Positions 1 to 64,000 of a DNA stretch of 64,000 nt are shown here, piece by piece. Each line of letters opens with the position of its first letter. Position 1 is the first letter of the stretch. The notes under the pieces are model-generated. The model was not told the origin of the DNA and made no database searches. It worked only from the letters and a program-made list of their open reading frames with translations. The stretch lies in NCBI RefSeq assembly GCF_000003815.2, contig NC_049992.1, positions 5,823,146 to 5,887,145 of the forward strand. Direction: 5' to 3'. The translations under genes were made by a program, and so were the position numbers. The DNA is from Branchiostoma floridae (taxonomy: Eukaryota; Chordata; Leptocardii; Amphioxiformes; Branchiostomatidae).

Positions 1-873
1 ATGTTTTGTTTTTCGTTTAGTAAAATGGGGTTATAAGGAGGTTGTAACTCGTAACATAATCGGAATAAACGTTCATTCGACATATTGTAATAATCAGTTT
101 TTGAATCCAGAATTTGAAGGTTTAGTTTTTTTTTTTTTATATAGACTCCTGTATGAATAAAGCACGATTCCACTCGATACATATAGTTGTAAGCACACTG
201 CTTTTGAAGCAGGAATTCGACAGTTTCAGTCGTAGCATAGAGTCGTTGACCCTACTCCCATGCTAGTTGCTGTGGTTGAACTCCAGTTACTTGTATAACA
301 ATGCTAAATTTAAACGCGTGATCCATTGCTTTGTATACTTGACCGAGGAAACTAGAGGATTACTTCGGCACATTGGACCTGAATATATCGGTAACTATGC
401 GTGTTCTTGTTTAAACATAGATGATTTGAAATTCTTCTATATAACGGTGATCTTCTAATTCGGACCCTACGATACATGTACATCGGCACATTTTGTATAC
501 AGAATTGCATCAATATTAAGCATCTTCCTCTTAACATGATGTCACTTCTTGTGATATCAAATTCAGAACGTCCACCGAATGTAAATTGTTACTTGTCACA
601 ATTGATGTACTAAAACATCAGGAACAACGATTCCGGTTGGAATATGTTGCCCCCAACAGTCACTTAATCTTTATATTGGGCCCGAACTGTCGAACAGAGA
701 CTCAGAGATCTGATCTTTGGATATGGTAAAGATCTAACAGGCAGTGCGGCTTCTGTATCATATACCGATGATATGTATCTGTATCTGTATCTGTATCTAT
801 AAAGCCGGTATAACCGCCCTTCAGCGTAACACATCAGCTTCCCAGGCACGCGGCGCGCCAGCAGCTGGTTATA
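1..873. other. No gene seen; AT-rich flank with a short hexamer repeat
   Basis: I see no coding exon. The only structure is a short tandem TGTATC run at about 775-798 (four units). Confidence 0.5.
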
Positions 874-1209
874 TCACACCGAAGGACCCATCACACCTAG
901 CTTTTGCACATACAGCTGCAAGCGTTCATTGAAACTATCCAGAGAAGATGCTCCGACTGTGCTTGGTGATACCAAATTCCACTCAACAATAGTTCTGGGA
1001 AAATAAGAATTTTTGAATACATCAATCCTGGGTTGGTAACTCTGGTATTTGAATTTCGAAGTCATGTCTGTTTCTTGTCCTTTTTGAGTTGGTATTAGAT
1101 ATTCTTTAGTCGGTACGTCTACCAGTTTCTTGGGCATTTTGTACATCATGCAAATTCTGGACATTTTCCTTCTGTCTTCAAGTGACATCCACTGCAGATC
1201 TATTTTCAT
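874..1209 (-). mobile_element. LINE fragment: C-terminal end of a non-LTR reverse transcriptase
   Basis: The minus-strand frame encodes 111 residues that read like the tail of a Jockey/CR1-group polyprotein downstream of the reverse transcriptase. It starts with the helical stretch WMSLEDRRKMSRICMMYKM. The conserved D-x-FKNSYFPRTIVEWN block follows, and then ASSLDSFNERL before the stop. This closing motif, where products of the preceding domain run out as short helices, is common to many animal LINE ORF2 proteins. No catalytic FADD box or endonuclease is present upstream, so the copy is 5'-truncated. The frame is open over its whole length, suggesting moderate age. The exact clade was not determined. 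Confidence 0.75.
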
Positions 1210-2060
1210 TCATGTCAGCTCTACCGCGGCCTCCGCACGTCATCCCTCGGGCCCGGATTGAAGTTGACCCGAGGGACGGAAACAGTTGTCTCGGGAAGAT
1301 TGGGGGCAATCGATCTGTTCCTATCTGGGCTCGGCTTGCTGATGAAAACTGTCACATCAGGCGGCACTGCTGACCCCAGCAGTGGTTATAGCCATCTATG
1401 CTGCATAACCAAAGGACGTCTTAAAAATACTGCACCTAATAGGTTAGGACAGTTTGAATGGTGCTTGCGTTGGTTGTAATAGCTACCAATTGAGCTTTGC
1501 CTCGGCTCGTATCTCTTTACAATTATGGTTTATACCGCCTTTCCTTTGTGGGTAGACTGTCTAAGAGACACTGGACATCATCTAATACAATTGGTGAACA
1601 GGTAGATAAGTGGGCACATAGTAATGTTATACAGTGTATAAACGATATGGATAATGCTTAATTGATATTGATATGTCAGGTATGAAGCGAATTTGGTCCT
1701 GCACACATAGGAATACATAGCTTTGACATCAGCAAAATTCTAGAAAATGCACCAATAAAACTCTTTCAGGTATACGTAAAAAAACCCACAAATACACACA
1801 AATACACCCCTTGTCACATCCTCATCTAGAGGGCTAGGGACTATATACATAGTCCCATCCTAAAAATGCGGGCGTACATTAATGGATAGGCAGGGAGGGG
1901 AGGGCACTCTTAGATACTGGTCAACATCTTTCCCTTTTTTGTGTCATGTAGGCTTCTGTAAGGCATGTTCGGTTGCAATGTAGGCGCTGACATAGTTGCA
2001 ACTAGTGTTAACGATTAGTACGTTGCATTCCAAACGTGACATTTTATATTGTGTGCAACA
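1210..2060. other. No gene seen
   Basis: Short open frames only, without splice-linked neighbours or recognisable motifs. The GC-richer patch at 1214-1380 next to the LINE fragment may be part of another decayed repeat, but I could not place it. Confidence 0.4.
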
Positions 2061-2069
2061 ACATCAAGT

Positions 2070-2350
2070 GGGGGCGTGTGTCGTAACCATAGAGTGTTCG
2101 ACTCAGAGCCAAGTGGCCGCGGATTCGAATCCTGTTATATCACTGACCGGGTGCCATTGGGAAAGGCACTTTGTACACAACCTTCCTCACTTCACTCAGG
2201 TGTAAAAATAGGTACCTAGCTTCGGTTTGGGAGGTACAAGACGCTGGGAGAAAAGTATTGGTCTCCGCCATCCAATACCGTGCCTGATACTAAATGCTAT
2301 GGGACTACCTATACCTTCTGTCTCTCCTTGTGTATTTGGCACGGTTAAGA
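2070..2350 (+). mobile_element. tRNA-derived SINE, copy 1
   Basis: A tRNA-like head with a B-box core (GGATTCGAATCC, about 2130) is followed by the body motif TTGGGAAAGGCACTTTG (about 2158). After that come CCTCACTTCACTCAGGTG and a 'GTACCTAGCTTCGGTTT' stretch. The same body occurs at 6925-7250 (+), 34085-34255 (+, partial) and 58345-58640 (-). The combination of a pol III promoter-like head and a shared body in dispersed copies identifies a SINE. Borders are approximate. Confidence 0.7.
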
Positions 2351-3670
2351 TACGTTGAGTGCAACGCCCTCGTCTAAAGGAAATTTTAAAAAACGTCTTG
2401 GACTACATAATAATGTACTGAAGCGCTCGTACTACACGTCTAGTAATGAGGTAGCTTGTCTCCTTACATGGGTATGCCAATGATTCTTGTTCTTGTTGGC
2501 ACAGAATTGCTGGGAACGCTAGTCAGATTCAATAAAGCTGTTTTTACATGACAAATAGGGTTTCCCATGTACAGTGTGTGGTAAAAGCCCTGGTCACAAT
2601 CATCTGTACAGTGAGTGGGCGCGAATTGTGCAGCGGCTTGCTACAACTAAGCCAAGTGGGCAGCGACTTTCAGTGGTAAAAGATGTAGTCTTGCTATCTT
2701 GTCTATGCAGCACTGCGAAAGGATTAAGGAATATTGTTGTGGATGCTGAACACGAAGACAGCAGGAGGTAGCGACTGCAAAGAGAACTGCAGGGACTAGA
2801 TTTAACACCCCTGTAGGGTATACAGCATGGATAAGGTTGCCTTAGGGATGAATTCATGGTTTGAAACTGTTCTATCTACATTCAACGAAAGCTTTTACTC
2901 GATTAAACGGCGGTTACTCAAGCAACTCTGCATAAAGCATACTCTGCTTTGTACTTTCGTAATTCGATAAACCCGACTTTCAAAATATCACACACAAGGT
3001 TGTCCTTTTGCTGGTGTTGCCAAAACAAAATCGACATAATGTATAGGACAGGCTTTTACATCTAGTCATGTCAACAATTCCTCTTTTATATTGATTATTT
3101 CATCAACTTTATTGACATTATCAGTCTGATAATCATTCTGCTCGTCATTATCATATAAGGTGCTTATCCCGTACATTAAATGCGTAAAGGATTTTAGCTT
3201 AAAATGTCAGTATCTGTTACGGTAATACGAGACAAGAGATTTTGGGTGAAAATTATATTGCATTTACATATTTAGTGCCTTTTCTTTTCAGGCTAGCATT
3301 GCAACCACACCGTTTATAGACAAATGATCTAAAAACCCTTTAAAAAACTATTTCGCGACTCAATTCAATTGATATCCATTTTATGATGTCTCTACAACGA
3401 CCCCTTTAGGTACTGCATGCAATAAAGGATGAATAGGATGATATCTTAATACCATGTGAGAAATTGTGCAACTGCGTAACACGATAAAAATTTCATACTA
3501 CCGAGACAGGTACATCAGTCAAACCATATCGCTCGATAGCATGCATAATTTGGGAGAACACCGCGTTGGAACTAAGGCTGTTAACTCCGGTCTTTGCGGT
3601 GCTGTTCAAAAATGTCACATCCATGGGGGGTCTATTGGTAGTGTGGCTTTCCCACTATAGGCTGCTAAAA
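2351..3670. other. No gene seen
   Basis: The stretch near 2500-2550 ends in an AATAAAG motif and could be the 3' tail of the preceding repeat. The rest is unassigned, AT-rich and without coding signal. Confidence 0.4.
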
Positions 3671-3899
3671 GTGGTATCTCACTGCAATTGGGGCACAGGT
3701 GCGACACTGCGGGGTTTGTTCACTGCGGCACTGTTGTGGTATTTACACCGATTTTATTTTAATAGTTCAGATATTGCGTAAAAGTGAGGTTTAGAAGACA
3801 ACAAAATACACAAAACGTCAGAAAATTTGTTCTTTATCTCTTAAATATTTCGAACGCCGCAGTGCCGCACCAGTGCTCCAAGTGCATGTGAGATACCAC
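3671..3899. mobile_element. MITE, GTGGTATCTCACTGCA family, copy 1
   Basis: A palindromic 229-bp element. It begins GTGGTATCTCACTGCA and ends with the inverse, GTGAGATACCAC. Inside are paired GC-rich blocks (CACTGCGG near the left end, CCGCAGTGCCGCACCAG near the right end) and an AT-rich centre. Further copies lie at 6445-6695, 27213-27486 and 28499-28718. No coding capacity, so it depends on a transposase from elsewhere. Confidence 0.8.
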
Positions 3900-4330
3900 C
3901 CTAAAGTAATATACGTTTTTTCCCTATGACATCACAGTACATAGAAATCATACTTTCTTCGCAATTTATGGATTCTATGTGGCTAGATATGCCTTTGACT
4001 AGCAGGTATCACGTCAAGTATCTCACCATTTCAATCAATACATGACCAGATATCGCGCAGTATAATATTTCAATGGGCCATTATGGCGCTCGCCACTCTC
4101 CCTCGGTCACGTGCCACTAGTTATAGTTTATGAATTTGACATTCGCTTTTTTTACTGTGTAGCCCTACTGGACAGATGGCTGTTGAAATATTAGGTTGAT
4201 GGGGCTTAGTGGGATCATTCGGGATATGATGCTAAAGTACTCCATCAATTATGCATCGATTTGGCGAAATCCCACGAGAGTGCGTTTCAAATGGCACGAG
4301 GGGTGATGATGAAATGACCTGTATTGGTGT
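3900..4330. other. 5' flank of the secreted-protein gene
   Basis: No coding signal. It ends at a good splice acceptor (pyrimidine-rich tract then CCGCAG at about 4340-4345) just upstream of the ATG at 4376. The gene therefore probably has an untranslated first exon somewhere in this flank. Confidence 0.35.
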
Positions 4331-4375
4331 ACTTTATTTCCGCAGGACTCTAAGGCCAGCCGCCGGTCTGAGAGG

Positions 4376-5296
4376 ATGGGGCGGTTGAAGTTCGGTGCTG
4401 TTTGGTGCTGTCTGGCCGCCATCTTGCTTCTAGAGCAACTTCCTGTCTGCTCGCCGGAAGTTGACGAAACCGACGGCGGATACGGAAGTGGAAGTGACCC
4501 GGATAGAACCTTCGTTGTGGTCAGGCGCCATCGCTCCAGCCAAAACAACAACAACTTGGAAGACGAGCACTACGAATCTTCAACAGGAAGCGGCGCTGAT
4601 TCAATAGAGGACTCCTACATCATCAGCCCTCTTCAGTTCAGCCCGAGCGCTGCGGCACCCTTCACTCCTAGTGACGTCATGAGCAACGGTTCAGACTTTT
4701 TCTTCGCTCCCATCGTCATTGAGAAGATGACCGAACCTCCTTCAGAATTGCTCTCCAGAACAAGACGGACGTCTTTGTTACCCGACGTAGGGACGGAGAA
4801 GGAGTACTTCTTCAGGAGAGACTTTCCGCCAACGGGAGCGTCGGAAGAAGTCGAGCAGTCTTGGTATGCGGATTATGAATACGAAGACGGAGAAATGCCG
4901 CAGAACGATGAGCCCTACAAACCGGGAACGCCAGAAGAAGACGTTCACATTGTCAGCTGCCAAATGGACGTTGCATGCAACCCTAACGATCCTCTCGCGA
5001 AGTGCACCTGCAAAAATCAGATCGAGGCGTTTGGAGAGGCCCGCTGCATCATACCGAAAGCGCGTGTCAGCCATATATCCATGGCCAACTCGGGGAAAAT
5101 GAACGTATTCTGTGTGGGAGTGACTCTGACCCCGCCAGACTCCGACAGCGATTACGAGATGCAGACCAGGTGTAAATACTACGGAGGCAACAACGAGAAG
5201 TACAAGGTCTACGTCACCAAGAAAGTTGAGTTAGACGAATTGTCGGCGACCGAAAAAGTCAGATACCGAGCGTGTCTGGAGCCCTTAAAGGACTGA
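4376..5296 (+). CDS. Putative secreted acidic precursor with a C-terminal eight-cysteine module
   Basis: An unbroken 306-codon frame, far longer than chance here, with GC-rich coding-like composition unlike its flanks. Residues 1-25 form a signal peptide (hydrophobic core CCLAAILLLEQLPVC). Residues 26-190 are acidic and low-complexity. They include two Ser-Gly sites in acidic context (S38-G39 and S72-G73), which fit glycosaminoglycan attachment rules, an N-glycosylation sequon at N104, and a furin-type site R-T-R-R at 128-131. Residues 195-300 hold eight cysteines (195, 201, 210, 212, 224, 246, 266, 300), enough for four disulphides. I do not recognise the family. An acceptor-like site 30 bases upstream suggests a spliced 5' UTR, and ATG 4376 is the first in-frame start before the signal peptide. 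Most likely a secreted or proteoglycan-like extracellular protein; the function is unknown. Confidence 0.75.
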   Translation: MGRLKFGAVWCCLAAILLLEQLPVCSPEVDETDGGYGSGSDPDRTFVVVRRHRSSQNNNNLEDEHYESSTGSGADSIEDSYIISPLQFSPSAAAPFTPSDVMSNGSDFFFAPIVIEKMTEPPSELLSRTRRTSLLPDVGTEKEYFFRRDFPPTGASEEVEQSWYADYEYEDGEMPQNDEPYKPGTPEEDVHIVSCQMDVACNPNDPLAKCTCKNQIEAFGEARCIIPKARVSHISMANSGKMNVFCVGVTLTPPDSDSDYEMQTRCKYYGGNNEKYKVYVTKKVELDELSATEKVRYRACLEPLKD

Positions 5297-6444
5297 GAAA
5301 ACCCAACTGTGAGTGTAGATATTGCAGTTCTTTTGCAAAGTCTTCCGTAAAATTAGATTCCAAACGTCCTATATAAAATAAGATGGCGACACAAGATCAT
5401 GTCACATCTGCCCTCCGAAACTGCGAACAATGAAAACGACTTTTTGCTGAGGCAATGCTCAAAAGAACAGAACTTTAACTTTATACTTCATCAATTGGAC
5501 CAATCGCTTACTGATCCTATTCAACGTCTGTGTAACTTACAAAAATAATGACGTTATTCTCTGATGTGTGACGTCAAAAGGAAGACCTAGTTAGGCCACA
5601 GTTTAACAGGACGTTGAAACCGTTGTCATGAGCAACGAATGAACGACGCCCAAACAGTCGTCGAGACCATTGATGGATAATTGAGTAATCCTTGGAGATC
5701 ACATCTCACTGAAAGGCCATTTTCACTTAGAGATTTGTCATTATGTAAACGCCATTGTCATTATGTAAACGCCATTGACCCCCAAAGGCTCATTTTATGC
5801 TATTGGGAAAAGGTGCTGGAGTAATTTTTCTGCACGTTCGGACGTTTCCCTGCGTGGCCCCGTAGGACACCCTGTGTCTGACGGACTATTTTGGGGCACG
5901 GCCGGCCCCTCGCAGTAGAAATCAATTTGGGACCCGGTGACAATCGGACGCCGTACCCAAATAGTGCAAACACAGAAAGCCAATCTTATCCCCTATTTCC
6001 GCATTCGGAAGATCAACCAAGACAAATTTGTAGTTTCAGAGCCCAGTCTGGGCTACCCCTTGTAGCTTTACCTGTGAATCCTAAATTCTTCTTTCCAGAA
6101 ACTTCTTTATCATATCCAACTATGTCACGAATTCCATGCGGTTGACTTACTCTGAAAATTACCGGTACAATGATTGAATAACTTAACATGTCATACCCAA
6201 TGAAGAATCATTTGTCACTCATAAAAAGAAAACATTATAATTTGATGAAAGCTCGAATTATCCCCATTAAGGAAAGTCATGTGACTTATCCTAGCAGCTA
6301 GGATTGGTTTATCGCTATAAGCCTGTTCATAGTTTCAACTGCGCATGCACAGCAAGATGCATTGTGAGTAATATGTCAAATTTAAAGGCCCCGCCCTGAC
6401 ATGTGTGAAACATAAGTTGAAACAAGACTATTGTACAAGTAAAT
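5297..6444. other. 3' flank of the secreted-protein gene; no further gene seen
   Basis: Contains a perfect 20-bp tandem duplication (5737-5756 and 5757-5776). No clear AATAAA signal is visible close to the stop codon. Confidence 0.4.
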
Positions 6445-6695
6445 GTGGTATCGCACTGCACTTGGGGCACCGGTACGGCACTGCAGGGTTCGTTTACTGC
6501 TGTACTGTTGTGGTATTTTCGCCTTTTTAAAATTTTTTTTATGATTTAGCGTTTGCGTAATACGTAGAAGTATGACTTAGAAGACAGCAAAATACACAAA
6601 ACGTATGAATTTCATTCTATATCTCTGAAATTCGTTGATTAATCATTCGAACCCCGCAGCGACGCACCAGTGCCCAAGTGCAGTGAGATGCAACC
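6445..6695. mobile_element. MITE, GTGGTATCTCACTGCA family, copy 2
   Basis: Same terminal inverted repeat and internal paired GC blocks as the copy at 3671. The right end is more diverged (GAGATGCAAC instead of GAGATACCAC), so this looks like an older insertion. Confidence 0.75.
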
Positions 6696-6924
6696 TTAAG
6701 GGGTGCATTGGAACTATAAATCCTTTTGTTCGTGAATGCAATGACGTCATTCAGAGAGACCAATGAAATGAGAGGTCCTAAAATGTGGTAAATTCGGAAA
6801 TTTTTTCTGAGGAATGGAGCTGTTGATAGAAAAGCAATCCAATGTATGTTTTCAATTGTGGTATAAACAGTTTGACAAAGTTACAAGACTAGTCGTGAAT
6901 TCTTTGTTTCTCCTTCATGCATGT

Positions 6925-7250
6925 AACATAGTGAGTTTCCCTCGGGACCGAGAGGTCGAGTTCGAATCCGGCTGCCGTGTCACCGGTCTTGTGCCCTTGG
7001 GAAAGGCACTTTACTAGGTAGTTCCTCACTTTAATCAGGTGAAAATGAGTACCTAGTTTCGGTTAGAACCGTCCCTCGGATAGGACATGATAGGTCCCGT
7101 GTATGAGGGGAGACACACTCCATGTACGTTAAAGAACCCCCACACGTGCGATGGTGCGGTGTGAGTGTATCCAAAACTGACAGTCTTGTGTACGTCTTAC
7201 GCACCGTGCTAGCAGCCCTTAGACTAATGAGGTTAAGCACGTAAAAAGAA
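6925..7250 (+). mobile_element. tRNA-derived SINE, copy 2
   Basis: The B-box-like GAGTTCGAATCCG (about 6958) is followed by the body motif CCCTTGGGAAAGGCACTTT, then CCTCACTTTAATCAGGTG and the GTCCCTCGGATAGGAC block shared with the 58345-58640 copy. It ends in an A-rich AAGAAGAAAAAGAAAG tail, the expected 3' end of a retroposed copy. Longer and better preserved than copy 1. Confidence 0.8.
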
Positions 7251-7259
7251 GAAAAAGAA

Positions 7260-8699
7260 AGAAATGGACTAGGGAAAGAGACTGTAAACTTTAAGGTAAC
7301 TCTTCATAACCATTTGTAGTTTTGTATTCTCATGTTGGGTCTCTCCAAACTCTAGGAGTTTCCTGGATCGAACACTATTTCATCAATAGTACGCTGTAGG
7401 TACGACTCAGCTATACGATTATGAGTCATTATTGTTGTTTTGTCGCTAGGCCGAGGGGAAAAAGCTGTGTTTCCTGTTCAGTCCTAAAAAAAGCGGCGGT
7501 TGTTCGGGATGACTCTAGCTTTTTTTCTTGTGATTGTTTTAGGCTGGCCAAAATTCTAGTGATAAATATTACAATACAGTTCAACACAGTGAACTGAAAT
7601 GCATGAGGACACTTTTAATATCAAACTTTAATTTTGTGCATATAGAATACATTTATCCTTCATTAGGTAGGGCAAGCGGTGCTTTTTTTTTACTTTAATA
7701 GGAAGAAGGCTGAATGAAACTTCTAACTGGAAACTATGTTACTCCACTGTCCAACCAAACAAAAGCCTAAGGTCGGCAAGTGTTTTTAGAGCAGGTAGGG
7801 AACCTGGAAACAGAACATTTTTCAAAGGCTCTATCATAGTAACCATTATTAACGTCATCATAAACTTCATTTATAATGTATCATCGTCGTCATTATCATT
7901 ACCTCGACTACTCATACAGATCATCATTAATATCTAATTACAAGAAATAATCAAAGAAAGCTGGATATAGAATTATTTTTATAAACAGGGATAAAATAAC
8001 TCCTTACTCTGCAGGTATACATATATATATATAGAAAAACCCCAAAGGCGTTTCTGATCGGCCTACTCCTCCTGATTTATGGTTTGTGAAGCTTATTACT
8101 GTTTAATAGCACCATCAGTGGCACACTTGCGTGAGGACCTTAACGTAACAACGTTGTAACCGTCAAATCTTTCTCCTGCTTGTGTCACTCATTCGCACAA
8201 GTCGCCGGTCCCCCGTGCCCCCAACCTGTCACGCTTTCATCCACGGGATCAGAGAGACTTACTCAACATCTGAATCCAGACACAAGAGACTAATACTGCC
8301 TCTGGAGACGTGATACTGACTGATACGAGAGGCAAAATATCACTATCCGTATCACACACACCATCAATTTTGTTTTGAGTACCGCGTATCTTTCGCATAC
8401 ATCTTAAAAGGGTGTCGTATCTGATTTTTGAACACAGCTGAGATGTGAACTGGTGGCTTTCAAAAGCACCAGAACTCTTATTTAGAGATAGGAATATACA
8501 AAATATCAAAGATGTCACCACACTGTCGAAGACGTCTGCAAGATGTTACAAAAAGGCCTGGGCTAAATTTGTGCGTTATGACAAAAACGCCAGCTGCTCG
8601 CTTATAATTGGATATCAAACTCAGTTTCAAACTCAGTCAGATGTTAGCAGGAGGTACTAAGGGCAGGGACGCCCTACACACGCTTCTTTATTTTTGTCA
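7260..8699. other. No gene seen
   Basis: AT-rich, without splice-supported exons. A 71-codon open frame at 8445-8660 (+) has a helical stretch that could recall a recombinase core-binding domain, but nothing supports it further. Confidence 0.35.
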
Positions 8700-9146
8700 T
8701 GTATGTTGTTGAATGCAACCTAGTTTCATAACTTTATGTTGGACTGTGCTCACTTGCCGTGAGACGGGAACAGTTGTGTCTTAAGTTTGCCAGTTCGCTC
8801 ATGGACTCTGACTTTAGAGACTGGCTACCACCCCTAAGAGGTCACATCACTGGCAGAGTAACTAGCAACAGTCACAAACTGAACTGTCCTAGAGCAAAAA
8901 CAAACCGGTACCTGAACTCTACCTGATCGACTCTTTTCCTCATGTCAATATGTTAGTTATTCTATTGATCGTCTGTCCTTATCATGTTAAGTGCAAATGT
9001 AAAGCATTGTTGTTAGTATCGCTAAGTCACATGTGATGTGCGCCTGTCAAATCAGAGGTTTTTAAACATTGTAAATTGGTTTTAATTCAGTGGAATCACT
9101 GCGATACCCAATAAAGTCATCTTGTATCTTGTATCTTGTATGTACG
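8700..9146 (+). mobile_element. Probable LINE 3' end with a short tandem tail
   Basis: The block ends in AATAAAGTCAT followed by three tandem CTTGTAT units (about 9120-9142). A 3' end made of a few tandem short units after AATAAA is typical of CR1/L2-type LINEs. No protein-coding part was recognised, so this rests on the tail alone. Confidence 0.35.
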
Positions 9147-10547
9147 AGTTACATTTCGATTCGAATTATTAATTTTGATATACTGGCCTTAACCACTGAC
9201 CCCTTTAGTTCTGATTTTGAATTCTTCTAATCTAAGTTTTCCATTAATTCAAATATGAATTTCGTTGTAGATTTTCGTCGCTTTAATTGTACTTTTTTTA
9301 TTATTTTTTGTTCTATCTATCAGTTTCATTTACTAGTCTGGATAATCTATCTCACTTATCTGGGTATCTTATTTTGCTGGGCTCATGACAAAAATCCGTT
9401 TGACTAGTTCCGTTAATTCTGCAACTCCAAAGAAATCTAATATCCAAGAAGATTTCCAGACATTGATGGATCGCCAAGGGGTATCACTATATAGACCTTG
9501 AACCACCCTTCTTACTATTTCATTACTTACGTGAAGATCCAGCTTCTAATATATATATATCTGTAAGGAGAACTCATATAGAGCTCTGCGAGATGTCAAC
9601 TTTGAAACTGGTATGGTTATCTATACCCATATATACTTCGTTGAAGAGGTTCATTAGTCACGTATGTACACCGTTAATATGATTTTTCATCAAGCAGTGA
9701 CTATTTTTAAAGGCACGTACGTACGTGCCTCCAAATTGTAGATGGCTATCAGTCCATCTTTATCACGGACTGACCTAGTTCTCGCGAGAGTTGGGAGAAC
9801 TATGCGGAGTAGGGGTAAGTAAGACTTGGGCAGCCCCCAGCCATCATTACGGTTCAGCTTCGCACCTTCCAACTGGATGTGAAGTTCTTCTTTGACTTTC
9901 TGTGGGCTTTACGTGGTTTTTGGTCGATGATCTCGACGGTGATCTCTACTTCGTTTGCAAAACATCCCTAGTCAAGATTTCATCAGTATGTATATGTTTA
10001 TGTTTATGTTTAATCAAAAACATGTATACATTACTTAATCATGATCTAAATGTTGGCAAGACTAAGTGTTGAGACTTCATCTTTTTTCGATGATTTGCGA
10101 AATAAAAACGAGCCAAAGAAAGGCAAAATTCATATTGGGAATATGACTTTCTACTTCTAAAAGGTATAGCATTTTGAGTGTGATCTTACGATGAATGGAC
10201 CTTGGGCGACGTCTTGTCAACTCAGGCGTCTATATTCACGTCGCAAAATATGTGCATGATTTGAGATAGGCCTGGGGGTGGGCTCAGATAGTATCGCTAA
10301 ATTCCCCCACCACAATGTATCATGTTGTGTCGTGGAATACGGTGGAAGAGCGCCTGGAGAAACACCTTAAGACATAAATGTGTGCTTTTTAGTCTTGACG
10401 ACTTGGGATGGCACGATTTCAAAGTATGTTCATTTCTTCATTTTATTCCTTACGATAATGTCTGACAGTGTCCACGAAAAATTTCATGAAATGATCCTGC
10501 AAAAAAAAGATAATTTCTTCATATAACAGATCGCGCTATGTCTAATG
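9147..10547. other. No gene seen
   Basis: Only short open frames. A small palindrome around 9715-9727 (GGCACGTACGTACGTGCC) is visible but isolated. Confidence 0.35.
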
Positions 10548-11620
10548 TCGACATAGTAAAAATCTTACTTTGAATTGCCCGCCATCTTTGACTCTATATA
10601 CTGACGACCTCGGCGACCTTTGGTCAAAGATGGAAAACGTCTTAACAAAGACTGTTTCCCAAGGGACCATCTAGTAGGGTGTGTCGACATAGCAACAAAG
10701 TTTACTTTAAATTGCCCGTTATCCTTGACTCCACTGAAAACCTCGGTGGCCTCGTGTCAAAGATGAATAACGTCGTAATACCCCCCTCACATTATATACG
10801 ATCTTCGGACGTACTTCGCGATCGAAGGAAGGTCGGCTGATTTTAAGATCTTCAGATGGTCTTGCGTATTTTTCGCCCCAAAACTGTCCCCCTCACATAT
10901 AAGCGAGGCTCGTGCGATCGACAGTGAATAAATCTATGATAATGAACCTCCCATGACCTCTTGCACGCGGACAAGGTAACACAAAACGTTCCTCAAAAAC
11001 CGCAAGAGATCAATAAATATTGCTTATTTTGTTGTCGGAATCTTTTTAACCAATGAATGGAATGCGCGGGCATAATAGAAATGACACAAGAATGGAATGT
11101 GTGTCACAAAGACAGCCTACATACTACCACAGGGGCCACAATGTTAGAATTACCCTCACATTCCCAGAAATTCAATATTTGTTGAAAAACAGAAGTCGGG
11201 CGAACGTCATCCGATTTGCGCTCGATGATTAATAACTATGTCTGTGATCCCCTATCGGTCTTCAATCGTTGGATTGACACAAGACTATTGACCGATACCC
11301 TTGCGAGGTACGCACGATTTCCACGCACGATCTGCGACTCGATAACGAGCTCTGCGATCTCAAAGATCTCCTGCAACTTGTCGCTTATGTTAAGCACATG
11401 TTTCGCTGCACCGCGACCATGCATCCTACGACCCCTGAAAATCACCGGCGATCCTTATAAATCGCAAGATGATCGTGAGAACACCGGACGTCTTACTAAT
11501 GAAAATTTTATTTAGAGCTCGTAGACTAGTCTTCCGATCGATTTTCGCCTAATGTGAGGGGGAAGGAAGACTGTTTCCCAAGTGACCGTCTAGCAGGATG
11601 TGTCAATAGGGACACCAAGA
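10548..11620. repeat. 137-bp tandem duplication, second unit split by an inserted element
   Basis: Unit 1 starts at 10548 with CGACATAGTAAAAATC and unit 2 at 10685 with CGACATAGCAACAAAG, a period of 137. Both continue through an ATTGCCCG block, a TTGACTC block and a TCAAAGATG block. Unit 2 is interrupted at about 10780 and resumes at about 11567 with AAGACTGTTTCCCAAG, matching 10651 onward in unit 1. Unit 1 therefore preserves the empty site of the element at 10781-11562. Confidence 0.75.
10781..11562. mobile_element. Non-autonomous DNA element, CCCCCTCACATT terminal family
   Basis: The 782-bp insert begins CCCCCCTCACATTATA and ends TAATGTGAGGGGG, an inverted-repeat pair. The flanking tandem unit shows the uninterrupted target, which sets the borders. 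Additional internal CCCCTCACAT motifs at about 10886 and 11150 suggest nested or composite structure. No transposase-like protein is visible. Related ends occur at 54250-54273 beside KCNMB-like gene C. Confidence 0.65.
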
Positions 11621-13117
11621 TCGGGAAGCCCATTTGTTTAAACCGATTTAACATGTATGCCTATTCTGTCTATAGTTACAGCCCTTGATTGAGCTCGTTT
11701 CTACTATATAAAACAGTAAACCTAGTAGAAACTACTTTTGTACTCAAGGTCATCACGTAACAAGGTCACTGGGAGTTAACAGTTTACATGAATAAAAGAG
11801 GGAAAGTCAAATTTGAATTTGAAAACAATCTAAGAAGATGTAAAACAAGAAATCTTTTTTAAAAAGCTGTGCCTTGCCGCGTATTTTATGTTATTTTGGT
11901 AAGTTAGACTAGATTCTACACTTAAAAATTCCGAGTTCCACATGTCGCCCCCCTCCCCCTTCATTATCATAATTTATGTCAGATGAATTATTGGCACATT
12001 AAACAGGTTTTGTAAAACTTTTTGACCCACAATGAATATGCATTATTTTTTATTACAAACTAAGTTCCTTCTGATGCAATTTGTGATATATCTTTATATA
12101 AACATGGTGAGTTAAAGCGTAGATTTATTACGCTGGACCACATACAGTAACATGCGTCTAGAAGAGCGTTTTAATACTCGCCTGGAATGTACCATTGTCT
12201 AACTAAGCCATGAAACTCGGCAAGGAAAGAAGGGCCTTTGGAAGGGCTGGGTTAACAGGTCCGTCCATTGATCCATGGATCCATGGAAGAAAGCTGGCGT
12301 AAAGCCTTGCCGGCGGCAAGGCAAAAAAAAATTACGGTCCACCTGAAAGATTGCACCAGAAACGAAAAAAAAAAAATTAACTCACATTAGTAACTGCAGT
12401 ATAATGAGCAACTGGATAAATGTTTGAAAAGTGAGGATTGTATTAGCATAATGCATTTCTGAGAAACTTTAGATCGTCTTCACGGACTGGGAATTTGTGA
12501 ATCTGGCGCAAAATCACTTTGGTACCAAACGTGCAGTAAGAAGCTTACGATCCTTTCAAAAACTTGCCTCTGGAATCGTAGCTGTATCTTTTTATAAGAT
12601 TTAGATTTTATTTCTGAGGGAATGACGCACTCCAGCCACAAACATATCTTACAGACAATTTATAGTCACAAGGACGCTGTGTCTGTGAGTGAGTTACTTT
12701 TGCTAAGAGCCCATGCAGCGTGCACTAATCACGAGCGTCGCCTAGCAGAATCGACCAGTACTGCAAAAAGTTTCGGAGCGCTATCTAGTAGTCCCAACTA
12801 GTACTGCATTTAGTAAATCAGTTCAGTTAAGATGTCGCCTCAAACTGTGGTAGCGTTGATAGAAACACACTTCGGGAAGTAATTTCCAAGCAAAGCTTCT
12901 GAATCGATAAAGACTTGAAAAGAGATGGCTACAATGTTTGTTAACTACTAGCTTTACGTACTGATCACTGATAATTCTTCAAGTCAAAAGGCCATATTTT
13001 GAATATTCTATTTTCTCCTGTTATTTACGTGTTTTTGGTAAGTTTTGTCCCGTTGTTTGTGATCTTTTTACAACGAACCTCCTTATAATTACGCTCTATC
13101 CTTGCAGGAGACTCTGT
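11621..13117. other. 3' flank of the sulfotransferase gene; no other gene seen
   Basis: AT-rich, no coding signal on either strand. Confidence 0.4.
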
Positions 13118-15255
13118 CTACCCTTTATGTTTCTTCTTGCTCTTCTTACTTGCAATTCTTTGGAAGTTATGCTTAACAACGTCCTGCCATTTGATCGTGT
13201 ACTGGTGAAGCTTTTCACTTTCCTTCTGGAACTGTTTCAGCCTCCCTTGTGCCTGCATCGTGTAAAAAAGCAGGTTCCTTATTTCCACTGTGAATAGGTT
13301 CAAAAGTTTACAAAACAGTGGGTCGATTTCAAACCGTGCAGACCATTTTGTTTGCGGAAAAACCTTGGGTGGGACGCCCTCTTTGGACGCCATTTCACAG
13401 TAGCTGGCAGCGTCTGAATTTATTTGCTTGTACGCGGCAACTTCTTCGTGGAAGTCTACGCCTTGCTTTGATATTCGTCTCCATAGTGAAGCGTTCCAAT
13501 ATTCGTGTAGAGCGTAGTCCACAGCGCTGAAGTTTCTATGGTTCCGGAGTGCCTGCTCTGACGGCGGTTTAGCCTTGTATTTATACGACCTTGACAATGA
13601 CGGTCGCAGATATATAATATCCTTTACCTCCCAGCACATCAGCCTCCGTAACATCACCATAGATTCGTCGAAATGTTCGAGGATGATGACGAAAAAGAAC
13701 TCTCGCCCCGTGCTGTGAATCCAGTCGCGAGTAGCGGCCTTGTTGTCTGATAATCCGAGAGGGAAACCCATCTCAGTCGCTTGCCAGTTTCTGTACTTAG
13801 AGTAAGGAGTGTTTCTCCCGTCGCGATACGGTTTTGGCACCCTTCGCCAAGGGTTCAAGAGAAAGTTCTCAACGGGATTGTTTGAGACAGAACCACGCGC
13901 TCTCATTCTATACTTTCGCTCTATGCCGTAATGGTGGAACGTCGACGCAAGTTGCGACACTGGCTTACGTAAGACGGCAAGGTACACGACGTCTTTCTTC
14001 ATGATACTGTCCATGACGTCACGATTGTAGACGGAGTGTTCCCCTAAGACGTCGAACTTCCCTTCCTTTAAGGCGTGGTAGTCTTCGAGACGGAGCTGGA
14101 AGGGATGTCCGAGTACCACCGACATACGGGGAATCACTGCGCTCAGGTTTCGTACCTGTGAACACAAATAGAAATTAAAAAAATCGGTGGCCTACTGTAA
14201 GAAAATAAACAATCATCATGATACTGTATGAAGCTTGTACTGTTCAGCCAAACCTCATGTGCTACGTCATAATGCATTTATGTAACACAAAGAACATTAA
14301 GAGAGAATGTTAAAGAAAAGAACAATGAAACGAACCTGTACTAAAAATGTTTACTTAAAACATATGAATCATTATTAATGAAGAAATAAAGAGTTGCATG
14401 AACTGTTCTAAAATGACTGTGTGCTGACGTAAGTAGAAAAGGGATAGGAGAGAGAAAGCGGTACAAAGGAAGGACGAACACTACGAAAGCTGCAGGGTTA
14501 TAGAATAAGTACGACTGCATGATCAGGTACAATGTATGGTATCTTGTCCATGAATGACAGAATGAATTCAGCTTCATGTAATTTGATATATAACATGTTA
14601 GATATCACACTATATGAAGCTAAACTGTTATACAATTTCAAAAAATTAACCTAACCACATAGTCAATCTACTTAACATTTTGTCAGCCTTTTAATAACAA
14701 TATGTTATTACATTGCACTTCTTTTTGCGAGGGGTTTGCCACTGTTGTAAATTGATTTACATAGCTAATAATTCCTTTTGTACAAAGAAAGACCCAATCA
14801 TCTGACTACCTTAGAACATATTTTTCCTCATCTTTCGTCATACTGTAAGGTCAAATTTAATTTTCAAAAATCATCAAATGAAAACCTCCCCATGTACGTA
14901 CCACGGCCAGCCTGTGCATGATGGAGAGTGCAGTGGTACCTCCGGCCTTGTGTACCTTGATAAAAACAAACGTGGTACGAGGTGACGTACACGTCTCGCC
15001 ATGGCTCTGCGACAGACTGTTTGTACTGGCCAGCCTGGAACAAAAAACATTGTCCCCATTAGAATAAAAGTCTAAGAATGATAAAAAACATAACATGGTC
15101 GGAGTGTGAGGTGTGTTGTAGTGGGTAGTGGCCTTGATCTCGAAGATGGCCCTTGAAGTTGCAGAGTTCGCAAAGTAGCTGCAGATTTTGAGGTTGTACG
15201 CTCGAACCCAAGGAACGACGCAGGAGCTGTGCTACGTATGTGCTTTGACGCTCTC

Positions 15256-15343
<88 letters not shown>

Positions 15344-15882
15344 TCTCTCTCTCTCTCTCCCTCTCCCTCTCTCTCTCTCTCTCTCAAGAGTGATTGCCTA
15401 TACGCTTTCTTTCTGATTCTGTACTCATGGTGTACTCAGAGAAAACACGTGATTTTGCTGGATCTTCGTATTCTTTTCCCCAAATGCTGTAGTGAACCTA
15501 CCCTAAACGGCTCGTATAAAATGGAGTTCATGTGATACAGTACAATTTTGATACAATGCCTACTCAAAACTGTTTTGCTCAAAAACAATTTGAATGATAT
15601 AACAACCATATCCAAGATAACATATTGGCTATCAAATTTAATGTATACTAACATAAATAAAATAGTGTGAGGCTGTGTACATTTACAAACATAGAATACA
15701 AACCATCTGCTCACACGTCCATGCTGTGTAGTTTGACACCGCTGCGTGCCCCTCTCTGCAGACAAAAGTTGTTTCCGAACACCAGACAAGTTGCGGCTGG
15801 TGCCATTCAGGTGCCAGATGTAGTAACCAATCAGAATACAGCTGTTTAACACTAGAAGTAGAAACAATAGGCTCTTGTTCAT
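13118..15882 (-). CDS. Galactose-3-O-sulfotransferase family protein (GAL3ST-like)
   Basis: Three minus-strand exons: 15715-15882, 14902-15034 and 13118-14155 (about 445 residues, usual for the family). These Golgi enzymes move sulfate from PAPS to the 3-OH of galactose on glycolipids or glycoproteins. Residues 4-24 are a type II signal anchor, followed by sequons N26 and N31. The middle exon has the PAPS 5'-phosphosulfate loop VFIKVHKAGGTT. The last exon starts VRNLSAVIPRM and carries the 3'-phosphate-binding element VYLAVLRKPVSQLASTF. It also has the family block ILEHFDESMVMLRRLMCWE and the WNASLWRRI stretch. The tail is Lys-rich. The second splice (exon 14902 donor to 14155 acceptor) is phase 0 and clean. 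The first junction is uncertain: a strong GTGAGC donor at 15714 is phase 0, while the strong acceptor before 15034 is phase 2. A weaker site or a missed small exon is likely. The substrate cannot be told. Confidence 0.88.
15260..15385. repeat. (CT)n/(CA)n/(CT)n compound microsatellite
   Basis: A long CT run, an interior CA run (about 15321-15342), then CT again. It sits inside the first intron of the sulfotransferase gene. The open frames through it are artefacts of the dinucleotide. Confidence 0.95.
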
Positions 15883-17150
15883 CTTCGATCTGAAAAAAAG
15901 GAATATAGTTATATTAATATGATTATGTAGTATTTACAGTCAAAATGTATCAATTAATTCTGGAAGGTCTCAAGTTAAAATTGGTCTCAAAATTTTGTAT
16001 AACAAGTTACAGTTTAGATATAGCTTCTAGATTAGAGTAGACAAAATATTTAATGTCCTACACTATCGGTCTGTTTGTCTCATTTCATATTACATTGTAC
16101 CTGCAATTTTTTAACCCCCGAACAAGAACTTGCAATAAACTGCTATAACATTATCTCTTTTATAGATACTCTACGGTCAAATTAAAGACCACTACGTTTT
16201 ACCTTTCTGCTACTTCTAAGTAGCTGCTACGTATGCGTTAGGGCAAACATTAAGGACAAGAAACATAGTAGGTGCAAAATGCAATATTTACAGGGTAAAT
16301 ACTAAGCAACAACCTTCCCTATGTTTTTAGACACGATAGCAAATTTCGCGTCGTTCTCTATCTAAATTACACGTGTTATCGTAACCAATGTAGTCTAGTC
16401 TAGTCTAGTCTGTACGCGATCAATGTAGTGAAATAGTTTCTTAACCTCAGGGATATTCGTGTTTTACTGTCAATGTCATCTACTGAGACTGGCGAGACGT
16501 ATTTGACTTCAAACATGAAATTCAAAGATAGACCGCTGGTTTAAGAATCTACGTATAGTCGAAGAGGCTTATTTTGATCAGAAATGCTCAGAAATTGCCT
16601 GTTTACCTTCTATTCTATAAAGTCTGACGGGATACATGTTACCTTGAGTACTTGTGAAGATATGGCGGTGTTTGTGTGTTTACACGTCATCTCACCGACA
16701 TGCGACTCTAGGTGGTCCAACAGGTTTTAAACTGACCTTATCCGTACAAAGGTTAGAGGTCATTTTGTGCCTTATTACATCGTGTCACACTTATGGTTAC
16801 GGTGATATATCGAGTAAGGCCTTTTTTCTGCATTCAAGAGGTGCACCAAGTGACACTAGCGTAGTAGACTGGTATCACGTACCAATGTGAAAACTTCGGT
16901 CATGGCTAGCGCTACCACATTGGTGCCTCTAACGCTACAACTACGGTAATGGCTATATACGGTACTGGTACTTCGCCAAAGTACAATCAAGGCTACCGCT
17001 CAAGATACTCCCCATTTTGGTATTTTCTGGTCATGTTGACCATCTTCGGAGGGGAAATATTCTCTTCTTTTTTTTTTTTCAAAATCAGGCAAAAAGGAAT
17101 AATCCCGCTGATGTCATCAATATAATTAACTTGTGGTGGCCTGATATCAA
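15883..17150. other. 5' flank of the sulfotransferase gene; no gene seen
   Basis: No exon recognised. A small TAGTC tandem (16391-16410) and AT-rich sequence only. Confidence 0.4.
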
Positions 17151-17156
17151 TACAAT

Positions 17157-17345
17157 TCAATAGTTCAATAGTTTCAACAGTTTATTCAGAAAATCAGCCT
17201 CGCAGCATGTACAGAACAAGCTGATTGACACTGATTTGTATATATGTTGAAGGGCAAATACAAAATGAAATAAAATTACAATACATGACAAAAAAAATAC
17301 CAGCCATATAAAGATAATAACAAAATGCAATTCAATGTATACCAA
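17157..17345 (-). mobile_element. Possible LINE 3' end, minus strand
   Basis: On the minus strand the block ends GGCTGATTTTCTGAATAAAC followed by short repeats of a GTTGAAACTATTGAACT type. A coding-poor 3' region, AATAAA and tandem short tail resemble CR1/L2-like LINE ends. No reverse transcriptase residues were identified. Confidence 0.35.
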
Positions 17346-17945
17346 AGGAAGGACAGGAACGTCCTAACTGTATTACTAAGAGAAAGTAAGACTTGTTGTA
17401 AAGGCGTATAGCCTGGTGCAAGAACGATTTTTCCAATGAATCTTCTACATGTCATTCGAGATACTAGTCAAACTGGTTTTAACATTTTATACTGTCAGCG
17501 ACCCCCCCCCCCTAGAAATTCTTCTAAATGATTAGCTGACAATTAAGTCAGTATGGCCATCCCAACATCTACTCGGAGATTAGATATCTATAGATAATAC
17601 CTGCAAAGCTACAAAGCAGTTGATTTATATGTTATCAGTAGCGAATATGTACGATTACATGGATCATCTTATGACTTTAATGTGATAGATATATCACAGC
17701 ATGGTATTATAAGGCGCGTTCTGGAAAGTGTTTATCAATAATGCAGAAGCGCTGCAGTACGCTGAGGGCCTGTTATTTTATGTGATATTATAGCTTACAG
17801 TAAAAAAATACTTACAACAGGTGCTCTGTTTGGTATGGCCTTGTTAACAAATGGCTGTCTGTGTTTGCATTATCATAATAACTAATAATACTCCACAGCA
17901 CAGTTTAAAACCTACGAAGGACCATTGGGTCAAAACGTGTTTTAG

Positions 17946-18228
17946 CGAAAGAGCTGTGTGCTCACAGCGAATGGGCTGCGTGCTCGGCGAACGAGCTGTG
18001 TGCTCACAGCAAAGGGGCTGCGTGCTCGGCGAACGAGCTGTGTGCTCACAGCGAAAGGGCTGTGTGCTCGGCGAAGTACCTGTGTGCTCACAGAGAAAGA
18101 GCTGTGTGCTCACAGCAAAGGAGCTGCGTTCTCGGAGAAGGAGCTGTGCCTCACAGGAAAGGGGCTGTGTGCTCGGCGAACTTAGCTCCGCAGTGTGCTC
18201 ACAGCGAAGGGGCTGTTACACCAGGCTG
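17946..18228 (+). repeat. 42-bp tandem array, left arm of the fold-back element
   Basis: About six to seven units alternating GAGCTGTGTGCTCACAGC and GGGGCTGCGTGCTCGGCGAA halves. Units vary by point changes and small length changes. The right-arm array is cleaner, so the two arms have not been fully homogenised. Confidence 0.85.
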
Positions 18229-18448
18229 AAGCTGGCCGCTGATTGGTAGCCGCCGATCCAGCCGCCGATTCGTCATTAGACAAAACATAGCATCCCATTC
18301 CAAAATTCCTAATTTCCTTTAAAAGCTTAAATGGATATCAAAAACTGCTGCATATTGTCTATTATTACCGGTATATGTATATATAAACATAAATGTTAAC
18401 AGAGAGTAGTATATCAACGATTAAGCACAAATAATAGACCCAATTGGG

Positions 18449-19165
18449 CGGCCAACTCCCGCCTGGTCTAAAATCGGCTGCCCGTTTACGGCTTGTAGAG
18501 CAATCTGCTACTTATCTAAACGTGGCCCGTGAATTTTAAGACGAATTTTGATAGCGCATGCCCTAACGTATTCAAAACAAATATCAAATGTTACGGGCCG
18601 AATTTAATTAATGAACTAGGGGGGAATTAATAGGAAATACCAAAACAAAGGGGCGCTAAAATACGCTGCTACACGGCTTGAAGAGCAATCTGCTACTTAT
18701 CTAAACGTGGTCCGTGAACTTTTAAGACGAATTTAGATAGCTTATACCCCAACGTATCCAATACAAGTATCAAATCTTACGGGCCGGATTTAATTGATGA
18801 ACTAGAGAGGAGCTAATTGAGTTGAAGCAGTTTGGTCTATAAGAAATCGGCACTGAGCTCTAGTTCATTTAGTATATAAGCTATAAGTTCCTCTTAAATG
18901 TTAACGGGTCACGTTTAGATACGTAGCAGATTGCCCTACAAGCCCTTTGGCAGCCGATTTTAGCCCCCCTTTGCTTGGGTATTTCCTATGAGTTAATTCC
19001 CCTCTAGTTCATTAATGAAATCCGGCCCGTAATATTTGATATTTGTTTTGAATACGTCAGGGTTTGCGCTATCTAAATTCGTCTCAAAATTCACGGGCCA
19101 CGTTTAGATAAGTAGCAGATTGCTCTACAAGCCGTATGGCAGCCGATTTTAGACCAGGCTGAAGT
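18449..19165. repeat. Inner palindrome of the fold-back element: ~185-bp units in direct and inverted orientation
   Basis: The unit contains AGCAATCTGCTACTTATC, a GTCCGTGAACTTTTAAGACG-like stretch and a TTACGGGCC-like stretch followed by TTTAATTxATGAACTAG. It occurs twice in plus orientation (from about 18470 and 18660) and twice inverted (about 18830-18985 and 18990-19160). The transcript of either strand could form a very long hairpin. Confidence 0.7.
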
Positions 19166-19417
19166 TGGCCGCCGATTGGGCCTATTATTTGTGCTTAATC
19201 GCTGATATAATACTTTCTGTTATTATATATAACGGATCAGTTACATATATTGGGTGGTAATAGACAACATCCAGCAGTTCATGAGCTTTTAAAGGATATC
19301 AGGAATTTTTAGTTTCTTCGAATGGGCGTCTGAATGATGCTTTGTTTTGTCTATAAATGACGAATCAGCGGCTGGATCGGCGGGTACCAATCGGCGGCTA
19401 ACTTCAGCCTGGTGCAC

Positions 19418-19605
19418 ACAGCTCCTTCGCCGAGCACGCAGCCCCTTTGCTGTGAGCGCACAGCTCCTTCGCCGAGCACGCAGCCCCTTTGCTGTGAGCG
19501 CACAGCTCCTTCGCCGAGCACGCAGCCCCTTTGCTGTGAGCGCACAGCTCTTTCGCCGAGCACGCAGCCCCTTTGCTGTGAGCACACAGCTCTTTCGCTA
19601 AAACA
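19418..19605 (-). repeat. 42-bp tandem array, right arm of the fold-back element
   Basis: Four well-preserved units of AGCTCCTTCGCCGAGCACGC plus AGCCCCTTTGCTGTGAGCGC, the inverse of the left-arm array. Several units are identical over their full length, indicating recent amplification or conversion. Confidence 0.9.
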
Positions 19606-19683
19606 CGTTTTGACCCAATGGTCCTTCGTAAAAACCAGACAGAACGACACATAGCACGTCCACGCGACCTACAGAAGGGTCTA

Positions 19684-19760
19684 CCGAAAGTGCGAAAAGG
19701 AACGAAAAGGAACGAAAAGGAACGAAAAGGAACGAAAAGGAACGAAAAGGAACGAAAATG
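19684..19760. repeat. 10-bp minisatellite (GGAACGAAAA)n
   Basis: Seven near-perfect units at the left edge of the next element. One or two related units also lie past its right edge (21050-21070). Confidence 0.9.
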
Positions 19761-19764
19761 AAAG

Positions 19765-21044
19765 TACCGAAAGTGCGAAAAGGAACGAAGTATGAAGCAA
19801 ATTCAAATAAAATCGATGGTAATATTAGGAAAAGGTAAACTGTGATCGGCAAATGCATTTTGCGGCTTGTTCCACGAAATTCCTATAGCAATGGTTCAAT
19901 GGAGGAATGAATATTGATGAGACCTATCTATGCATATCTATGTTCATGTACGTGTTAATGTGGTTATAACATTCCTTAGAATATCCATATTACATTTATA
20001 TTATAAAATTTCACAAGAAGAAATGGATTATGTTGAGAACGATTGCGCATATTTTATCATAAAAAGCCATGCTATGTGGATATAGTTGTTTAAAAAATGC
20101 AATGATAGCAAAGTTACAAGTATATGTATTGCACAATTTGTAAAAACTTGACCTTAGAGAAATATAGGTCGAATGTTCGAACCCAGGGAAGTCGACGATC
20201 GGAAGTTCGAGCCCAGCATGTTGGGAATTATTCTTCCTTCCTTTTTTTTCACACTTTAATTAATATCAATACAACGCCTTAAATTTGTTTTGCAACCAGG
20301 ACATCTAAACCCGGCATTGGGATTTTTTTTATCATCAGCGAGGGCCTGATGTCGGTCGCAAGAGGCAGAAATTTAGTTGTATTGAATATGACGGAAAATT
20401 GTTGACAGAAATTGTATTTCCCAATATCCTTTGCACAAATTCCTCACGTTGGCACCTTTCTTCCCGCCAAAATGATGAATACTCATTGTACAACTTGATG
20501 AAATCTCTTTGGTACAATGTATATATGTCTCTCCTTTTACAGCTTTTCTTTCGTTGTGAACGAGCGAGAAGATATGTCTCCAGTCTCCAGAAAACCATGT
20601 TGTTGGCCCTGTTGAAAGGAGCTGTCATGCTCGTGGGGTAGCAGTTTATTAGCATATCTTTCCTGACCGGATTTCGCGGGTCATTTGCATGCGGCGCTCC
20701 CCTCTAGGGAGAATAAAAGCCACCCAAAGACAACAACAACGTTACAATCTTGCCTCATCCTGAAAATGTATAATAATCGATATTCATCTACCACCCACTG
20801 AATTTTAGTCCTTACTTTCTTATCTCAGTTCCGTTTCTTTGTATTTCGCAGATCTTCAAAGAATAATTTAGCCACACAAAAACAACAGCCTGAAACAGCG
20901 CTGTAAAAATTTGATAATGTCAAATTCTCGGTAAAATAAAACACGTTTCATAGGCTTCTAACGCCCGCAGTACCGATTCCTTATATTCTCATTGATTTTA
21001 TTTAAGTTTGCTTCATACTCCATTCCTTTTCGCTCCTTTCGGTA
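19765..21044. mobile_element. DNA element with ~54-bp terminal inverted repeats
   Basis: The left end starts TACCGAAAGTGCGAAAAGG and the right end is its inverse (ending CCTTTCGGTA at 21044). Inversion holds, with some mismatches, through a GAGTATGAAGCAAA-like stretch and TAAATAAAATC, about 54 bp. Both sides are flanked by GGAACGAAAA-type units. Inside lies a 106-codon minus-strand frame (20335-20655), rich in Arg/Lys/Trp, that might be a transposase remnant, but no catalytic motif could be identified. Confidence 0.65.
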
Positions 21045-21554
21045 GCGAAAGTGCGAAAAGGAACGAAAAGTTCATTCTACTGATAAAGAGACAGTCGATT
21101 ACAAAATATACCCAACATTTTGCTTTCTGGTACATTCACAGCTGTGTACAGAGACTGTAAAAGACCGTCAGTTGATTGGCCCTATTTCGCATGTATTCTT
21201 TGGGCAAGTGTGACTACCATGATCGTGGCGGACGTGTTCAGAATAAACCGGGCCATGGTAACAAGGAAGTTGCTCATAACGACCCACAGCACGATTCCCG
21301 AGCCAAACGACCGGTAGAACGTTGATGACGTATCACAACAAAAGCACGTGACGATTACAAGACGGCCCCGCGGCCACTGAAGCGTGCGAGTACACCTCAA
21401 ACTTGCCTCAAACAAGCATTACGACTTCACAGGCAGTATGGATACGTCAATATAACCGCTATGTGTACTGGTATTTCTTATACAAAATGAGGGTTTGAAG
21501 CTTGGCTTTAATCATTCAAAAATTTGAACAAATTCTTTGATGGAGACTGAACTT
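21045..21554. other. Upstream flank of KCNMB-like gene A
   Basis: No exon supported. A minus-strand frame at 21182-21415 encodes a hydrophobic stretch, but no splice partners were found. Confidence 0.35.
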
Positions 21555-21709
21555 ATGCAGGTTGACCTTTGACCGTAACCAGGGCAACGATTGACGTCAT
21601 CTGCAGGTGGATCTCAGTGTTGAAAGCAGCGTCCGACAGGTCACTGTGAGTCATACCTTCCTGCAGTGGACAGCGAGGAGTGCACGTTTTCGTACCTGTG
21701 GAATTGACG
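21555..21709 (+). promoter_or_regulatory. Promoter and noncoding first exon of KCNMB-like gene A: DR1 + X-box + CRE
   Basis: Contains TGACCTTTGACC (21563-21574), the inverse of a DR1 nuclear receptor site. Directly abutting it is GTAACCAGGGCAAC (21575-21588), which matches the RFX X-box rule GTNRCC-N(0-3)-RGYAAC. A full CRE palindrome TGACGTCA follows (21592-21599). Downstream, an AAAGCAGCGTCC block and an AGTCATACCT block are shared with gene C, and in part with gene B. The segment ends at a splice donor (GACG|GTAAGC at 21709/21710). The acceptor before the coding exon is at 23280/23282. Site identities follow known consensus motifs; promoter function is inferred. Confidence 0.6.
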
Positions 21710-22139
21710 GTAAGCTTTGTTTTCAGTCGATGTCGATGTTTGATTTTTTGTGTCATTGACTGATTACTTGTCGTAAGGAAAACATTCGCCCAGTGCTTTT
21801 TAAAAAAGCAGGCGTTTACTGCATAGAAGAGTTTAAGTTACAAAATAAACAGATGCGACGCTACAAACGGAAAGGTGTAGTGTTTTTCATATAATTTGGA
21901 GCTTCTAATAGAAATACGCCTTTTCATGAGGTTTGGAAATGGTTGTTAATTTTGTGGATGTCTAGTTGAATATATGTTTGTCGGGAACACAAATAACTAC
22001 TAAAGGAACCAAAATGAACGGACTCGAATCATGTACCCGTAGCAGCTCTCACTATTATGTATTTTGTACCATGTATGTAGAAATTTGTTAATATAGACTT
22101 ATAATGATAATATATAGAATTACAGACTTACAATAATAA

Positions 22140-22265
22140 TATCGGGTGTAATACTATAAGACTCACTGTATCTCTGTTATACTTTGTCTGAACCTTGCCT
22201 CTTCCCTCGTGACCTCAATGAAAAGCGACCTACAGGCCGATTTGAGCTTTCATGAATAAACAAAG
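22140..22265 (+). mobile_element. LINE 3'-end fragment (plus copy)
   Basis: Matches in inverse orientation the stretch at 22705-22800 (CCTCAATGAAAAGCG, CGATTTGAGCTTTCATGA, then AATAAACAAAG). It is the same 3' end as the neighbouring minus-strand LINE remnant, in the 5' UTR intron of gene A. Confidence 0.55.
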
Positions 22266-22699
22266 AAAGTGTCAGACAAAAGAACTACAGCTGGAAATAC
22301 ATCTTACATGAAGAAGTAAACCCCTTCCTCTTCCACTAGGCTTATTTTCTCGATCTTGAAAACACGGAACGAACGCTCTTTATTTATTCCATTACTCTAG
22401 TCAAGAATGTTTCATTATGATCTTGCTCTTGTTTGTATTTTTTGCGTTCCCCGGGATTTGGAAACCAATAGAATTAGACTTAAAACAAGAAGGCTGCTTT
22501 TACGATTAAGAGGATCTCTGGAATTCTATTCATTCTTGTTGCATCTGGATATGCATGATGAAACGCCACGCAGTGTGGAACCGACTGCGACACGTGAAAT
22601 AGGCTCACATAAAAGAATTGTTCATCCAACATGTGAATTTCATAAATTAGGCTGTTCCAAAAACAATGGAGGGGGTGGAAGAAGCTCGATTGACGGGGG

Positions 22700-23045
22700 T
22701 ATTTTTGTTTGTTTGAACCTTTATTTATTCATGAGAAGCTCAAATCGGCCTGCAGGCCGCTTTTCATTGAGGTCATGAGGGAGGTATTAAGAGTCAGATA
22801 AAATATAACAGAGAATACATATTGCATTGAATACAAACAAATCCATTAACCTATATCACTATACATATATGGTACAACACAAACAGTGGGACAAGAAGCT
22901 CAGTGTCCATAGCCCGTGTCCGTTCGTTTTGGTCATCACTTTTACTTCAAGAGTCTCTTAAAGCAGGTCAGATTTGTAGCCGTACATGTATCTGGTGGTA
23001 GGTTGTTCCAGACATTGGGTCCACGGTAGGCTATTGAGGTTCAAG
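22700..23045 (-). mobile_element. LINE 3' remnant with reverse transcriptase tail
   Basis: On the minus strand, from about 23030 downward, the frame reads RGPNVWNNLPPDTC, then NLTCFKRLLK and a stop. This is the usual closing motif of Jockey/CR1-type ORF2 proteins (WN-x-LP ... FK-x-x-L). It is followed by a 3' UTR that ends at AATAAA near 22715. Strongly 5'-truncated. Confidence 0.7.
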
Positions 23046-23296
23046 CATCTGGACTGTAACTTATTTGAGCGAAGGGTTTTGATCACTTTTGATTGGGAAC
23101 TAGGGAACGTTTAGTCAATTTAAGACTGGAACTAGGGTAGGGTGTAAACAATTTTTGGATTGGAACTAGGGTTGGAACAGAACCTGATTTTTTACCTCCG
23201 AATTTAGTTTATGGAACAGCCCATTGTGTTCCTGATTTCTCTTTTTGGACACTCTAACAAGAACGCTCTTTGCATTTACAGAAACAAACATACACA

Positions 23297-25563
23297 ATGC
23301 ATTATTATGGTGGTGGTGGTCGTTGTAACAGACGGCGACGTACGCGTGAAACGGACCCCGACCGGCGAGCTGTGATGGGTCGGAAGCACAGGTACTTCGG
23401 CCTTCTTCTTGCATCTTTCATCCTGGCTGGATGTTGTTTGGGCGCCATGATCGCATGTGGGGTCTCCATCGTCCAACCGATGGTAGAGACCAACTCTTTG
23501 GAGTTCCAGGAGACCACCTGTACAACAACCAATGCTAACTTGACTGGTAAGTGTAGGTCTACACACTCTACATTCCTTACTGTTTTAATAATAATAATAA
23601 TATGTACTGGTCTTGGGTGCAAATGTACAGTTCTTATCGAGCAAAACTGTCATCGGCACACCAAATCAGTGTGTGTCCTCATTAATGTCCTTGTACATCC
23701 CATACCACTGTGCCTTGTCCGCTGCCTGGTCCCGCAGCCATTTCAGCATATAGGGTGCCTTCTTGACATTCTGATTGTAGTACAGTTTTACATCGTCAAT
23801 CAGGCAGTCTAAAAGACCTTCGCGGGGCCTACCCAGTCTCGGTGTTAGTTTTCTTACTGAAGGCAATATTGAGTGCCTTTTGGGCAGGTGATGACTGAGG
23901 CATACGTAGGATGTGTCCAAAAAGGTGCCATCTGTGACGGTGCACTTCGTTGTGTAGTGGAGAAGTTTTGCACTGCTTGTAGAGGTTTATGTTGCTGATG
24001 TAGTTGGGGTTTTACTGTGCACTAATACGTTAGTTTAGGAACTCTTATAATGGTATATAGCCTGATCGAACCATTAAAAGTGTTATACAACAGATTACCG
24101 CACACTTATGTTAATCGCGTCAATAGAGATGATGTTTAAAAAACATACTTTCCTTAGTGTACGTTTTCTTGAGCTGTACTATGTTTTTGTTTTACTGTTT
24201 TCTGTTTTTTTTTTATTCTGGGTTTTGGGTCAAGATTAAAATAAACATATTTTACTCCTTCAATTATTCTAAAATCATCCTTTTTTGTATGTTTAGGTGA
24301 GGAGGTTGACTGCAAGTGCGGTAAGCACTGTCACTCGGAATACCCCTGCCTGCGTATCGACGTGTCGTACGCAGATAAAGACGGTACCACAAACAGTGGA
24401 GTCCTGTTCGAAACTGAAAAGAGGCTGCACAAAGGTGGAGAAAAAGACGAGGTACGCCATGAGATTTTTTTCCTAAATATTGTAAGGCATGCGGTGTTTG
24501 TCCTCACGTGACCACGTGTCAGTGACGTAAGGATTGGCCGCCATCTTGGATGTTCAAACTTTGAGGTCTTTTTTTTTTCATTTGATTAATTAAATGTAGT
24601 TATTGCAGGTACGCGATAAACAACATGAATAGGTCTTGCTCTTCTAGTTTCATCCATAAATTGCAGGTGTAACCACATATTCATGATAAATCTCTGTTTT
24701 TGTACAGTCGTACATTTTGACTTTTGAATTGATAATAGTTTTTGTGAAGCTACCATCATGGCAGCAAATTTCTTCCATTCTATTTGAGTACATATTTTTC
24801 ATCATAGATGGGTTTACCGGATATAATATAGTACGTAATACGTTACTTATAGTCACGTATTAGGACGAAGAATTGACAACATTTAAGGTACTTATAGGCA
24901 CGTATCAGGACAAGAATTGACAACAGCAATGAAGACAAAGACAAAAAAACTCTAACCCTGAAGTCGCCCGATCTTCGTCTGCAGGACTCCCAGTGTGTGG
25001 TTGCACCTTGTGACCGCAGCAGGAGAGATAACGAGGATGCAGTCTCGAGATTTCAAGCCAACTACCCTGTGGGGAGAACCTTTAAGTGCCTGTACAACCC
25101 TGACAACACACAGGTCGGTGTTAAAGGCTTTAGGTGCACTTCATACACGTTACTTCTCTTTGTTTTTGTTTTTTTTGTTGACTTAGGTCGTGGTCACATG
25201 CATGTGTAAATGGAGGGAAAGTTAAATTGTACTGTTGTTGTTTTTCTTTGCATGCAGGAAGTCCTGATAAAACGGCTGTACACGTGGAACGACATGTTCC
25301 ATTCCATGTTTTGGAGCACCCTTGGGTTCGTCATCTTCAGCGGCCTCCTCGTGTACTTCTTCTTCAAGTGTCGGAGGGCACGTAGTGAGCTGGCCACCAT
25401 GCCGATAGTGATTCCGCCACCAGGTGCAACAACAGCACAGCCCGGGGAGTTCCTGCCACCCCCATACCCAGGGGCACAGACCCCCTACCCCCAGGCGCTA
25501 CAGCCACCACCTTACCACACCATCGACTCCAAAGACGAGAAGACAGGGTTTACATTCAACTGA
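23297..25563 (+). CDS. KCNMB-like gene A: BK channel beta-subunit family protein
   Basis: Four coding exons, 23297-23546, 24297-24451, 24985-25113 and 25258-25563 (279 residues), joined by canonical GT/AG introns in phases 1, 0, 0. The family flanks the Slo1 potassium channel and tunes its calcium and voltage gating. TM1 is at about 34-60. The extracellular loop has eight cysteines (75, 89, 91, 95, 101, 139, 144, 169), including C-x-C-G-x-x-C and the hallmark YPCLRIDVS. A sequon sits at N81. TM2 is at about 194-214 after the RLYTWNDMFHSMFWS block. Spacing matches KCNMB4 best by eye. The tail is unusual: about 65 cytoplasmic residues with PPPY at 245-248 and 261-264, ending GFTFN. A second Met (residue 27) aligns with the starts of the paralogues and could be the true start. 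First of three tandem copies. Confidence 0.88.
23640..24000 (-). mobile_element. LINE fragment inside the first coding intron of KCNMB-like gene A
   Basis: The minus-strand translation contains RWHLFGHILRM, then GRPREGLLDCLIDDVKLYY and later DKAQWYGMYKDI. This is the order seen at the C terminus of many LINE reverse transcriptases (RW-x-GH-x-xRM, GRPR, W-x-x). Truncated at both ends, opposite to the host gene. Confidence 0.75.
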
Positions 25564-26660
25564 ATCTACACAATCATCTTTTTACCTGATAGTAGTTTCC
25601 TTCAATTCCCCACATTGTTTTTTTATCTAACGTTAATTGTCAGACCTTTAGATGATCTTCCTTGTCACTGAGTAGTTATGGTGGAAAGGGATTCTTCAGT
25701 GCAGATGTGCACAATTATTGTTCTTCAAGAGATACAAAACGCGTACTAGATATACTACACCAAATCTTAAGGATTTGGAAGTCAGAGTGTATTTGTAATA
25801 TTGATGCTGAGATCAGTGCCTGAAGGAGCTATAACTTAGGAAATAAGCTAAACGAAACATGTTTTTACACGCAGAATTTGTACATATACTGAGTGATTGC
25901 ATATAGCAGGAGAACCATTGTACAGAATAATCCTTTGTCACGCTGGACAATCAAACTATTAGCTAGCTTAACAAAGTGATTGCTTTTTTACCCCCATGTT
26001 GTTTTCTTTATGACCAAGGCTTTGTCAAGCTACAATTACAAAATTACAGAACATCGATATATCTTTTGATTTGAAATGGTTTGCATCTGTACATTTTTAT
26101 TTTCAAATTGCTTTGTTCACTTTCACAGATATAGAAATGTAAAGGCATTGGTCACAGTACTAGCCAGCAATATGTAAATTTATCGTACAAACATGGTACT
26201 TAGAGATATAAGTTGCTATATTACATGTAAGAATTAATGTACTTCAGCATGATATTAGATTAAATGCTATAAAGATAAGGGCCTGTGTATGATAAACGCT
26301 GTTTTTTGTGAAGCCTATGTAGAATTGATTACTAGTATATGCTGTTTTCTATTAATTGATCTAATCAGCACAGCATGTCTTTATAATGGCCAAATTAACT
26401 GTAATTTGATTTAGTGGTGATGCAATCACAAAACAGTTGAATGCATTTTGATTGAAACGCTTTTGGTTTAACACAGAACAGATGGTTTCTACAATTGAAT
26501 GTCGTGGGCTTATACTGTTAGTAGTGGTAATTATAATATACTGTATGTACATATGTTTTACATCTCAGACCCATGGTCTAATGCTAATTAATATCAATAA
26601 CTATAATTTGCACTCATTCGTTGTACTTTTATCTGGCAATGGGAAATAAAGGTTTGTTTG
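25564..26660 (+). other. 3' UTR of KCNMB-like gene A with poly(A) signal
   Basis: AT-rich and without frames of note. The first well-placed AATAAA (26645-26650) is followed by a GT-rich stretch (GGTTTGTTTGTGG) that fits a downstream element. This implies a 3' UTR of about 1.1 kb. Confidence 0.5.
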
Positions 26661-27212
26661 TGGTAATACAATGGCGTCGTTTTTTTTATATATTTCATAT
26701 CTACTGTAGGTATATAACGCACACATCTTTATTAGAGTCCTTTCCAAGTCACCGTGCGGATGTTTGTTGCCATTTCTTTTGCATTCTATGGCGTTAGTAT
26801 CCATTTTCCAACATTTTCCCAACTTATGGTATATATTTGGTCATTTTGCTGCCTTGTACATTTACAGCACGGTTGATTTTTTTTTCTTTTGAAATGGCCG
26901 ACAATTGTTGCGTGCGCGGATGTCCATCCATATAATTGTATCAACACGGCCTTATTTGGGGTACCAAAAATGCAACGTCATCATATGAATGAGGGCTGAT
27001 CAATAAGTTCGTGGCTTCACTCAGAAATAAGGTAAACAGCTCAAATTTTCTGGTATATCGGCTTTTATCAATATCTACCAAATTTCAAACCGTTGCTGCG
27101 ATTACGTCCAGTTAACGTCCTTTTGAAAATCAGTAGGTGAGTAGCGAGGAAATCAAAAGGTGAACTGTGATCAGATCAAAGTGACAATCGTCAAAAATCA
27201 TTGTTGCTGTAG
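26661..27212. other. Spacer between KCNMB-like genes A and B; no gene seen
   Basis: No exon or clear repeat recognised. Confidence 0.4.
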
Positions 27213-27486
27213 GTGGTATCTCACTGCACGTAGAGTACCGGTGCGGCACTGCGGAGTTCGTTCACTGCGGCACTGTTTGTTATTTTCGCTGATTTTTTTT
27301 TTAATTTAGATATTGCGTAATACATAAAAACATGGCTTATGAGACCACAAAATACAAAAAACTATAAAATATTAAAAATAATTTTTAACCTCCTTGCGTA
27401 TACTAAGAAAATTTGTTCTTTATCTCTGATATTCGCTCAGTAATCTCTCGAACCCTGCAGGTGCCCCAAGTGCAATGAGATACCAC
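27213..27486. mobile_element. MITE, GTGGTATCTCACTGCA family, copy 3
   Basis: The left end GTGGTATCTCACTGCACG and the right end CAATGAGATACCAC are inverted. The internal CGGTGCGGCACTGCGG and the AT-rich centre are as in the copy at 3671. It lies just upstream of the promoter region of gene B. Confidence 0.8.
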
Positions 27487-27559
27487 TTTTAGCAAACTGT
27501 AAGAGTCACTAAAGTGACAGTCGTCAGAAATCATTCTGATTACAAACGGACAACTGGAC

Positions 27560-27733
27560 AAGGTGACCTTGAGCACGTCGACCTCCAGCTAAGCGACCAA
27601 TAGCGCGTTGACCCCAGATAGCTCCTTTGAACAAAAGGAGACAGCGTCCCCAAGTGACGATTAGTCATCACATACTGTTCTGCAGAACGTTAACGCTAAA
27701 ACATACAGTCTTGTTGTTCCTCTGGTCACAAAG
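27560..27733 (+). promoter_or_regulatory. Probable promoter and noncoding first exon of KCNMB-like gene B
   Basis: Shares ACAGCGTCC and TGACGATTAGTCAT with the first-exon region of gene C. Like genes A and C it ends in a splice donor (AAAG|GTACGT at 27733/27734). A CCAAT motif lies at about 27597. The DR1 and X-box of genes A and C are not recognisable here. The acceptor before the coding exon is at 28845/28847. Confidence 0.5.
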
Positions 27734-28498
27734 GTACGTAGTCTTCATGTTTGCCAAACCCTTTGCACAAAACGTTCTTAGGCTCGAGATATAATAAGAA
27801 AAGGTCTATTCTATGCATACACATATATAGCATACCTGATATGTACAGGTATTGTTACTAGTGTGCGTAAGTTATGGTTCGTCAAATTTCCTTATAACGC
27901 GGAAGACTGGTATATCTGTAGACGTTGTTACATATACTAGCTAAAAGATAAAACTGTTGAACTATCTGTAGATTTAGCACGAAGAATTACGCTCGTTCGT
28001 CAGTAGTGCTTCGCTACATTTCGTGTATTCAAGAACGTTCTATGTCCTTGGTGTACCGCCCGGTCACCCCTACTATTCTCGACAAGTGTGTCGGATTCTT
28101 TATATGATACCTTGATTCTGTAGACGTTTGAATATGTAACATGGTCCAAGGGAAAACATTGCAACTTGAAGCAAAGATAATTTTGTAGAGATCTCTAAAG
28201 ACCTTTCACATGTGACCAGGTGTATTTACAGTCATCACTGACGAAGTAAATTACGCGTGACGAAGAAGCAGTGAAGTGAACACGAAACCCTAACCAGAAT
28301 TTTGAGAGAAAAGATTGTTCTCCAACGTTAAAAGGTATTAACGCTTCGGTTGTTTTCAGAAAATGAGGTACGCATAACGCTGCTTTTTCGCTCCAATAGA
28401 AACACAGTGTTATGGTATCCATTGATGTTTACGGAACCGAGGTCAGGGAACACAATACATTTGGTAACACAATCCCATGGGAGAAAGGATAAGGTAAA

Positions 28499-28718
28499 GG
28501 TATTATTTCACTGCACTTGGGGCACCGGTGTGGCACTGCGGGGCTAGGCAGATTAATCCTGGAACGTCAGAGGTCGTCTTCTTAGCCATACTTTTACGTG
28601 TTACGCAATATCTAAATTCGGCGAAAATAACTCGACAGTGCCGGAGTGAACGAACCGCGGCCGCAGTGAAGGAACCCCGCAGTGCAGCACCATTGCACCA
28701 AGCGCAGTGAGATACCAC
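28499..28718. mobile_element. MITE, GTGGTATCTCACTGCA family, copy 4
   Basis: Ends GGTATTATTTCACTGCACTT and AGTGAGATACC are inverse copies; internal GGCACCGGTG and CACTGCGGGG are as in the family. It sits in the 5' UTR intron of gene B, about 140 bp before the start codon. Confidence 0.75.
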
Positions 28719-28858
28719 CTTTAGCTATAAAATGTTTTACTAAAAACAGACCCTGTGCTTTGAAGGACGGATGTCTTGACACAATCTAGTGTCTCAAGTT
28801 TCTCTAACATGACTTTCCCTTCAAAGAATACTAATTTGTTTCCTAGAAACGGTACAAG

Positions 28859-31800
28859 ATGGACGAACAACAGGCTGCAGCAGGTCGGTACAAAATGTAC
28901 AAATGTATGGTGATAGTAGCTGCACTTGTAACAGCGGGCTGTATGTCTGCCATCATTGTTTGTGGAACCAATATCGTTCAACCGATCGTGGAAACCAACT
29001 CTCTTTCGTTCAAAGAGACAACCTGTACTACAGCAAGGAGTTATCTTACCGGTAAGTGTCACTTTGGTGAGCACACTAAACGGCCTTCAGGATGTTTTAA
29101 TAATTTATGATGAATAAATGCTTAGAATTTATGTCCATACACTCTGTAACAGTAACATGCCACCCAAGGGCATGTATTGTTAAGATTATTACTCTCTTGG
29201 TTTTATTGTAAAAGCAATACAATTCAGGCAATGAATAAACAAGAGCTTTTAAAAAAAGCTGGTCTTTCGCTTACTTATATTGTGTAGGTAAAACTTTTAC
29301 CAGATGAGTTTCAGAACAGTTTCAATGGTATGAACTAGGGGTGGGTACTGGAACAGAAAATTCAGGTACAGGTACAAAGGATCAGGTGCAGGTCCGGACT
29401 TGATGGTCTGTGCAAACTTTTGAAGGGGCGATACTCAAAACAATTGTCCATTTCGCTACTAAGGAATTAGTGGAGTATCTGATTACCACTGGTGTTATAA
29501 AGTCCTATGTTCATGTGAACAACACTTGTTCTGTACGTTGACGTACAAAGTTTATTCAATTTGTTCTCGTAATTTATTGCACCAGTAAGCCCTTAAACGT
29601 ATAGATGCCTGCTGATATAATGTGTTCATTTTCTAATTGGTGCAGCATCCAGTTTACTGATTTTTGTCAGGTCTGTGTCTGTTAATAAAATTGTACTTAA
29701 TGAGTTTCAAAATGCAAATGCAGTTTCATTGTGGTATGTTGAAAGGAACGTTTCATTTCTTTTCGGAAAGCAAAATTATTGAGATTTTGATTCATTACGT
29801 CAGTGGTTATGGGCCACAAACTCACTCCATCGGGGTAGCTTGGAATCTTCTCATTTGAAATCAATTAGATAAAATATTAGTCAGTGTACATATATCAAAG
29901 AGGGATACACTTTTGTTGAAGTTTCTTCCACGAAGATCCCTTGAAATTTCGAGTAGTAAGCAATTTTCCACATGCAACCGCCTCCCAGCCCACGTCAGAT
30001 CTCTGCACAATTCTGGATTTCATAGAGGTAATTCTCCACATCGTGACTTAGGCTCTGGGTCATTTCAACTTGAGAAGGATCAGAGGACTGATCGAAAGCG
30101 TCGGTATATAAGCGCTTTATTTTGTGCACGGATATATGGTCCTAAAATTGTAACATCGTAATAACACATCAAAATCGCGACACCCCTTCCCAACATGCGA
30201 CACTCCCTTGGGACAAAATGGTGGCGCCCATGGACGCCAACGAAAACAATATACTAGTAGGTTTTGTTATCGCAGGCCTGTAATAAATTGCTATTTGTTC
30301 CAACATATGCAACTATACAAAAGTAGTTGTCTATACATGCGACGTTCCGGGCGAGCTCTCTCCGGTCACCGACCTTCCAAAATTTCCACATGGCTGGGGA
30401 GGACGCGAGACGCCGCCAGCGAGACCCCGACGGCTGTTTAATAACACCAAGGAGGTTAAAAAAGACCTCGTCAGAGAACTTGATGCTGTGCCTTTAGGAG
30501 ATTCATAAATAGAATAACTGACAAATTCAGTCGGTAACGATTTTTGTATGCAAAAAAAAAAATCAAGTTTTATTTGACTCTTTTGACAGTAGACCTCCAC
30601 AAAACTCAGTAGATACATTGTATATAGCTTTCACATCTTTCCTGTATGTACAATGCTCACAGTTCCCTACTCAAGTCAATCTATACACTGTCACCAGTCT
30701 TCACCAAACACGATTAGAATGTGCTAAGATTCAGGATGGATGCTTTTTTTCCGTTCAATGAATGTTGATCAAAGGCAGATATTTCCTCATGATAGCCATC
30801 ACTTGAGTTTACAAGTAAAAGTGAAAGANNNNNNNNNNNNNNNNNNNNNNNNNNNNNNNNNNNNNNNNNNNNNNNNNNNNNNNNNNNNNNNNNNNNNNNN
30901 NNNNNNNNNNNNNNNNNNNNNNNNNNNNNNNNNNNAGCTAGGGCGCGCAAACGACTCCCCCATCTAAGTTTGTGCTACTCAATATCACTAGTTCATGAAA
31001 GGACTTACTATACAATGGACTAGATATCCTTTACCATATGAGATGACCACAAGCTGACCAGTGTAAAAGCTACAGGTGGTAAGTTTTTTGAAAGCCCATG
31101 TTCCCAAGTTTCTGAAGGATGTATAGTATCCTGTGTGGTAACCATGTGCTACCGCCCGACAACCATCTGTTTGAGATCCTTGAGGCTGTGTTCTCTGGCG
31201 ACCTGCAGGGCGTGGTCCAAGGCATGGATCTGCACCAACAGCTTAGCTACCTGCTTAATGCTCTCTCTGTAAGGAAAGGGGATGCAAAAATGAGCGAGTT
31301 GTGGGGTAATCAAAATATGTTACAACTAGACACATGTTCGATGTAGACACAGGCTTTGTGGCACTGGAACTAACCTACTCACTGTAAAAACCGAAAACTC
31401 TCCTTGTTTTAAATATGAGGTTCAACAACCAAACCTCCAAACAACCAAACAATCAAACAAATAATGATTCTCCAGAAATTTGGACTCCAGGTCAAATAGC
31501 AAATGTAACATAGCCAGACAATATAATTACTGTTGGTCACTTCTTTTGTGGCCAAGAGCATGTTATCATTTTATTTAGTTATGAAGTTTTCATAGCTTTA
31601 GAATGCTACAACAAATACTGTGGATATCCGCCAAATAATGTTAAATTTTGGACAACACTTACGACATTTGTCAGTTTCTTAAAAACATGAAATCTGTAAA
31701 AACAGGTACAAATCAACATTTTACCCGTCATGCATATGGCGCATCTGAAGACTAAAAGCAAGGAGGTTAAAGAAGGACTAAAAGCAACGAGGTTAACCTC

Positions 31801-34800
31801 CTTGCTAAAAGTCATATTTTGCTGTATAGTTTATTGTGTCCACCCCTTACCTTGCTTTTCTCCTGACTATGTCGGGACAGCCGATGCTGTTCTTGTGTAG
31901 GTTGAAGTTTAGGAAGATTTTAGGATCTCTTTCCATTGCAACTACCATCTCTTTTTAACCTCCTTGATCATTACCACACGGCGTACGGTGAAAATGGCAC
32001 ATAATGGGTGAATGTTGGTGAAACACGGTGAAAATGTGTCACCCGGATTCGCATTGTTCCCATGTAAATATGGAAGGGTGAAAGCAAATATTGCACCTAC
32101 GTGACAAAAGAGTGAAACATGGTGAAATGACGGTTTCACCCCTAGTAAAACAAACAGCAATTACGTCATTGTGTGTTTCACGAGCTAGCGACGTGCTCGC
32201 CGCTGTCCAGTCGACGGCATTGGGACTGAAGACTGCCCGCCCAGTTCCTCAGCGCAAGCCGAGGATTTTTTTCGCATTGCCGCTAGCTCCGCAAGCCGTG
32301 GAAATATCTTTGACACTGGGATTGAAGACTGCCCGCCCAATTCCAGGATTTTTTACGCTTGCAGCTAGCTAAGACGTGCACGTGATCGCAATACGCACCT
32401 CTGATTGGTTGATCCTACAGCTGTAGGGGGTTCCCCGCTATCTACTTTCTTTGCTGCCCCATGATGCTTTGCGCCCACCCGTGTCAAAGAAAATTTCTTT
32501 TACATTTCTACGCACACGAAAAACGCTATATTCCACAATTACATTGCAATATTGCCGTGTGGTAGTGACAGATTGTGAGATGAAGATTTCCTTCAACTGC
32601 TGGCATTGTAACGTTGTTATGCTCTGAACTTGCCAAGGACGATAACGTCCTTGGAACTTGCCCAGTGTTTCTTGACCGCCTAATCGTAAGGTCCGACCTA
32701 CCCCTACCTACTGGGAGGAAAGACACCACAACGTTTGGACCCTTTCGTACGCGCCGCATTCACTAAGAGAAACGAAGTGTGACTGATATCCATCGAATAC
32801 ACGTACGCAAAGATACCTTAAATGTTTTCTCTTTACCTTGCAGATATAGTACAAGTTGAATCGCGGAGGTCTTTGGTTGAATAGACGTCTACAAATACGT
32901 TGTGCAGGGCACATTGCAGGTCCTTTATTCCTGCTAATAAGCCATGCATAAACCAAGCAGCACATTCATGGCAGGCCGATACGTATGTCATACATACTAG
33001 TACTTGCATGGCCTTTGGCAATACCATCGAATCTGCAGGGTAGAATATCTCGCTAGCACGGTATGGCATGGTCGACCCGGACGGACGGACGGACAGACAG
33101 ACGGACAGCAATCTAATATCAGTCTGATTGCCTTTCGCCGCGGAAGCGCGGCGAAAGACAAAAATATTACACGGAGAGTATACTCTGAAACCTTCTTTCG
33201 TTTAAACAACTCCTTCAGAGGGAGGGGGGTGTATCTCACTTAACTACCGCACGTTTGCATTGTCGTTGCGGGCGAGCGTATTGACAGAACGCTCATCGAA
33301 TTTCGTTGATAATAAAGCGACTTTTTACGCTTTGTGTTTTGTCTTATTTTTCAGTCACACATATTTCTACGTTTTGCATGATATTCCCATTATAAGGGGT
33401 AACCGAAATACAATGCAGGACGAAACGATGTCCCCAAACGTATACCAATACCCGGGTACCCTAGCCTCCATTGCAGACTTCGAGCGGGCTAGGTTTTTTT
33501 AGGGGGGAGGGGCGCTAGTTCGCGATTTTTAACGTAGGCTAGGTTTTATTATGTTCGGAAAGGGAGTTTGCCGAGGAAGGGAGTTTGCCCCATCGAGACA
33601 AACGCTGAAAATCCCCCCCCCCCCTAGAATACAAGCCCCGTTCGAAGTCTAAAATTGATACCCCCTTTAATCTGTTTTATTGGATTACGTAGGAGAGAAA
33701 GCTGACTGTGACTGTGGAAAGAACTGTCAGTCCGCGTACCCCTGTCTGCGTATCACCGTGTCGTACGCTGATGAGGGCGGCACCACCAATAACGGGGTCC
33801 TGTTCGACACTGAACAAAGGCTCAACAAAGACGGGCACAGAGGAGAGGTATGTCATCAGTCATGCTATGTCCTCTGCGTATTTTCAGTGTATATGTGATG
33901 ATGATGATGATAATGGTAAAAATCTTACTTTGCTTGCCACCATAGGCAAGTCACAAAAGGTACGAACTAGTATGACTACAGTAATTTGGTATGTCGTTTG
34001 GAATTCTTAAGTAAACTGTTTAGTAGTTTCATGTCGCTGATATCATCAACTGAGATATTGGCACAGGGAGGGGAACTTAACGCTATATTTCTCTGTCACC
34101 TCAGGTGTAAAAATGGGCACCTGACTTCAGTTTGTGAGGTGGTGAAAGAAGAGTGAATTTCTCCGCCTTACAAAATGGAATACCGTGCCGTACCGTACAG
34201 CTGGATAACATTACCCACAGCCCCTAAGGCATCAAAAAGGCTACTGCACTACGTCTCTCTATATGTACATGTACCAATTAGCAAACTTATCATTTATAGT
34301 TCTTCTTGATCTCCAGGACCTCCAGTGTGTGACTGCACCTTGTGACAGAAGCTGGGAAGAGAACCGGAAAGAAGTCGAGAACTTTCAAGATGAACACGCG
34401 GACGGGCAGACTTACAAGTGCCTGTACAACCCAGCTGATACCAACGTAAGCTAATCAGTGACATTGAGATGCACCATTTTGTAGGGTAACCGATGCAAAC
34501 TACAAATATACTGATGACAAATGTTCTCCACTCACCCATCAACAACTGTAAAAATAAACAAAAAAGTTGTCGAAATTGTGTTAAAAATGTCCAAAACAAT
34601 ATTTCCTACACACGAGAGTCACATATTTCTATTCCGCAGTATTTTAAAATAGAGTGGCAAAACTACCACGGAAAATGGCCCAACTATGACCTAATACATG
34701 ACTTCAATCAGAGCTAGCATCGATTTGGTGCAATGAGCCCGGATGAACCGGAAAATTCCAAAATGGCCGCCGCATCTGGAATAGGGTCAAGCCTGTGAAG

Positions 34801-35499
34801 ACTGACCACTCGATGGACTTGGTCACATTATTTAAGAGACCGCTAAATTCTATCCCAATCTCTCCAAGTTTAACGTTTACAGACAAAATAGCAGAACAGA
34901 ACGCACAAACTACAAAGAAGGTGGGATCCTTTGTCTTCCACTGTCCCAGAGAAAGAAGTCAGACCAAATAAGTTACATTTTAGTTTAGACTGTAGACTGG
35001 AGTAGTCGCTTAGACATTGTTTATCCTTGTTTGTATTTTTTTGGTCATTTTATCCTAGTATATATGACAACTGAATTTTTACTGTGATTGAATATCTAAT
35101 TCCCTACTTTGATTTCCAAAGCCCTATCATTGTGATGAAACTGGGAAAGTCAATATCAATAACCTACTGTTTTGTTATCTCATATGCATCTTACAGCAAG
35201 TCTTGCTCAAGAGGCTGTTCACATGGGACCATATGTTTCACTCCATGCTGTGGAGTAGTATCGGGTTCGTCGTTTTCGCTTGCGTCACCGTGTACCTTGC
35301 CCTTCGGTGTAAGAAAGCAGGTGAGAAGACGTCCCTTACGACAGGTGTTACAGGTGTTCAGCATGGACTACCGCCTCCTTATCCCGGAAGACAAGCCCCT
35401 TATCCTTATCCAGGGTTGCAGATGCAATCCGTACATGAGAACTCCTACCAGACACGCTATTCGACACCCTCTGACAATAAGGGATTCACATTCAACTGA
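28859..35499 (+). CDS. KCNMB-like gene B: BK channel beta-subunit family protein
   Basis: Four coding exons, 28859-29051, 33693-33847, 34317-34445 and 35197-35499 (259 residues). Intron phases (1, 0, 0) and the inner exon lengths (155, 129) equal those of gene A. TM1 is at about 13-40, and the loop has the C-x-C-G-x-x-C and YPCLRITVS hallmarks. Exon 4 encodes DLQCVTAPCDRSW and KCLYNPADTN. TM2 is at about 175-196 after RLFTWDHMFHSMLWS. The cytoplasmic tail is shorter than in A, with one PPPY (218-221), and again ends GFTFN. The first coding intron is 4.6 kb, has grown by repeats, contains a 107-base assembly gap, and hosts two exons of an opposite-strand gene. An acceptor (TTTCCTAG at 28846) 12 bases before the ATG supports a spliced 5' UTR. 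Expected location: plasma membrane, with Slo-type channels. Confidence 0.88.
30829..30935. other. Assembly gap (107 N) in the first coding intron of gene B
   Basis: Run of N. The flanks are not recognisably repetitive. Confidence 0.99.
31149..31952 (-). CDS. Two 3' exons of an unidentified minus-strand gene nested in gene B's intron
   Basis: The exon at about 31851-31951 ends at a GTAAGG donor. The next exon, 31149-31266, follows a CCTTTCCTTACAG acceptor. The phase-2 join is clean and gives 'EMVVAMERDPKIFLNFNL...', then IGCPDIVRRKARESIKQV and HALDHALQVAREHSLKDLKQ before a stop. The composition is amphipathic-helical, without low complexity, which looks like real coding sequence. I do not recognise the family. 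No convincing acceptor precedes the upstream exon: the frame hits a stop at 31955-31957, and a repeat-like AACCTCCTTG motif lies there. The 5' part may be missing, in the nearby gap, or destroyed. It could be a live nested gene or a fragment left by duplication. Confidence 0.5.
32218..32372 (+). repeat. Pair of ~70-bp direct repeats
   Basis: Both copies share a GGGA(C/T)TGAAGACTGCCCGCCCA core, then AGGATTTTT and GCTAGCT. They start at about 32218 and 32308. Meaning unknown; no coding signal. Confidence 0.7.
33474..33651. mobile_element. Small MITE with G-run/C-run ends
   Basis: The left end CAGACTTCGAGCGGGCTAGG with a G run and the right end C run followed by CCCCGTTCGAAGTCT are inverse copies, 178 bp in all. 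A second copy starts at 59412, and an isolated C-run end occurs at about 53704-53725. It lies 40 bp before exon 2 of gene B. Confidence 0.65.
34085..34255 (+). mobile_element. SINE fragment in gene B
   Basis: Body portion only (CACCTCAGGTGTAAAAATGG, then TCTCCGCC and ATACCGTGCC), matching 2190-2290 of SINE copy 1. The tRNA-like head is absent. Located 60 bp before exon 3's acceptor (34316). Confidence 0.6.
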
Positions 35500-35510
35500 A
35501 TCTGTTGATT

Positions 35511-35746
35511 CGTTATACCCCCTTTTCCCTAGGACGGCACTCTCTCTGCCACCGAAAATTTGACAGATCGCTCAACGAATGGCATAGAAAAGAAACGAAT
35601 ATTTTTTAAATGGTGTGTTTTGTTGTCTTGTCAGTTACATTTTTACGCTTTGTATTTGTATGATATACCCAGTGTGAAAGCGAAGGCTACAGATATCCTA
35701 TTTAGGTCGCAGTGAGAGCCCTAAGCGATCGATGCCAAGTGAAAAG
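35511..35746. mobile_element. MITE directly after the stop codon of gene B
   Basis: Ends TACCCCCTTTTCCCTAGG and GCCAAGTGAAAAGGGGGCC are roughly inverse. The interior (ACAGATCGCTCAACGAAT, ATAGAAAAGAAACGAAT) matches, inverted, the block at 54120-54230 just upstream of gene C, and in part 33280-33385. Members of one element family thus lie beside two of the paralogues. Borders approximate. Confidence 0.5.
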
Positions 35747-37086
35747 GGGGCCTTACAGAGTTGTAGCACAGTTCAGCTTCTGAAGAGTTTGGAGTTTATC
35801 TATTTGAAACGGTGGTAACATCAACTCCCATAATTCCGCATCGGGTGCCTTGATACCACCACACGAAAAATTATGTATCATGTACCTGAATTCAAAGTGA
35901 TTTACAGAGATATACCTATTCAGTATCAATAATCATGAGGTCTACATTTCAGATATCTATAATCTTAAGAAGGCCTTTTTAAAAATGTTTGTGATGTGGC
36001 GGTATTATGACACCCAGTGAAATTCTGAGAGTTGATGTTATAGGGTGAGTCTAATGATTTATTAAAGAATGCGTGAGGTAAACGTGAACTATTGTCACTG
36101 ATGTATCAACTTGAAGGTCAAACCACACCTCTGAACACTGTCACACGTATCAGTGATGGGTGAAGTATTTGTTAAACATTCACACTTTATTTTCTTTTAC
36201 ATGCTCACCGAAAAATAGGATCGCAGCTCCAGTAATCATTGGGTACGTGTGCACTGAGCTTTTAGCATCTGAAGAAAACTGCGTTCCTATGCTCGTATTT
36301 CAAACACCCACATTATTTTATCAAATAGGTTGTTTCGTTAAAAAAAACTATTTAGAACATACTGTGGCTATCTTAAAAGAGGCCTGCTTTAAAATGTACA
36401 GCTTTAGAATGCAATATAAAAGAAACATTCAGACAATTTTCAGTATATTTGTGATTTATCAAATTGCAAAGTAATATGGTGTATTCTTGCAAATGAGGAC
36501 GTTATTTCATCTTAATTTTTCTCTTGTACTGTTAACCTTCAGATTGAACAAGAGTTCGTAGACCTCACTTCCATGAAATATTTAGAGACTTTTAAAGAAA
36601 AAATATTCAATAAAAATAAGACAACAAAACATAATAATGTTGTAACAAGAAATGAAGGGACAAAATATGGTATCATTATGAGCCAACAAAGCATTCGTTC
36701 CTGTATTCAAGAAGTGAACTTTAATTTGTAGTAAAAGTGACACTAGTGTGGTACTACTTAATAATATCAAGTTGGCAACTTCACTCATGGCCACTATCTA
36801 ACTAGTCTATCTATATCTATATCTATCTATCTTATTCTGTGGTTCAATTCGTAATAGCAGCTTTGCAGCCCTGTGGTTTAGTAGCATTTTGTTATTTGCT
36901 GGATTCTTATTTTTCGCCCTGCGCGTATAGTTTTGGGGTCTCCATAGGATGTCATCCATAAAGTTAAGTCAGCGTGGCCTTACTTAATGTAAACATAGGA
37001 AATAGAAAAAAAATCTCAATCAAAGTGAGATAGGCATATGAACTACATTTGGTATTAGGAAATACGATAATTTATAATACCGTTCA
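35747..37086. other. Spacer between gene B and the four-TM gene; no gene seen
   Basis: AT-rich with AATAAA at about 36610. I found no exon. Confidence 0.4.
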
Positions 37087-37126
37087 CCACGATAAGACAC
37101 CACTACATCTTTAGTTAGGTGTATAA

Positions 37127-37132
37127 TTTATT
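37127..37132 (-). terminator. Poly(A) signal (AATAAA) of the four-TM gene
   Basis: Minus-strand AATAAA about 690 bases after the stop. It is retained at the matching place in the duplicated block (46976-46981), which supports it as the real signal. Confidence 0.5.
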
Positions 37133-37817
37133 GCATGGTAGCATTTGCCACCTAGTACTGTAAGTAATCATGATCGATTATCCAAGTTTCAATGAAGAAT
37201 GCAAAAACCGATATACATGTGACGATATAGATATCAACAACCAAAATGGAAAGTTTAGTACTAGTGACGAAAGTAATTCATGCATGTATATGGTTACAAA
37301 CCATTGAATGATTTTTATACTTAAAGCTTATAGTTCATAGTTTATAGCAAGCACATCTTCTCAATGTTACACAGTTTTTGGGTACTACCTGTGAAACAGA
37401 TCAATGCTTACATGTTCATAATTTGTTAAACTCATTAAAGACGCACGGAATGGAACTTCTCACACCTTCGTTGAATGTATAATAGGCGCAATAGGCACTA
37501 CTAAACGTGTACTGGCTCAGCATTGAATGAATAATACGACATATCAGTAAGGTAAAACAAGTAATACATCTCTTGTTCAACGATCATTAATGTTGTAAAG
37601 CCGCGAGTATGCAACTTTTTACATGTTAAGGCCAATGTCAATAAGGACAACTTTATCTACACCCTTTGTTACGACTTGTAAACACGATTATTTGTAAACC
37701 GATTGATTGCTAGATACCAAGCTGCATGCATTTGTTATTGGTAATAAAAGGCACTTGTCTTCCTTCATTCTGTCAAGGGAGCGACAAAAATCATGAGGAA
37801 GCTGGGACCTATCCTCT

Positions 37818-40592
37818 TCACACGGCTTGCATCTGCAAAATTAAATCAGAAAATGTTAACAGAACATAATGAAGATTTACACTTGTAGTGTATGTAGACG
37901 TGACTTGGCACTTTCAAATAAAAAAGGGTTGTCAGAAAGGTTTACCCCAATCTTTAACCCATTCCAATTCCTCACTGTCTAATGAACATGCATAGCTCTT
38001 TGATGTCACACACAGGAATAACAACACGAGATAAGACTTAGCTACACTTGTTAGAACAAAACATGACCGAGCCTTGAATGTGTGTCTTACCGGGTAAGAT
38101 GAGGGATTGCCAGCCGCACCCTCGTTAAGTTCCAGACGGAAGGAGTTGACGACCACGATGCTGGGGACCTGAAATGCATGAAATCATGCAAGTGAGTCGT
38201 TAACTGCAAATAGAACCCATATGAGACTGTACTGTTGGTAGCAACCTTCCTTTCGTTGCAGAAACTGAAGATCCCATACCTTTGTGAGTTTTTGTACACA
38301 TTTTTTTGACAAAATATAACACGACCATGTCCACCACACGCATTACATCCTCTTGTGTCGGGCACATGTCATTTCTGGCCTCGTTCCTGACTTTTGCCAT
38401 GTGCCAATGTTCATTCCTACCAGTTCCAGGTGGTCAATATCTAGACACAGGCAAAATCAACCTTCATATCCTATCGGTTTCCGGTTACAACTCAATCTGG
38501 GAACACTTGAACACACACCAAGGCAAACAAACAAACAGGCTATTCTTTCTTTAAGACTTACCAAGAAAATGAAAGTCACAACGAGGATGACGATGATGAA
38601 GCCTAAAATGATGGCTAAGATGACCTGTGGAAACATAATGTAGACAGATCAACATGTCAAACTGAGTAACAAACAATGGCAATGTTCGCGTAGTAAAGAG
38701 GATAGTACTAGTTTGGGTGTCACTTTTCTTTTTTGAACATTGCTTAGACTGAATTATGGGCAGTTGGTACATGATAAAAGCTATTCATAAGAGCTCGTCA
38801 TAAGAGCAAATTTACCACATGGGCCGTAATGATAGGGACATCAGGCATCTGTTTTCAAGACCGCACTGTGTTTTGTGTATCTATTTACAAGCAGATGTTT
38901 GGAGACTAAATCGCCACGTTTTCTGCCGATTCCGTTTTCTAATCAGATGAGACAGCCAGTAACGTCAAGATTTTACTCCCAACATCTGCTTGGAGATTAC
39001 TACCGTGTATCATACTCACTCCTATGACGGTTGCTGTGTACACTTCAGCAAGAACTACAGAGAACATCACCAACAAGGCGATGTCCAGTGCCAAGCAGAT
39101 GCTTGACCAGATGATCCAAGCAAGGCACGCGCAGGCATTGTTCTGTAACATTTATCACGATGAGTACAACATCGGAACTCACAACAAGAAGCACAAGAAT
39201 CAATTGCCACTCTGTTGTTAACGTTGGTCAGTGTACTTGATACTTGATACTTAATTCCCTCCATTAGCTAACATACATGATAAATACACAAGACTTAATC
39301 TTCCTGGACGTAACGTAAAAAAAGGACAAACAAAGTACGTAATACACAGAAATATAATATTTGTAATATTCACAAACTACAAATTGATATTAATGATTGT
39401 TATATACGAAACTTTTGTTTTAAAGTATGAAGACAATTTATATATTTCAACTGATTACGATGAAATAAACGTATACAAATCAGTTTTACGAAATAGTGCA
39501 AACATGTGTTAAAAGTCCAAAGGATCGACCGACGAGGGCAAGAATTAAAAGTAACTTTGGAGAAAAGTAAACATTTTGAAAGTTCTCTGTGGTTTCATGT
39601 TCGCAGTTTTCGCGGTAAATTCTTGACCACAAACAAAAACTACCGCAAAATGCTGTCTTATACCGGCCTTCCACATTGTTTCAAACGTGTATTAAAAACT
39701 ACACTTTTTATTACGTGATTACTGACCTTCACAGCACCGAAGATGAGTACGATGGAGAACACGATGGAGATGGCACAGACAGCGACGAAGAGGTAGCCGC
39801 TAATGTCTGGAAGGTAAAATGATAAACATGACCCAGATATATCTTATGGAACCCAACAACAATTAGATGTAGAATTGTACTGAAAATAATCGCCACAAAT
39901 TATCTATATTTATATGAGTAGCTGTTATGGCGGTTTCAACAGTGTAGCTAACATATTCTTGACACCAATAGTGGAAAGACAATCAGAATGTCACATAAGG
40001 AACATTTATTTTACCAGCACCACCATCAGTCACAATTGACCAAACCGCCAAGCCTAGTCCTGTCGCGGACAGGATCTGTGAAGTACAAATATCATATGCA
40101 ATTACCGTAGTACGTGCTGATGTCAAAGATTATTAACCAGTACTTGATATTGCCAATTCATACTACTCTATGTCTGTGGATACTTTTATATGGATAAATA
40201 TTCAATGACTATGTATACGTATATCATATTTTCGTGCTCGAATCATGTAGTGTTTTTTTTTTGTTATTCGGATTTTTCTTTCAAACGGATCTGTATGCAC
40301 ACATTTTGCATTAGTATTGTGCATGCTTATATTGTGCATTTTGTTGTCATTCATTGAATTAGGACATACCAACTCGGAGAAAACATAGATGCTAGTAATA
40401 CAGATTGATGAATGCTAAACGCTGGATTCGTATATTTCATAATCTTTTTCATGTGTAAACAGGTCTTCATAACCTTTGGCAATTACGTAAATGGAAAGAC
40501 AGAATTCAATGTAAATCTACCAAATCGATGATCCCAACAGCGAGTGACCCCTTTTGGAGTGAGCAACAGCAGCAGGATTGGAGCCGACACAT
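37818..40592 (-). CDS. Four-transmembrane LAPTM4/DUF7027-like membrane protein, seven exons
   Basis: Exons on the minus strand: 40521-40592, 40015-40075, 39727-39806, 39020-39142, 38562-38624, 38091-38168 and 37818-37832. All have GT/AG borders and matching phases, giving 163 residues. The N terminus MCRLQSCCCCSLQKGSLAVG has the cysteine cluster and CSL-x-x-GS motif seen in LAPTM4-like/DUF7027 proteins of endosomal or lysosomal membranes. TM1 is at about 17-38, TM2 47-70 (LFVAVCAISIVFSIVLIFGA), TM3 78-105 (WIIWSSICLALDIALLVMF) and TM4 113-133 (VILAIILGFIIVILVVTFIF). The tail NSFRLELNEGAAGNPSSYP is followed by only MQAV from the last exon, whose coding part is 15 nt with the stop. The family call is from pattern memory. 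The fold and exon model are well supported; the function is not. Its 3' end is duplicated at 46943-47790. Confidence 0.8.
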
Positions 40593-41503
40593 ATTGGTCT
40601 CACAGCGCCCTCTTGGTATCTCAAGCGTCGAATGTATAGATGGCAAGCAAGAGACTAGATAAGATATAAGATACAGAGACGTACTGTGACACCTGATCAA
40701 CTATATTCAGAGGTATGTAACGTCGCAGGGTGTAGCTCACAATTACTCACGGCTCATGATTGAGAACAAAAAAAAATAACGTCCACAACCGGAGCGATTT
40801 GCATGTAATTTATAACAACAAAATATAAAGACAGCAGATATCAAACTATAAGGAAGTTACTAAAGTTACGGCAACATCGTACGTATGAACTCCACATGGA
40901 GCCGATATGTGTTATTTCTGTCCCCTGCCCAGGGCTCCGATGGACACAATGAAGGGTTCGGCAATACGAAAAGTGGACCAGATTTTTACACAGATTTATA
41001 ACGTTGGTAGAAATAGTTGACGACATACACACTTTCGCTTTACATTTCTAAACTTGAGCTTCACGAAACACATACCTTTGCCAAATAATCAAGGCTTCTT
41101 ATGGATAGTGTCTTTATTCGGGACTCTAAGTCTAAGGTCTCACTCAGCTTTTAGAGTTATGCTGATGACATACATACACAACCACACTGCAGCCACCCCA
41201 CCATGGCACAACCATAAACATACCGCGACCTGTTTTTGGCGATGGTAAGAAATCTTATCATTTACCAACATAGTATTAAAGTTTGTTCACATTAATCATT
41301 CAATTGAGGTCCTTATTTGCATAATTGATATTTATCGATATTCCTTTCTTTCTCAGTGACAGATGACACATAATACAACCTGTACTATCATGGAATGTAT
41401 TGGATTTCATCAATTATGCAAATTAGCTCTTTATTTTACATAATTAGCATCTCCCTTGGTCTATCATCAGGTTCACTTAAGTTATCTTCATTAAACGAAT
41501 GTC
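40593..41503. other. Presumed 5' UTR intron of the four-TM gene
   Basis: No coding exon seen. Plausible 5' UTR acceptors lie within 100 bases of the ATG on the minus strand but none is strong. Confidence 0.3.
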
Positions 41504-42085
41504 GGACACTTCGGCACATGGACACTTCGGCCCCCTGCCAATCAGGACATTTCGGCCCCAAGCCGAGGACACTTCGGCCCCGGGTCCAGTCCACGATATT
41601 TATCTAACACGTAGCCCGAATTGACTAAATTAACGTATAATTTTAGGACATATAATTTTACTTGTACCTTGCTTATACAGTTTTATAAAGTGTTCTCATG
41701 TCTACTCGAGAAAAATACCATTAGCGAATACGTTTTCTTGCGTTTCTGGGGCATGAAGATTCCTTTTTGCTCCGGTTTTCTGCACGACCCTAGCTTCCAT
41801 GAAGTCTAACCTACTGCGATGTGGAGTTAATCGTCTTAAACTGTCCTAGGTACTCCACAACGCGACCTGTTTCAAATATTTTTACTGTACAACTACCGGA
41901 TCGCCATATTGGAAATATGTTTTATCGTTGCGTTTCACATAGCTTTTTGATTAATTTGTACATTGCATAGCATGCCCACGCACATAAGAACTAGCGCGTC
42001 CGAAGTGTCCTCCGAGCCTGGGCCGAAATGTCCTCGGCCTGGGGCCGAAATGTCCGGACCGAGGTGTCCATGTGCCGAGCTGTCC
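41504..42085. mobile_element. Fold-back MITE with repeated GGACACTTCGGCC ends
   Basis: The left end GGACACTTCGGCACATGGAC and the right end GTCCATGTGCCGAGCTGTCC are inverse. Each arm carries about four tandem variants of GGACA(C/T)TTCGGCCC. The centre is unrelated AT-rich DNA. Size 582 bp; no protein. Confidence 0.8.
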
Positions 42086-44121
42086 TTATACCCATGAAAC
42101 CAGTTTTGTTTTCCAATAGCCCAACTACAATAATGCCAGCTGTATCATGTTGACCTATTGGCTTAGATCTAAAGACACCAGCTGTGAATCACATGTGCCA
42201 ACGTTAACACAGAATGCAGTATGATACAGCGGTCATGGAAGCTTTTCTAAGTAGTTATTCAAAATAGATATTGATTTGCATAATTTGCATCTCATTACTT
42301 TTATTATGTTGATTATCACCCAAGGTACTTAGGCACCCACCACCCCCCACCCCCCCCAAAAAATACCCATCAATGCCGTCTGAAGTTTTCCTTCTCAAAA
42401 GTTACAAACTATAAGACCCACTGCAGTTCCAAACAAGCTGTTAGGGGGGGACAAACTTACACCATTTACTCCCTGTCCCAACAGCTATCCACCAATCAGA
42501 AATGATAAACCTGGCACTTCAAGAATATTTCAGTGAAAAGTTTGATGCACACTTGCAGTACCAAAACCAGTCACCAGGAGGCCCATTATCAAATATGACC
42601 TCCCTTTTGTGACCCCTAGCTATCCATCAAATATCATTAACATCCATCAAGAACATCTCGAGTTATCTTGTTATGCAGACAAACGCACTTACGTACAAAG
42701 TCAGTTACAGAACCACAGGTAAAAGCTAGCTAAACCATTTTCGCACTTGACAATCCTCTCCACACCCGCTACACACCTACCAAATATCGTGAAACCCCCC
42801 AGCTGCATTTTGACCTGTGCTGCCGCAAAAAATACCAAGCTAGCTGCTTTACCGTAGAAAAACGTCAGGTAAACCGTTTTTGAACTAGGCATGCCTTTAA
42901 AAAGTCAAAAAGATCCATTCACAATTTCTCAACTTATATGCTGTTGACCTACATACAGACCCATGTAACAGAAAACATCAACTTCTTGGCGAAGCAAACG
43001 AACCGTCACTTGGTAAGACAAGGCTTCAGTCGGTTTTCACTATTACATTGAGCATCTGATTGAGTTCAGGATAGAAATTCGTTATAGATATTGTATTGAA
43101 TAATTATTCTGAACAAAAGGTATCTGAAAGGTAAAATCTTAAGTAACAAAAAATCCGTTAGACCGTTTGTCATATCATTTGCTTCAGGACGTTTTTGATT
43201 TGATACATTTGACAGTATTTATCAGGCGCGGGCATCGGGCGTTGCCATATCTGCTCAAGCACGTCCAGGTGTCTGCCAAGCGCTGAGGACGGTCGGCCGA
43301 AGCTTGAAAAACGTTCACTTGAGCTTCGCTTGATCTTCATTGTATTTACGTTAAGCAGAATGTCGTAGCAGTTAGGTTTGTATGTTTTTAACCAAATTTC
43401 TGTTCATGTTATTATTTTCAACATGTCCACTTAACTCATGTCCTTACGTATACCAGTTCTCTATCTCACTTCTTCCCTTTTAAGAAATCAAACATGATCG
43501 GAATATAGGCGTTTTACTTACTAGTCAGTCCTAACTTCGTCTGTGTCTAAGAGGTCGTTGTTCGGCCGACGTGGCCTGGGGCACGTCCAATTTTGGACGC
43601 CGGGACAGACGCTACCTGGTACGGTGTAAAGTACGGTCGACGCAAGAGTGGTTTACAAATTCGGCTGGCGTCCCCGTAACAAACATGCCATCGTTAAAAA
43701 AAGACTCACCGAGAAGAAAAAAAAATGTCAAATTTAACATGATCCCTTGAGTTACGACTCGCGTTTCAGACGGCTCCCGTATTAGAAGGGACCTCAGTCG
43801 TGCTTAAATGTACCCGCCCAAAACCATTGGTGTGTCATGGCCCTGAAGCGACGGTGAAAATGTCAATCTCTATCACACACAGATTTATAAAGTAGCTAAA
43901 GAACTAAAATCTCTCCAATAACACATTTAAAAGGGTACAATAAGGGATCTAGTAGCGGTGGTACACACTTTACAGGAATGGTCTTTAATTGTGAGGACAC
44001 AACAAGTGTCACTGGTTGTTCCCCGTAAGTACAAAGTCGGGCGTTCGAAAAAAATCAGTATTCTTATTTTTTTAGATATCATTGCAATTATGAAATAATA
44101 GAATGTGGACGAGACCAGTAC
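42086..44121. other. No gene seen
   Basis: A stretch at about 42580-42900 has repeat-like composition, but I could not match it to another copy in the window. A C-run/A-run lies at 42341-42363. Confidence 0.35.
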
Positions 44122-44125
44122 TTAC

Positions 44126-44290
44126 AAGTAAGTTTCGTTGTCGACGAAGTCGGCAGTGTCAGTTAGCTGTCCGATCTCCAACTGTATAGGCAACTTGGTG
44201 TTTAGCATATTAATATATTGTCCTATATATAGCAGCCTATAAATAGCATAAGCGTCACTGACTGTGACTGTGATTTGACCAATCACAATT
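44126..44290 (-). promoter_or_regulatory. Candidate promoter and noncoding first exon of the four-TM gene
   Basis: On the minus strand: a CCAAT-type box (GATTGGTCA, about 44275), then CTATTTATAGG and CTATATATAGG (about 44245-44225) as possible TATA boxes. A GC-richer stretch follows and ends at a good donor (CTT|GTAAGT at 44126). It points at the four-TM gene 3.5 kb downstream. Promoter elements are read by motif only; the link to the gene is inferred from position. Confidence 0.35.
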
Positions 44291-44489
44291 GTCATATTCA
44301 AAAATGCGTAGGTAAGTGCGCTGATCACGCCACCACCAAACCTGATCACACCACCATCAAAATAGCAAAAAGGAAGAAAAAGACATGGCTCGGGTCAAGG
44401 GCGCATAACAAAGTATTTGTGCCATTAATGTGGTAGTTGGTGTCTACAGCAGTGCGGTACAGTGAATGAAAAGACCCTAGAAATCATAT

Positions 44490-46870
44490 TGTGTATAGTA
44501 TAGTAAGGCTACATGAGGAATAGTGTAATGATATTTCTTTCATTCGATTGCGTAAATTTGCTCTTCAATACCCTTATCTATACTACGCTACACTGCCTGC
44601 AGTTCACATGTCCTTCGCTGAGCGTTATGGAAACAAAAAGGTATCAAAAGTGAGCTAAAATTCGTTAGTCTTTATATTTTTTATATCTTTAAATTGAACC
44701 CTGAACCTGACTACACTGTGGTGGATTTTTGCCATTCCATGGTAAAACTTTGTTTTATTTTGCGATCAGTGGAGGACATTTACATTGCAGTAGCACTCGG
44801 TTATTACAGTATTCAGTTGTAAGTTCACGCCATAACCCAACAAACGCCATAAACAAACCCGGACAATATCTCTGTATCATTTAGCACAGTTTCCCCATCA
44901 CTGTCGTGCACAAGAGAATCTTTGCCACCTTTTCAAATATTTTGCTGTTTTTACTGTCTGTAAAACCGAACCACTATATTGACACGCACACTGTGTTCGT
45001 GACCTTGACTCTAGCCTTGTCTCTTTCTGAAAAGTGTCTTTTTGTGAGTTCGATTGTGAGCAATCGTTCATTACTTGCAATGTAAGCTAATTACTGAACA
45101 CATTAATCACACTTGAGGTTTGTTGTTTTAAACAGCAAAGGTCACAATGCTGGTAAGGTCAACGAACGCACGTGTCGCTGTTAGCGCAATCTTCCATCTC
45201 AAACGTGCGATGTACGCAGAAGCTTCGAAGGGGACACCAAAAATAAAACCAGAGACATCCATCATTCTGCTATCTGTTGACATTGATAACAATGGAGGGG
45301 GTCAAGCCTTGTCTAAGAAGGCCAGGGATAGAGACGTCCTCTCAAGGTGAACCCCGGAGGGCATACATAACTCGTGTTTGTAAGTTAGAAAGTTAATCGT
45401 TTGAGAATGTGTAAAAAGGCACTGAAACGGCAGACAAGAAAAGAAAATCAATTCAAAACTACTTTAGATGCAAAGTGCAAAGATACACCATTTTTTTTTC
45501 AATGACGTTGACGTCGCCAACATATCAAGACGAGTTTGAATGGCTGACCCTTGACACCTGTAGTTAGATACGGTTTTGCGCCTCAGTGAGCTTGACACCC
45601 AAACGCACAATGAGACGCAAAACATATCAAACCATATATATGCATCGTAACTGTAAACACTCCTTTTCAACCCTTGTGCTCGGTTTTATATGTGTTGAAA
45701 CAATCCAAAATCTCGGTCTTTAATTGACAGGTTGTCAACATTTGAATGTGTTTAAACGGCTGCGCGGTAGGTAGCTCTTACCCGGCATACTTTGCGGCAT
45801 TCTCCCAACCTCACAGCATTGATTGCACCTTGTTTTGTTGGAGTGGTGAGAGGGAACCTTGTAAGGGGTACAGAAACTCGCTAAGTTTTACACATAGGTT
45901 TAGAATGAGAACAGCAAGTGAAATGCGTTGCAGAGGGGATAAAATATGACAGTCTATGACACGTAATGAATGTTGTGGTACCTCTCATGTTCTCAGTGTT
46001 TGGGAACGGTCATCTAGAGAAGTCGTCATTATTGAAGAGGGTAGCAGATGTGTCAACAGAAGGTATGCTGTTAAACGCAAGGCCTTAAGATATGCCGAAG
46101 GCTATCAAACAGCTATGACAGTGTAATTACCGTTGATCACCTTTACGATAACAGCAGATTTGGAATTATAGCAAAAAATTACTCACTTAAAGAAATTCAT
46201 AAACATATAACTAAAAGTAAATAAACTATCCCATAATGAATGTGTCTAAAAATGTGCGACGCGTCTTTAAATCGATGTGTTGAATTCCCATATTGACCTT
46301 CCTCTCTCAAGTAATTACTGACACAGGGTGATGCGGGCAACCATCAATATTACATCTGTCAAAGTTAATAACATCTGACTTCGACGATAACAAGGGGCGC
46401 TGCAGAAAGAAATTGATCGTCTGGCTGCGTTAAATATACAGTTTCAAAACTTTTATACTTTACATGGGAGAAGAAAAAATCATAAGATAAGTTTGCATTG
46501 TCGCTTAAGCTGAAATTTTTATAGATTTACTATAAAGTTAGCCTCCACAATGAAATGTCGTAAATGGGTTAATCAACTCCGATGCTTCCTTTATTGTAAT
46601 AGATACACAGATTGTTGAGTTTTACCATGGAATGACATCTACCACATTATGTTCAGGTTTGGCGTCCAATCTATACATATAGAAACTGTGACGACGAACG
46701 ATGGATTCTGGCTCATTCACTTTTGACCCCTTTTGCTTTCATGACGCTCAGCGAAGGGCAGGTGAACTGCAGGCAGATCACTGTAGAATAGATATTGATA
46801 ACTTGTGATAAGGCTATTGAGGAGCAAATTTACTCAATCAAAAGAAGTATCATTGGAATCTTTTTCATAA
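44490..46870. repeat. Diverged long inverted repeat (arms ~280 bp, 1.8 kb apart)
   Basis: The left arm (about 44490-44770) and right arm (about 46590-46870) are inverse. Shared pieces include AAATTTGCTC, CCTGCAGTTCACxTGxCCTT, CGCTGAGCGT and CCATTCCATGGTAAAACT. Arms differ at roughly a quarter of positions by eye. No coding content between the arms; perhaps an old fold-back element. Confidence 0.55.
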
Positions 46871-46942
46871 AGTATTTCTCATTAGACCTGTCCACAGACG
46901 TACCAGAGGAAGCCATGTAAATCCAAGAAGCCATGTACATCC

Positions 46943-47790
46943 AGTGATAAGACATCACTACTTCTTGGTGATGTGTTTATTCGTGCATAAAACATTTGTC
47001 ACCGAGCAGTTGAAGTGAGAGATTTGCATAATCATCATCGATTATTCGAATTTTAATAATGAAAGCTAAAGCAAATATCCAGAACCAAATTGAAAGTTTA
47101 GTACTAGGGACCAGCATAATTCGTGCAAAAAAGCTACAAAACATTGAATGATAGTATGATTTTCATAGTACATAGTTAAGGCTTATAGTTTGTAGCAAAC
47201 AAATCTGTTCAATGGTGCACAGTTTTAGGGTCATGTTTAGCAGATTATAACAGATCGATACTACACAAGTTATTAAACTCATTTAACACGTGCGAATTGG
47301 AATTTTACTCACCTTCGTTGAATGTTGGATAGTCCCATTTATATCGTGTATACTGACGTAGCGTTGAATGAACCACGAGTAATATATGACATATCAGCAA
47401 GGTAATACATCTCTTGTTCAACGATCATCTGTAAAGACGCGAGCACGCGACTTTCTACATGTTAAGACCAATGTAAGTAAGACCAACTTTATCTACACCC
47501 TTTGATAAGACTCGTAAAACACGATTGATTGCTATACTTATACCAAGTTGCATGCATTTGTTATGTTATTGGTAATAAGAAAGACTGAAAAAGATCACAC
47601 TTGTCTTCCTTCTTTCTGCCAATGGGCAAACAAAAATCATAAGGAAGTTAGGACCTTTCCTCTTCACACGGCTTGCATCTGCAAAAATAAATCAGAAAAT
47701 GTTTACAGAACAAAAATGAGCGAAGGATTGTGACATACATTTCTATTGTAGACGAATTTGGCATTTTCAAATTAAAAAGGTTGCCAGAAA
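46943..47790 (-). pseudogene. Duplicated 3' end of the four-TM gene (terminal exon and 3' UTR only)
   Basis: Aligns along its length with 37087-37945, including the terminal exon (here 47664-47678, again encoding MQAV and stop), its acceptor, flanking intron sequence and the AATAAA. The six upstream exons are not found at higher coordinates. Retention of intron sequence shows a DNA-level duplication, not retrocopying. Presumably non-functional. Confidence 0.7.
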
Positions 47791-48107
47791 GGTTCATATT
47801 CTCCAATTTCGAACCCATGTCAATGAAAAAACATACTTCAAAAAGCTTCACATCTGCACTAGGGTTTGAAGGTCTTGTGGTCGGGAATAAAAGTAAACCC
47901 TATCCAGACTGGGCTTTTTTGGCATTTCCTGGACTGGGGGGGAATTTCAAAACCGGCTTATTGTACGATAACCAAATTTGCAGGGTGTGATATGCTCGTC
48001 AAGTTTATAATTCCTGAATTTTTTATATCATTATGGCGTAATATCCAAATAAGACTCCTGAACAGTTCTTTTTCTCATGGAAAACGTGTATACGTATAGT
48101 CGCCACC

Positions 48108-48840
48108 AATAATGTTGTTTTGACTAAGAAACAATCATGCATGCGACGTTGTTTTTCTTACATAGAATTCGATCGGTAGAAAGTCAACAGTTCCCCGTTC
48201 CATGCAGCAAAGTTAGCCTCCACCAGGCTTTCGTACGGGGGCTCTGGTAGCAAAACTCTCCTGGCTAATTATTCTCCGTATGATAGCCAGTGTTGTCAGT
48301 CTGGTATAAACTACAGCAAAGTTGGGACATTCTTAGTGAAGTCTTGAATGTGTCATTAAAATCTAGCAGTTATGTAAAGTTTGTGTGGGATTCCTACCTA
48401 ATCGACGTTCGGTTCCATCATTTCGGTTCCACGTGAAAGAATTTGTTACTCCTGTAGACTACATGCATGGCATGTCGACATGGTTCATAGATATTCATTT
48501 TTCTCTCTTAACAGTAACGCTCCAACGAAATACAGACAACAATATCCCCATGAATATGCACCGATGTCTGGTAGCGTTTGCCATAATTATGATATTAAGT
48601 GGGATCATCATCGCCAAACCGATCGCGGAAAGGAGGTCTCCTTCAATGTATCATGATGTCATTACATATCACGGGAATCATCACCATCACTCTTTACAAC
48701 ATTGCGAAGGTCATCAGCGTTGTCACTTTCATGACCAAGTGAAGCATACACCTCGCCCTTCGGTGTAAGAAAGCAGGTCCCTCACGACAGGTGCATCAGG
48801 TGTTCAGCATGGACACGTTCTACCGTCTACCTGTCCTAGA
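48108..48840 (+). pseudogene. KCNMB-like pseudogene: first and last coding exons only
   Basis: 48108-48200 matches the 5' intron of gene C (53748-53870). A TTTTCTCTCTTAACAG acceptor (to 48514) matches gene C's. It is followed by MNMHRCLVAFAIIMILSGII and AKPIAERRS, clearly a TM1 exon. After about 48643 the sequence passes, without exons 2 and 3, into a segment matching gene B's last exon (GCCCTTCGGTGTAAGAAAGC, then CAGGTGTTCAGCATGGAC). The TM2 coding part is degraded, and the frame does not continue to the PPxY tail. A remnant of a fourth array member that lost its middle, next to the duplicated four-TM 3' end. Confidence 0.75.
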
Positions 48841-48903
48841 TAACTAGCCTCACATCAAAATCACTGCAAATGCAATGCCAACGTCCACATCAGAATAGAA
48901 TTA

Positions 48904-50540
48904 ATTCCAGTTGTGGCGGCCATGTTGGATTTCCGGGGTCATCCGAGGTCATGGCACCAGAACGAGACTGCAGGTGGTACCAGCTGGGCATTCTACTATA
49001 TAGGCTGTATTGCAGACATAAGTATGCCATCTTCGGGAGTGCATTTCACCCCTCTAAGGTTAAAAACTGCACAATATATGCCTGTTTTCTATAGAAAATA
49101 TTTTTTGGGACATTTGAATTTGATTTTGGTCATATTTTTTAAATGAATTTTTCACATTTTTTAATGGGTGACCTGAGAACAATTAGTGTCAGTGTTTATA
49201 TCATCCATGAGTGCTTTGTATTGGTAGCTGTAGTATATGTATATAGTAGGTTTACTATTGGGATTAAACCCTACAAATGCATAAAATATGGGGATGACAT
49301 CTTTGCGAATAGAAATTTAGAAGACATTTGGCAGTTGTTCTGATAATTTATTGATGCCAAGATCCGTTCTGCAAACTATGCTCTATGGGAATATCATGCC
49401 GGGTGTGCTCCTTTACTTTCTTCCCAATTCATGTTTTTTATTGTTTTATTCTAGTTTAAACAACATAACCCTACACAACAAACCCCGCATTTTGGGTCCA
49501 TAAAATTGTGGGATGAAATGTAGCAGATTTTTTTCTGTTAGGGATTTTTCAATGCCAATGTGGAGAAAAACGTAAATTTTATCGTCAGTGGAAGAGGAAT
49601 TGTTGCCTGAGTGTAGACATAGTAGACTAGACATAGCATATCACTTTGTCCCTTGTAACATTTTACATTTGTAGGGTTTATCCCACTTGAAGAGCTACAG
49701 GGGTAAATTGGTGATAGAACTTAGTAATACATAGTTTTATGAACAGATCTTCGCAGCATCTGTGAATATTCTGTCACATTTCCACCCACACTGATCTGAA
49801 ACTGGCATGAAGCCCACTTTTAGAGTAAAGTGAGTGGCGACTCTAACCTGAGTATCGTAGTTGGTTACCGAGGCTGTCATACTCACCCCTCTGGTTTGTG
49901 AGGGATGGGTATGGGAGCCCCAATAATCTACCTAGGATGACACTCAGGCTACAATCCCTCCTCCACTGGCACTTATAATCAAAGTTATGTTTTTTTTTCC
50001 ACCTTGGCATTGAAGAATTGCCAAAAACAACAGTAAACAATCTGCTACATTTCATCCCACAATGTTATGCAACATGTGGACATTTTTGTTACGGGGTATG
50101 TTGTTTAAACTAAAATAAAACAATAAAAACACTGTCAGAACAGCAAAATGTCTTCTAAATTTCTACTCAAAGGTCTGTCATTCCGATATTTCCATGTTTT
50201 TGTAGGGTTTAATCACAGTTACCGATATACAGGGCACATGGAGGATATAAACACTGACATTAGTTGTTCTCAGGTCACCCGTCAAAAAATGTGAAATATT
50301 AATAAAAAATATCACCAAAATCAAGTTCAAATGTCCAAAACAATATTTTCTATAGATAACAGGCATATATTGCGCAGTTGTTAACCTTAGAGGGGTGAAA
50401 TCCACTCCCGAAGATGGCATACTTATGTCTGCAATACAGCCTATATAGTAGAACGCCCAGCTGGCACCACCTCCAGTCTCGTTCTGGTGCCATGACCCCG
50501 GATGACCCCAGAAATCCAACATGGTCGCCACAACTGGAAT
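48904..50540. mobile_element. Long fold-back element, ATTCCAGTTGTGGCG ends
   Basis: The left arm starts ATTCCAGTTGTGGCGGCCAT and the right arm ends with its inverse at 50540. Inversion continues with few mismatches for about 390 bp (to about 49290 on the left and 50150 on the right) and resumes farther in (49435-49530 against 50035-50130). The centre is unrelated. The arms encode matching but non-functional frames. No clear target duplication was seen. Size 1,637 bp. Confidence 0.8.
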
Positions 50541-50711
50541 GTAACTCTATTAAATGAATGAATAAGGACCTTGATTGTACATTTTTCCCAACCGAGCAAA
50601 GTACAGGTCACTAGAAGACAACCATATATATAAGAGTATCACAGATCTAGTATAACACAGAAGTTCTTTTAAGACCCCCTACGTCACACGCTCAGGCAAA
50701 AAGGATTCATT

Positions 50712-51527
50712 ACTTTTTAGATGATTTGATCGATGATTTGGACCAACTGGCAGAAGCCCTCACGGTCTACGATGAGGAGGCCAAGAAGCTTGGTCTCAGC
50801 ATCAATTGGAGCAAGACAGAGCTCATGCACATCGGAGACGGCCCGGACCCTGAGCCCCTCATCTTCAATCAGTGCATCGTGAACTTCGTCTCTTCATTCA
50901 AGTACCTTGGCTCAATAATCTCCAAGACAGGTGACCTGAAACCCGAGGTCAACCAACGACGCGCCCAGGCCTCAGCTGTCCTACAGTCCCTATGGAAACC
51001 ACTCTGGCGACATCGTCATATCTCCCTGCAGACCAAACAACGAGTCTACAACTCCTCGGTTATTTCAGTTCTCCTGTACGGCTCGGAAACCTGGGCACTG
51101 AACAACACTCTGGCAGCCCGGCTCGACGGATTCGACTCTAGAGCTCTGAGGAGGATCACTGGCACCCGTTGGCACGAGCACGTGCGCAACAGTGAACTCA
51201 GGGAGCTGACCGGACAACCTCCCGCCTCCTCCCTTGCAGCCATGAGAAGGGTTCGATGGTACGGGCACGTCCTCCGGCTCCCCCCAGAGCACCCCACCAG
51301 AGCCCTGCTCGAGTTCAACCCAAAGCAGGCAGGATGGCGTCGCCCACGGGGGAAGCCCCGCACCCGCTGGATGGACGTGGTGTCCCGAGATCTGCGCACC
51401 ATTAACATCACCCCCCACCAGGCGCAGCTTGCAGCGACAAACAGAGGATGGTGGAGGTCCCTAGTGAATTCAGTCGGCTCTACGCACCACGTGCAAGAGG
51501 ACGAGTGAGTGAGTGAACTTTTTAGAT
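50712..51527 (+). mobile_element. Young 5'-truncated LINE with target-site duplication
   Basis: A perfect 11-bp duplication ACTTTTTAGAT flanks the insert (50712-50722 and 51517-51527). The body keeps an open frame of about 260 codons to the stop at 51508. It encodes the thumb and C-terminal part of a reverse transcriptase (INWSKTELMHIG, YLGSIISKTGD, VISVLLYGSETWAL, RVRWYGHVLRL, GKPRTRWMDVV). The catalytic box is cut off upstream. The element ends in tandem GAGT units. An intact frame and exact duplication point to a recent insertion. High GC compared with its surroundings. Confidence 0.9.
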
Positions 51528-53140
51528 AGAAACGTCGTGACATTAACCTGGAATCCAGTCTACCGTGGATTGGACGTAAGGCGTAGGCAGCCTATTTTAT
51601 TTCCCGTAACTCGTAGGGAAAACCATCTTATCTACGTAAATCGTAGCGAGGCGACCAAATTTAACGTATTTGCCTTTCTTGATACGTAGGGGATTCTTCT
51701 GAATTCAGCGTAAATCGTTGTCGGGACACCCCATGCAGACCCTCATATATGAAATAGACGTTTGACTCCAAAACCACATACAAATACATTGCGACTGAGC
51801 CCTGTAAGAGACATAGGAAACTTATTCAGAGTGATGCGCTATAAGCTGTTGTTGATACCCTGTGAGGTATTAATAACAACTTATCCGAAATATCCAATTG
51901 TAAGTAGGGAGTCTCAGTGTTGTTAATGATTGTACAGAGTCCCAATCTTGTATTCATGACTCGAAAACACATGTGTACAGCACAATTTAACCACATTGGA
52001 CCTGGGGATGTACAAGAATTTTTTTTTATTATTTACAATATCGATAGTTTGAAGTGTGTTCATAGTATTACTCTATATCTTTAACTCTATAATATTAATT
52101 TGGTTTGCTACTGTTTGTAGTGTAGAATTACCGTACATGCATTGAACGTACAGATGATGATTGTCTTAATCCTCTAACATAATTTCGTGCACTTGTAATT
52201 AGTCTGTCACAAAAGTTTCAATGTGTTGCGATCATATCTTAAAAGTAAACCATTGAAATAAATGTCTTATATCTTACAAATAGAGAAATATTGTGGTTGT
52301 CATTGTTGGAATTTGCAACATATCTCTTTTATATTCAACACAACTCTATTTTATTTAGCATTATGTAACTAAATAACGTTAACATTCAGCATTTTCGTGC
52401 GGAATATTTCATACTCAAGAACTTTGCACTTAAACTCTTCAGAAATTTTCGATTGTGTGGTATACTTTCACAACTATTACATGCATAGGATATCAAGATT
52501 TTGATTTGCTTGATTTGTTTTGCCATTGCTACAATGCATTCTACATTTACCGAAGTAGGCGATACCAAAATAACTGGCAAAATTAGAGCTTGGACCATAC
52601 GATATACGCCATTTTTTTTATCAACATGGCAAAGTTTTATCATTGATAGATTTCATGTAATAGTTACCAAGCTATGTAATATCGGAAGCACTCATCATTA
52701 CAAACAATAGACACCAGAACGTTTTCTAGAGCGTTGACCTTCAGTGCTTGTCACCCTACAACACGTTGACATCAGATCACATGTCGGTGACGATATACAA
52801 CATGGCTACAAGAATATAGAGATGTTTTTACTTGAGCCAGGTAGAAATTGTACATCTGTGTTCTTTCAACTATTTTTCCAGTGTGTACGTTTCACTTATA
52901 ATATGGCAAAATACAGAGTCTGGTAGATTTGGAAAATCTACACGACGAATATTTGGCATGATAAAATATGATAAGAACGTACCATTACAAGAAATATTTA
53001 AACCAAATAGACGGCAGAACAGTTATAATCAACGTTAGTCCTTGCTTTCAGCTACTCACTAAAATAACTTGATTATCCCAATCGTTGAAAACACATTCTA
53101 GCTTCCAAGGACATTTATGTAACGTAAAGCTACCCGACGA
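51528..53140. other. Upstream flank of KCNMB-like gene C; no gene seen
   Basis: AT-rich, no exon recognised. Confidence 0.4.
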
Positions 53141-53144
53141 CTTA

Positions 53145-53310
53145 TTGAGTCTGACCTTTGACCGTAACCAGGGCAACAGGTGTCGTCATCACTTGAGGAG
53201 GGGCGTGCATAAAGAAAGCAGCGTCCACAACCTGACGATTAGTCATACCTGTCTGAGGGACAGAACAGCAAACTCCGCACCTTTCCTTGCTTATCCTTGT
53301 GACCCAAGAA
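53145..53310 (+). promoter_or_regulatory. Promoter and noncoding first exon of KCNMB-like gene C: DR1 + X-box
   Basis: TGACCTTTGACC (53152-53163) abuts GTAACCAGGGCAAC (53164-53177). Both are identical to the pair upstream of gene A. Then come AAAGCAGCGTCC, TGACGATTAGTCATACCT and a splice donor (AGAA|GTAAGT at 53310/53311). The CRE of gene A is only half kept (TCGTCAT). The acceptor for the coding exon is at 54300. Confidence 0.6.
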
Positions 53311-54119
53311 GTAAGTAAGCTATATCACGCACGTTGTGAAGACATAGTTAGGCATGAAAACGAGTGTTACATCTCTCAATTGTTGTAGCATTTTAGAAAT
53401 AGCGTGCCAAGTACTAAGTAATTGTGCTTATGATTCGCCGAATTCTCTTGGGAATGTTCGACCTTAAGTTCAGTATGAATCAATTATAGTCATTTTGTTT
53501 GTGAAACCGGTTAAAGGCTCGGAGTAAAGTAAAGCTTCTTGGTTTCAGTGAAGGAAAACAGATTGAAGTGAAGGCTCTCTTTTTGTCTAATGTGACCTCA
53601 GAGTACGTCCGGAATGGGGGCAGGTGTATTTACCCTTGTCACTCATGCGTACCGAAACGTCACGGTGGCAAGGAATTTAGAACCAAATACGACATAAGAA
53701 CGCACCCCCCCCCCCCCTAGAATACGTGTAAGTCGATGCCACGTTGGCCGATGTTTTGATGAAGAAACAATTTTAGCTACATGCAACGTCGTTTTTTTTT
53801 TTTTTCTTACATAGATTTCGATCAAACAATACAGTACGGGAGACAAGGTCTACAAATTGTCCCACGTTCCATACAAAAATTACGGCATTTTAGCGCACTC
53901 ATGGATAGCTCGTATAGTATTTTGTGAAGCAACATCGACGGTCGGTTTACACAGGTATATCATAGCCTCCCTTGAAATTCTTACGGCAAAAATAATCCGG
54001 GACTTTCGTGACTGCTAGAGAGGTCCCCATGGCATGTTAACAGAACTAGAATGCTTGACTAATCCCCTTGAAGAACCGGTCTTTACAATAGTTTTTGTTG
54101 TCATGAGCTATAGAATTAG

Positions 54120-54273
54120 TTACCACTCAAATGCTAATAGACAAGACGACAACAAAACACAGAAAGTGTAAAAAGAAATTCGTTTCTTTTCTATGAAATT
54201 CGCTGGGGGATCTGTCAAATTTTAGGTCGCAGAGAGTCTGCGAGCTATCGATTTTCGCCAAATGTGAGGGGGG
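54120..54273. mobile_element. MITE end adjoining the coding exon of gene C
   Basis: Ends with ATCGATTTTCGCCAAATGTG and AGGGGGG. This matches the right end of the element at 10781-11562, and the interior matches, inverted, the element after gene B (35511-35746). It stops about 30 bases before the exon acceptor, so it lies in the 5' UTR intron. The other end is not clear. Confidence 0.5.
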
Positions 54274-54312
54274 TATAAGGACTTTTTTCTCTCTCAACAG
54301 CAACACTGCAAT

Positions 54313-56124
54313 ATGTCGGACGAACGACGGACAGCGATGGCTAAGCTGAACATGTACAGATGTTTGATAGTGTTTGCCATGGTCATGGCAGCATGTGCCG
54401 CGGTTGCCATCATCGTCTGTGGGGTTGTCATTGTCAAACCAGTCATTGAGACGAAATCTTTGGAGTTTGAGAAAACACGATGTACCACAACAAAGAGCTA
54501 CCTCACTGGTAAGTGCACTGGTGATGTACATGAGAAACAATCATAGTATCTGCCAAAAAGTAGTCACTCAAGCAACTGGATATGATTTTGGAAACGGTCA
54601 GACGTTTCAAGAAGACAACCATCCTTTGTCTTTCGTCAGTGACACTGACACAGAGAGATCTTTTTGGAGAGAGTTTTTTAATCCCAGCTATAAGTTGATA
54701 TGCAAATTAAAATAGATCTGGTTGGATGTTCCAAAATCATATCCAGTTGCTTGAGTAACTCAGCTTTTTCATCATATCTTCTATTTTTGCCTGATTTCAG
54801 ATTTTTTAAATCTTTTTAGGTGATGGTCAACAAGACGATAAAGTACAGAAATGGGCAAATAAGTTGTGTTATAGCCTAATGATTGTACTTGTAGTAGTGA
54901 CACTAAAAAGATATCCACGACTGTAGTTGTAAAATTGACACTACTATAGAAGCCATGAGTGTAATTGCCCACTTGATAAGCGATACCAGTCTTCCGCAGT
55001 ATCAATTTTACTACACGACGTGCACTTCAAGAATACAGACTGGATGCCCTGTTTGTTGTGATGCCATGTAATGTAATTTCAATTTTTGTTACAGCGTGTA
55101 TAGTTATTACTACATATTTAATGTTTGGGTTGTGATGCCATGTGTTGTAATTTCAATTTTTGTTACAGCGTTTATAGATATTACTACATACTTAATGTTT
55201 GGGGTCAGCATTCTTCGCATTGCAGCAGCGACACCTATCTGCTGTGAGAAGTAAAACATCTAGAATTGTCTTTAATAAAGTGACAGACGGTCACTGAAAA
55301 GTTGGTTGTGTGTAAACGCTTTATGTTGCGTACAAAAAAAATTGCTTTATAATGAATTAACAAGAACCTGATAAAGCAAAATATTGAAAAAAAAAACGTT
55401 TCTTGGTTTAGGAAGGTGGATGGATTGCAGCTGTGGCGACAAATGCTCATCCGCATACCCCTGTCTGCGCATCCTTGTGACACACGGCGGCAAGGACAAC
55501 GGCACATACAGCGCTGTCTTGTTTGACACCGAGCAAAGGCTGAACAGCAATGGGCATCTTGGCGAGGTAAAAGTTTAATGCAATAAGACGGTTTACTGTT
55601 TAAAATGCGCTTGAGCAGTATGGTTCCCTTATACACCCAAAACGAGTCACGTTTTGACAGACATCAATTATGCAAGTGGTGTTTACAAGTAAGATATCTT
55701 CAGTTTTTTATCTCACGTGCACAGTTTGAACATTGAAATGCCTTATTTGCTACATACTGTACAGATACGTAAGTATATCAATTGTTGCAATACCGAAATA
55801 GCAATATTAACAGTTCCTTTACCGTCATGTTTATGCCGATCATCTTAGATATCTGTACTTTCCTTAACGCAGTTAAAAGTTTGTGTGATGATACGTTTGT
55901 GTAGGACACTTAAAGTAGAATTCAAAATCGTAATACGATAGATGAAAGTAGAAAGCAAGATATTTTTTAACCTTGGCCATAATTGATATTTGCAGGATTC
56001 CCAGTGTGCGTTTGCCCCTTGCGACCGCAACAGGAATACAAACATGGCCTCAGTCAAGGCCTTTAACGACACCCACAGTGCTAACGAAGTCTACGACTGT
56101 CTGTACCACCCGGACGACACAGCG
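54313..56124 (+). CDS. KCNMB-like gene C, last exon not found
   Basis: Three coding exons: 54313-54508, 55412-55566 and 55996-56124 (160 residues plus one base carried over in each phase-1 join). Inner exon lengths (155, 129) and phases are as in genes A and B. TM1 is at about 15-42 (LIVFAMVMAACAAVAIIVCG). The loop has C-x-C-G-x-x-C and YPCLRILV, and exon 4 carries DSQCAFAPCDRN and DCLYHPDDTA. The final GTCAGT donor at 56125 requires a TM2-encoding exon. None with the expected FTW-D-MFHSM-W pattern was seen from 56125 to 60392 or from 61347 to 64000. It may lie in the 60393-61346 gap, beyond an opposite-strand lectin gene, or be lost. Without TM2 the product would not be a normal subunit. Confidence 0.8.
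54561..54765. repeat. Hairpin repeat in the first coding intron of gene C
   Basis: Arms of about 30 bases (CTCAAGCAACTGGATATGAT onward at 54567; its inverse at 54733-54757) with a 130-bp loop. Probably a small MITE. Confidence 0.65.
55057..55204 (+). repeat. 74-bp tandem duplication in the first coding intron of gene C
   Basis: Two units starting TGTGATGCCATGT at 55057 and 55131, about 90% alike by eye. Confidence 0.8.
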
Positions 56125-56399
56125 GTCAGTATTTTCTTGTTTATCAATTTGTTAGTTTGGCTGCCCAACTAGCCTGTGGCTATTACAAAGGGCTAGCCCT
56201 AACGGTTAACTAATTTACTAAGTGAGGTAGAATAAACAATACTGCAATGTTGCACAGGAAAACAGAGACCATCGCTGGTTATAGGGCCTTCACATTGAAA
56301 CCGAATCAGCAGGAATCAAGCCGAACCAGTCGGAATGAAGTATTTGCAAAATTCGTGCCACATTCGGGGCCATTCGGGTAGGAATTCCAAATGGGCCTT

Positions 56400-56885
56400 A
56401 AACCCCCTTCACACGAGAAGGAATGAGCCAGAATGCCGTCAGAATGAAAATTCTTGTCTATTCCTGTGAATTTGTAGTGTATTCTAGACATTCTCATTGC
56501 ATTCGAGATATTCTTTCGGCCACATTCGGGCAGGATTCGAAGTGGCTTGCCGTTTCGGTTCTCCATCGAATGAGATAAGAATGTTTCGAACAATGTTGGA
56601 ATGCCGTAGAATGCGGTCAGACCAGTTAGAATAGGCAGAATGCACTTAGAATCTGCTATGAATGCCATTCGATATTTCTCCACTTCGAATGCACCTCGAC
56701 AGTTTTTAACATGTCAAAAACTTTCGAGCCAGCCAAAAGAACGGGGACGAATATCTGGAATGCAGTACGAATGTTTAGAATACAGTACAAATTGCGAGGA
56801 ATTGCCGCGAATAGAAAAAGAAATTCATTCGGACGGCATTCCGGCTCATTCGTGCTCTCGTGTGAAGGTGGCTTTAACACGGCTT
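56400..56885. mobile_element. Fold-back element, CCTTCACACGAG ends
   Basis: The left end CCCCTTCACACGAGAAGGAA and the right end TCGTGTGAAGG are inverse, and matching continues inward through GAATGAGCC, GGCATTC-type blocks. It is rich in GAATG/CATTC units. A related stretch immediately upstream (56285-56400) has the same composition, so the full element may start near 56285. Confidence 0.6.
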
Positions 56886-57553
56886 TATTTCTAGTCACAT
56901 GCTCGATTTACATATCTATCAAACGTGCAAAATATCACGTTTACGTTCCCATCTGTTAAATTTATACTTGACTATATAACAAAACTGAAATCATAGTTGG
57001 TTAGCCTGGTACAAAGGTAAAATGACACAGTTTAAAGGTCTGGCCTTGGCTAAAATTTGAAGACTAGTACACCCGTTAAGTCTAGCTAGAACTAATGACC
57101 TTAATCTCTGTTCTCGCTGTAGGTCATTGATAGTGAACATGTACTGTTCTACACGTTTATATTCCTTTCTGACACGTCCTGTGAATATTATGCTTTGACT
57201 ATATAAGTAAACTGAAAATTCACGTGGATAGCTTGGTACAACGGTAGAATGAACACACTGTGAATGTTCGTATATCATTATAACACCCGGACTGTCCGAC
57301 AGTTTTGTCTAGCTAGGAATAAGTCATAGACAGAAAAAGTAGCTGAAAAAAGTTAATCCTCTTTACTCGCTGCAGATTGGTACATAGGCAAAATGATCAC
57401 CGTTTAAAAGTACGTAAAATATTCATAATAAGCTAAAAATTCAAGACTACCACATCATTTTAGTGTGGAACTAAATGGCATCCAACTGACCAACTTCTAT
57501 CTCCTTACTCGCTGACGTAGGTTATGGCCAGTGACTTGGCGGTTTTTTTTAGG
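56886..57553. other. Spacer between gene C and the lectin gene; no exon seen
   Basis: Searched specifically for the last exon of gene C and not found. Three loosely similar segments (about 56960-57130, 57180-57340 and 57350-57530) share GCTAGCT/GTAGGTxAT-type pieces and may be diverged tandem repeats. Confidence 0.4.
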
Positions 57554-60088
57554 CTAGGGAACAGAAGCACTGACTTCACACACGTAATATTGCCAAACAG
57601 AGCATGGCTGATCATTCCACTTGTAGCCATAAAGAGCGAACCACTCTGCACAGTCTTCTCCAGAGCCACGGCCATTGCTAGGTTCCCCTGGCCACCAGTT
57701 GTTCCATCCGGTGATTGCCGCCCCGTCCTCCCACACAAAGGTTCCCTCCTGGAGCTGGTCAGTCAGGCCAAACCAGGCGTCCGAGCCGCTGGGGTACCTG
57801 GTCAGCTGGTTGCGCAGGAAGTCGTTTGTTGCCTGGTCCTTCGGCATAGCCAGGTGCCCGCCGGCAGCCTGACAGGCGGACCTGGCACTGGCGTGGGTCT
57901 TCTTGTCGGTCGAGAAGCTGAAGCATCTGTCCCGGAACTTAACGTAGCCGCTGGGGCAGGCTCGATGCCATGGGCAGGCAGTGCCTGGTTGCCCATCGCG
58001 TCCATCCCTTCCCGGTGAACCGGCTGTGCCCGGCTGTCCGTCTCTTCCCGGTGGACCAGTTGCGCCTCGCTGGCCAACTCTTCCCGGTGAACCAACTGCA
58101 CCTGGCTGACCGGTACCGTCTCTCCCCGGTGAACCAGCTGCGCCCGGTACGCCGTCCCTCCCTGGAACACCAGGGGGTCCTTGGAGGCAGCCTGAGAACA
58201 CAAAATTGCATTACGTTGTCAAATATGTTTAGGACCGTCTGTCACCCGGCGGGGCTGAGTCGCAAGGGTCTGTCCAGAGCTGCCATTCGGCACCACTCAA
58301 GTGACCTCAATACGGCGATTTCCACTGGTGTGGTCATTGAACTGTAAGGTTATGAGCCACTCACAACGGAAAGAACCCCTACTCTTTTCGATAAGTGTGG
58401 TGGGATCTTTGACGTGCATTAAGTGTGGCTTTCCTCAAGCAGGGGATGTCAACTTAACGTCCTATCCGAGGGACAGCCATAGCCGAAGCTAGCACTCATT
58501 TTTAACCTGTTTGAAGTGAGGAAAGTTGTGTAAAGTGCCTTTCCCAATGCCAAGGGCACAATATCGGTGACATGGCAGGTTTTGAACCCGGGACCTCTTG
58601 GGCCTGAGCCCAAAGTGCCTGCCGATTACGCCACATGACCTCTATCCTTCACAGCTCTAGTATTTGGAGACCGGGGTTTGCTCTGCTTGGCATACAGAAA
58701 AAGGTACAACACCGTAAACAAACTCACTTCCAAAGGGCATGGTGACGCTATTAGCGGACCTCTTGGACCGGTGGTAGTTCTCTTTCCCAGTCAAGCTCTC
58801 CTTCCCAGGGCCATCTGCCTCGATGTCACCATGAAAGCCTGGCCCCTCCGGGCGCTGAAACCAGACGAGCAGGAAGTTGTTATCGTGTGAGGAAAGGGTG
58901 GACATACTGTAAATGCTGGGATTTAATTTCGCGGTAGCGGGAAAATGGACTTTTCGCGGTGGTTTTAATTTCGCGGTAGCACCATGCACTGTAGTCTCTT
59001 ACTGTTATGGAAAAATGTTCGCGGTGGTTTTAAATTCGCGGTGAAGCGCCCGCCGCGAAAACCGCGAACATTAATCCACCGCGAACATTTCTGCATTTAC
59101 AGTATGCGCTTTTGTTGTTACATGGGCTGCGCCGGCCAAAACAAACTGTTTTCGTGGAACTGTACGTGTGTTAAGAAGAATCTTAGAATGTCCTCAGTTC
59201 AACTTGAAGGGAAAATTGCAGACATCACCATTGAACCAAGTATTCACTATGACTATATCAAAGTTTTGGCTGTTTGGATTTTCAAACTTCGCTCTCAGGT
59301 TTCATGGTAAACTAACAAGGACTCTAGAATGTATTAGATAAGGCATGGTATCGTTGTTAGTCACTAAACTACGTAGCACCACGCGCGCTTAGAACTAGTA
59401 AAGACTCCGTTGCAGTCTTCGAACGGGGCTGGTTTTCATGGGGGGGGGGGGCGTTGATTCGCGATTTTCAACGTTGGCTAGGTTCTCTTGTGCCGGAAAA
59501 GGGATTTGCCGAGGAGAATGCAGTATGCCGTGAAAGGGAGTAGCCCTTCCACTGGATTCAAACCCCTCGCGGAAGGGGCCCCGTCAGCCCCTGACAGCAT
59601 TAAGGCTTGTATAATAGTGTCTAAATTGATGTGTCAAGTCATCAATGTTCCTCGAAAAACTTTTATCGGCGTTGTATTGCTACAAGTAAATATATAGACG
59701 GCATTTCCGTTGCTTCAGATGTTTCATGTGACACGCCCCGAAACTCAGCTCCTGATTGAAACTTATGGAAACTTTGATAAAAATCTTTCTTAAGACCTTT
59801 ACGCGTTTAGATATAATAACTGCAATAAATCATTGCAGCTGGTGTTAAGATCTGAGAAGACCATTCCTACGGGCTCACCTTGGGGTCCTGAAGCTCTGCA
59901 AAAACTCCGCCGTCCTGAACTGCTTCCTTGTGACGCAGTTTCGTCTCCAGGTCTGATCTCAAGTTTCTCATCTCAAGAACAACCACCACCTGTGTTACCA
60001 TGGTAACAATGCTCAGAACACAGGCAGTCATGGCAACAACTGTCATGAACCACCCATATTTGGGTGCAGAATGCTTAGAAGGTAGCAT
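57554..60088 (-). CDS. Membrane-anchored collagenous C-type lectin with furin-type site
   Basis: Three minus-strand exons: 59879-60088, 58728-58854 and 57554-58191 (phase 0, then phase 1), 324 residues. The order is type II. A short cytoplasmic N terminus (1-11) is followed by TM at about 12-38 ([20 protein letters not shown]). A charged stalk comes next, with R-S-K-R at 99-102, matching the furin rule RX(K/R)R. Then come about 22 Gly-X-Y triplets from 117, with one break (GRDGTGQPG), and a long-form C-type lectin domain of about 135 residues at the C terminus. The CTLD has the expected cysteines, an EPS motif (WWPGEPSNG), and WND before the last cysteine pair. EPS-E-WND suggests calcium-dependent binding of mannose-type sugars. 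Likely a trimeric recognition molecule, either cell-bound or released by cleavage. It resembles collectins and MARCO/COLEC12-type layouts without being a clear orthologue. Confidence 0.88.
58345..58640 (-). mobile_element. tRNA-derived SINE in the second intron of the lectin gene
   Basis: On the minus strand the head shows a box-A-like TGGCGTAATCGG and box-B GGGTTCAAAACC. The GGGAAAGGCACTTTACACAA body and the GTCCCTCGGATAGGAC block shared with copy 2 (6925-7250) follow. Well preserved. Confidence 0.8.
58903..59106. mobile_element. MITE with perfect CATACTGTAAATGC ends in the first intron of the lectin gene
   Basis: The 14-bp ends CATACTGTAAATGC and GCATTTACAGTATG are perfect inverse copies. 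The interior has repeated TTCGCGGTGG/TTTAATTTCGCGGT modules. 204 bp; no protein. Confidence 0.85.
59412..59545. mobile_element. Second copy of the G-run MITE
   Basis: GCAGTCTTCGAACGGGGCTGG, a G run, then TTCGCGATTTTCAACGTTGG as at 33474-33600. The right end is not complete. Confidence 0.6.
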
Positions 60089-60392
60089 TTTGTCAGACGG
60101 AAGGGCGCTATTGGGAAGGGCGCGGTTTAGTGCAGTCAGTGCTCCAACCCTGACAGTGCAAGTCTGCTGTCAACGTGGTAGTGTTAGGTTGACAAACAAC
60201 TATGAGTTACTCACAGTCGGGTGGGTCTATCAACATTTGACCTTTAATTATCCATCATAAGACCATCTTCTCTGAATGTCTTGTTTGTTTGCACATCAAC
60301 CGTACGTTTTAAGAACCCAGAGTCTTATTAGTGTACAAGACTTCCAAAGCTGTGTAGTTTTTTTTAAATCTATTTTTCTTCTTCCCTGATAC
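60089..60392 (-). other. 5' flank of the lectin gene, up to the gap
   Basis: Presumed 5' UTR and promoter side. No clear TATA box. Confidence 0.35.
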
Positions 60393-61346
60393 NNNNNNNN
60401 NNNNNNNNNNNNNNNNNNNNNNNNNNNNNNNNNNNNNNNNNNNNNNNNNNNNNNNNNNNNNNNNNNNNNNNNNNNNNNNNNNNNNNNNNNNNNNNNNNNN
60501 NNNNNNNNNNNNNNNNNNNNNNNNNNNNNNNNNNNNNNNNNNNNNNNNNNNNNNNNNNNNNNNNNNNNNNNNNNNNNNNNNNNNNNNNNNNNNNNNNNNN
60601 NNNNNNNNNNNNNNNNNNNNNNNNNNNNNNNNNNNNNNNNNNNNNNNNNNNNNNNNNNNNNNNNNNNNNNNNNNNNNNNNNNNNNNNNNNNNNNNNNNNN
60701 NNNNNNNNNNNNNNNNNNNNNNNNNNNNNNNNNNNNNNNNNNNNNNNNNNNNNNNNNNNNNNNNNNNNNNNNNNNNNNNNNNNNNNNNNNNNNNNNNNNN
60801 NNNNNNNNNNNNNNNNNNNNNNNNNNNNNNNNNNNNNNNNNNNNNNNNNNNNNNNNNNNNNNNNNNNNNNNNNNNNNNNNNNNNNNNNNNNNNNNNNNNN
60901 NNNNNNNNNNNNNNNNNNNNNNNNNNNNNNNNNNNNNNNNNNNNNNNNNNNNNNNNNNNNNNNNNNNNNNNNNNNNNNNNNNNNNNNNNNNNNNNNNNNN
61001 NNNNNNNNNNNNNNNNNNNNNNNNNNNNNNNNNNNNNNNNNNNNNNNNNNNNNNNNNNNNNNNNNNNNNNNNNNNNNNNNNNNNNNNNNNNNNNNNNNNN
61101 NNNNNNNNNNNNNNNNNNNNNNNNNNNNNNNNNNNNNNNNNNNNNNNNNNNNNNNNNNNNNNNNNNNNNNNNNNNNNNNNNNNNNNNNNNNNNNNNNNNN
61201 NNNNNNNNNNNNNNNNNNNNNNNNNNNNNNNNNNNNNNNNNNNNNNNNNNNNNNNNNNNNNNNNNNNNNNNNNNNNNNNNNNNNNNNNNNNNNNNNNNNN
61301 NNNNNNNNNNNNNNNNNNNNNNNNNNNNNNNNNNNNNNNNNNNNNN
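60393..61346. other. Assembly gap (954 N)
   Basis: Run of N. It could hide the lectin promoter or the missing exon of gene C. Confidence 0.99.
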
Positions 61347-63504
61347 TTGTGTTATAGTAGTGACGAGATGGAGCTGCTTTATATTGATATACCTCAGAAA
61401 GACACAATTAGGTGTGTATACAATGAAATATTTTCGGACAACAGTGCACAAAGGTGCTGTTATATTTTGAGCGACACCAAAAGGGCAAATGTGTATACAT
61501 GTCATATATACAAATATTCATATATGTAAACATAAGTTCGAAATCTTCTAACATTATGATATCAGCGCTACAAGGAGCTGATATATCGAAAAGTATCCCA
61601 ATTGAGCTAAAGGTCAACTTAATACCATAAATATATTTTAGGTATAGTCAAAGGGCTTTCAACTAGCATCAGTGCAGAAGGAGCTGTTCCAAATAGGAAA
61701 CTTTTCTACCTTGAAGATGAAAAAATGTCAAGCAACGAGTTATGCATCTTCTGTTAGTGGTCTTTTCCCTGTTGTTTGAATAGCACATCGATTCTTTTTA
61801 CAGTTATCATCAACATTTCAAGTATATGTATGTTGTAAGTTGTTGTTTTCTTCTATAAAACTGCAGCGTATATTTGATACATATAATTAAAACACGAATA
61901 AATAGGCGTGTACAATGTATATAATACTGAGTATTGTCAGTATGTACAACTTACACTGTATATAGCATTTATCATTCCATTCTTAGTTTACTACAATCTA
62001 TCAGTGATGTCTTTGAAGCAAACGAATTAACATGAATAGCATACTAAACTGCCTTACAACTTCTTGTCACCTACTAGTACTAAGAACCTATATCATAAAA
62101 CAAGAGCAATTGTGTGCTTCTGTTTAAGATCTCTTACTTTTTTTTACAACTATGCAGATTGCTTTCCTTTCGACATGTCAGAAAATAGCTTATCGGTTGT
62201 ATAGACACTAACATTTTGTCATCTGTGTGATATTGCATTGGTTTTATTGTCACATTTGGTGTTATGATACATGTGCAGGTAATCACTACGTAAAGTTCAT
62301 ACGCTTTCTATATTAGAAACTATGCAATCATATTAAATAGACATATACTGTTAAAAGTTGTTATATTTTTCTCTCTTTGTGCTGATGTGATTCTTTATGT
62401 CATGGAAATAGCTTTAGACTTGTTTTTGTATATTCCTTATACACGCTGCTACAACTTTCGATCTAGCCGTCAAACCTCCTCAGTTTAGGGACGTCAACAT
62501 ATACATCCTCATACGACAAATACATTGTTCTGCTACTTAATAAAAGTCTTGCCTTTAGTTAAATGTAATAGTACAGCCAGCATGAATACTACATCAGGCA
62601 TTGTTAAAGCATCTGCAACTCCATCTCTGCAAAGCATCAACAAGAAGGCATGTACTTCTATCTCTCATATCCTTCTAAAATTGTCTTAAGTTTGTTTGGT
62701 CACGTGCACTGTAAGTGCCACCTGTATGCCTTAGACATTGATAGAGAGAGAACTGGAACACACAATTTCAAGCACAAGAAAGAAGTCCGAAAACTAAATT
62801 GCCTCGCACAATGTACAAAAGAGAAATGCATTTCTGATATCAATATAACAGATATTGAGAAATGTTAAAATGTAACATTTAAAGTATAACATATACAGGA
62901 GGTTAAAATCTCGACACAATATGGCAACGTTGTATTCCTAAAACGCGACGTTCTACACTTAAGTTAAACTGACTAAAGTTGTCTACATTTTTGAGGTCCC
63001 TACGGGTCTGCCTTAACACCACAAATGACCACAAACGACTCTATAAATGCTCTTATTTTGGAGCCTTGCAAATGTAAGACAGTAAGTAATCACATCGCAT
63101 GTCCGTCCATTCTCCTTTATTCCTGTAAGGCCCACCGACCCAGAACTTGTCCTTCTGTAGAAGACAAAATGTACAGACGTGTCAGCATATATAGAGATTT
63201 CGAATTCAATACGGCCAATTCGCCGGTTGGGATCCCAATTGAAGTCTACGTCAACAGGAATCTTTCCCAGGATGTAACCCTAGTTCAACCTCTTTCCGCT
63301 GTTTAAGAAACGGAGTGTTTATGTGGCTTCAAGTTGTAGTATTTTCAAAATGCTGCCGTTTGAAACCACTACCTTCCGTCGACTTAAGTATCAAACTTAG
63401 TACATATGCAGATTATGAACATAGAATGAAATAATTTGCATCCTAATTTCTAGAACAATAAGAGCTAGCCTAAATCATTGATATTGTATTACAATCGAGT
63501 GGGG
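61347..63504. other. No gene seen; AT-rich
   Basis: Very AT-rich, no splice-linked exons. A 93-codon plus frame at 63025-63306 is the longest, but has no recognisable motif. Confidence 0.4.
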
Positions 63505-63759
63505 CTAATTATGAGTTTCGGCATTTTTTCTTATGACAAAGCAGTCTTTTATAAATTTGCCTATTTTAGCATTGTGGGAGTTATTACATCTGAATATATA
63601 ATCAAATCTGTCTGTATCATTGAGTCTCTTAAAATCTGTTGTATTTGATTCGAGGAATGTGAATAACTCATTACGTGAAACATTGTACCTACTGCACATC
63701 ATGACAAAGTGAAATTCATCTTCAATTTGCTTTGGACATCCTCCTACGCACGGTCCCAA
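63505..63759 (-). mobile_element. LINE fragment: zinc-knuckle-like C terminus of ORF2
   Basis: Minus-strand frame with C-x(3)-C-x(4)-IEDEFHFVMMCSRYN, then R-x-ELF, DRFDYIF, IGKFIKDCF and stop. The C-C-H-C finger after the reverse transcriptase (ED/EN-E-x-HF-x-x-x-C) is typical of many animal LINEs. It is truncated upstream at about 63760. Confidence 0.75.
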
Positions 63760-64000
63760 CGGCTAGCTGACTGCTCAGCCTATTGGGCCCTGCTATCCCA
63801 GGCCCTGCCTGCCGGTATTGGGCTTCTCGCATGTAATGATTTATGACTCAGGACGGCCAGTTTGTAAGCTACCAGCCCAATATGTGGCGGTCGACATAGG
63901 AACATCATCGTACACCCGATTCCCAACGCCGGACTGCGCATATACCGGGCAGCTCATTAAGATCCCAACGGCTGACTGCTCATTTTAGGGTAATCACATT
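63753..64000. repeat. Direct repeats about 210 bp apart at the window edge
   Basis: TCCCAACGGCT(AGCT)GACTGCTCA occurs at 63753-63776 and again at 63963-63982. The element may continue beyond the window. Confidence 0.5.

Follow-up and report, generated by a model that had tools for sequence, protein, structure and literature searches.

A fused nuclear-receptor site and RFX X-box in the predicted promoters of two tandem KCNMB-like genes of Branchiostoma floridae

Compact elements that combine an RFX site with sites for other regulators have been described in several systems. In the proximal promoters of MHC class II genes, the W/SXY module consists of an X box bound by RFX, an X2 box bound by CREB and a Y box bound by NF-Y, with the RFX and CREB sites in fixed order and spacing, an instance of X-boxes serving other RFX factors as well (sections of PMC7866136). 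Hepatitis B virus enhancer I gathers RFX1/EF-C, HNF4/RXR/PPAR/COUP-TF and CREB on one compact element, as set out in sections of PMC7077322. In a context model for functional HNF4-alpha sites in human, the selected features included an HNF4–RFX1 (EF-C) matrix pair 8–100 bp apart and a CREB matrix (PMC2374721, in excerpt), and in C. elegans the promoters of ciliary genes have a site matching the RFX consensus a short way upstream (PMC2873420, in excerpt). Here we describe a 64-kb window of B. floridae DNA (the whole stretch of 64,000 nucleotides that was analyzed) in which two of three KCNMB-like genes in one tandem array share a candidate element of related composition. No literature on amphioxus KCNMB genes or on a fused DR1–X-box was found, as judged by titles and abstract openings.

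The three genes, here called A, B and C, resemble BK beta-subunit genes by sequence: their products match Pfam CaKB at 2.6e-18, 5.1e-16 and 5e-12, with bit scores of 66.8, 59.4 and 46.3 against a curated cut-off of 25.1, the values for C coming from a partial protein. The matches of A and C agree with a sequence-only reading of the window, which had called these two KCNMB-like paralogues. By eye, the translations of A and B suggest a cysteine-rich loop flanked by two membrane helices; a phmmer search of the gene A protein against solved chains gave no match at E 0.01. All three genes lie on the plus strand. The second to last exons of A occupy 23282–25563, with protein-matched stretches at 23375–23554, 24296–24454, 24979–25116 and 25258–25560 whose exon ends are approximate, the first of them ending in GGTAAGTGT, which probably contains a donor. 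Those of B span 28847–35499, downstream of a first-exon donor at 27734, and the coding exons so far recognized in C span 54301–56127. The last exon of C, for the second membrane helix, was not found; a stretch of N occupies 60393–61346, and C may be a broken gene, which would make selection a weaker reason for the promoter identity described below. In a tree of six rows, two of them long, A, B and C were set apart from three other paralogues (99/98), with their own order not settled, so that the tree does not decide between loss of an element in B and its gain in A and C. A tblastn search of 30 kb on each side of the array (about 4 kb of it N) for more KCNMB genes returned nothing below E 0.027, and no RNA family reached its gathering score in the window. 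Exons on the minus strand at 13121–15933 lie ~5.7 kb from A, and for this reason a bidirectional promoter shared with them was rejected.

Upstream of the coding exons of A and C, 26 bases are identical, at 21563–21588 and 53152–53177, both positions being those given in the sequence-only reading. With up to three mismatches allowed, the 26-mer matches the window twice against 0.00 expected, and none of 100 shuffles reached two. In the 513-Mb genome these are its only two exact copies and the reversed control has none, a count confined to exact copies by a DNA search that skips very common words; the 26-mer is thus not a dispersed exact repeat. The edges of the identical run are also the edges of a pair of motifs, described below. 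The probability of a run of at least 26 in 119 columns is 2.8e-5 at the fourfold-site identity of 58% (21/36), 0.011 at that of the remaining promoter (69 of 93 aligned bases identical outside the 26-mer) and 0.056 when the rate is set by all 119 columns. The more cautious run statistics, 0.011 and 0.056, count against a reading by selection. The tandem array carries both copies in the same orientation at a distance of 31.6 kb, a layout in keeping with a recent short gene-conversion tract between A and C that copied the 26 bases and would leave their identity uninformative on function. The range of 0.011–0.056 means that such a non-selective cause is not absurd, and the possible degeneracy of gene C points the same way. 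However, a conversion tract would need to stop exactly at both motif edges, and the conserved blocks in the flanks (CGTCAT, GAAAGCAGCGTCC and AGTCATACCT) are patchy, as in constrained promoters, rather than one even tract; we regard conversion as unlikely.

The first motif of the pair is a DR1-type nuclear-receptor site, CGGTCAAAGGTCA on the minus strand, at 21563–21575 in A (−90 to −78, counted from the A of the Inr-like motif) and at 53152–53164 in C (−93 to −81). Its half-sites, CGGTCA and AGGTCA, are separated by a one-base spacer, A; the site agrees with RGGTCANRGGTCA at 12 of 13 positions, one half-site starting with C, and all 13 bases are the same in both genes. The second is an RFX X-box, GTAACCAGGGCAAC on the plus strand, at 21575–21588 in A and identically at 53164–53177 in C, both copies matching exactly the RFX1 consensus GTNRCC(N0-3)RGYAAC printed in the excerpted text of PMC7077322. 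The last plus-strand base of the DR1 is the first base of the X-box, so that the fusion of a DR1 to an exact X-box, as originally proposed, is found in both genes with an overlap of one base. Strict X-boxes of this spacing number four strand-hits at three places in the window against 0.19 expected, and because the third place (59994–60007) falls inside a coding-looking minus-strand open frame, a strict match alone proves little. Among 317,608 unmasked bases, comprising the window and 26 loci (L010–L035), A and C hold the only DR1/X-box pairs within 60 bp with one mismatch allowed in each; the same bases contain 14 other DR1 sites (at most one mismatch) and three other strict X-box places. Extrapolation from these sampled densities gives an expectation of ~8 to 9 pairs by chance in 513 Mb with the two sites no more than 20 bp apart, so that the pair as such is not rare and its conservation is the evidence. 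This arithmetic and the X-box in a coding-looking frame are what one would cite for motifs that coincide by chance or derive from a mobile element, but with the exact 26-mer at two genome places only, and a conserved core promoter around both copies and partly in B, we consider such an origin very improbable.

Conservation extends beyond the 26-mer, the promoters of A and C aligning over ~128 columns with a score of 68 against a best shuffle of 29 (n=500). The earlier statement that the surrounding sequence had diverged is therefore correct for the outer flanks and wrong for the near ones; the conserved core promoter, the CRE-like site beside the X-box and the homologous core of gene B had been missed. 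Three bases past the X-box, A carries a full CRE, TGACGTCA, at 21592–21599 and C a CRE-like site with one mismatch to it, TGTCGTCA, at 53181–53188. The block CAGCGTCC follows at 21627–21634 in A and 53219–53226 in C, −26 to −19 in both, and then the Inr-like AGTCATACC at 21649–21657 and 53241–53249, all on the plus strand, so that the parts occur in fixed order at near-fixed distances. Conservation and the Inr consensus predict starts at 21653 and 53245, and with them noncoding first exons at 21653–21709 in A (donor GTAAGC at 21710) and 53245–53310 in C (donor GTAAGT at 53311). In both genes the Inr-like TCATACC stands upstream of the splice donor, and the 26-mer is followed by a good donor and, 1.0–1.6 kb on, by an acceptor 12–15 bases before an ATG. 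The Inr-like motif, donor and acceptor line up between the promoters, and donor, distal acceptor and ATG support the original placement of the 26-mer in a promoter or noncoding first-exon region ending in a donor.

A TCF core could be read within CCTTTGA. The functional unit could accordingly be the X-box with the CRE, as for RFX and CREB at MHC class II promoters with their fixed order and spacing, or a TCF/LEF site in CCTTTGA, the DR1 being incidental; the CRE-like site at the same three-base distance in both genes would fit the former. It is the CRE, however, that varies between A and C (TGACGTCA, TGTCGTCA) while 13 of 13 DR1 bases are unchanged, and the TGACGTCA octamer is over-represented in the window (5 against 1.05 expected), so that by itself it is weak evidence. 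A unit in which the DR1 has no part thus seems to us rather unlikely.

Inspection of the gene B promoter for an X-box and a DR1 revealed neither, in accord with the earlier view that B had lost or never had the pair, a view that overlooked a core of the same family at 27634–27668 (CAGCGTCC ... GATTAGTCAT, plus strand). This core is homologous to that of C and less clearly to that of A: the C promoter query scores 39 (0/1000 shuffles as high) and the A query 22 (200/1000), and CAGCGTCC lies at −25 compared with −26 in A and C. On this similarity the B promoter is a member of the same family as those of A and C. Farther upstream, 27561–27613 on the plus strand contains a CCAAT box at −70 to −66 and the receptor half-sites TGACCTTGA and TTGACCCC, with no X-box; these are single motifs that may be chance. 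No convincing A/C-type promoter was found at five other CaKB loci (30 kb each), which counts against the reading favored below. A search of these loci and of neighboring contig sequence, 50 kb on the upstream side and 60 kb on the downstream side, gave a best score of 36 and a next of 32; the match scoring 36, over 36 columns in the 3' region of the contig-2 gene, was judged probable chance. A promoter before a broken copy at 48550–48837 was rejected, 58 of 100 shuffles scoring as high for the A query and 87 of 100 for the B query; with the C query 1 of 100 did, through a 20-column stretch outside the shared blocks.

The conserved stretch with its touching receptor and RFX sites is probably a real control element. 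We think it fairly likely that the 26-mer is a proximal-promoter composite, ancestral to the array, that selection has preserved in A and C and that B lacks. The composite, at about −93 to −65, would have passed to the tandem duplicates from their common ancestor and be held in A and C by purifying selection, with B keeping the core promoter and its composite gone, probably via loss or rewiring. The case for selection draws on two paralogues of one species. In the mechanism we find most likely, the X-box would be occupied by an RFX dimer and the DR1 by a receptor dimer of HNF4, COUP-TF or RXR type; the two dimers would function as a single unit, with CREB/ATF bound immediately downstream, at a promoter that has no clear TATA box. 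Given the shared base, binding to the two sites would be either cooperative or mutually exclusive, and we favor cooperation. RFX1 is described as inhibiting hepatitis B virus at enhancer I in sections of PMC7077322, where two cited titles call it a transactivator; the inhibitory role counts against cooperation. For amphioxus, Hnf4a sites are reported to be enriched in hepatic regulatory elements and RFX1-2-4-7 to be among the high-scoring motifs of zebrafish-conserved modules, the consulted text leaving the module unspecified, and the lineage has published genome-wide start-site and open-chromatin data (sections of PMC6292497).

Judged by these motifs, A and C might be expressed in ciliated or gut cells; the control in ciliated or sensory cells put forward in the sequence-only reading is likewise conjectural. 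KCNMB is not known as a ciliary structural gene. X-boxes also have endocrine use, RFX6, HNF4 and cAMP signaling meet in vertebrate endocrine cells, and excitable cells are tuned by BK channels. In gut endocrine cells, expression of these subunits might depend on an RFX6-type factor, HNF4 and CREB and serve to adjust excitability and secretion. No amphioxus rfx6 literature on this subject was found by title, and since the endocrine and ciliated-gut versions share all the sequence evidence, sequence cannot separate them; we hold the endocrine version possible but doubtful. We propose, with low confidence, that receptor, RFX and CREB form an AND gate joining gut identity (HNF4-type), ciliation (RFX) and cAMP for particular BK beta subunits, while B would have come, through rewiring, under a different receptor half-site and a CCAAT box. 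If true, the AND gate would show in detail how regulation can be divided between tandem duplicates, and it would parallel in a chordate, with the same kinds of parts, the MHC class II X–X2 boxes and hepatitis B virus enhancer I. The composite itself, if correctly read, would make it possible to test on a small scale how a control element is shared or lost among tandem genes for ion-channel subunits, since two of the three paralogous promoters in the one array contain it and the third does not. It would also provide a defined site where RFX and a nuclear receptor must touch, on which to ask whether they cooperate or compete. The finding overturns nothing; it is sound but modest.

The A and C promoters resemble the MHC class II module of PMC7866136, as described in part of that source, in that an RFX site is closely followed in the proximal promoter by a CREB-type site, a full CRE in A and one with one mismatch in C. 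They differ from it in the genes served, in the DR1 upstream of the X-box and in the Y box, A and C having neither CCAAT nor ATTGG between −130 and +100. Ciliary promoters likewise have an RFX consensus site shortly before the gene, whereas the excerpted text of PMC2873420 makes no mention of an abutting DR1. The likeness to hepatitis B virus enhancer I, a viral element of liver cells, is one of factor classes, with no homology claimed. Finally, human HNF4-alpha sites with an RFX1 (EF-C) neighbor share both the HNF4/EF-C pair and CREB with A and C; the human pair lies 8–100 bp apart in the excerpted text of PMC2374721, while in A and C the two sites overlap by one base.

The 26-base module upstream of genes A and C, two of three tandem KCNMB-like (BK beta-subunit-like) paralogues, joins a putative DR1 nuclear-receptor site to an RFX X-box. 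A search of the window confirmed the sequence-only reading's claim of identity by returning exactly two copies, at 21563–21588 and 53152–53177, with no other match at up to three mismatches. An exact search of the whole genome (513,431,437 bases, 431 contigs) likewise found the module twice and its reversed control not at all, so that, as far as exact matches are concerned, the module is not part of a dispersed repeat. The X-box, GTAACCAGGGCAAC, fits the consensus GTNRCC(N0-3)RGYAAC given in PMC7077322 exactly, and the putative DR1, read on the minus strand as CGGTCAAAGGTCA, agrees with the ideal at 12 of 13 positions. The two motifs overlap by one base, the final plus-strand base of the DR1 being the first of the X-box.

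The surroundings of the module, previously described as diverged, are not simply so close to it: local alignment of the A and C promoters scored 68 (the best of 500 dinucleotide shuffles reached 29), and 69 of the 93 aligned bases outside the 26-mer are identical. Shortly past the X-box both promoters share CGTCAT, and a CRE-like site lies three bases from the X-box in each, as the full CRE TGACGTCA in A and as TGTCGTCA in C; GAAAGCAGCGTCC and AGTCATACCT are further common blocks. Numbered from an inferred start at the A of TCATACC, gene A has its DR1 starting at −90, its X-box at −78 to −65 and its CRE at −61 to −54; in gene C the DR1 starts at −93 and the X-box covers −81 to −68. The core block CAGCGTCC occupies −26 to −19 in both. 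The predicted first exon measures 57 bases in A (donor 21710) and 66 in C (donor 53311); the second exons of A, B and C have clear acceptors, with an ATG 12–15 bases further on.

The identical run between A and C stops at the motif edges. Such a run has a probability of 0.011 when the remaining promoter sets the identity rate, of 0.056 when all columns do, and of 2.8e-5 when the rate is that of fourfold sites (21/36). Together with the motif-edge ends, these probabilities favor selection without closing the question. Judged from sequence, the composite has probably been kept by selection in both genes, a reading whose strength is held down by the small numbers and by possible gene conversion.

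Three places in the window hold a strict X-box whose spacer is two bases long (four strand-hits against 0.19 expected), the third being a perfect palindrome inside a coding-looking open frame. The sequence TGACCTTTGACC shows no excess over chance at up to two mismatches (5 against 5.34 expected), and its only two exact occurrences in the window belong to the module copies. Across 317,608 unmasked bases, comprising the window and 26 further sampled loci (L010–L035), the A and C copies were the only DR1/X-box pairs at most 60 bp apart with one mismatch allowed in each motif. The sampled densities predict about 0.2 chance pairs genome-wide for a single given offset, and about 8 to 9 when every distance up to 20 bp is counted; the pair by itself is therefore unremarkable, and the remarkable point is its conservation in two gene copies. 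The CRE octamer TGACGTCA occurs five times in the window against 1.05 expected (4672, 5569, 6742, 14014 and 21592); four of the five lie upstream of A.

The first coding exon of gene B begins at 28847. The core promoter of C matches the B upstream region at 27634–27668 with a score of 39, reached by none of 1000 shuffles of the 3.3-kb region; A's promoter alone as query scored 22, equaled or exceeded in 200 of 1000 shuffles. CAGCGTCC and AGTCAT recur in B at near-identical spacing to A and C, with the block at −25, and a donor lies further on at 27734. Where A and C carry the DR1 and X-box, B has a half-site TGACCTTGA, TTGACCCC and one CCAAT. The earlier view that B lost or never had the pair thus stands as to its absence there, but the B promoter is, by sequence resemblance, of the same family as those of A and C.

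All three genes have Pfam CaKB matches above cut-off (A 66.8, B 59.4 and C 46.3 bits), with 49–56% protein identity in aligned parts, and form one group in a tree against three other CaKB loci (support 99/98); the tree did not resolve the order within that group. The last exon of C, encoding the second membrane helix, was found neither in 56001–64000 nor in the following 30 kb. The plus-strand C region searched at 54301–60392, in which no last exon is recognizable, runs up to a stretch of 954 N (60393–61346), where the missing exon could sit, or C could be broken.

A broken fourth KCNMB-like copy on the plus strand (48550–48837) has a shortened exon-1 piece and, no more than about 100 bases later, exon-4 pieces in two frames; no exon 2 or 3 was found in between. 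Direct repeats at 37244–37869 and 47087–47715, in the interval separating gene B from the broken copy, lie about 9.84 kb apart, are 76–88% alike with one identical 27-base stretch, and may mark the duplication that produced it. By eye, minus-strand exons at 13121–15933, in head-to-head orientation to gene A at a distance of about 5.7 kb, are galactose-3-O-sulfotransferase-like; a plus-strand open frame at 50651–51508 (285 codons), 1.6 kb before the C promoter, resembles a reverse-transcriptase remnant; and a minus-strand frame at 57554–58210 has collagen-like repeats and a C-type-lectin-like end. Another minus-strand frame (59867–60169) resembles a membrane-anchor exon and contains a palindromic X-box-like string in frame. 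Short repeats of one sort, in repetitive open frames, lie in opposite orientations at 17848–18246 and 19338–19668.

RFX, DR1-receptor and CREB/ATF proteins would act at these predicted adjacent sites. In amphioxus, Hnf4a sites are reported to be enriched in hepatic elements (PMC6292497); the same study describes a conserved module of organs having ciliated cells. Its section 9 and a figure legend also place RFX motifs among the motifs that score highly in modules, without linking these to the ciliated-organ module. In a comparison of adult bilaterian guts including B. floridae, hnf4 is reported to mark an intestinal/digestive module, and cilia-related genes to belong to an anterior one (PMC12768270). 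Given these reports, joint RFX and HNF4-type input would suit ciliated or endocrine gut cells; control in sensory or neural cells is possible. A context model of functional human HNF4-alpha sites includes RFX1 (EF-C) and CREB matrices (PMC2374721). The adjacent RFX and CREB-type sites resemble the X-X2 segment of MHC class II promoters (PMC7866136), but the unit is not an MHC-II module, as neither A nor C has a Y box between −130 and +100. With RFX, DR1-receptor and CREB/ATF sites next to one another, the A and C promoters also recall hepatitis B virus enhancer I, for which RFX1, HNF4/RXR/PPAR/COUP-TF and CREB are reported (PMC7077322); that review describes RFX1 as inhibitory at this enhancer, and titles it cites name RFX1 a transactivator.
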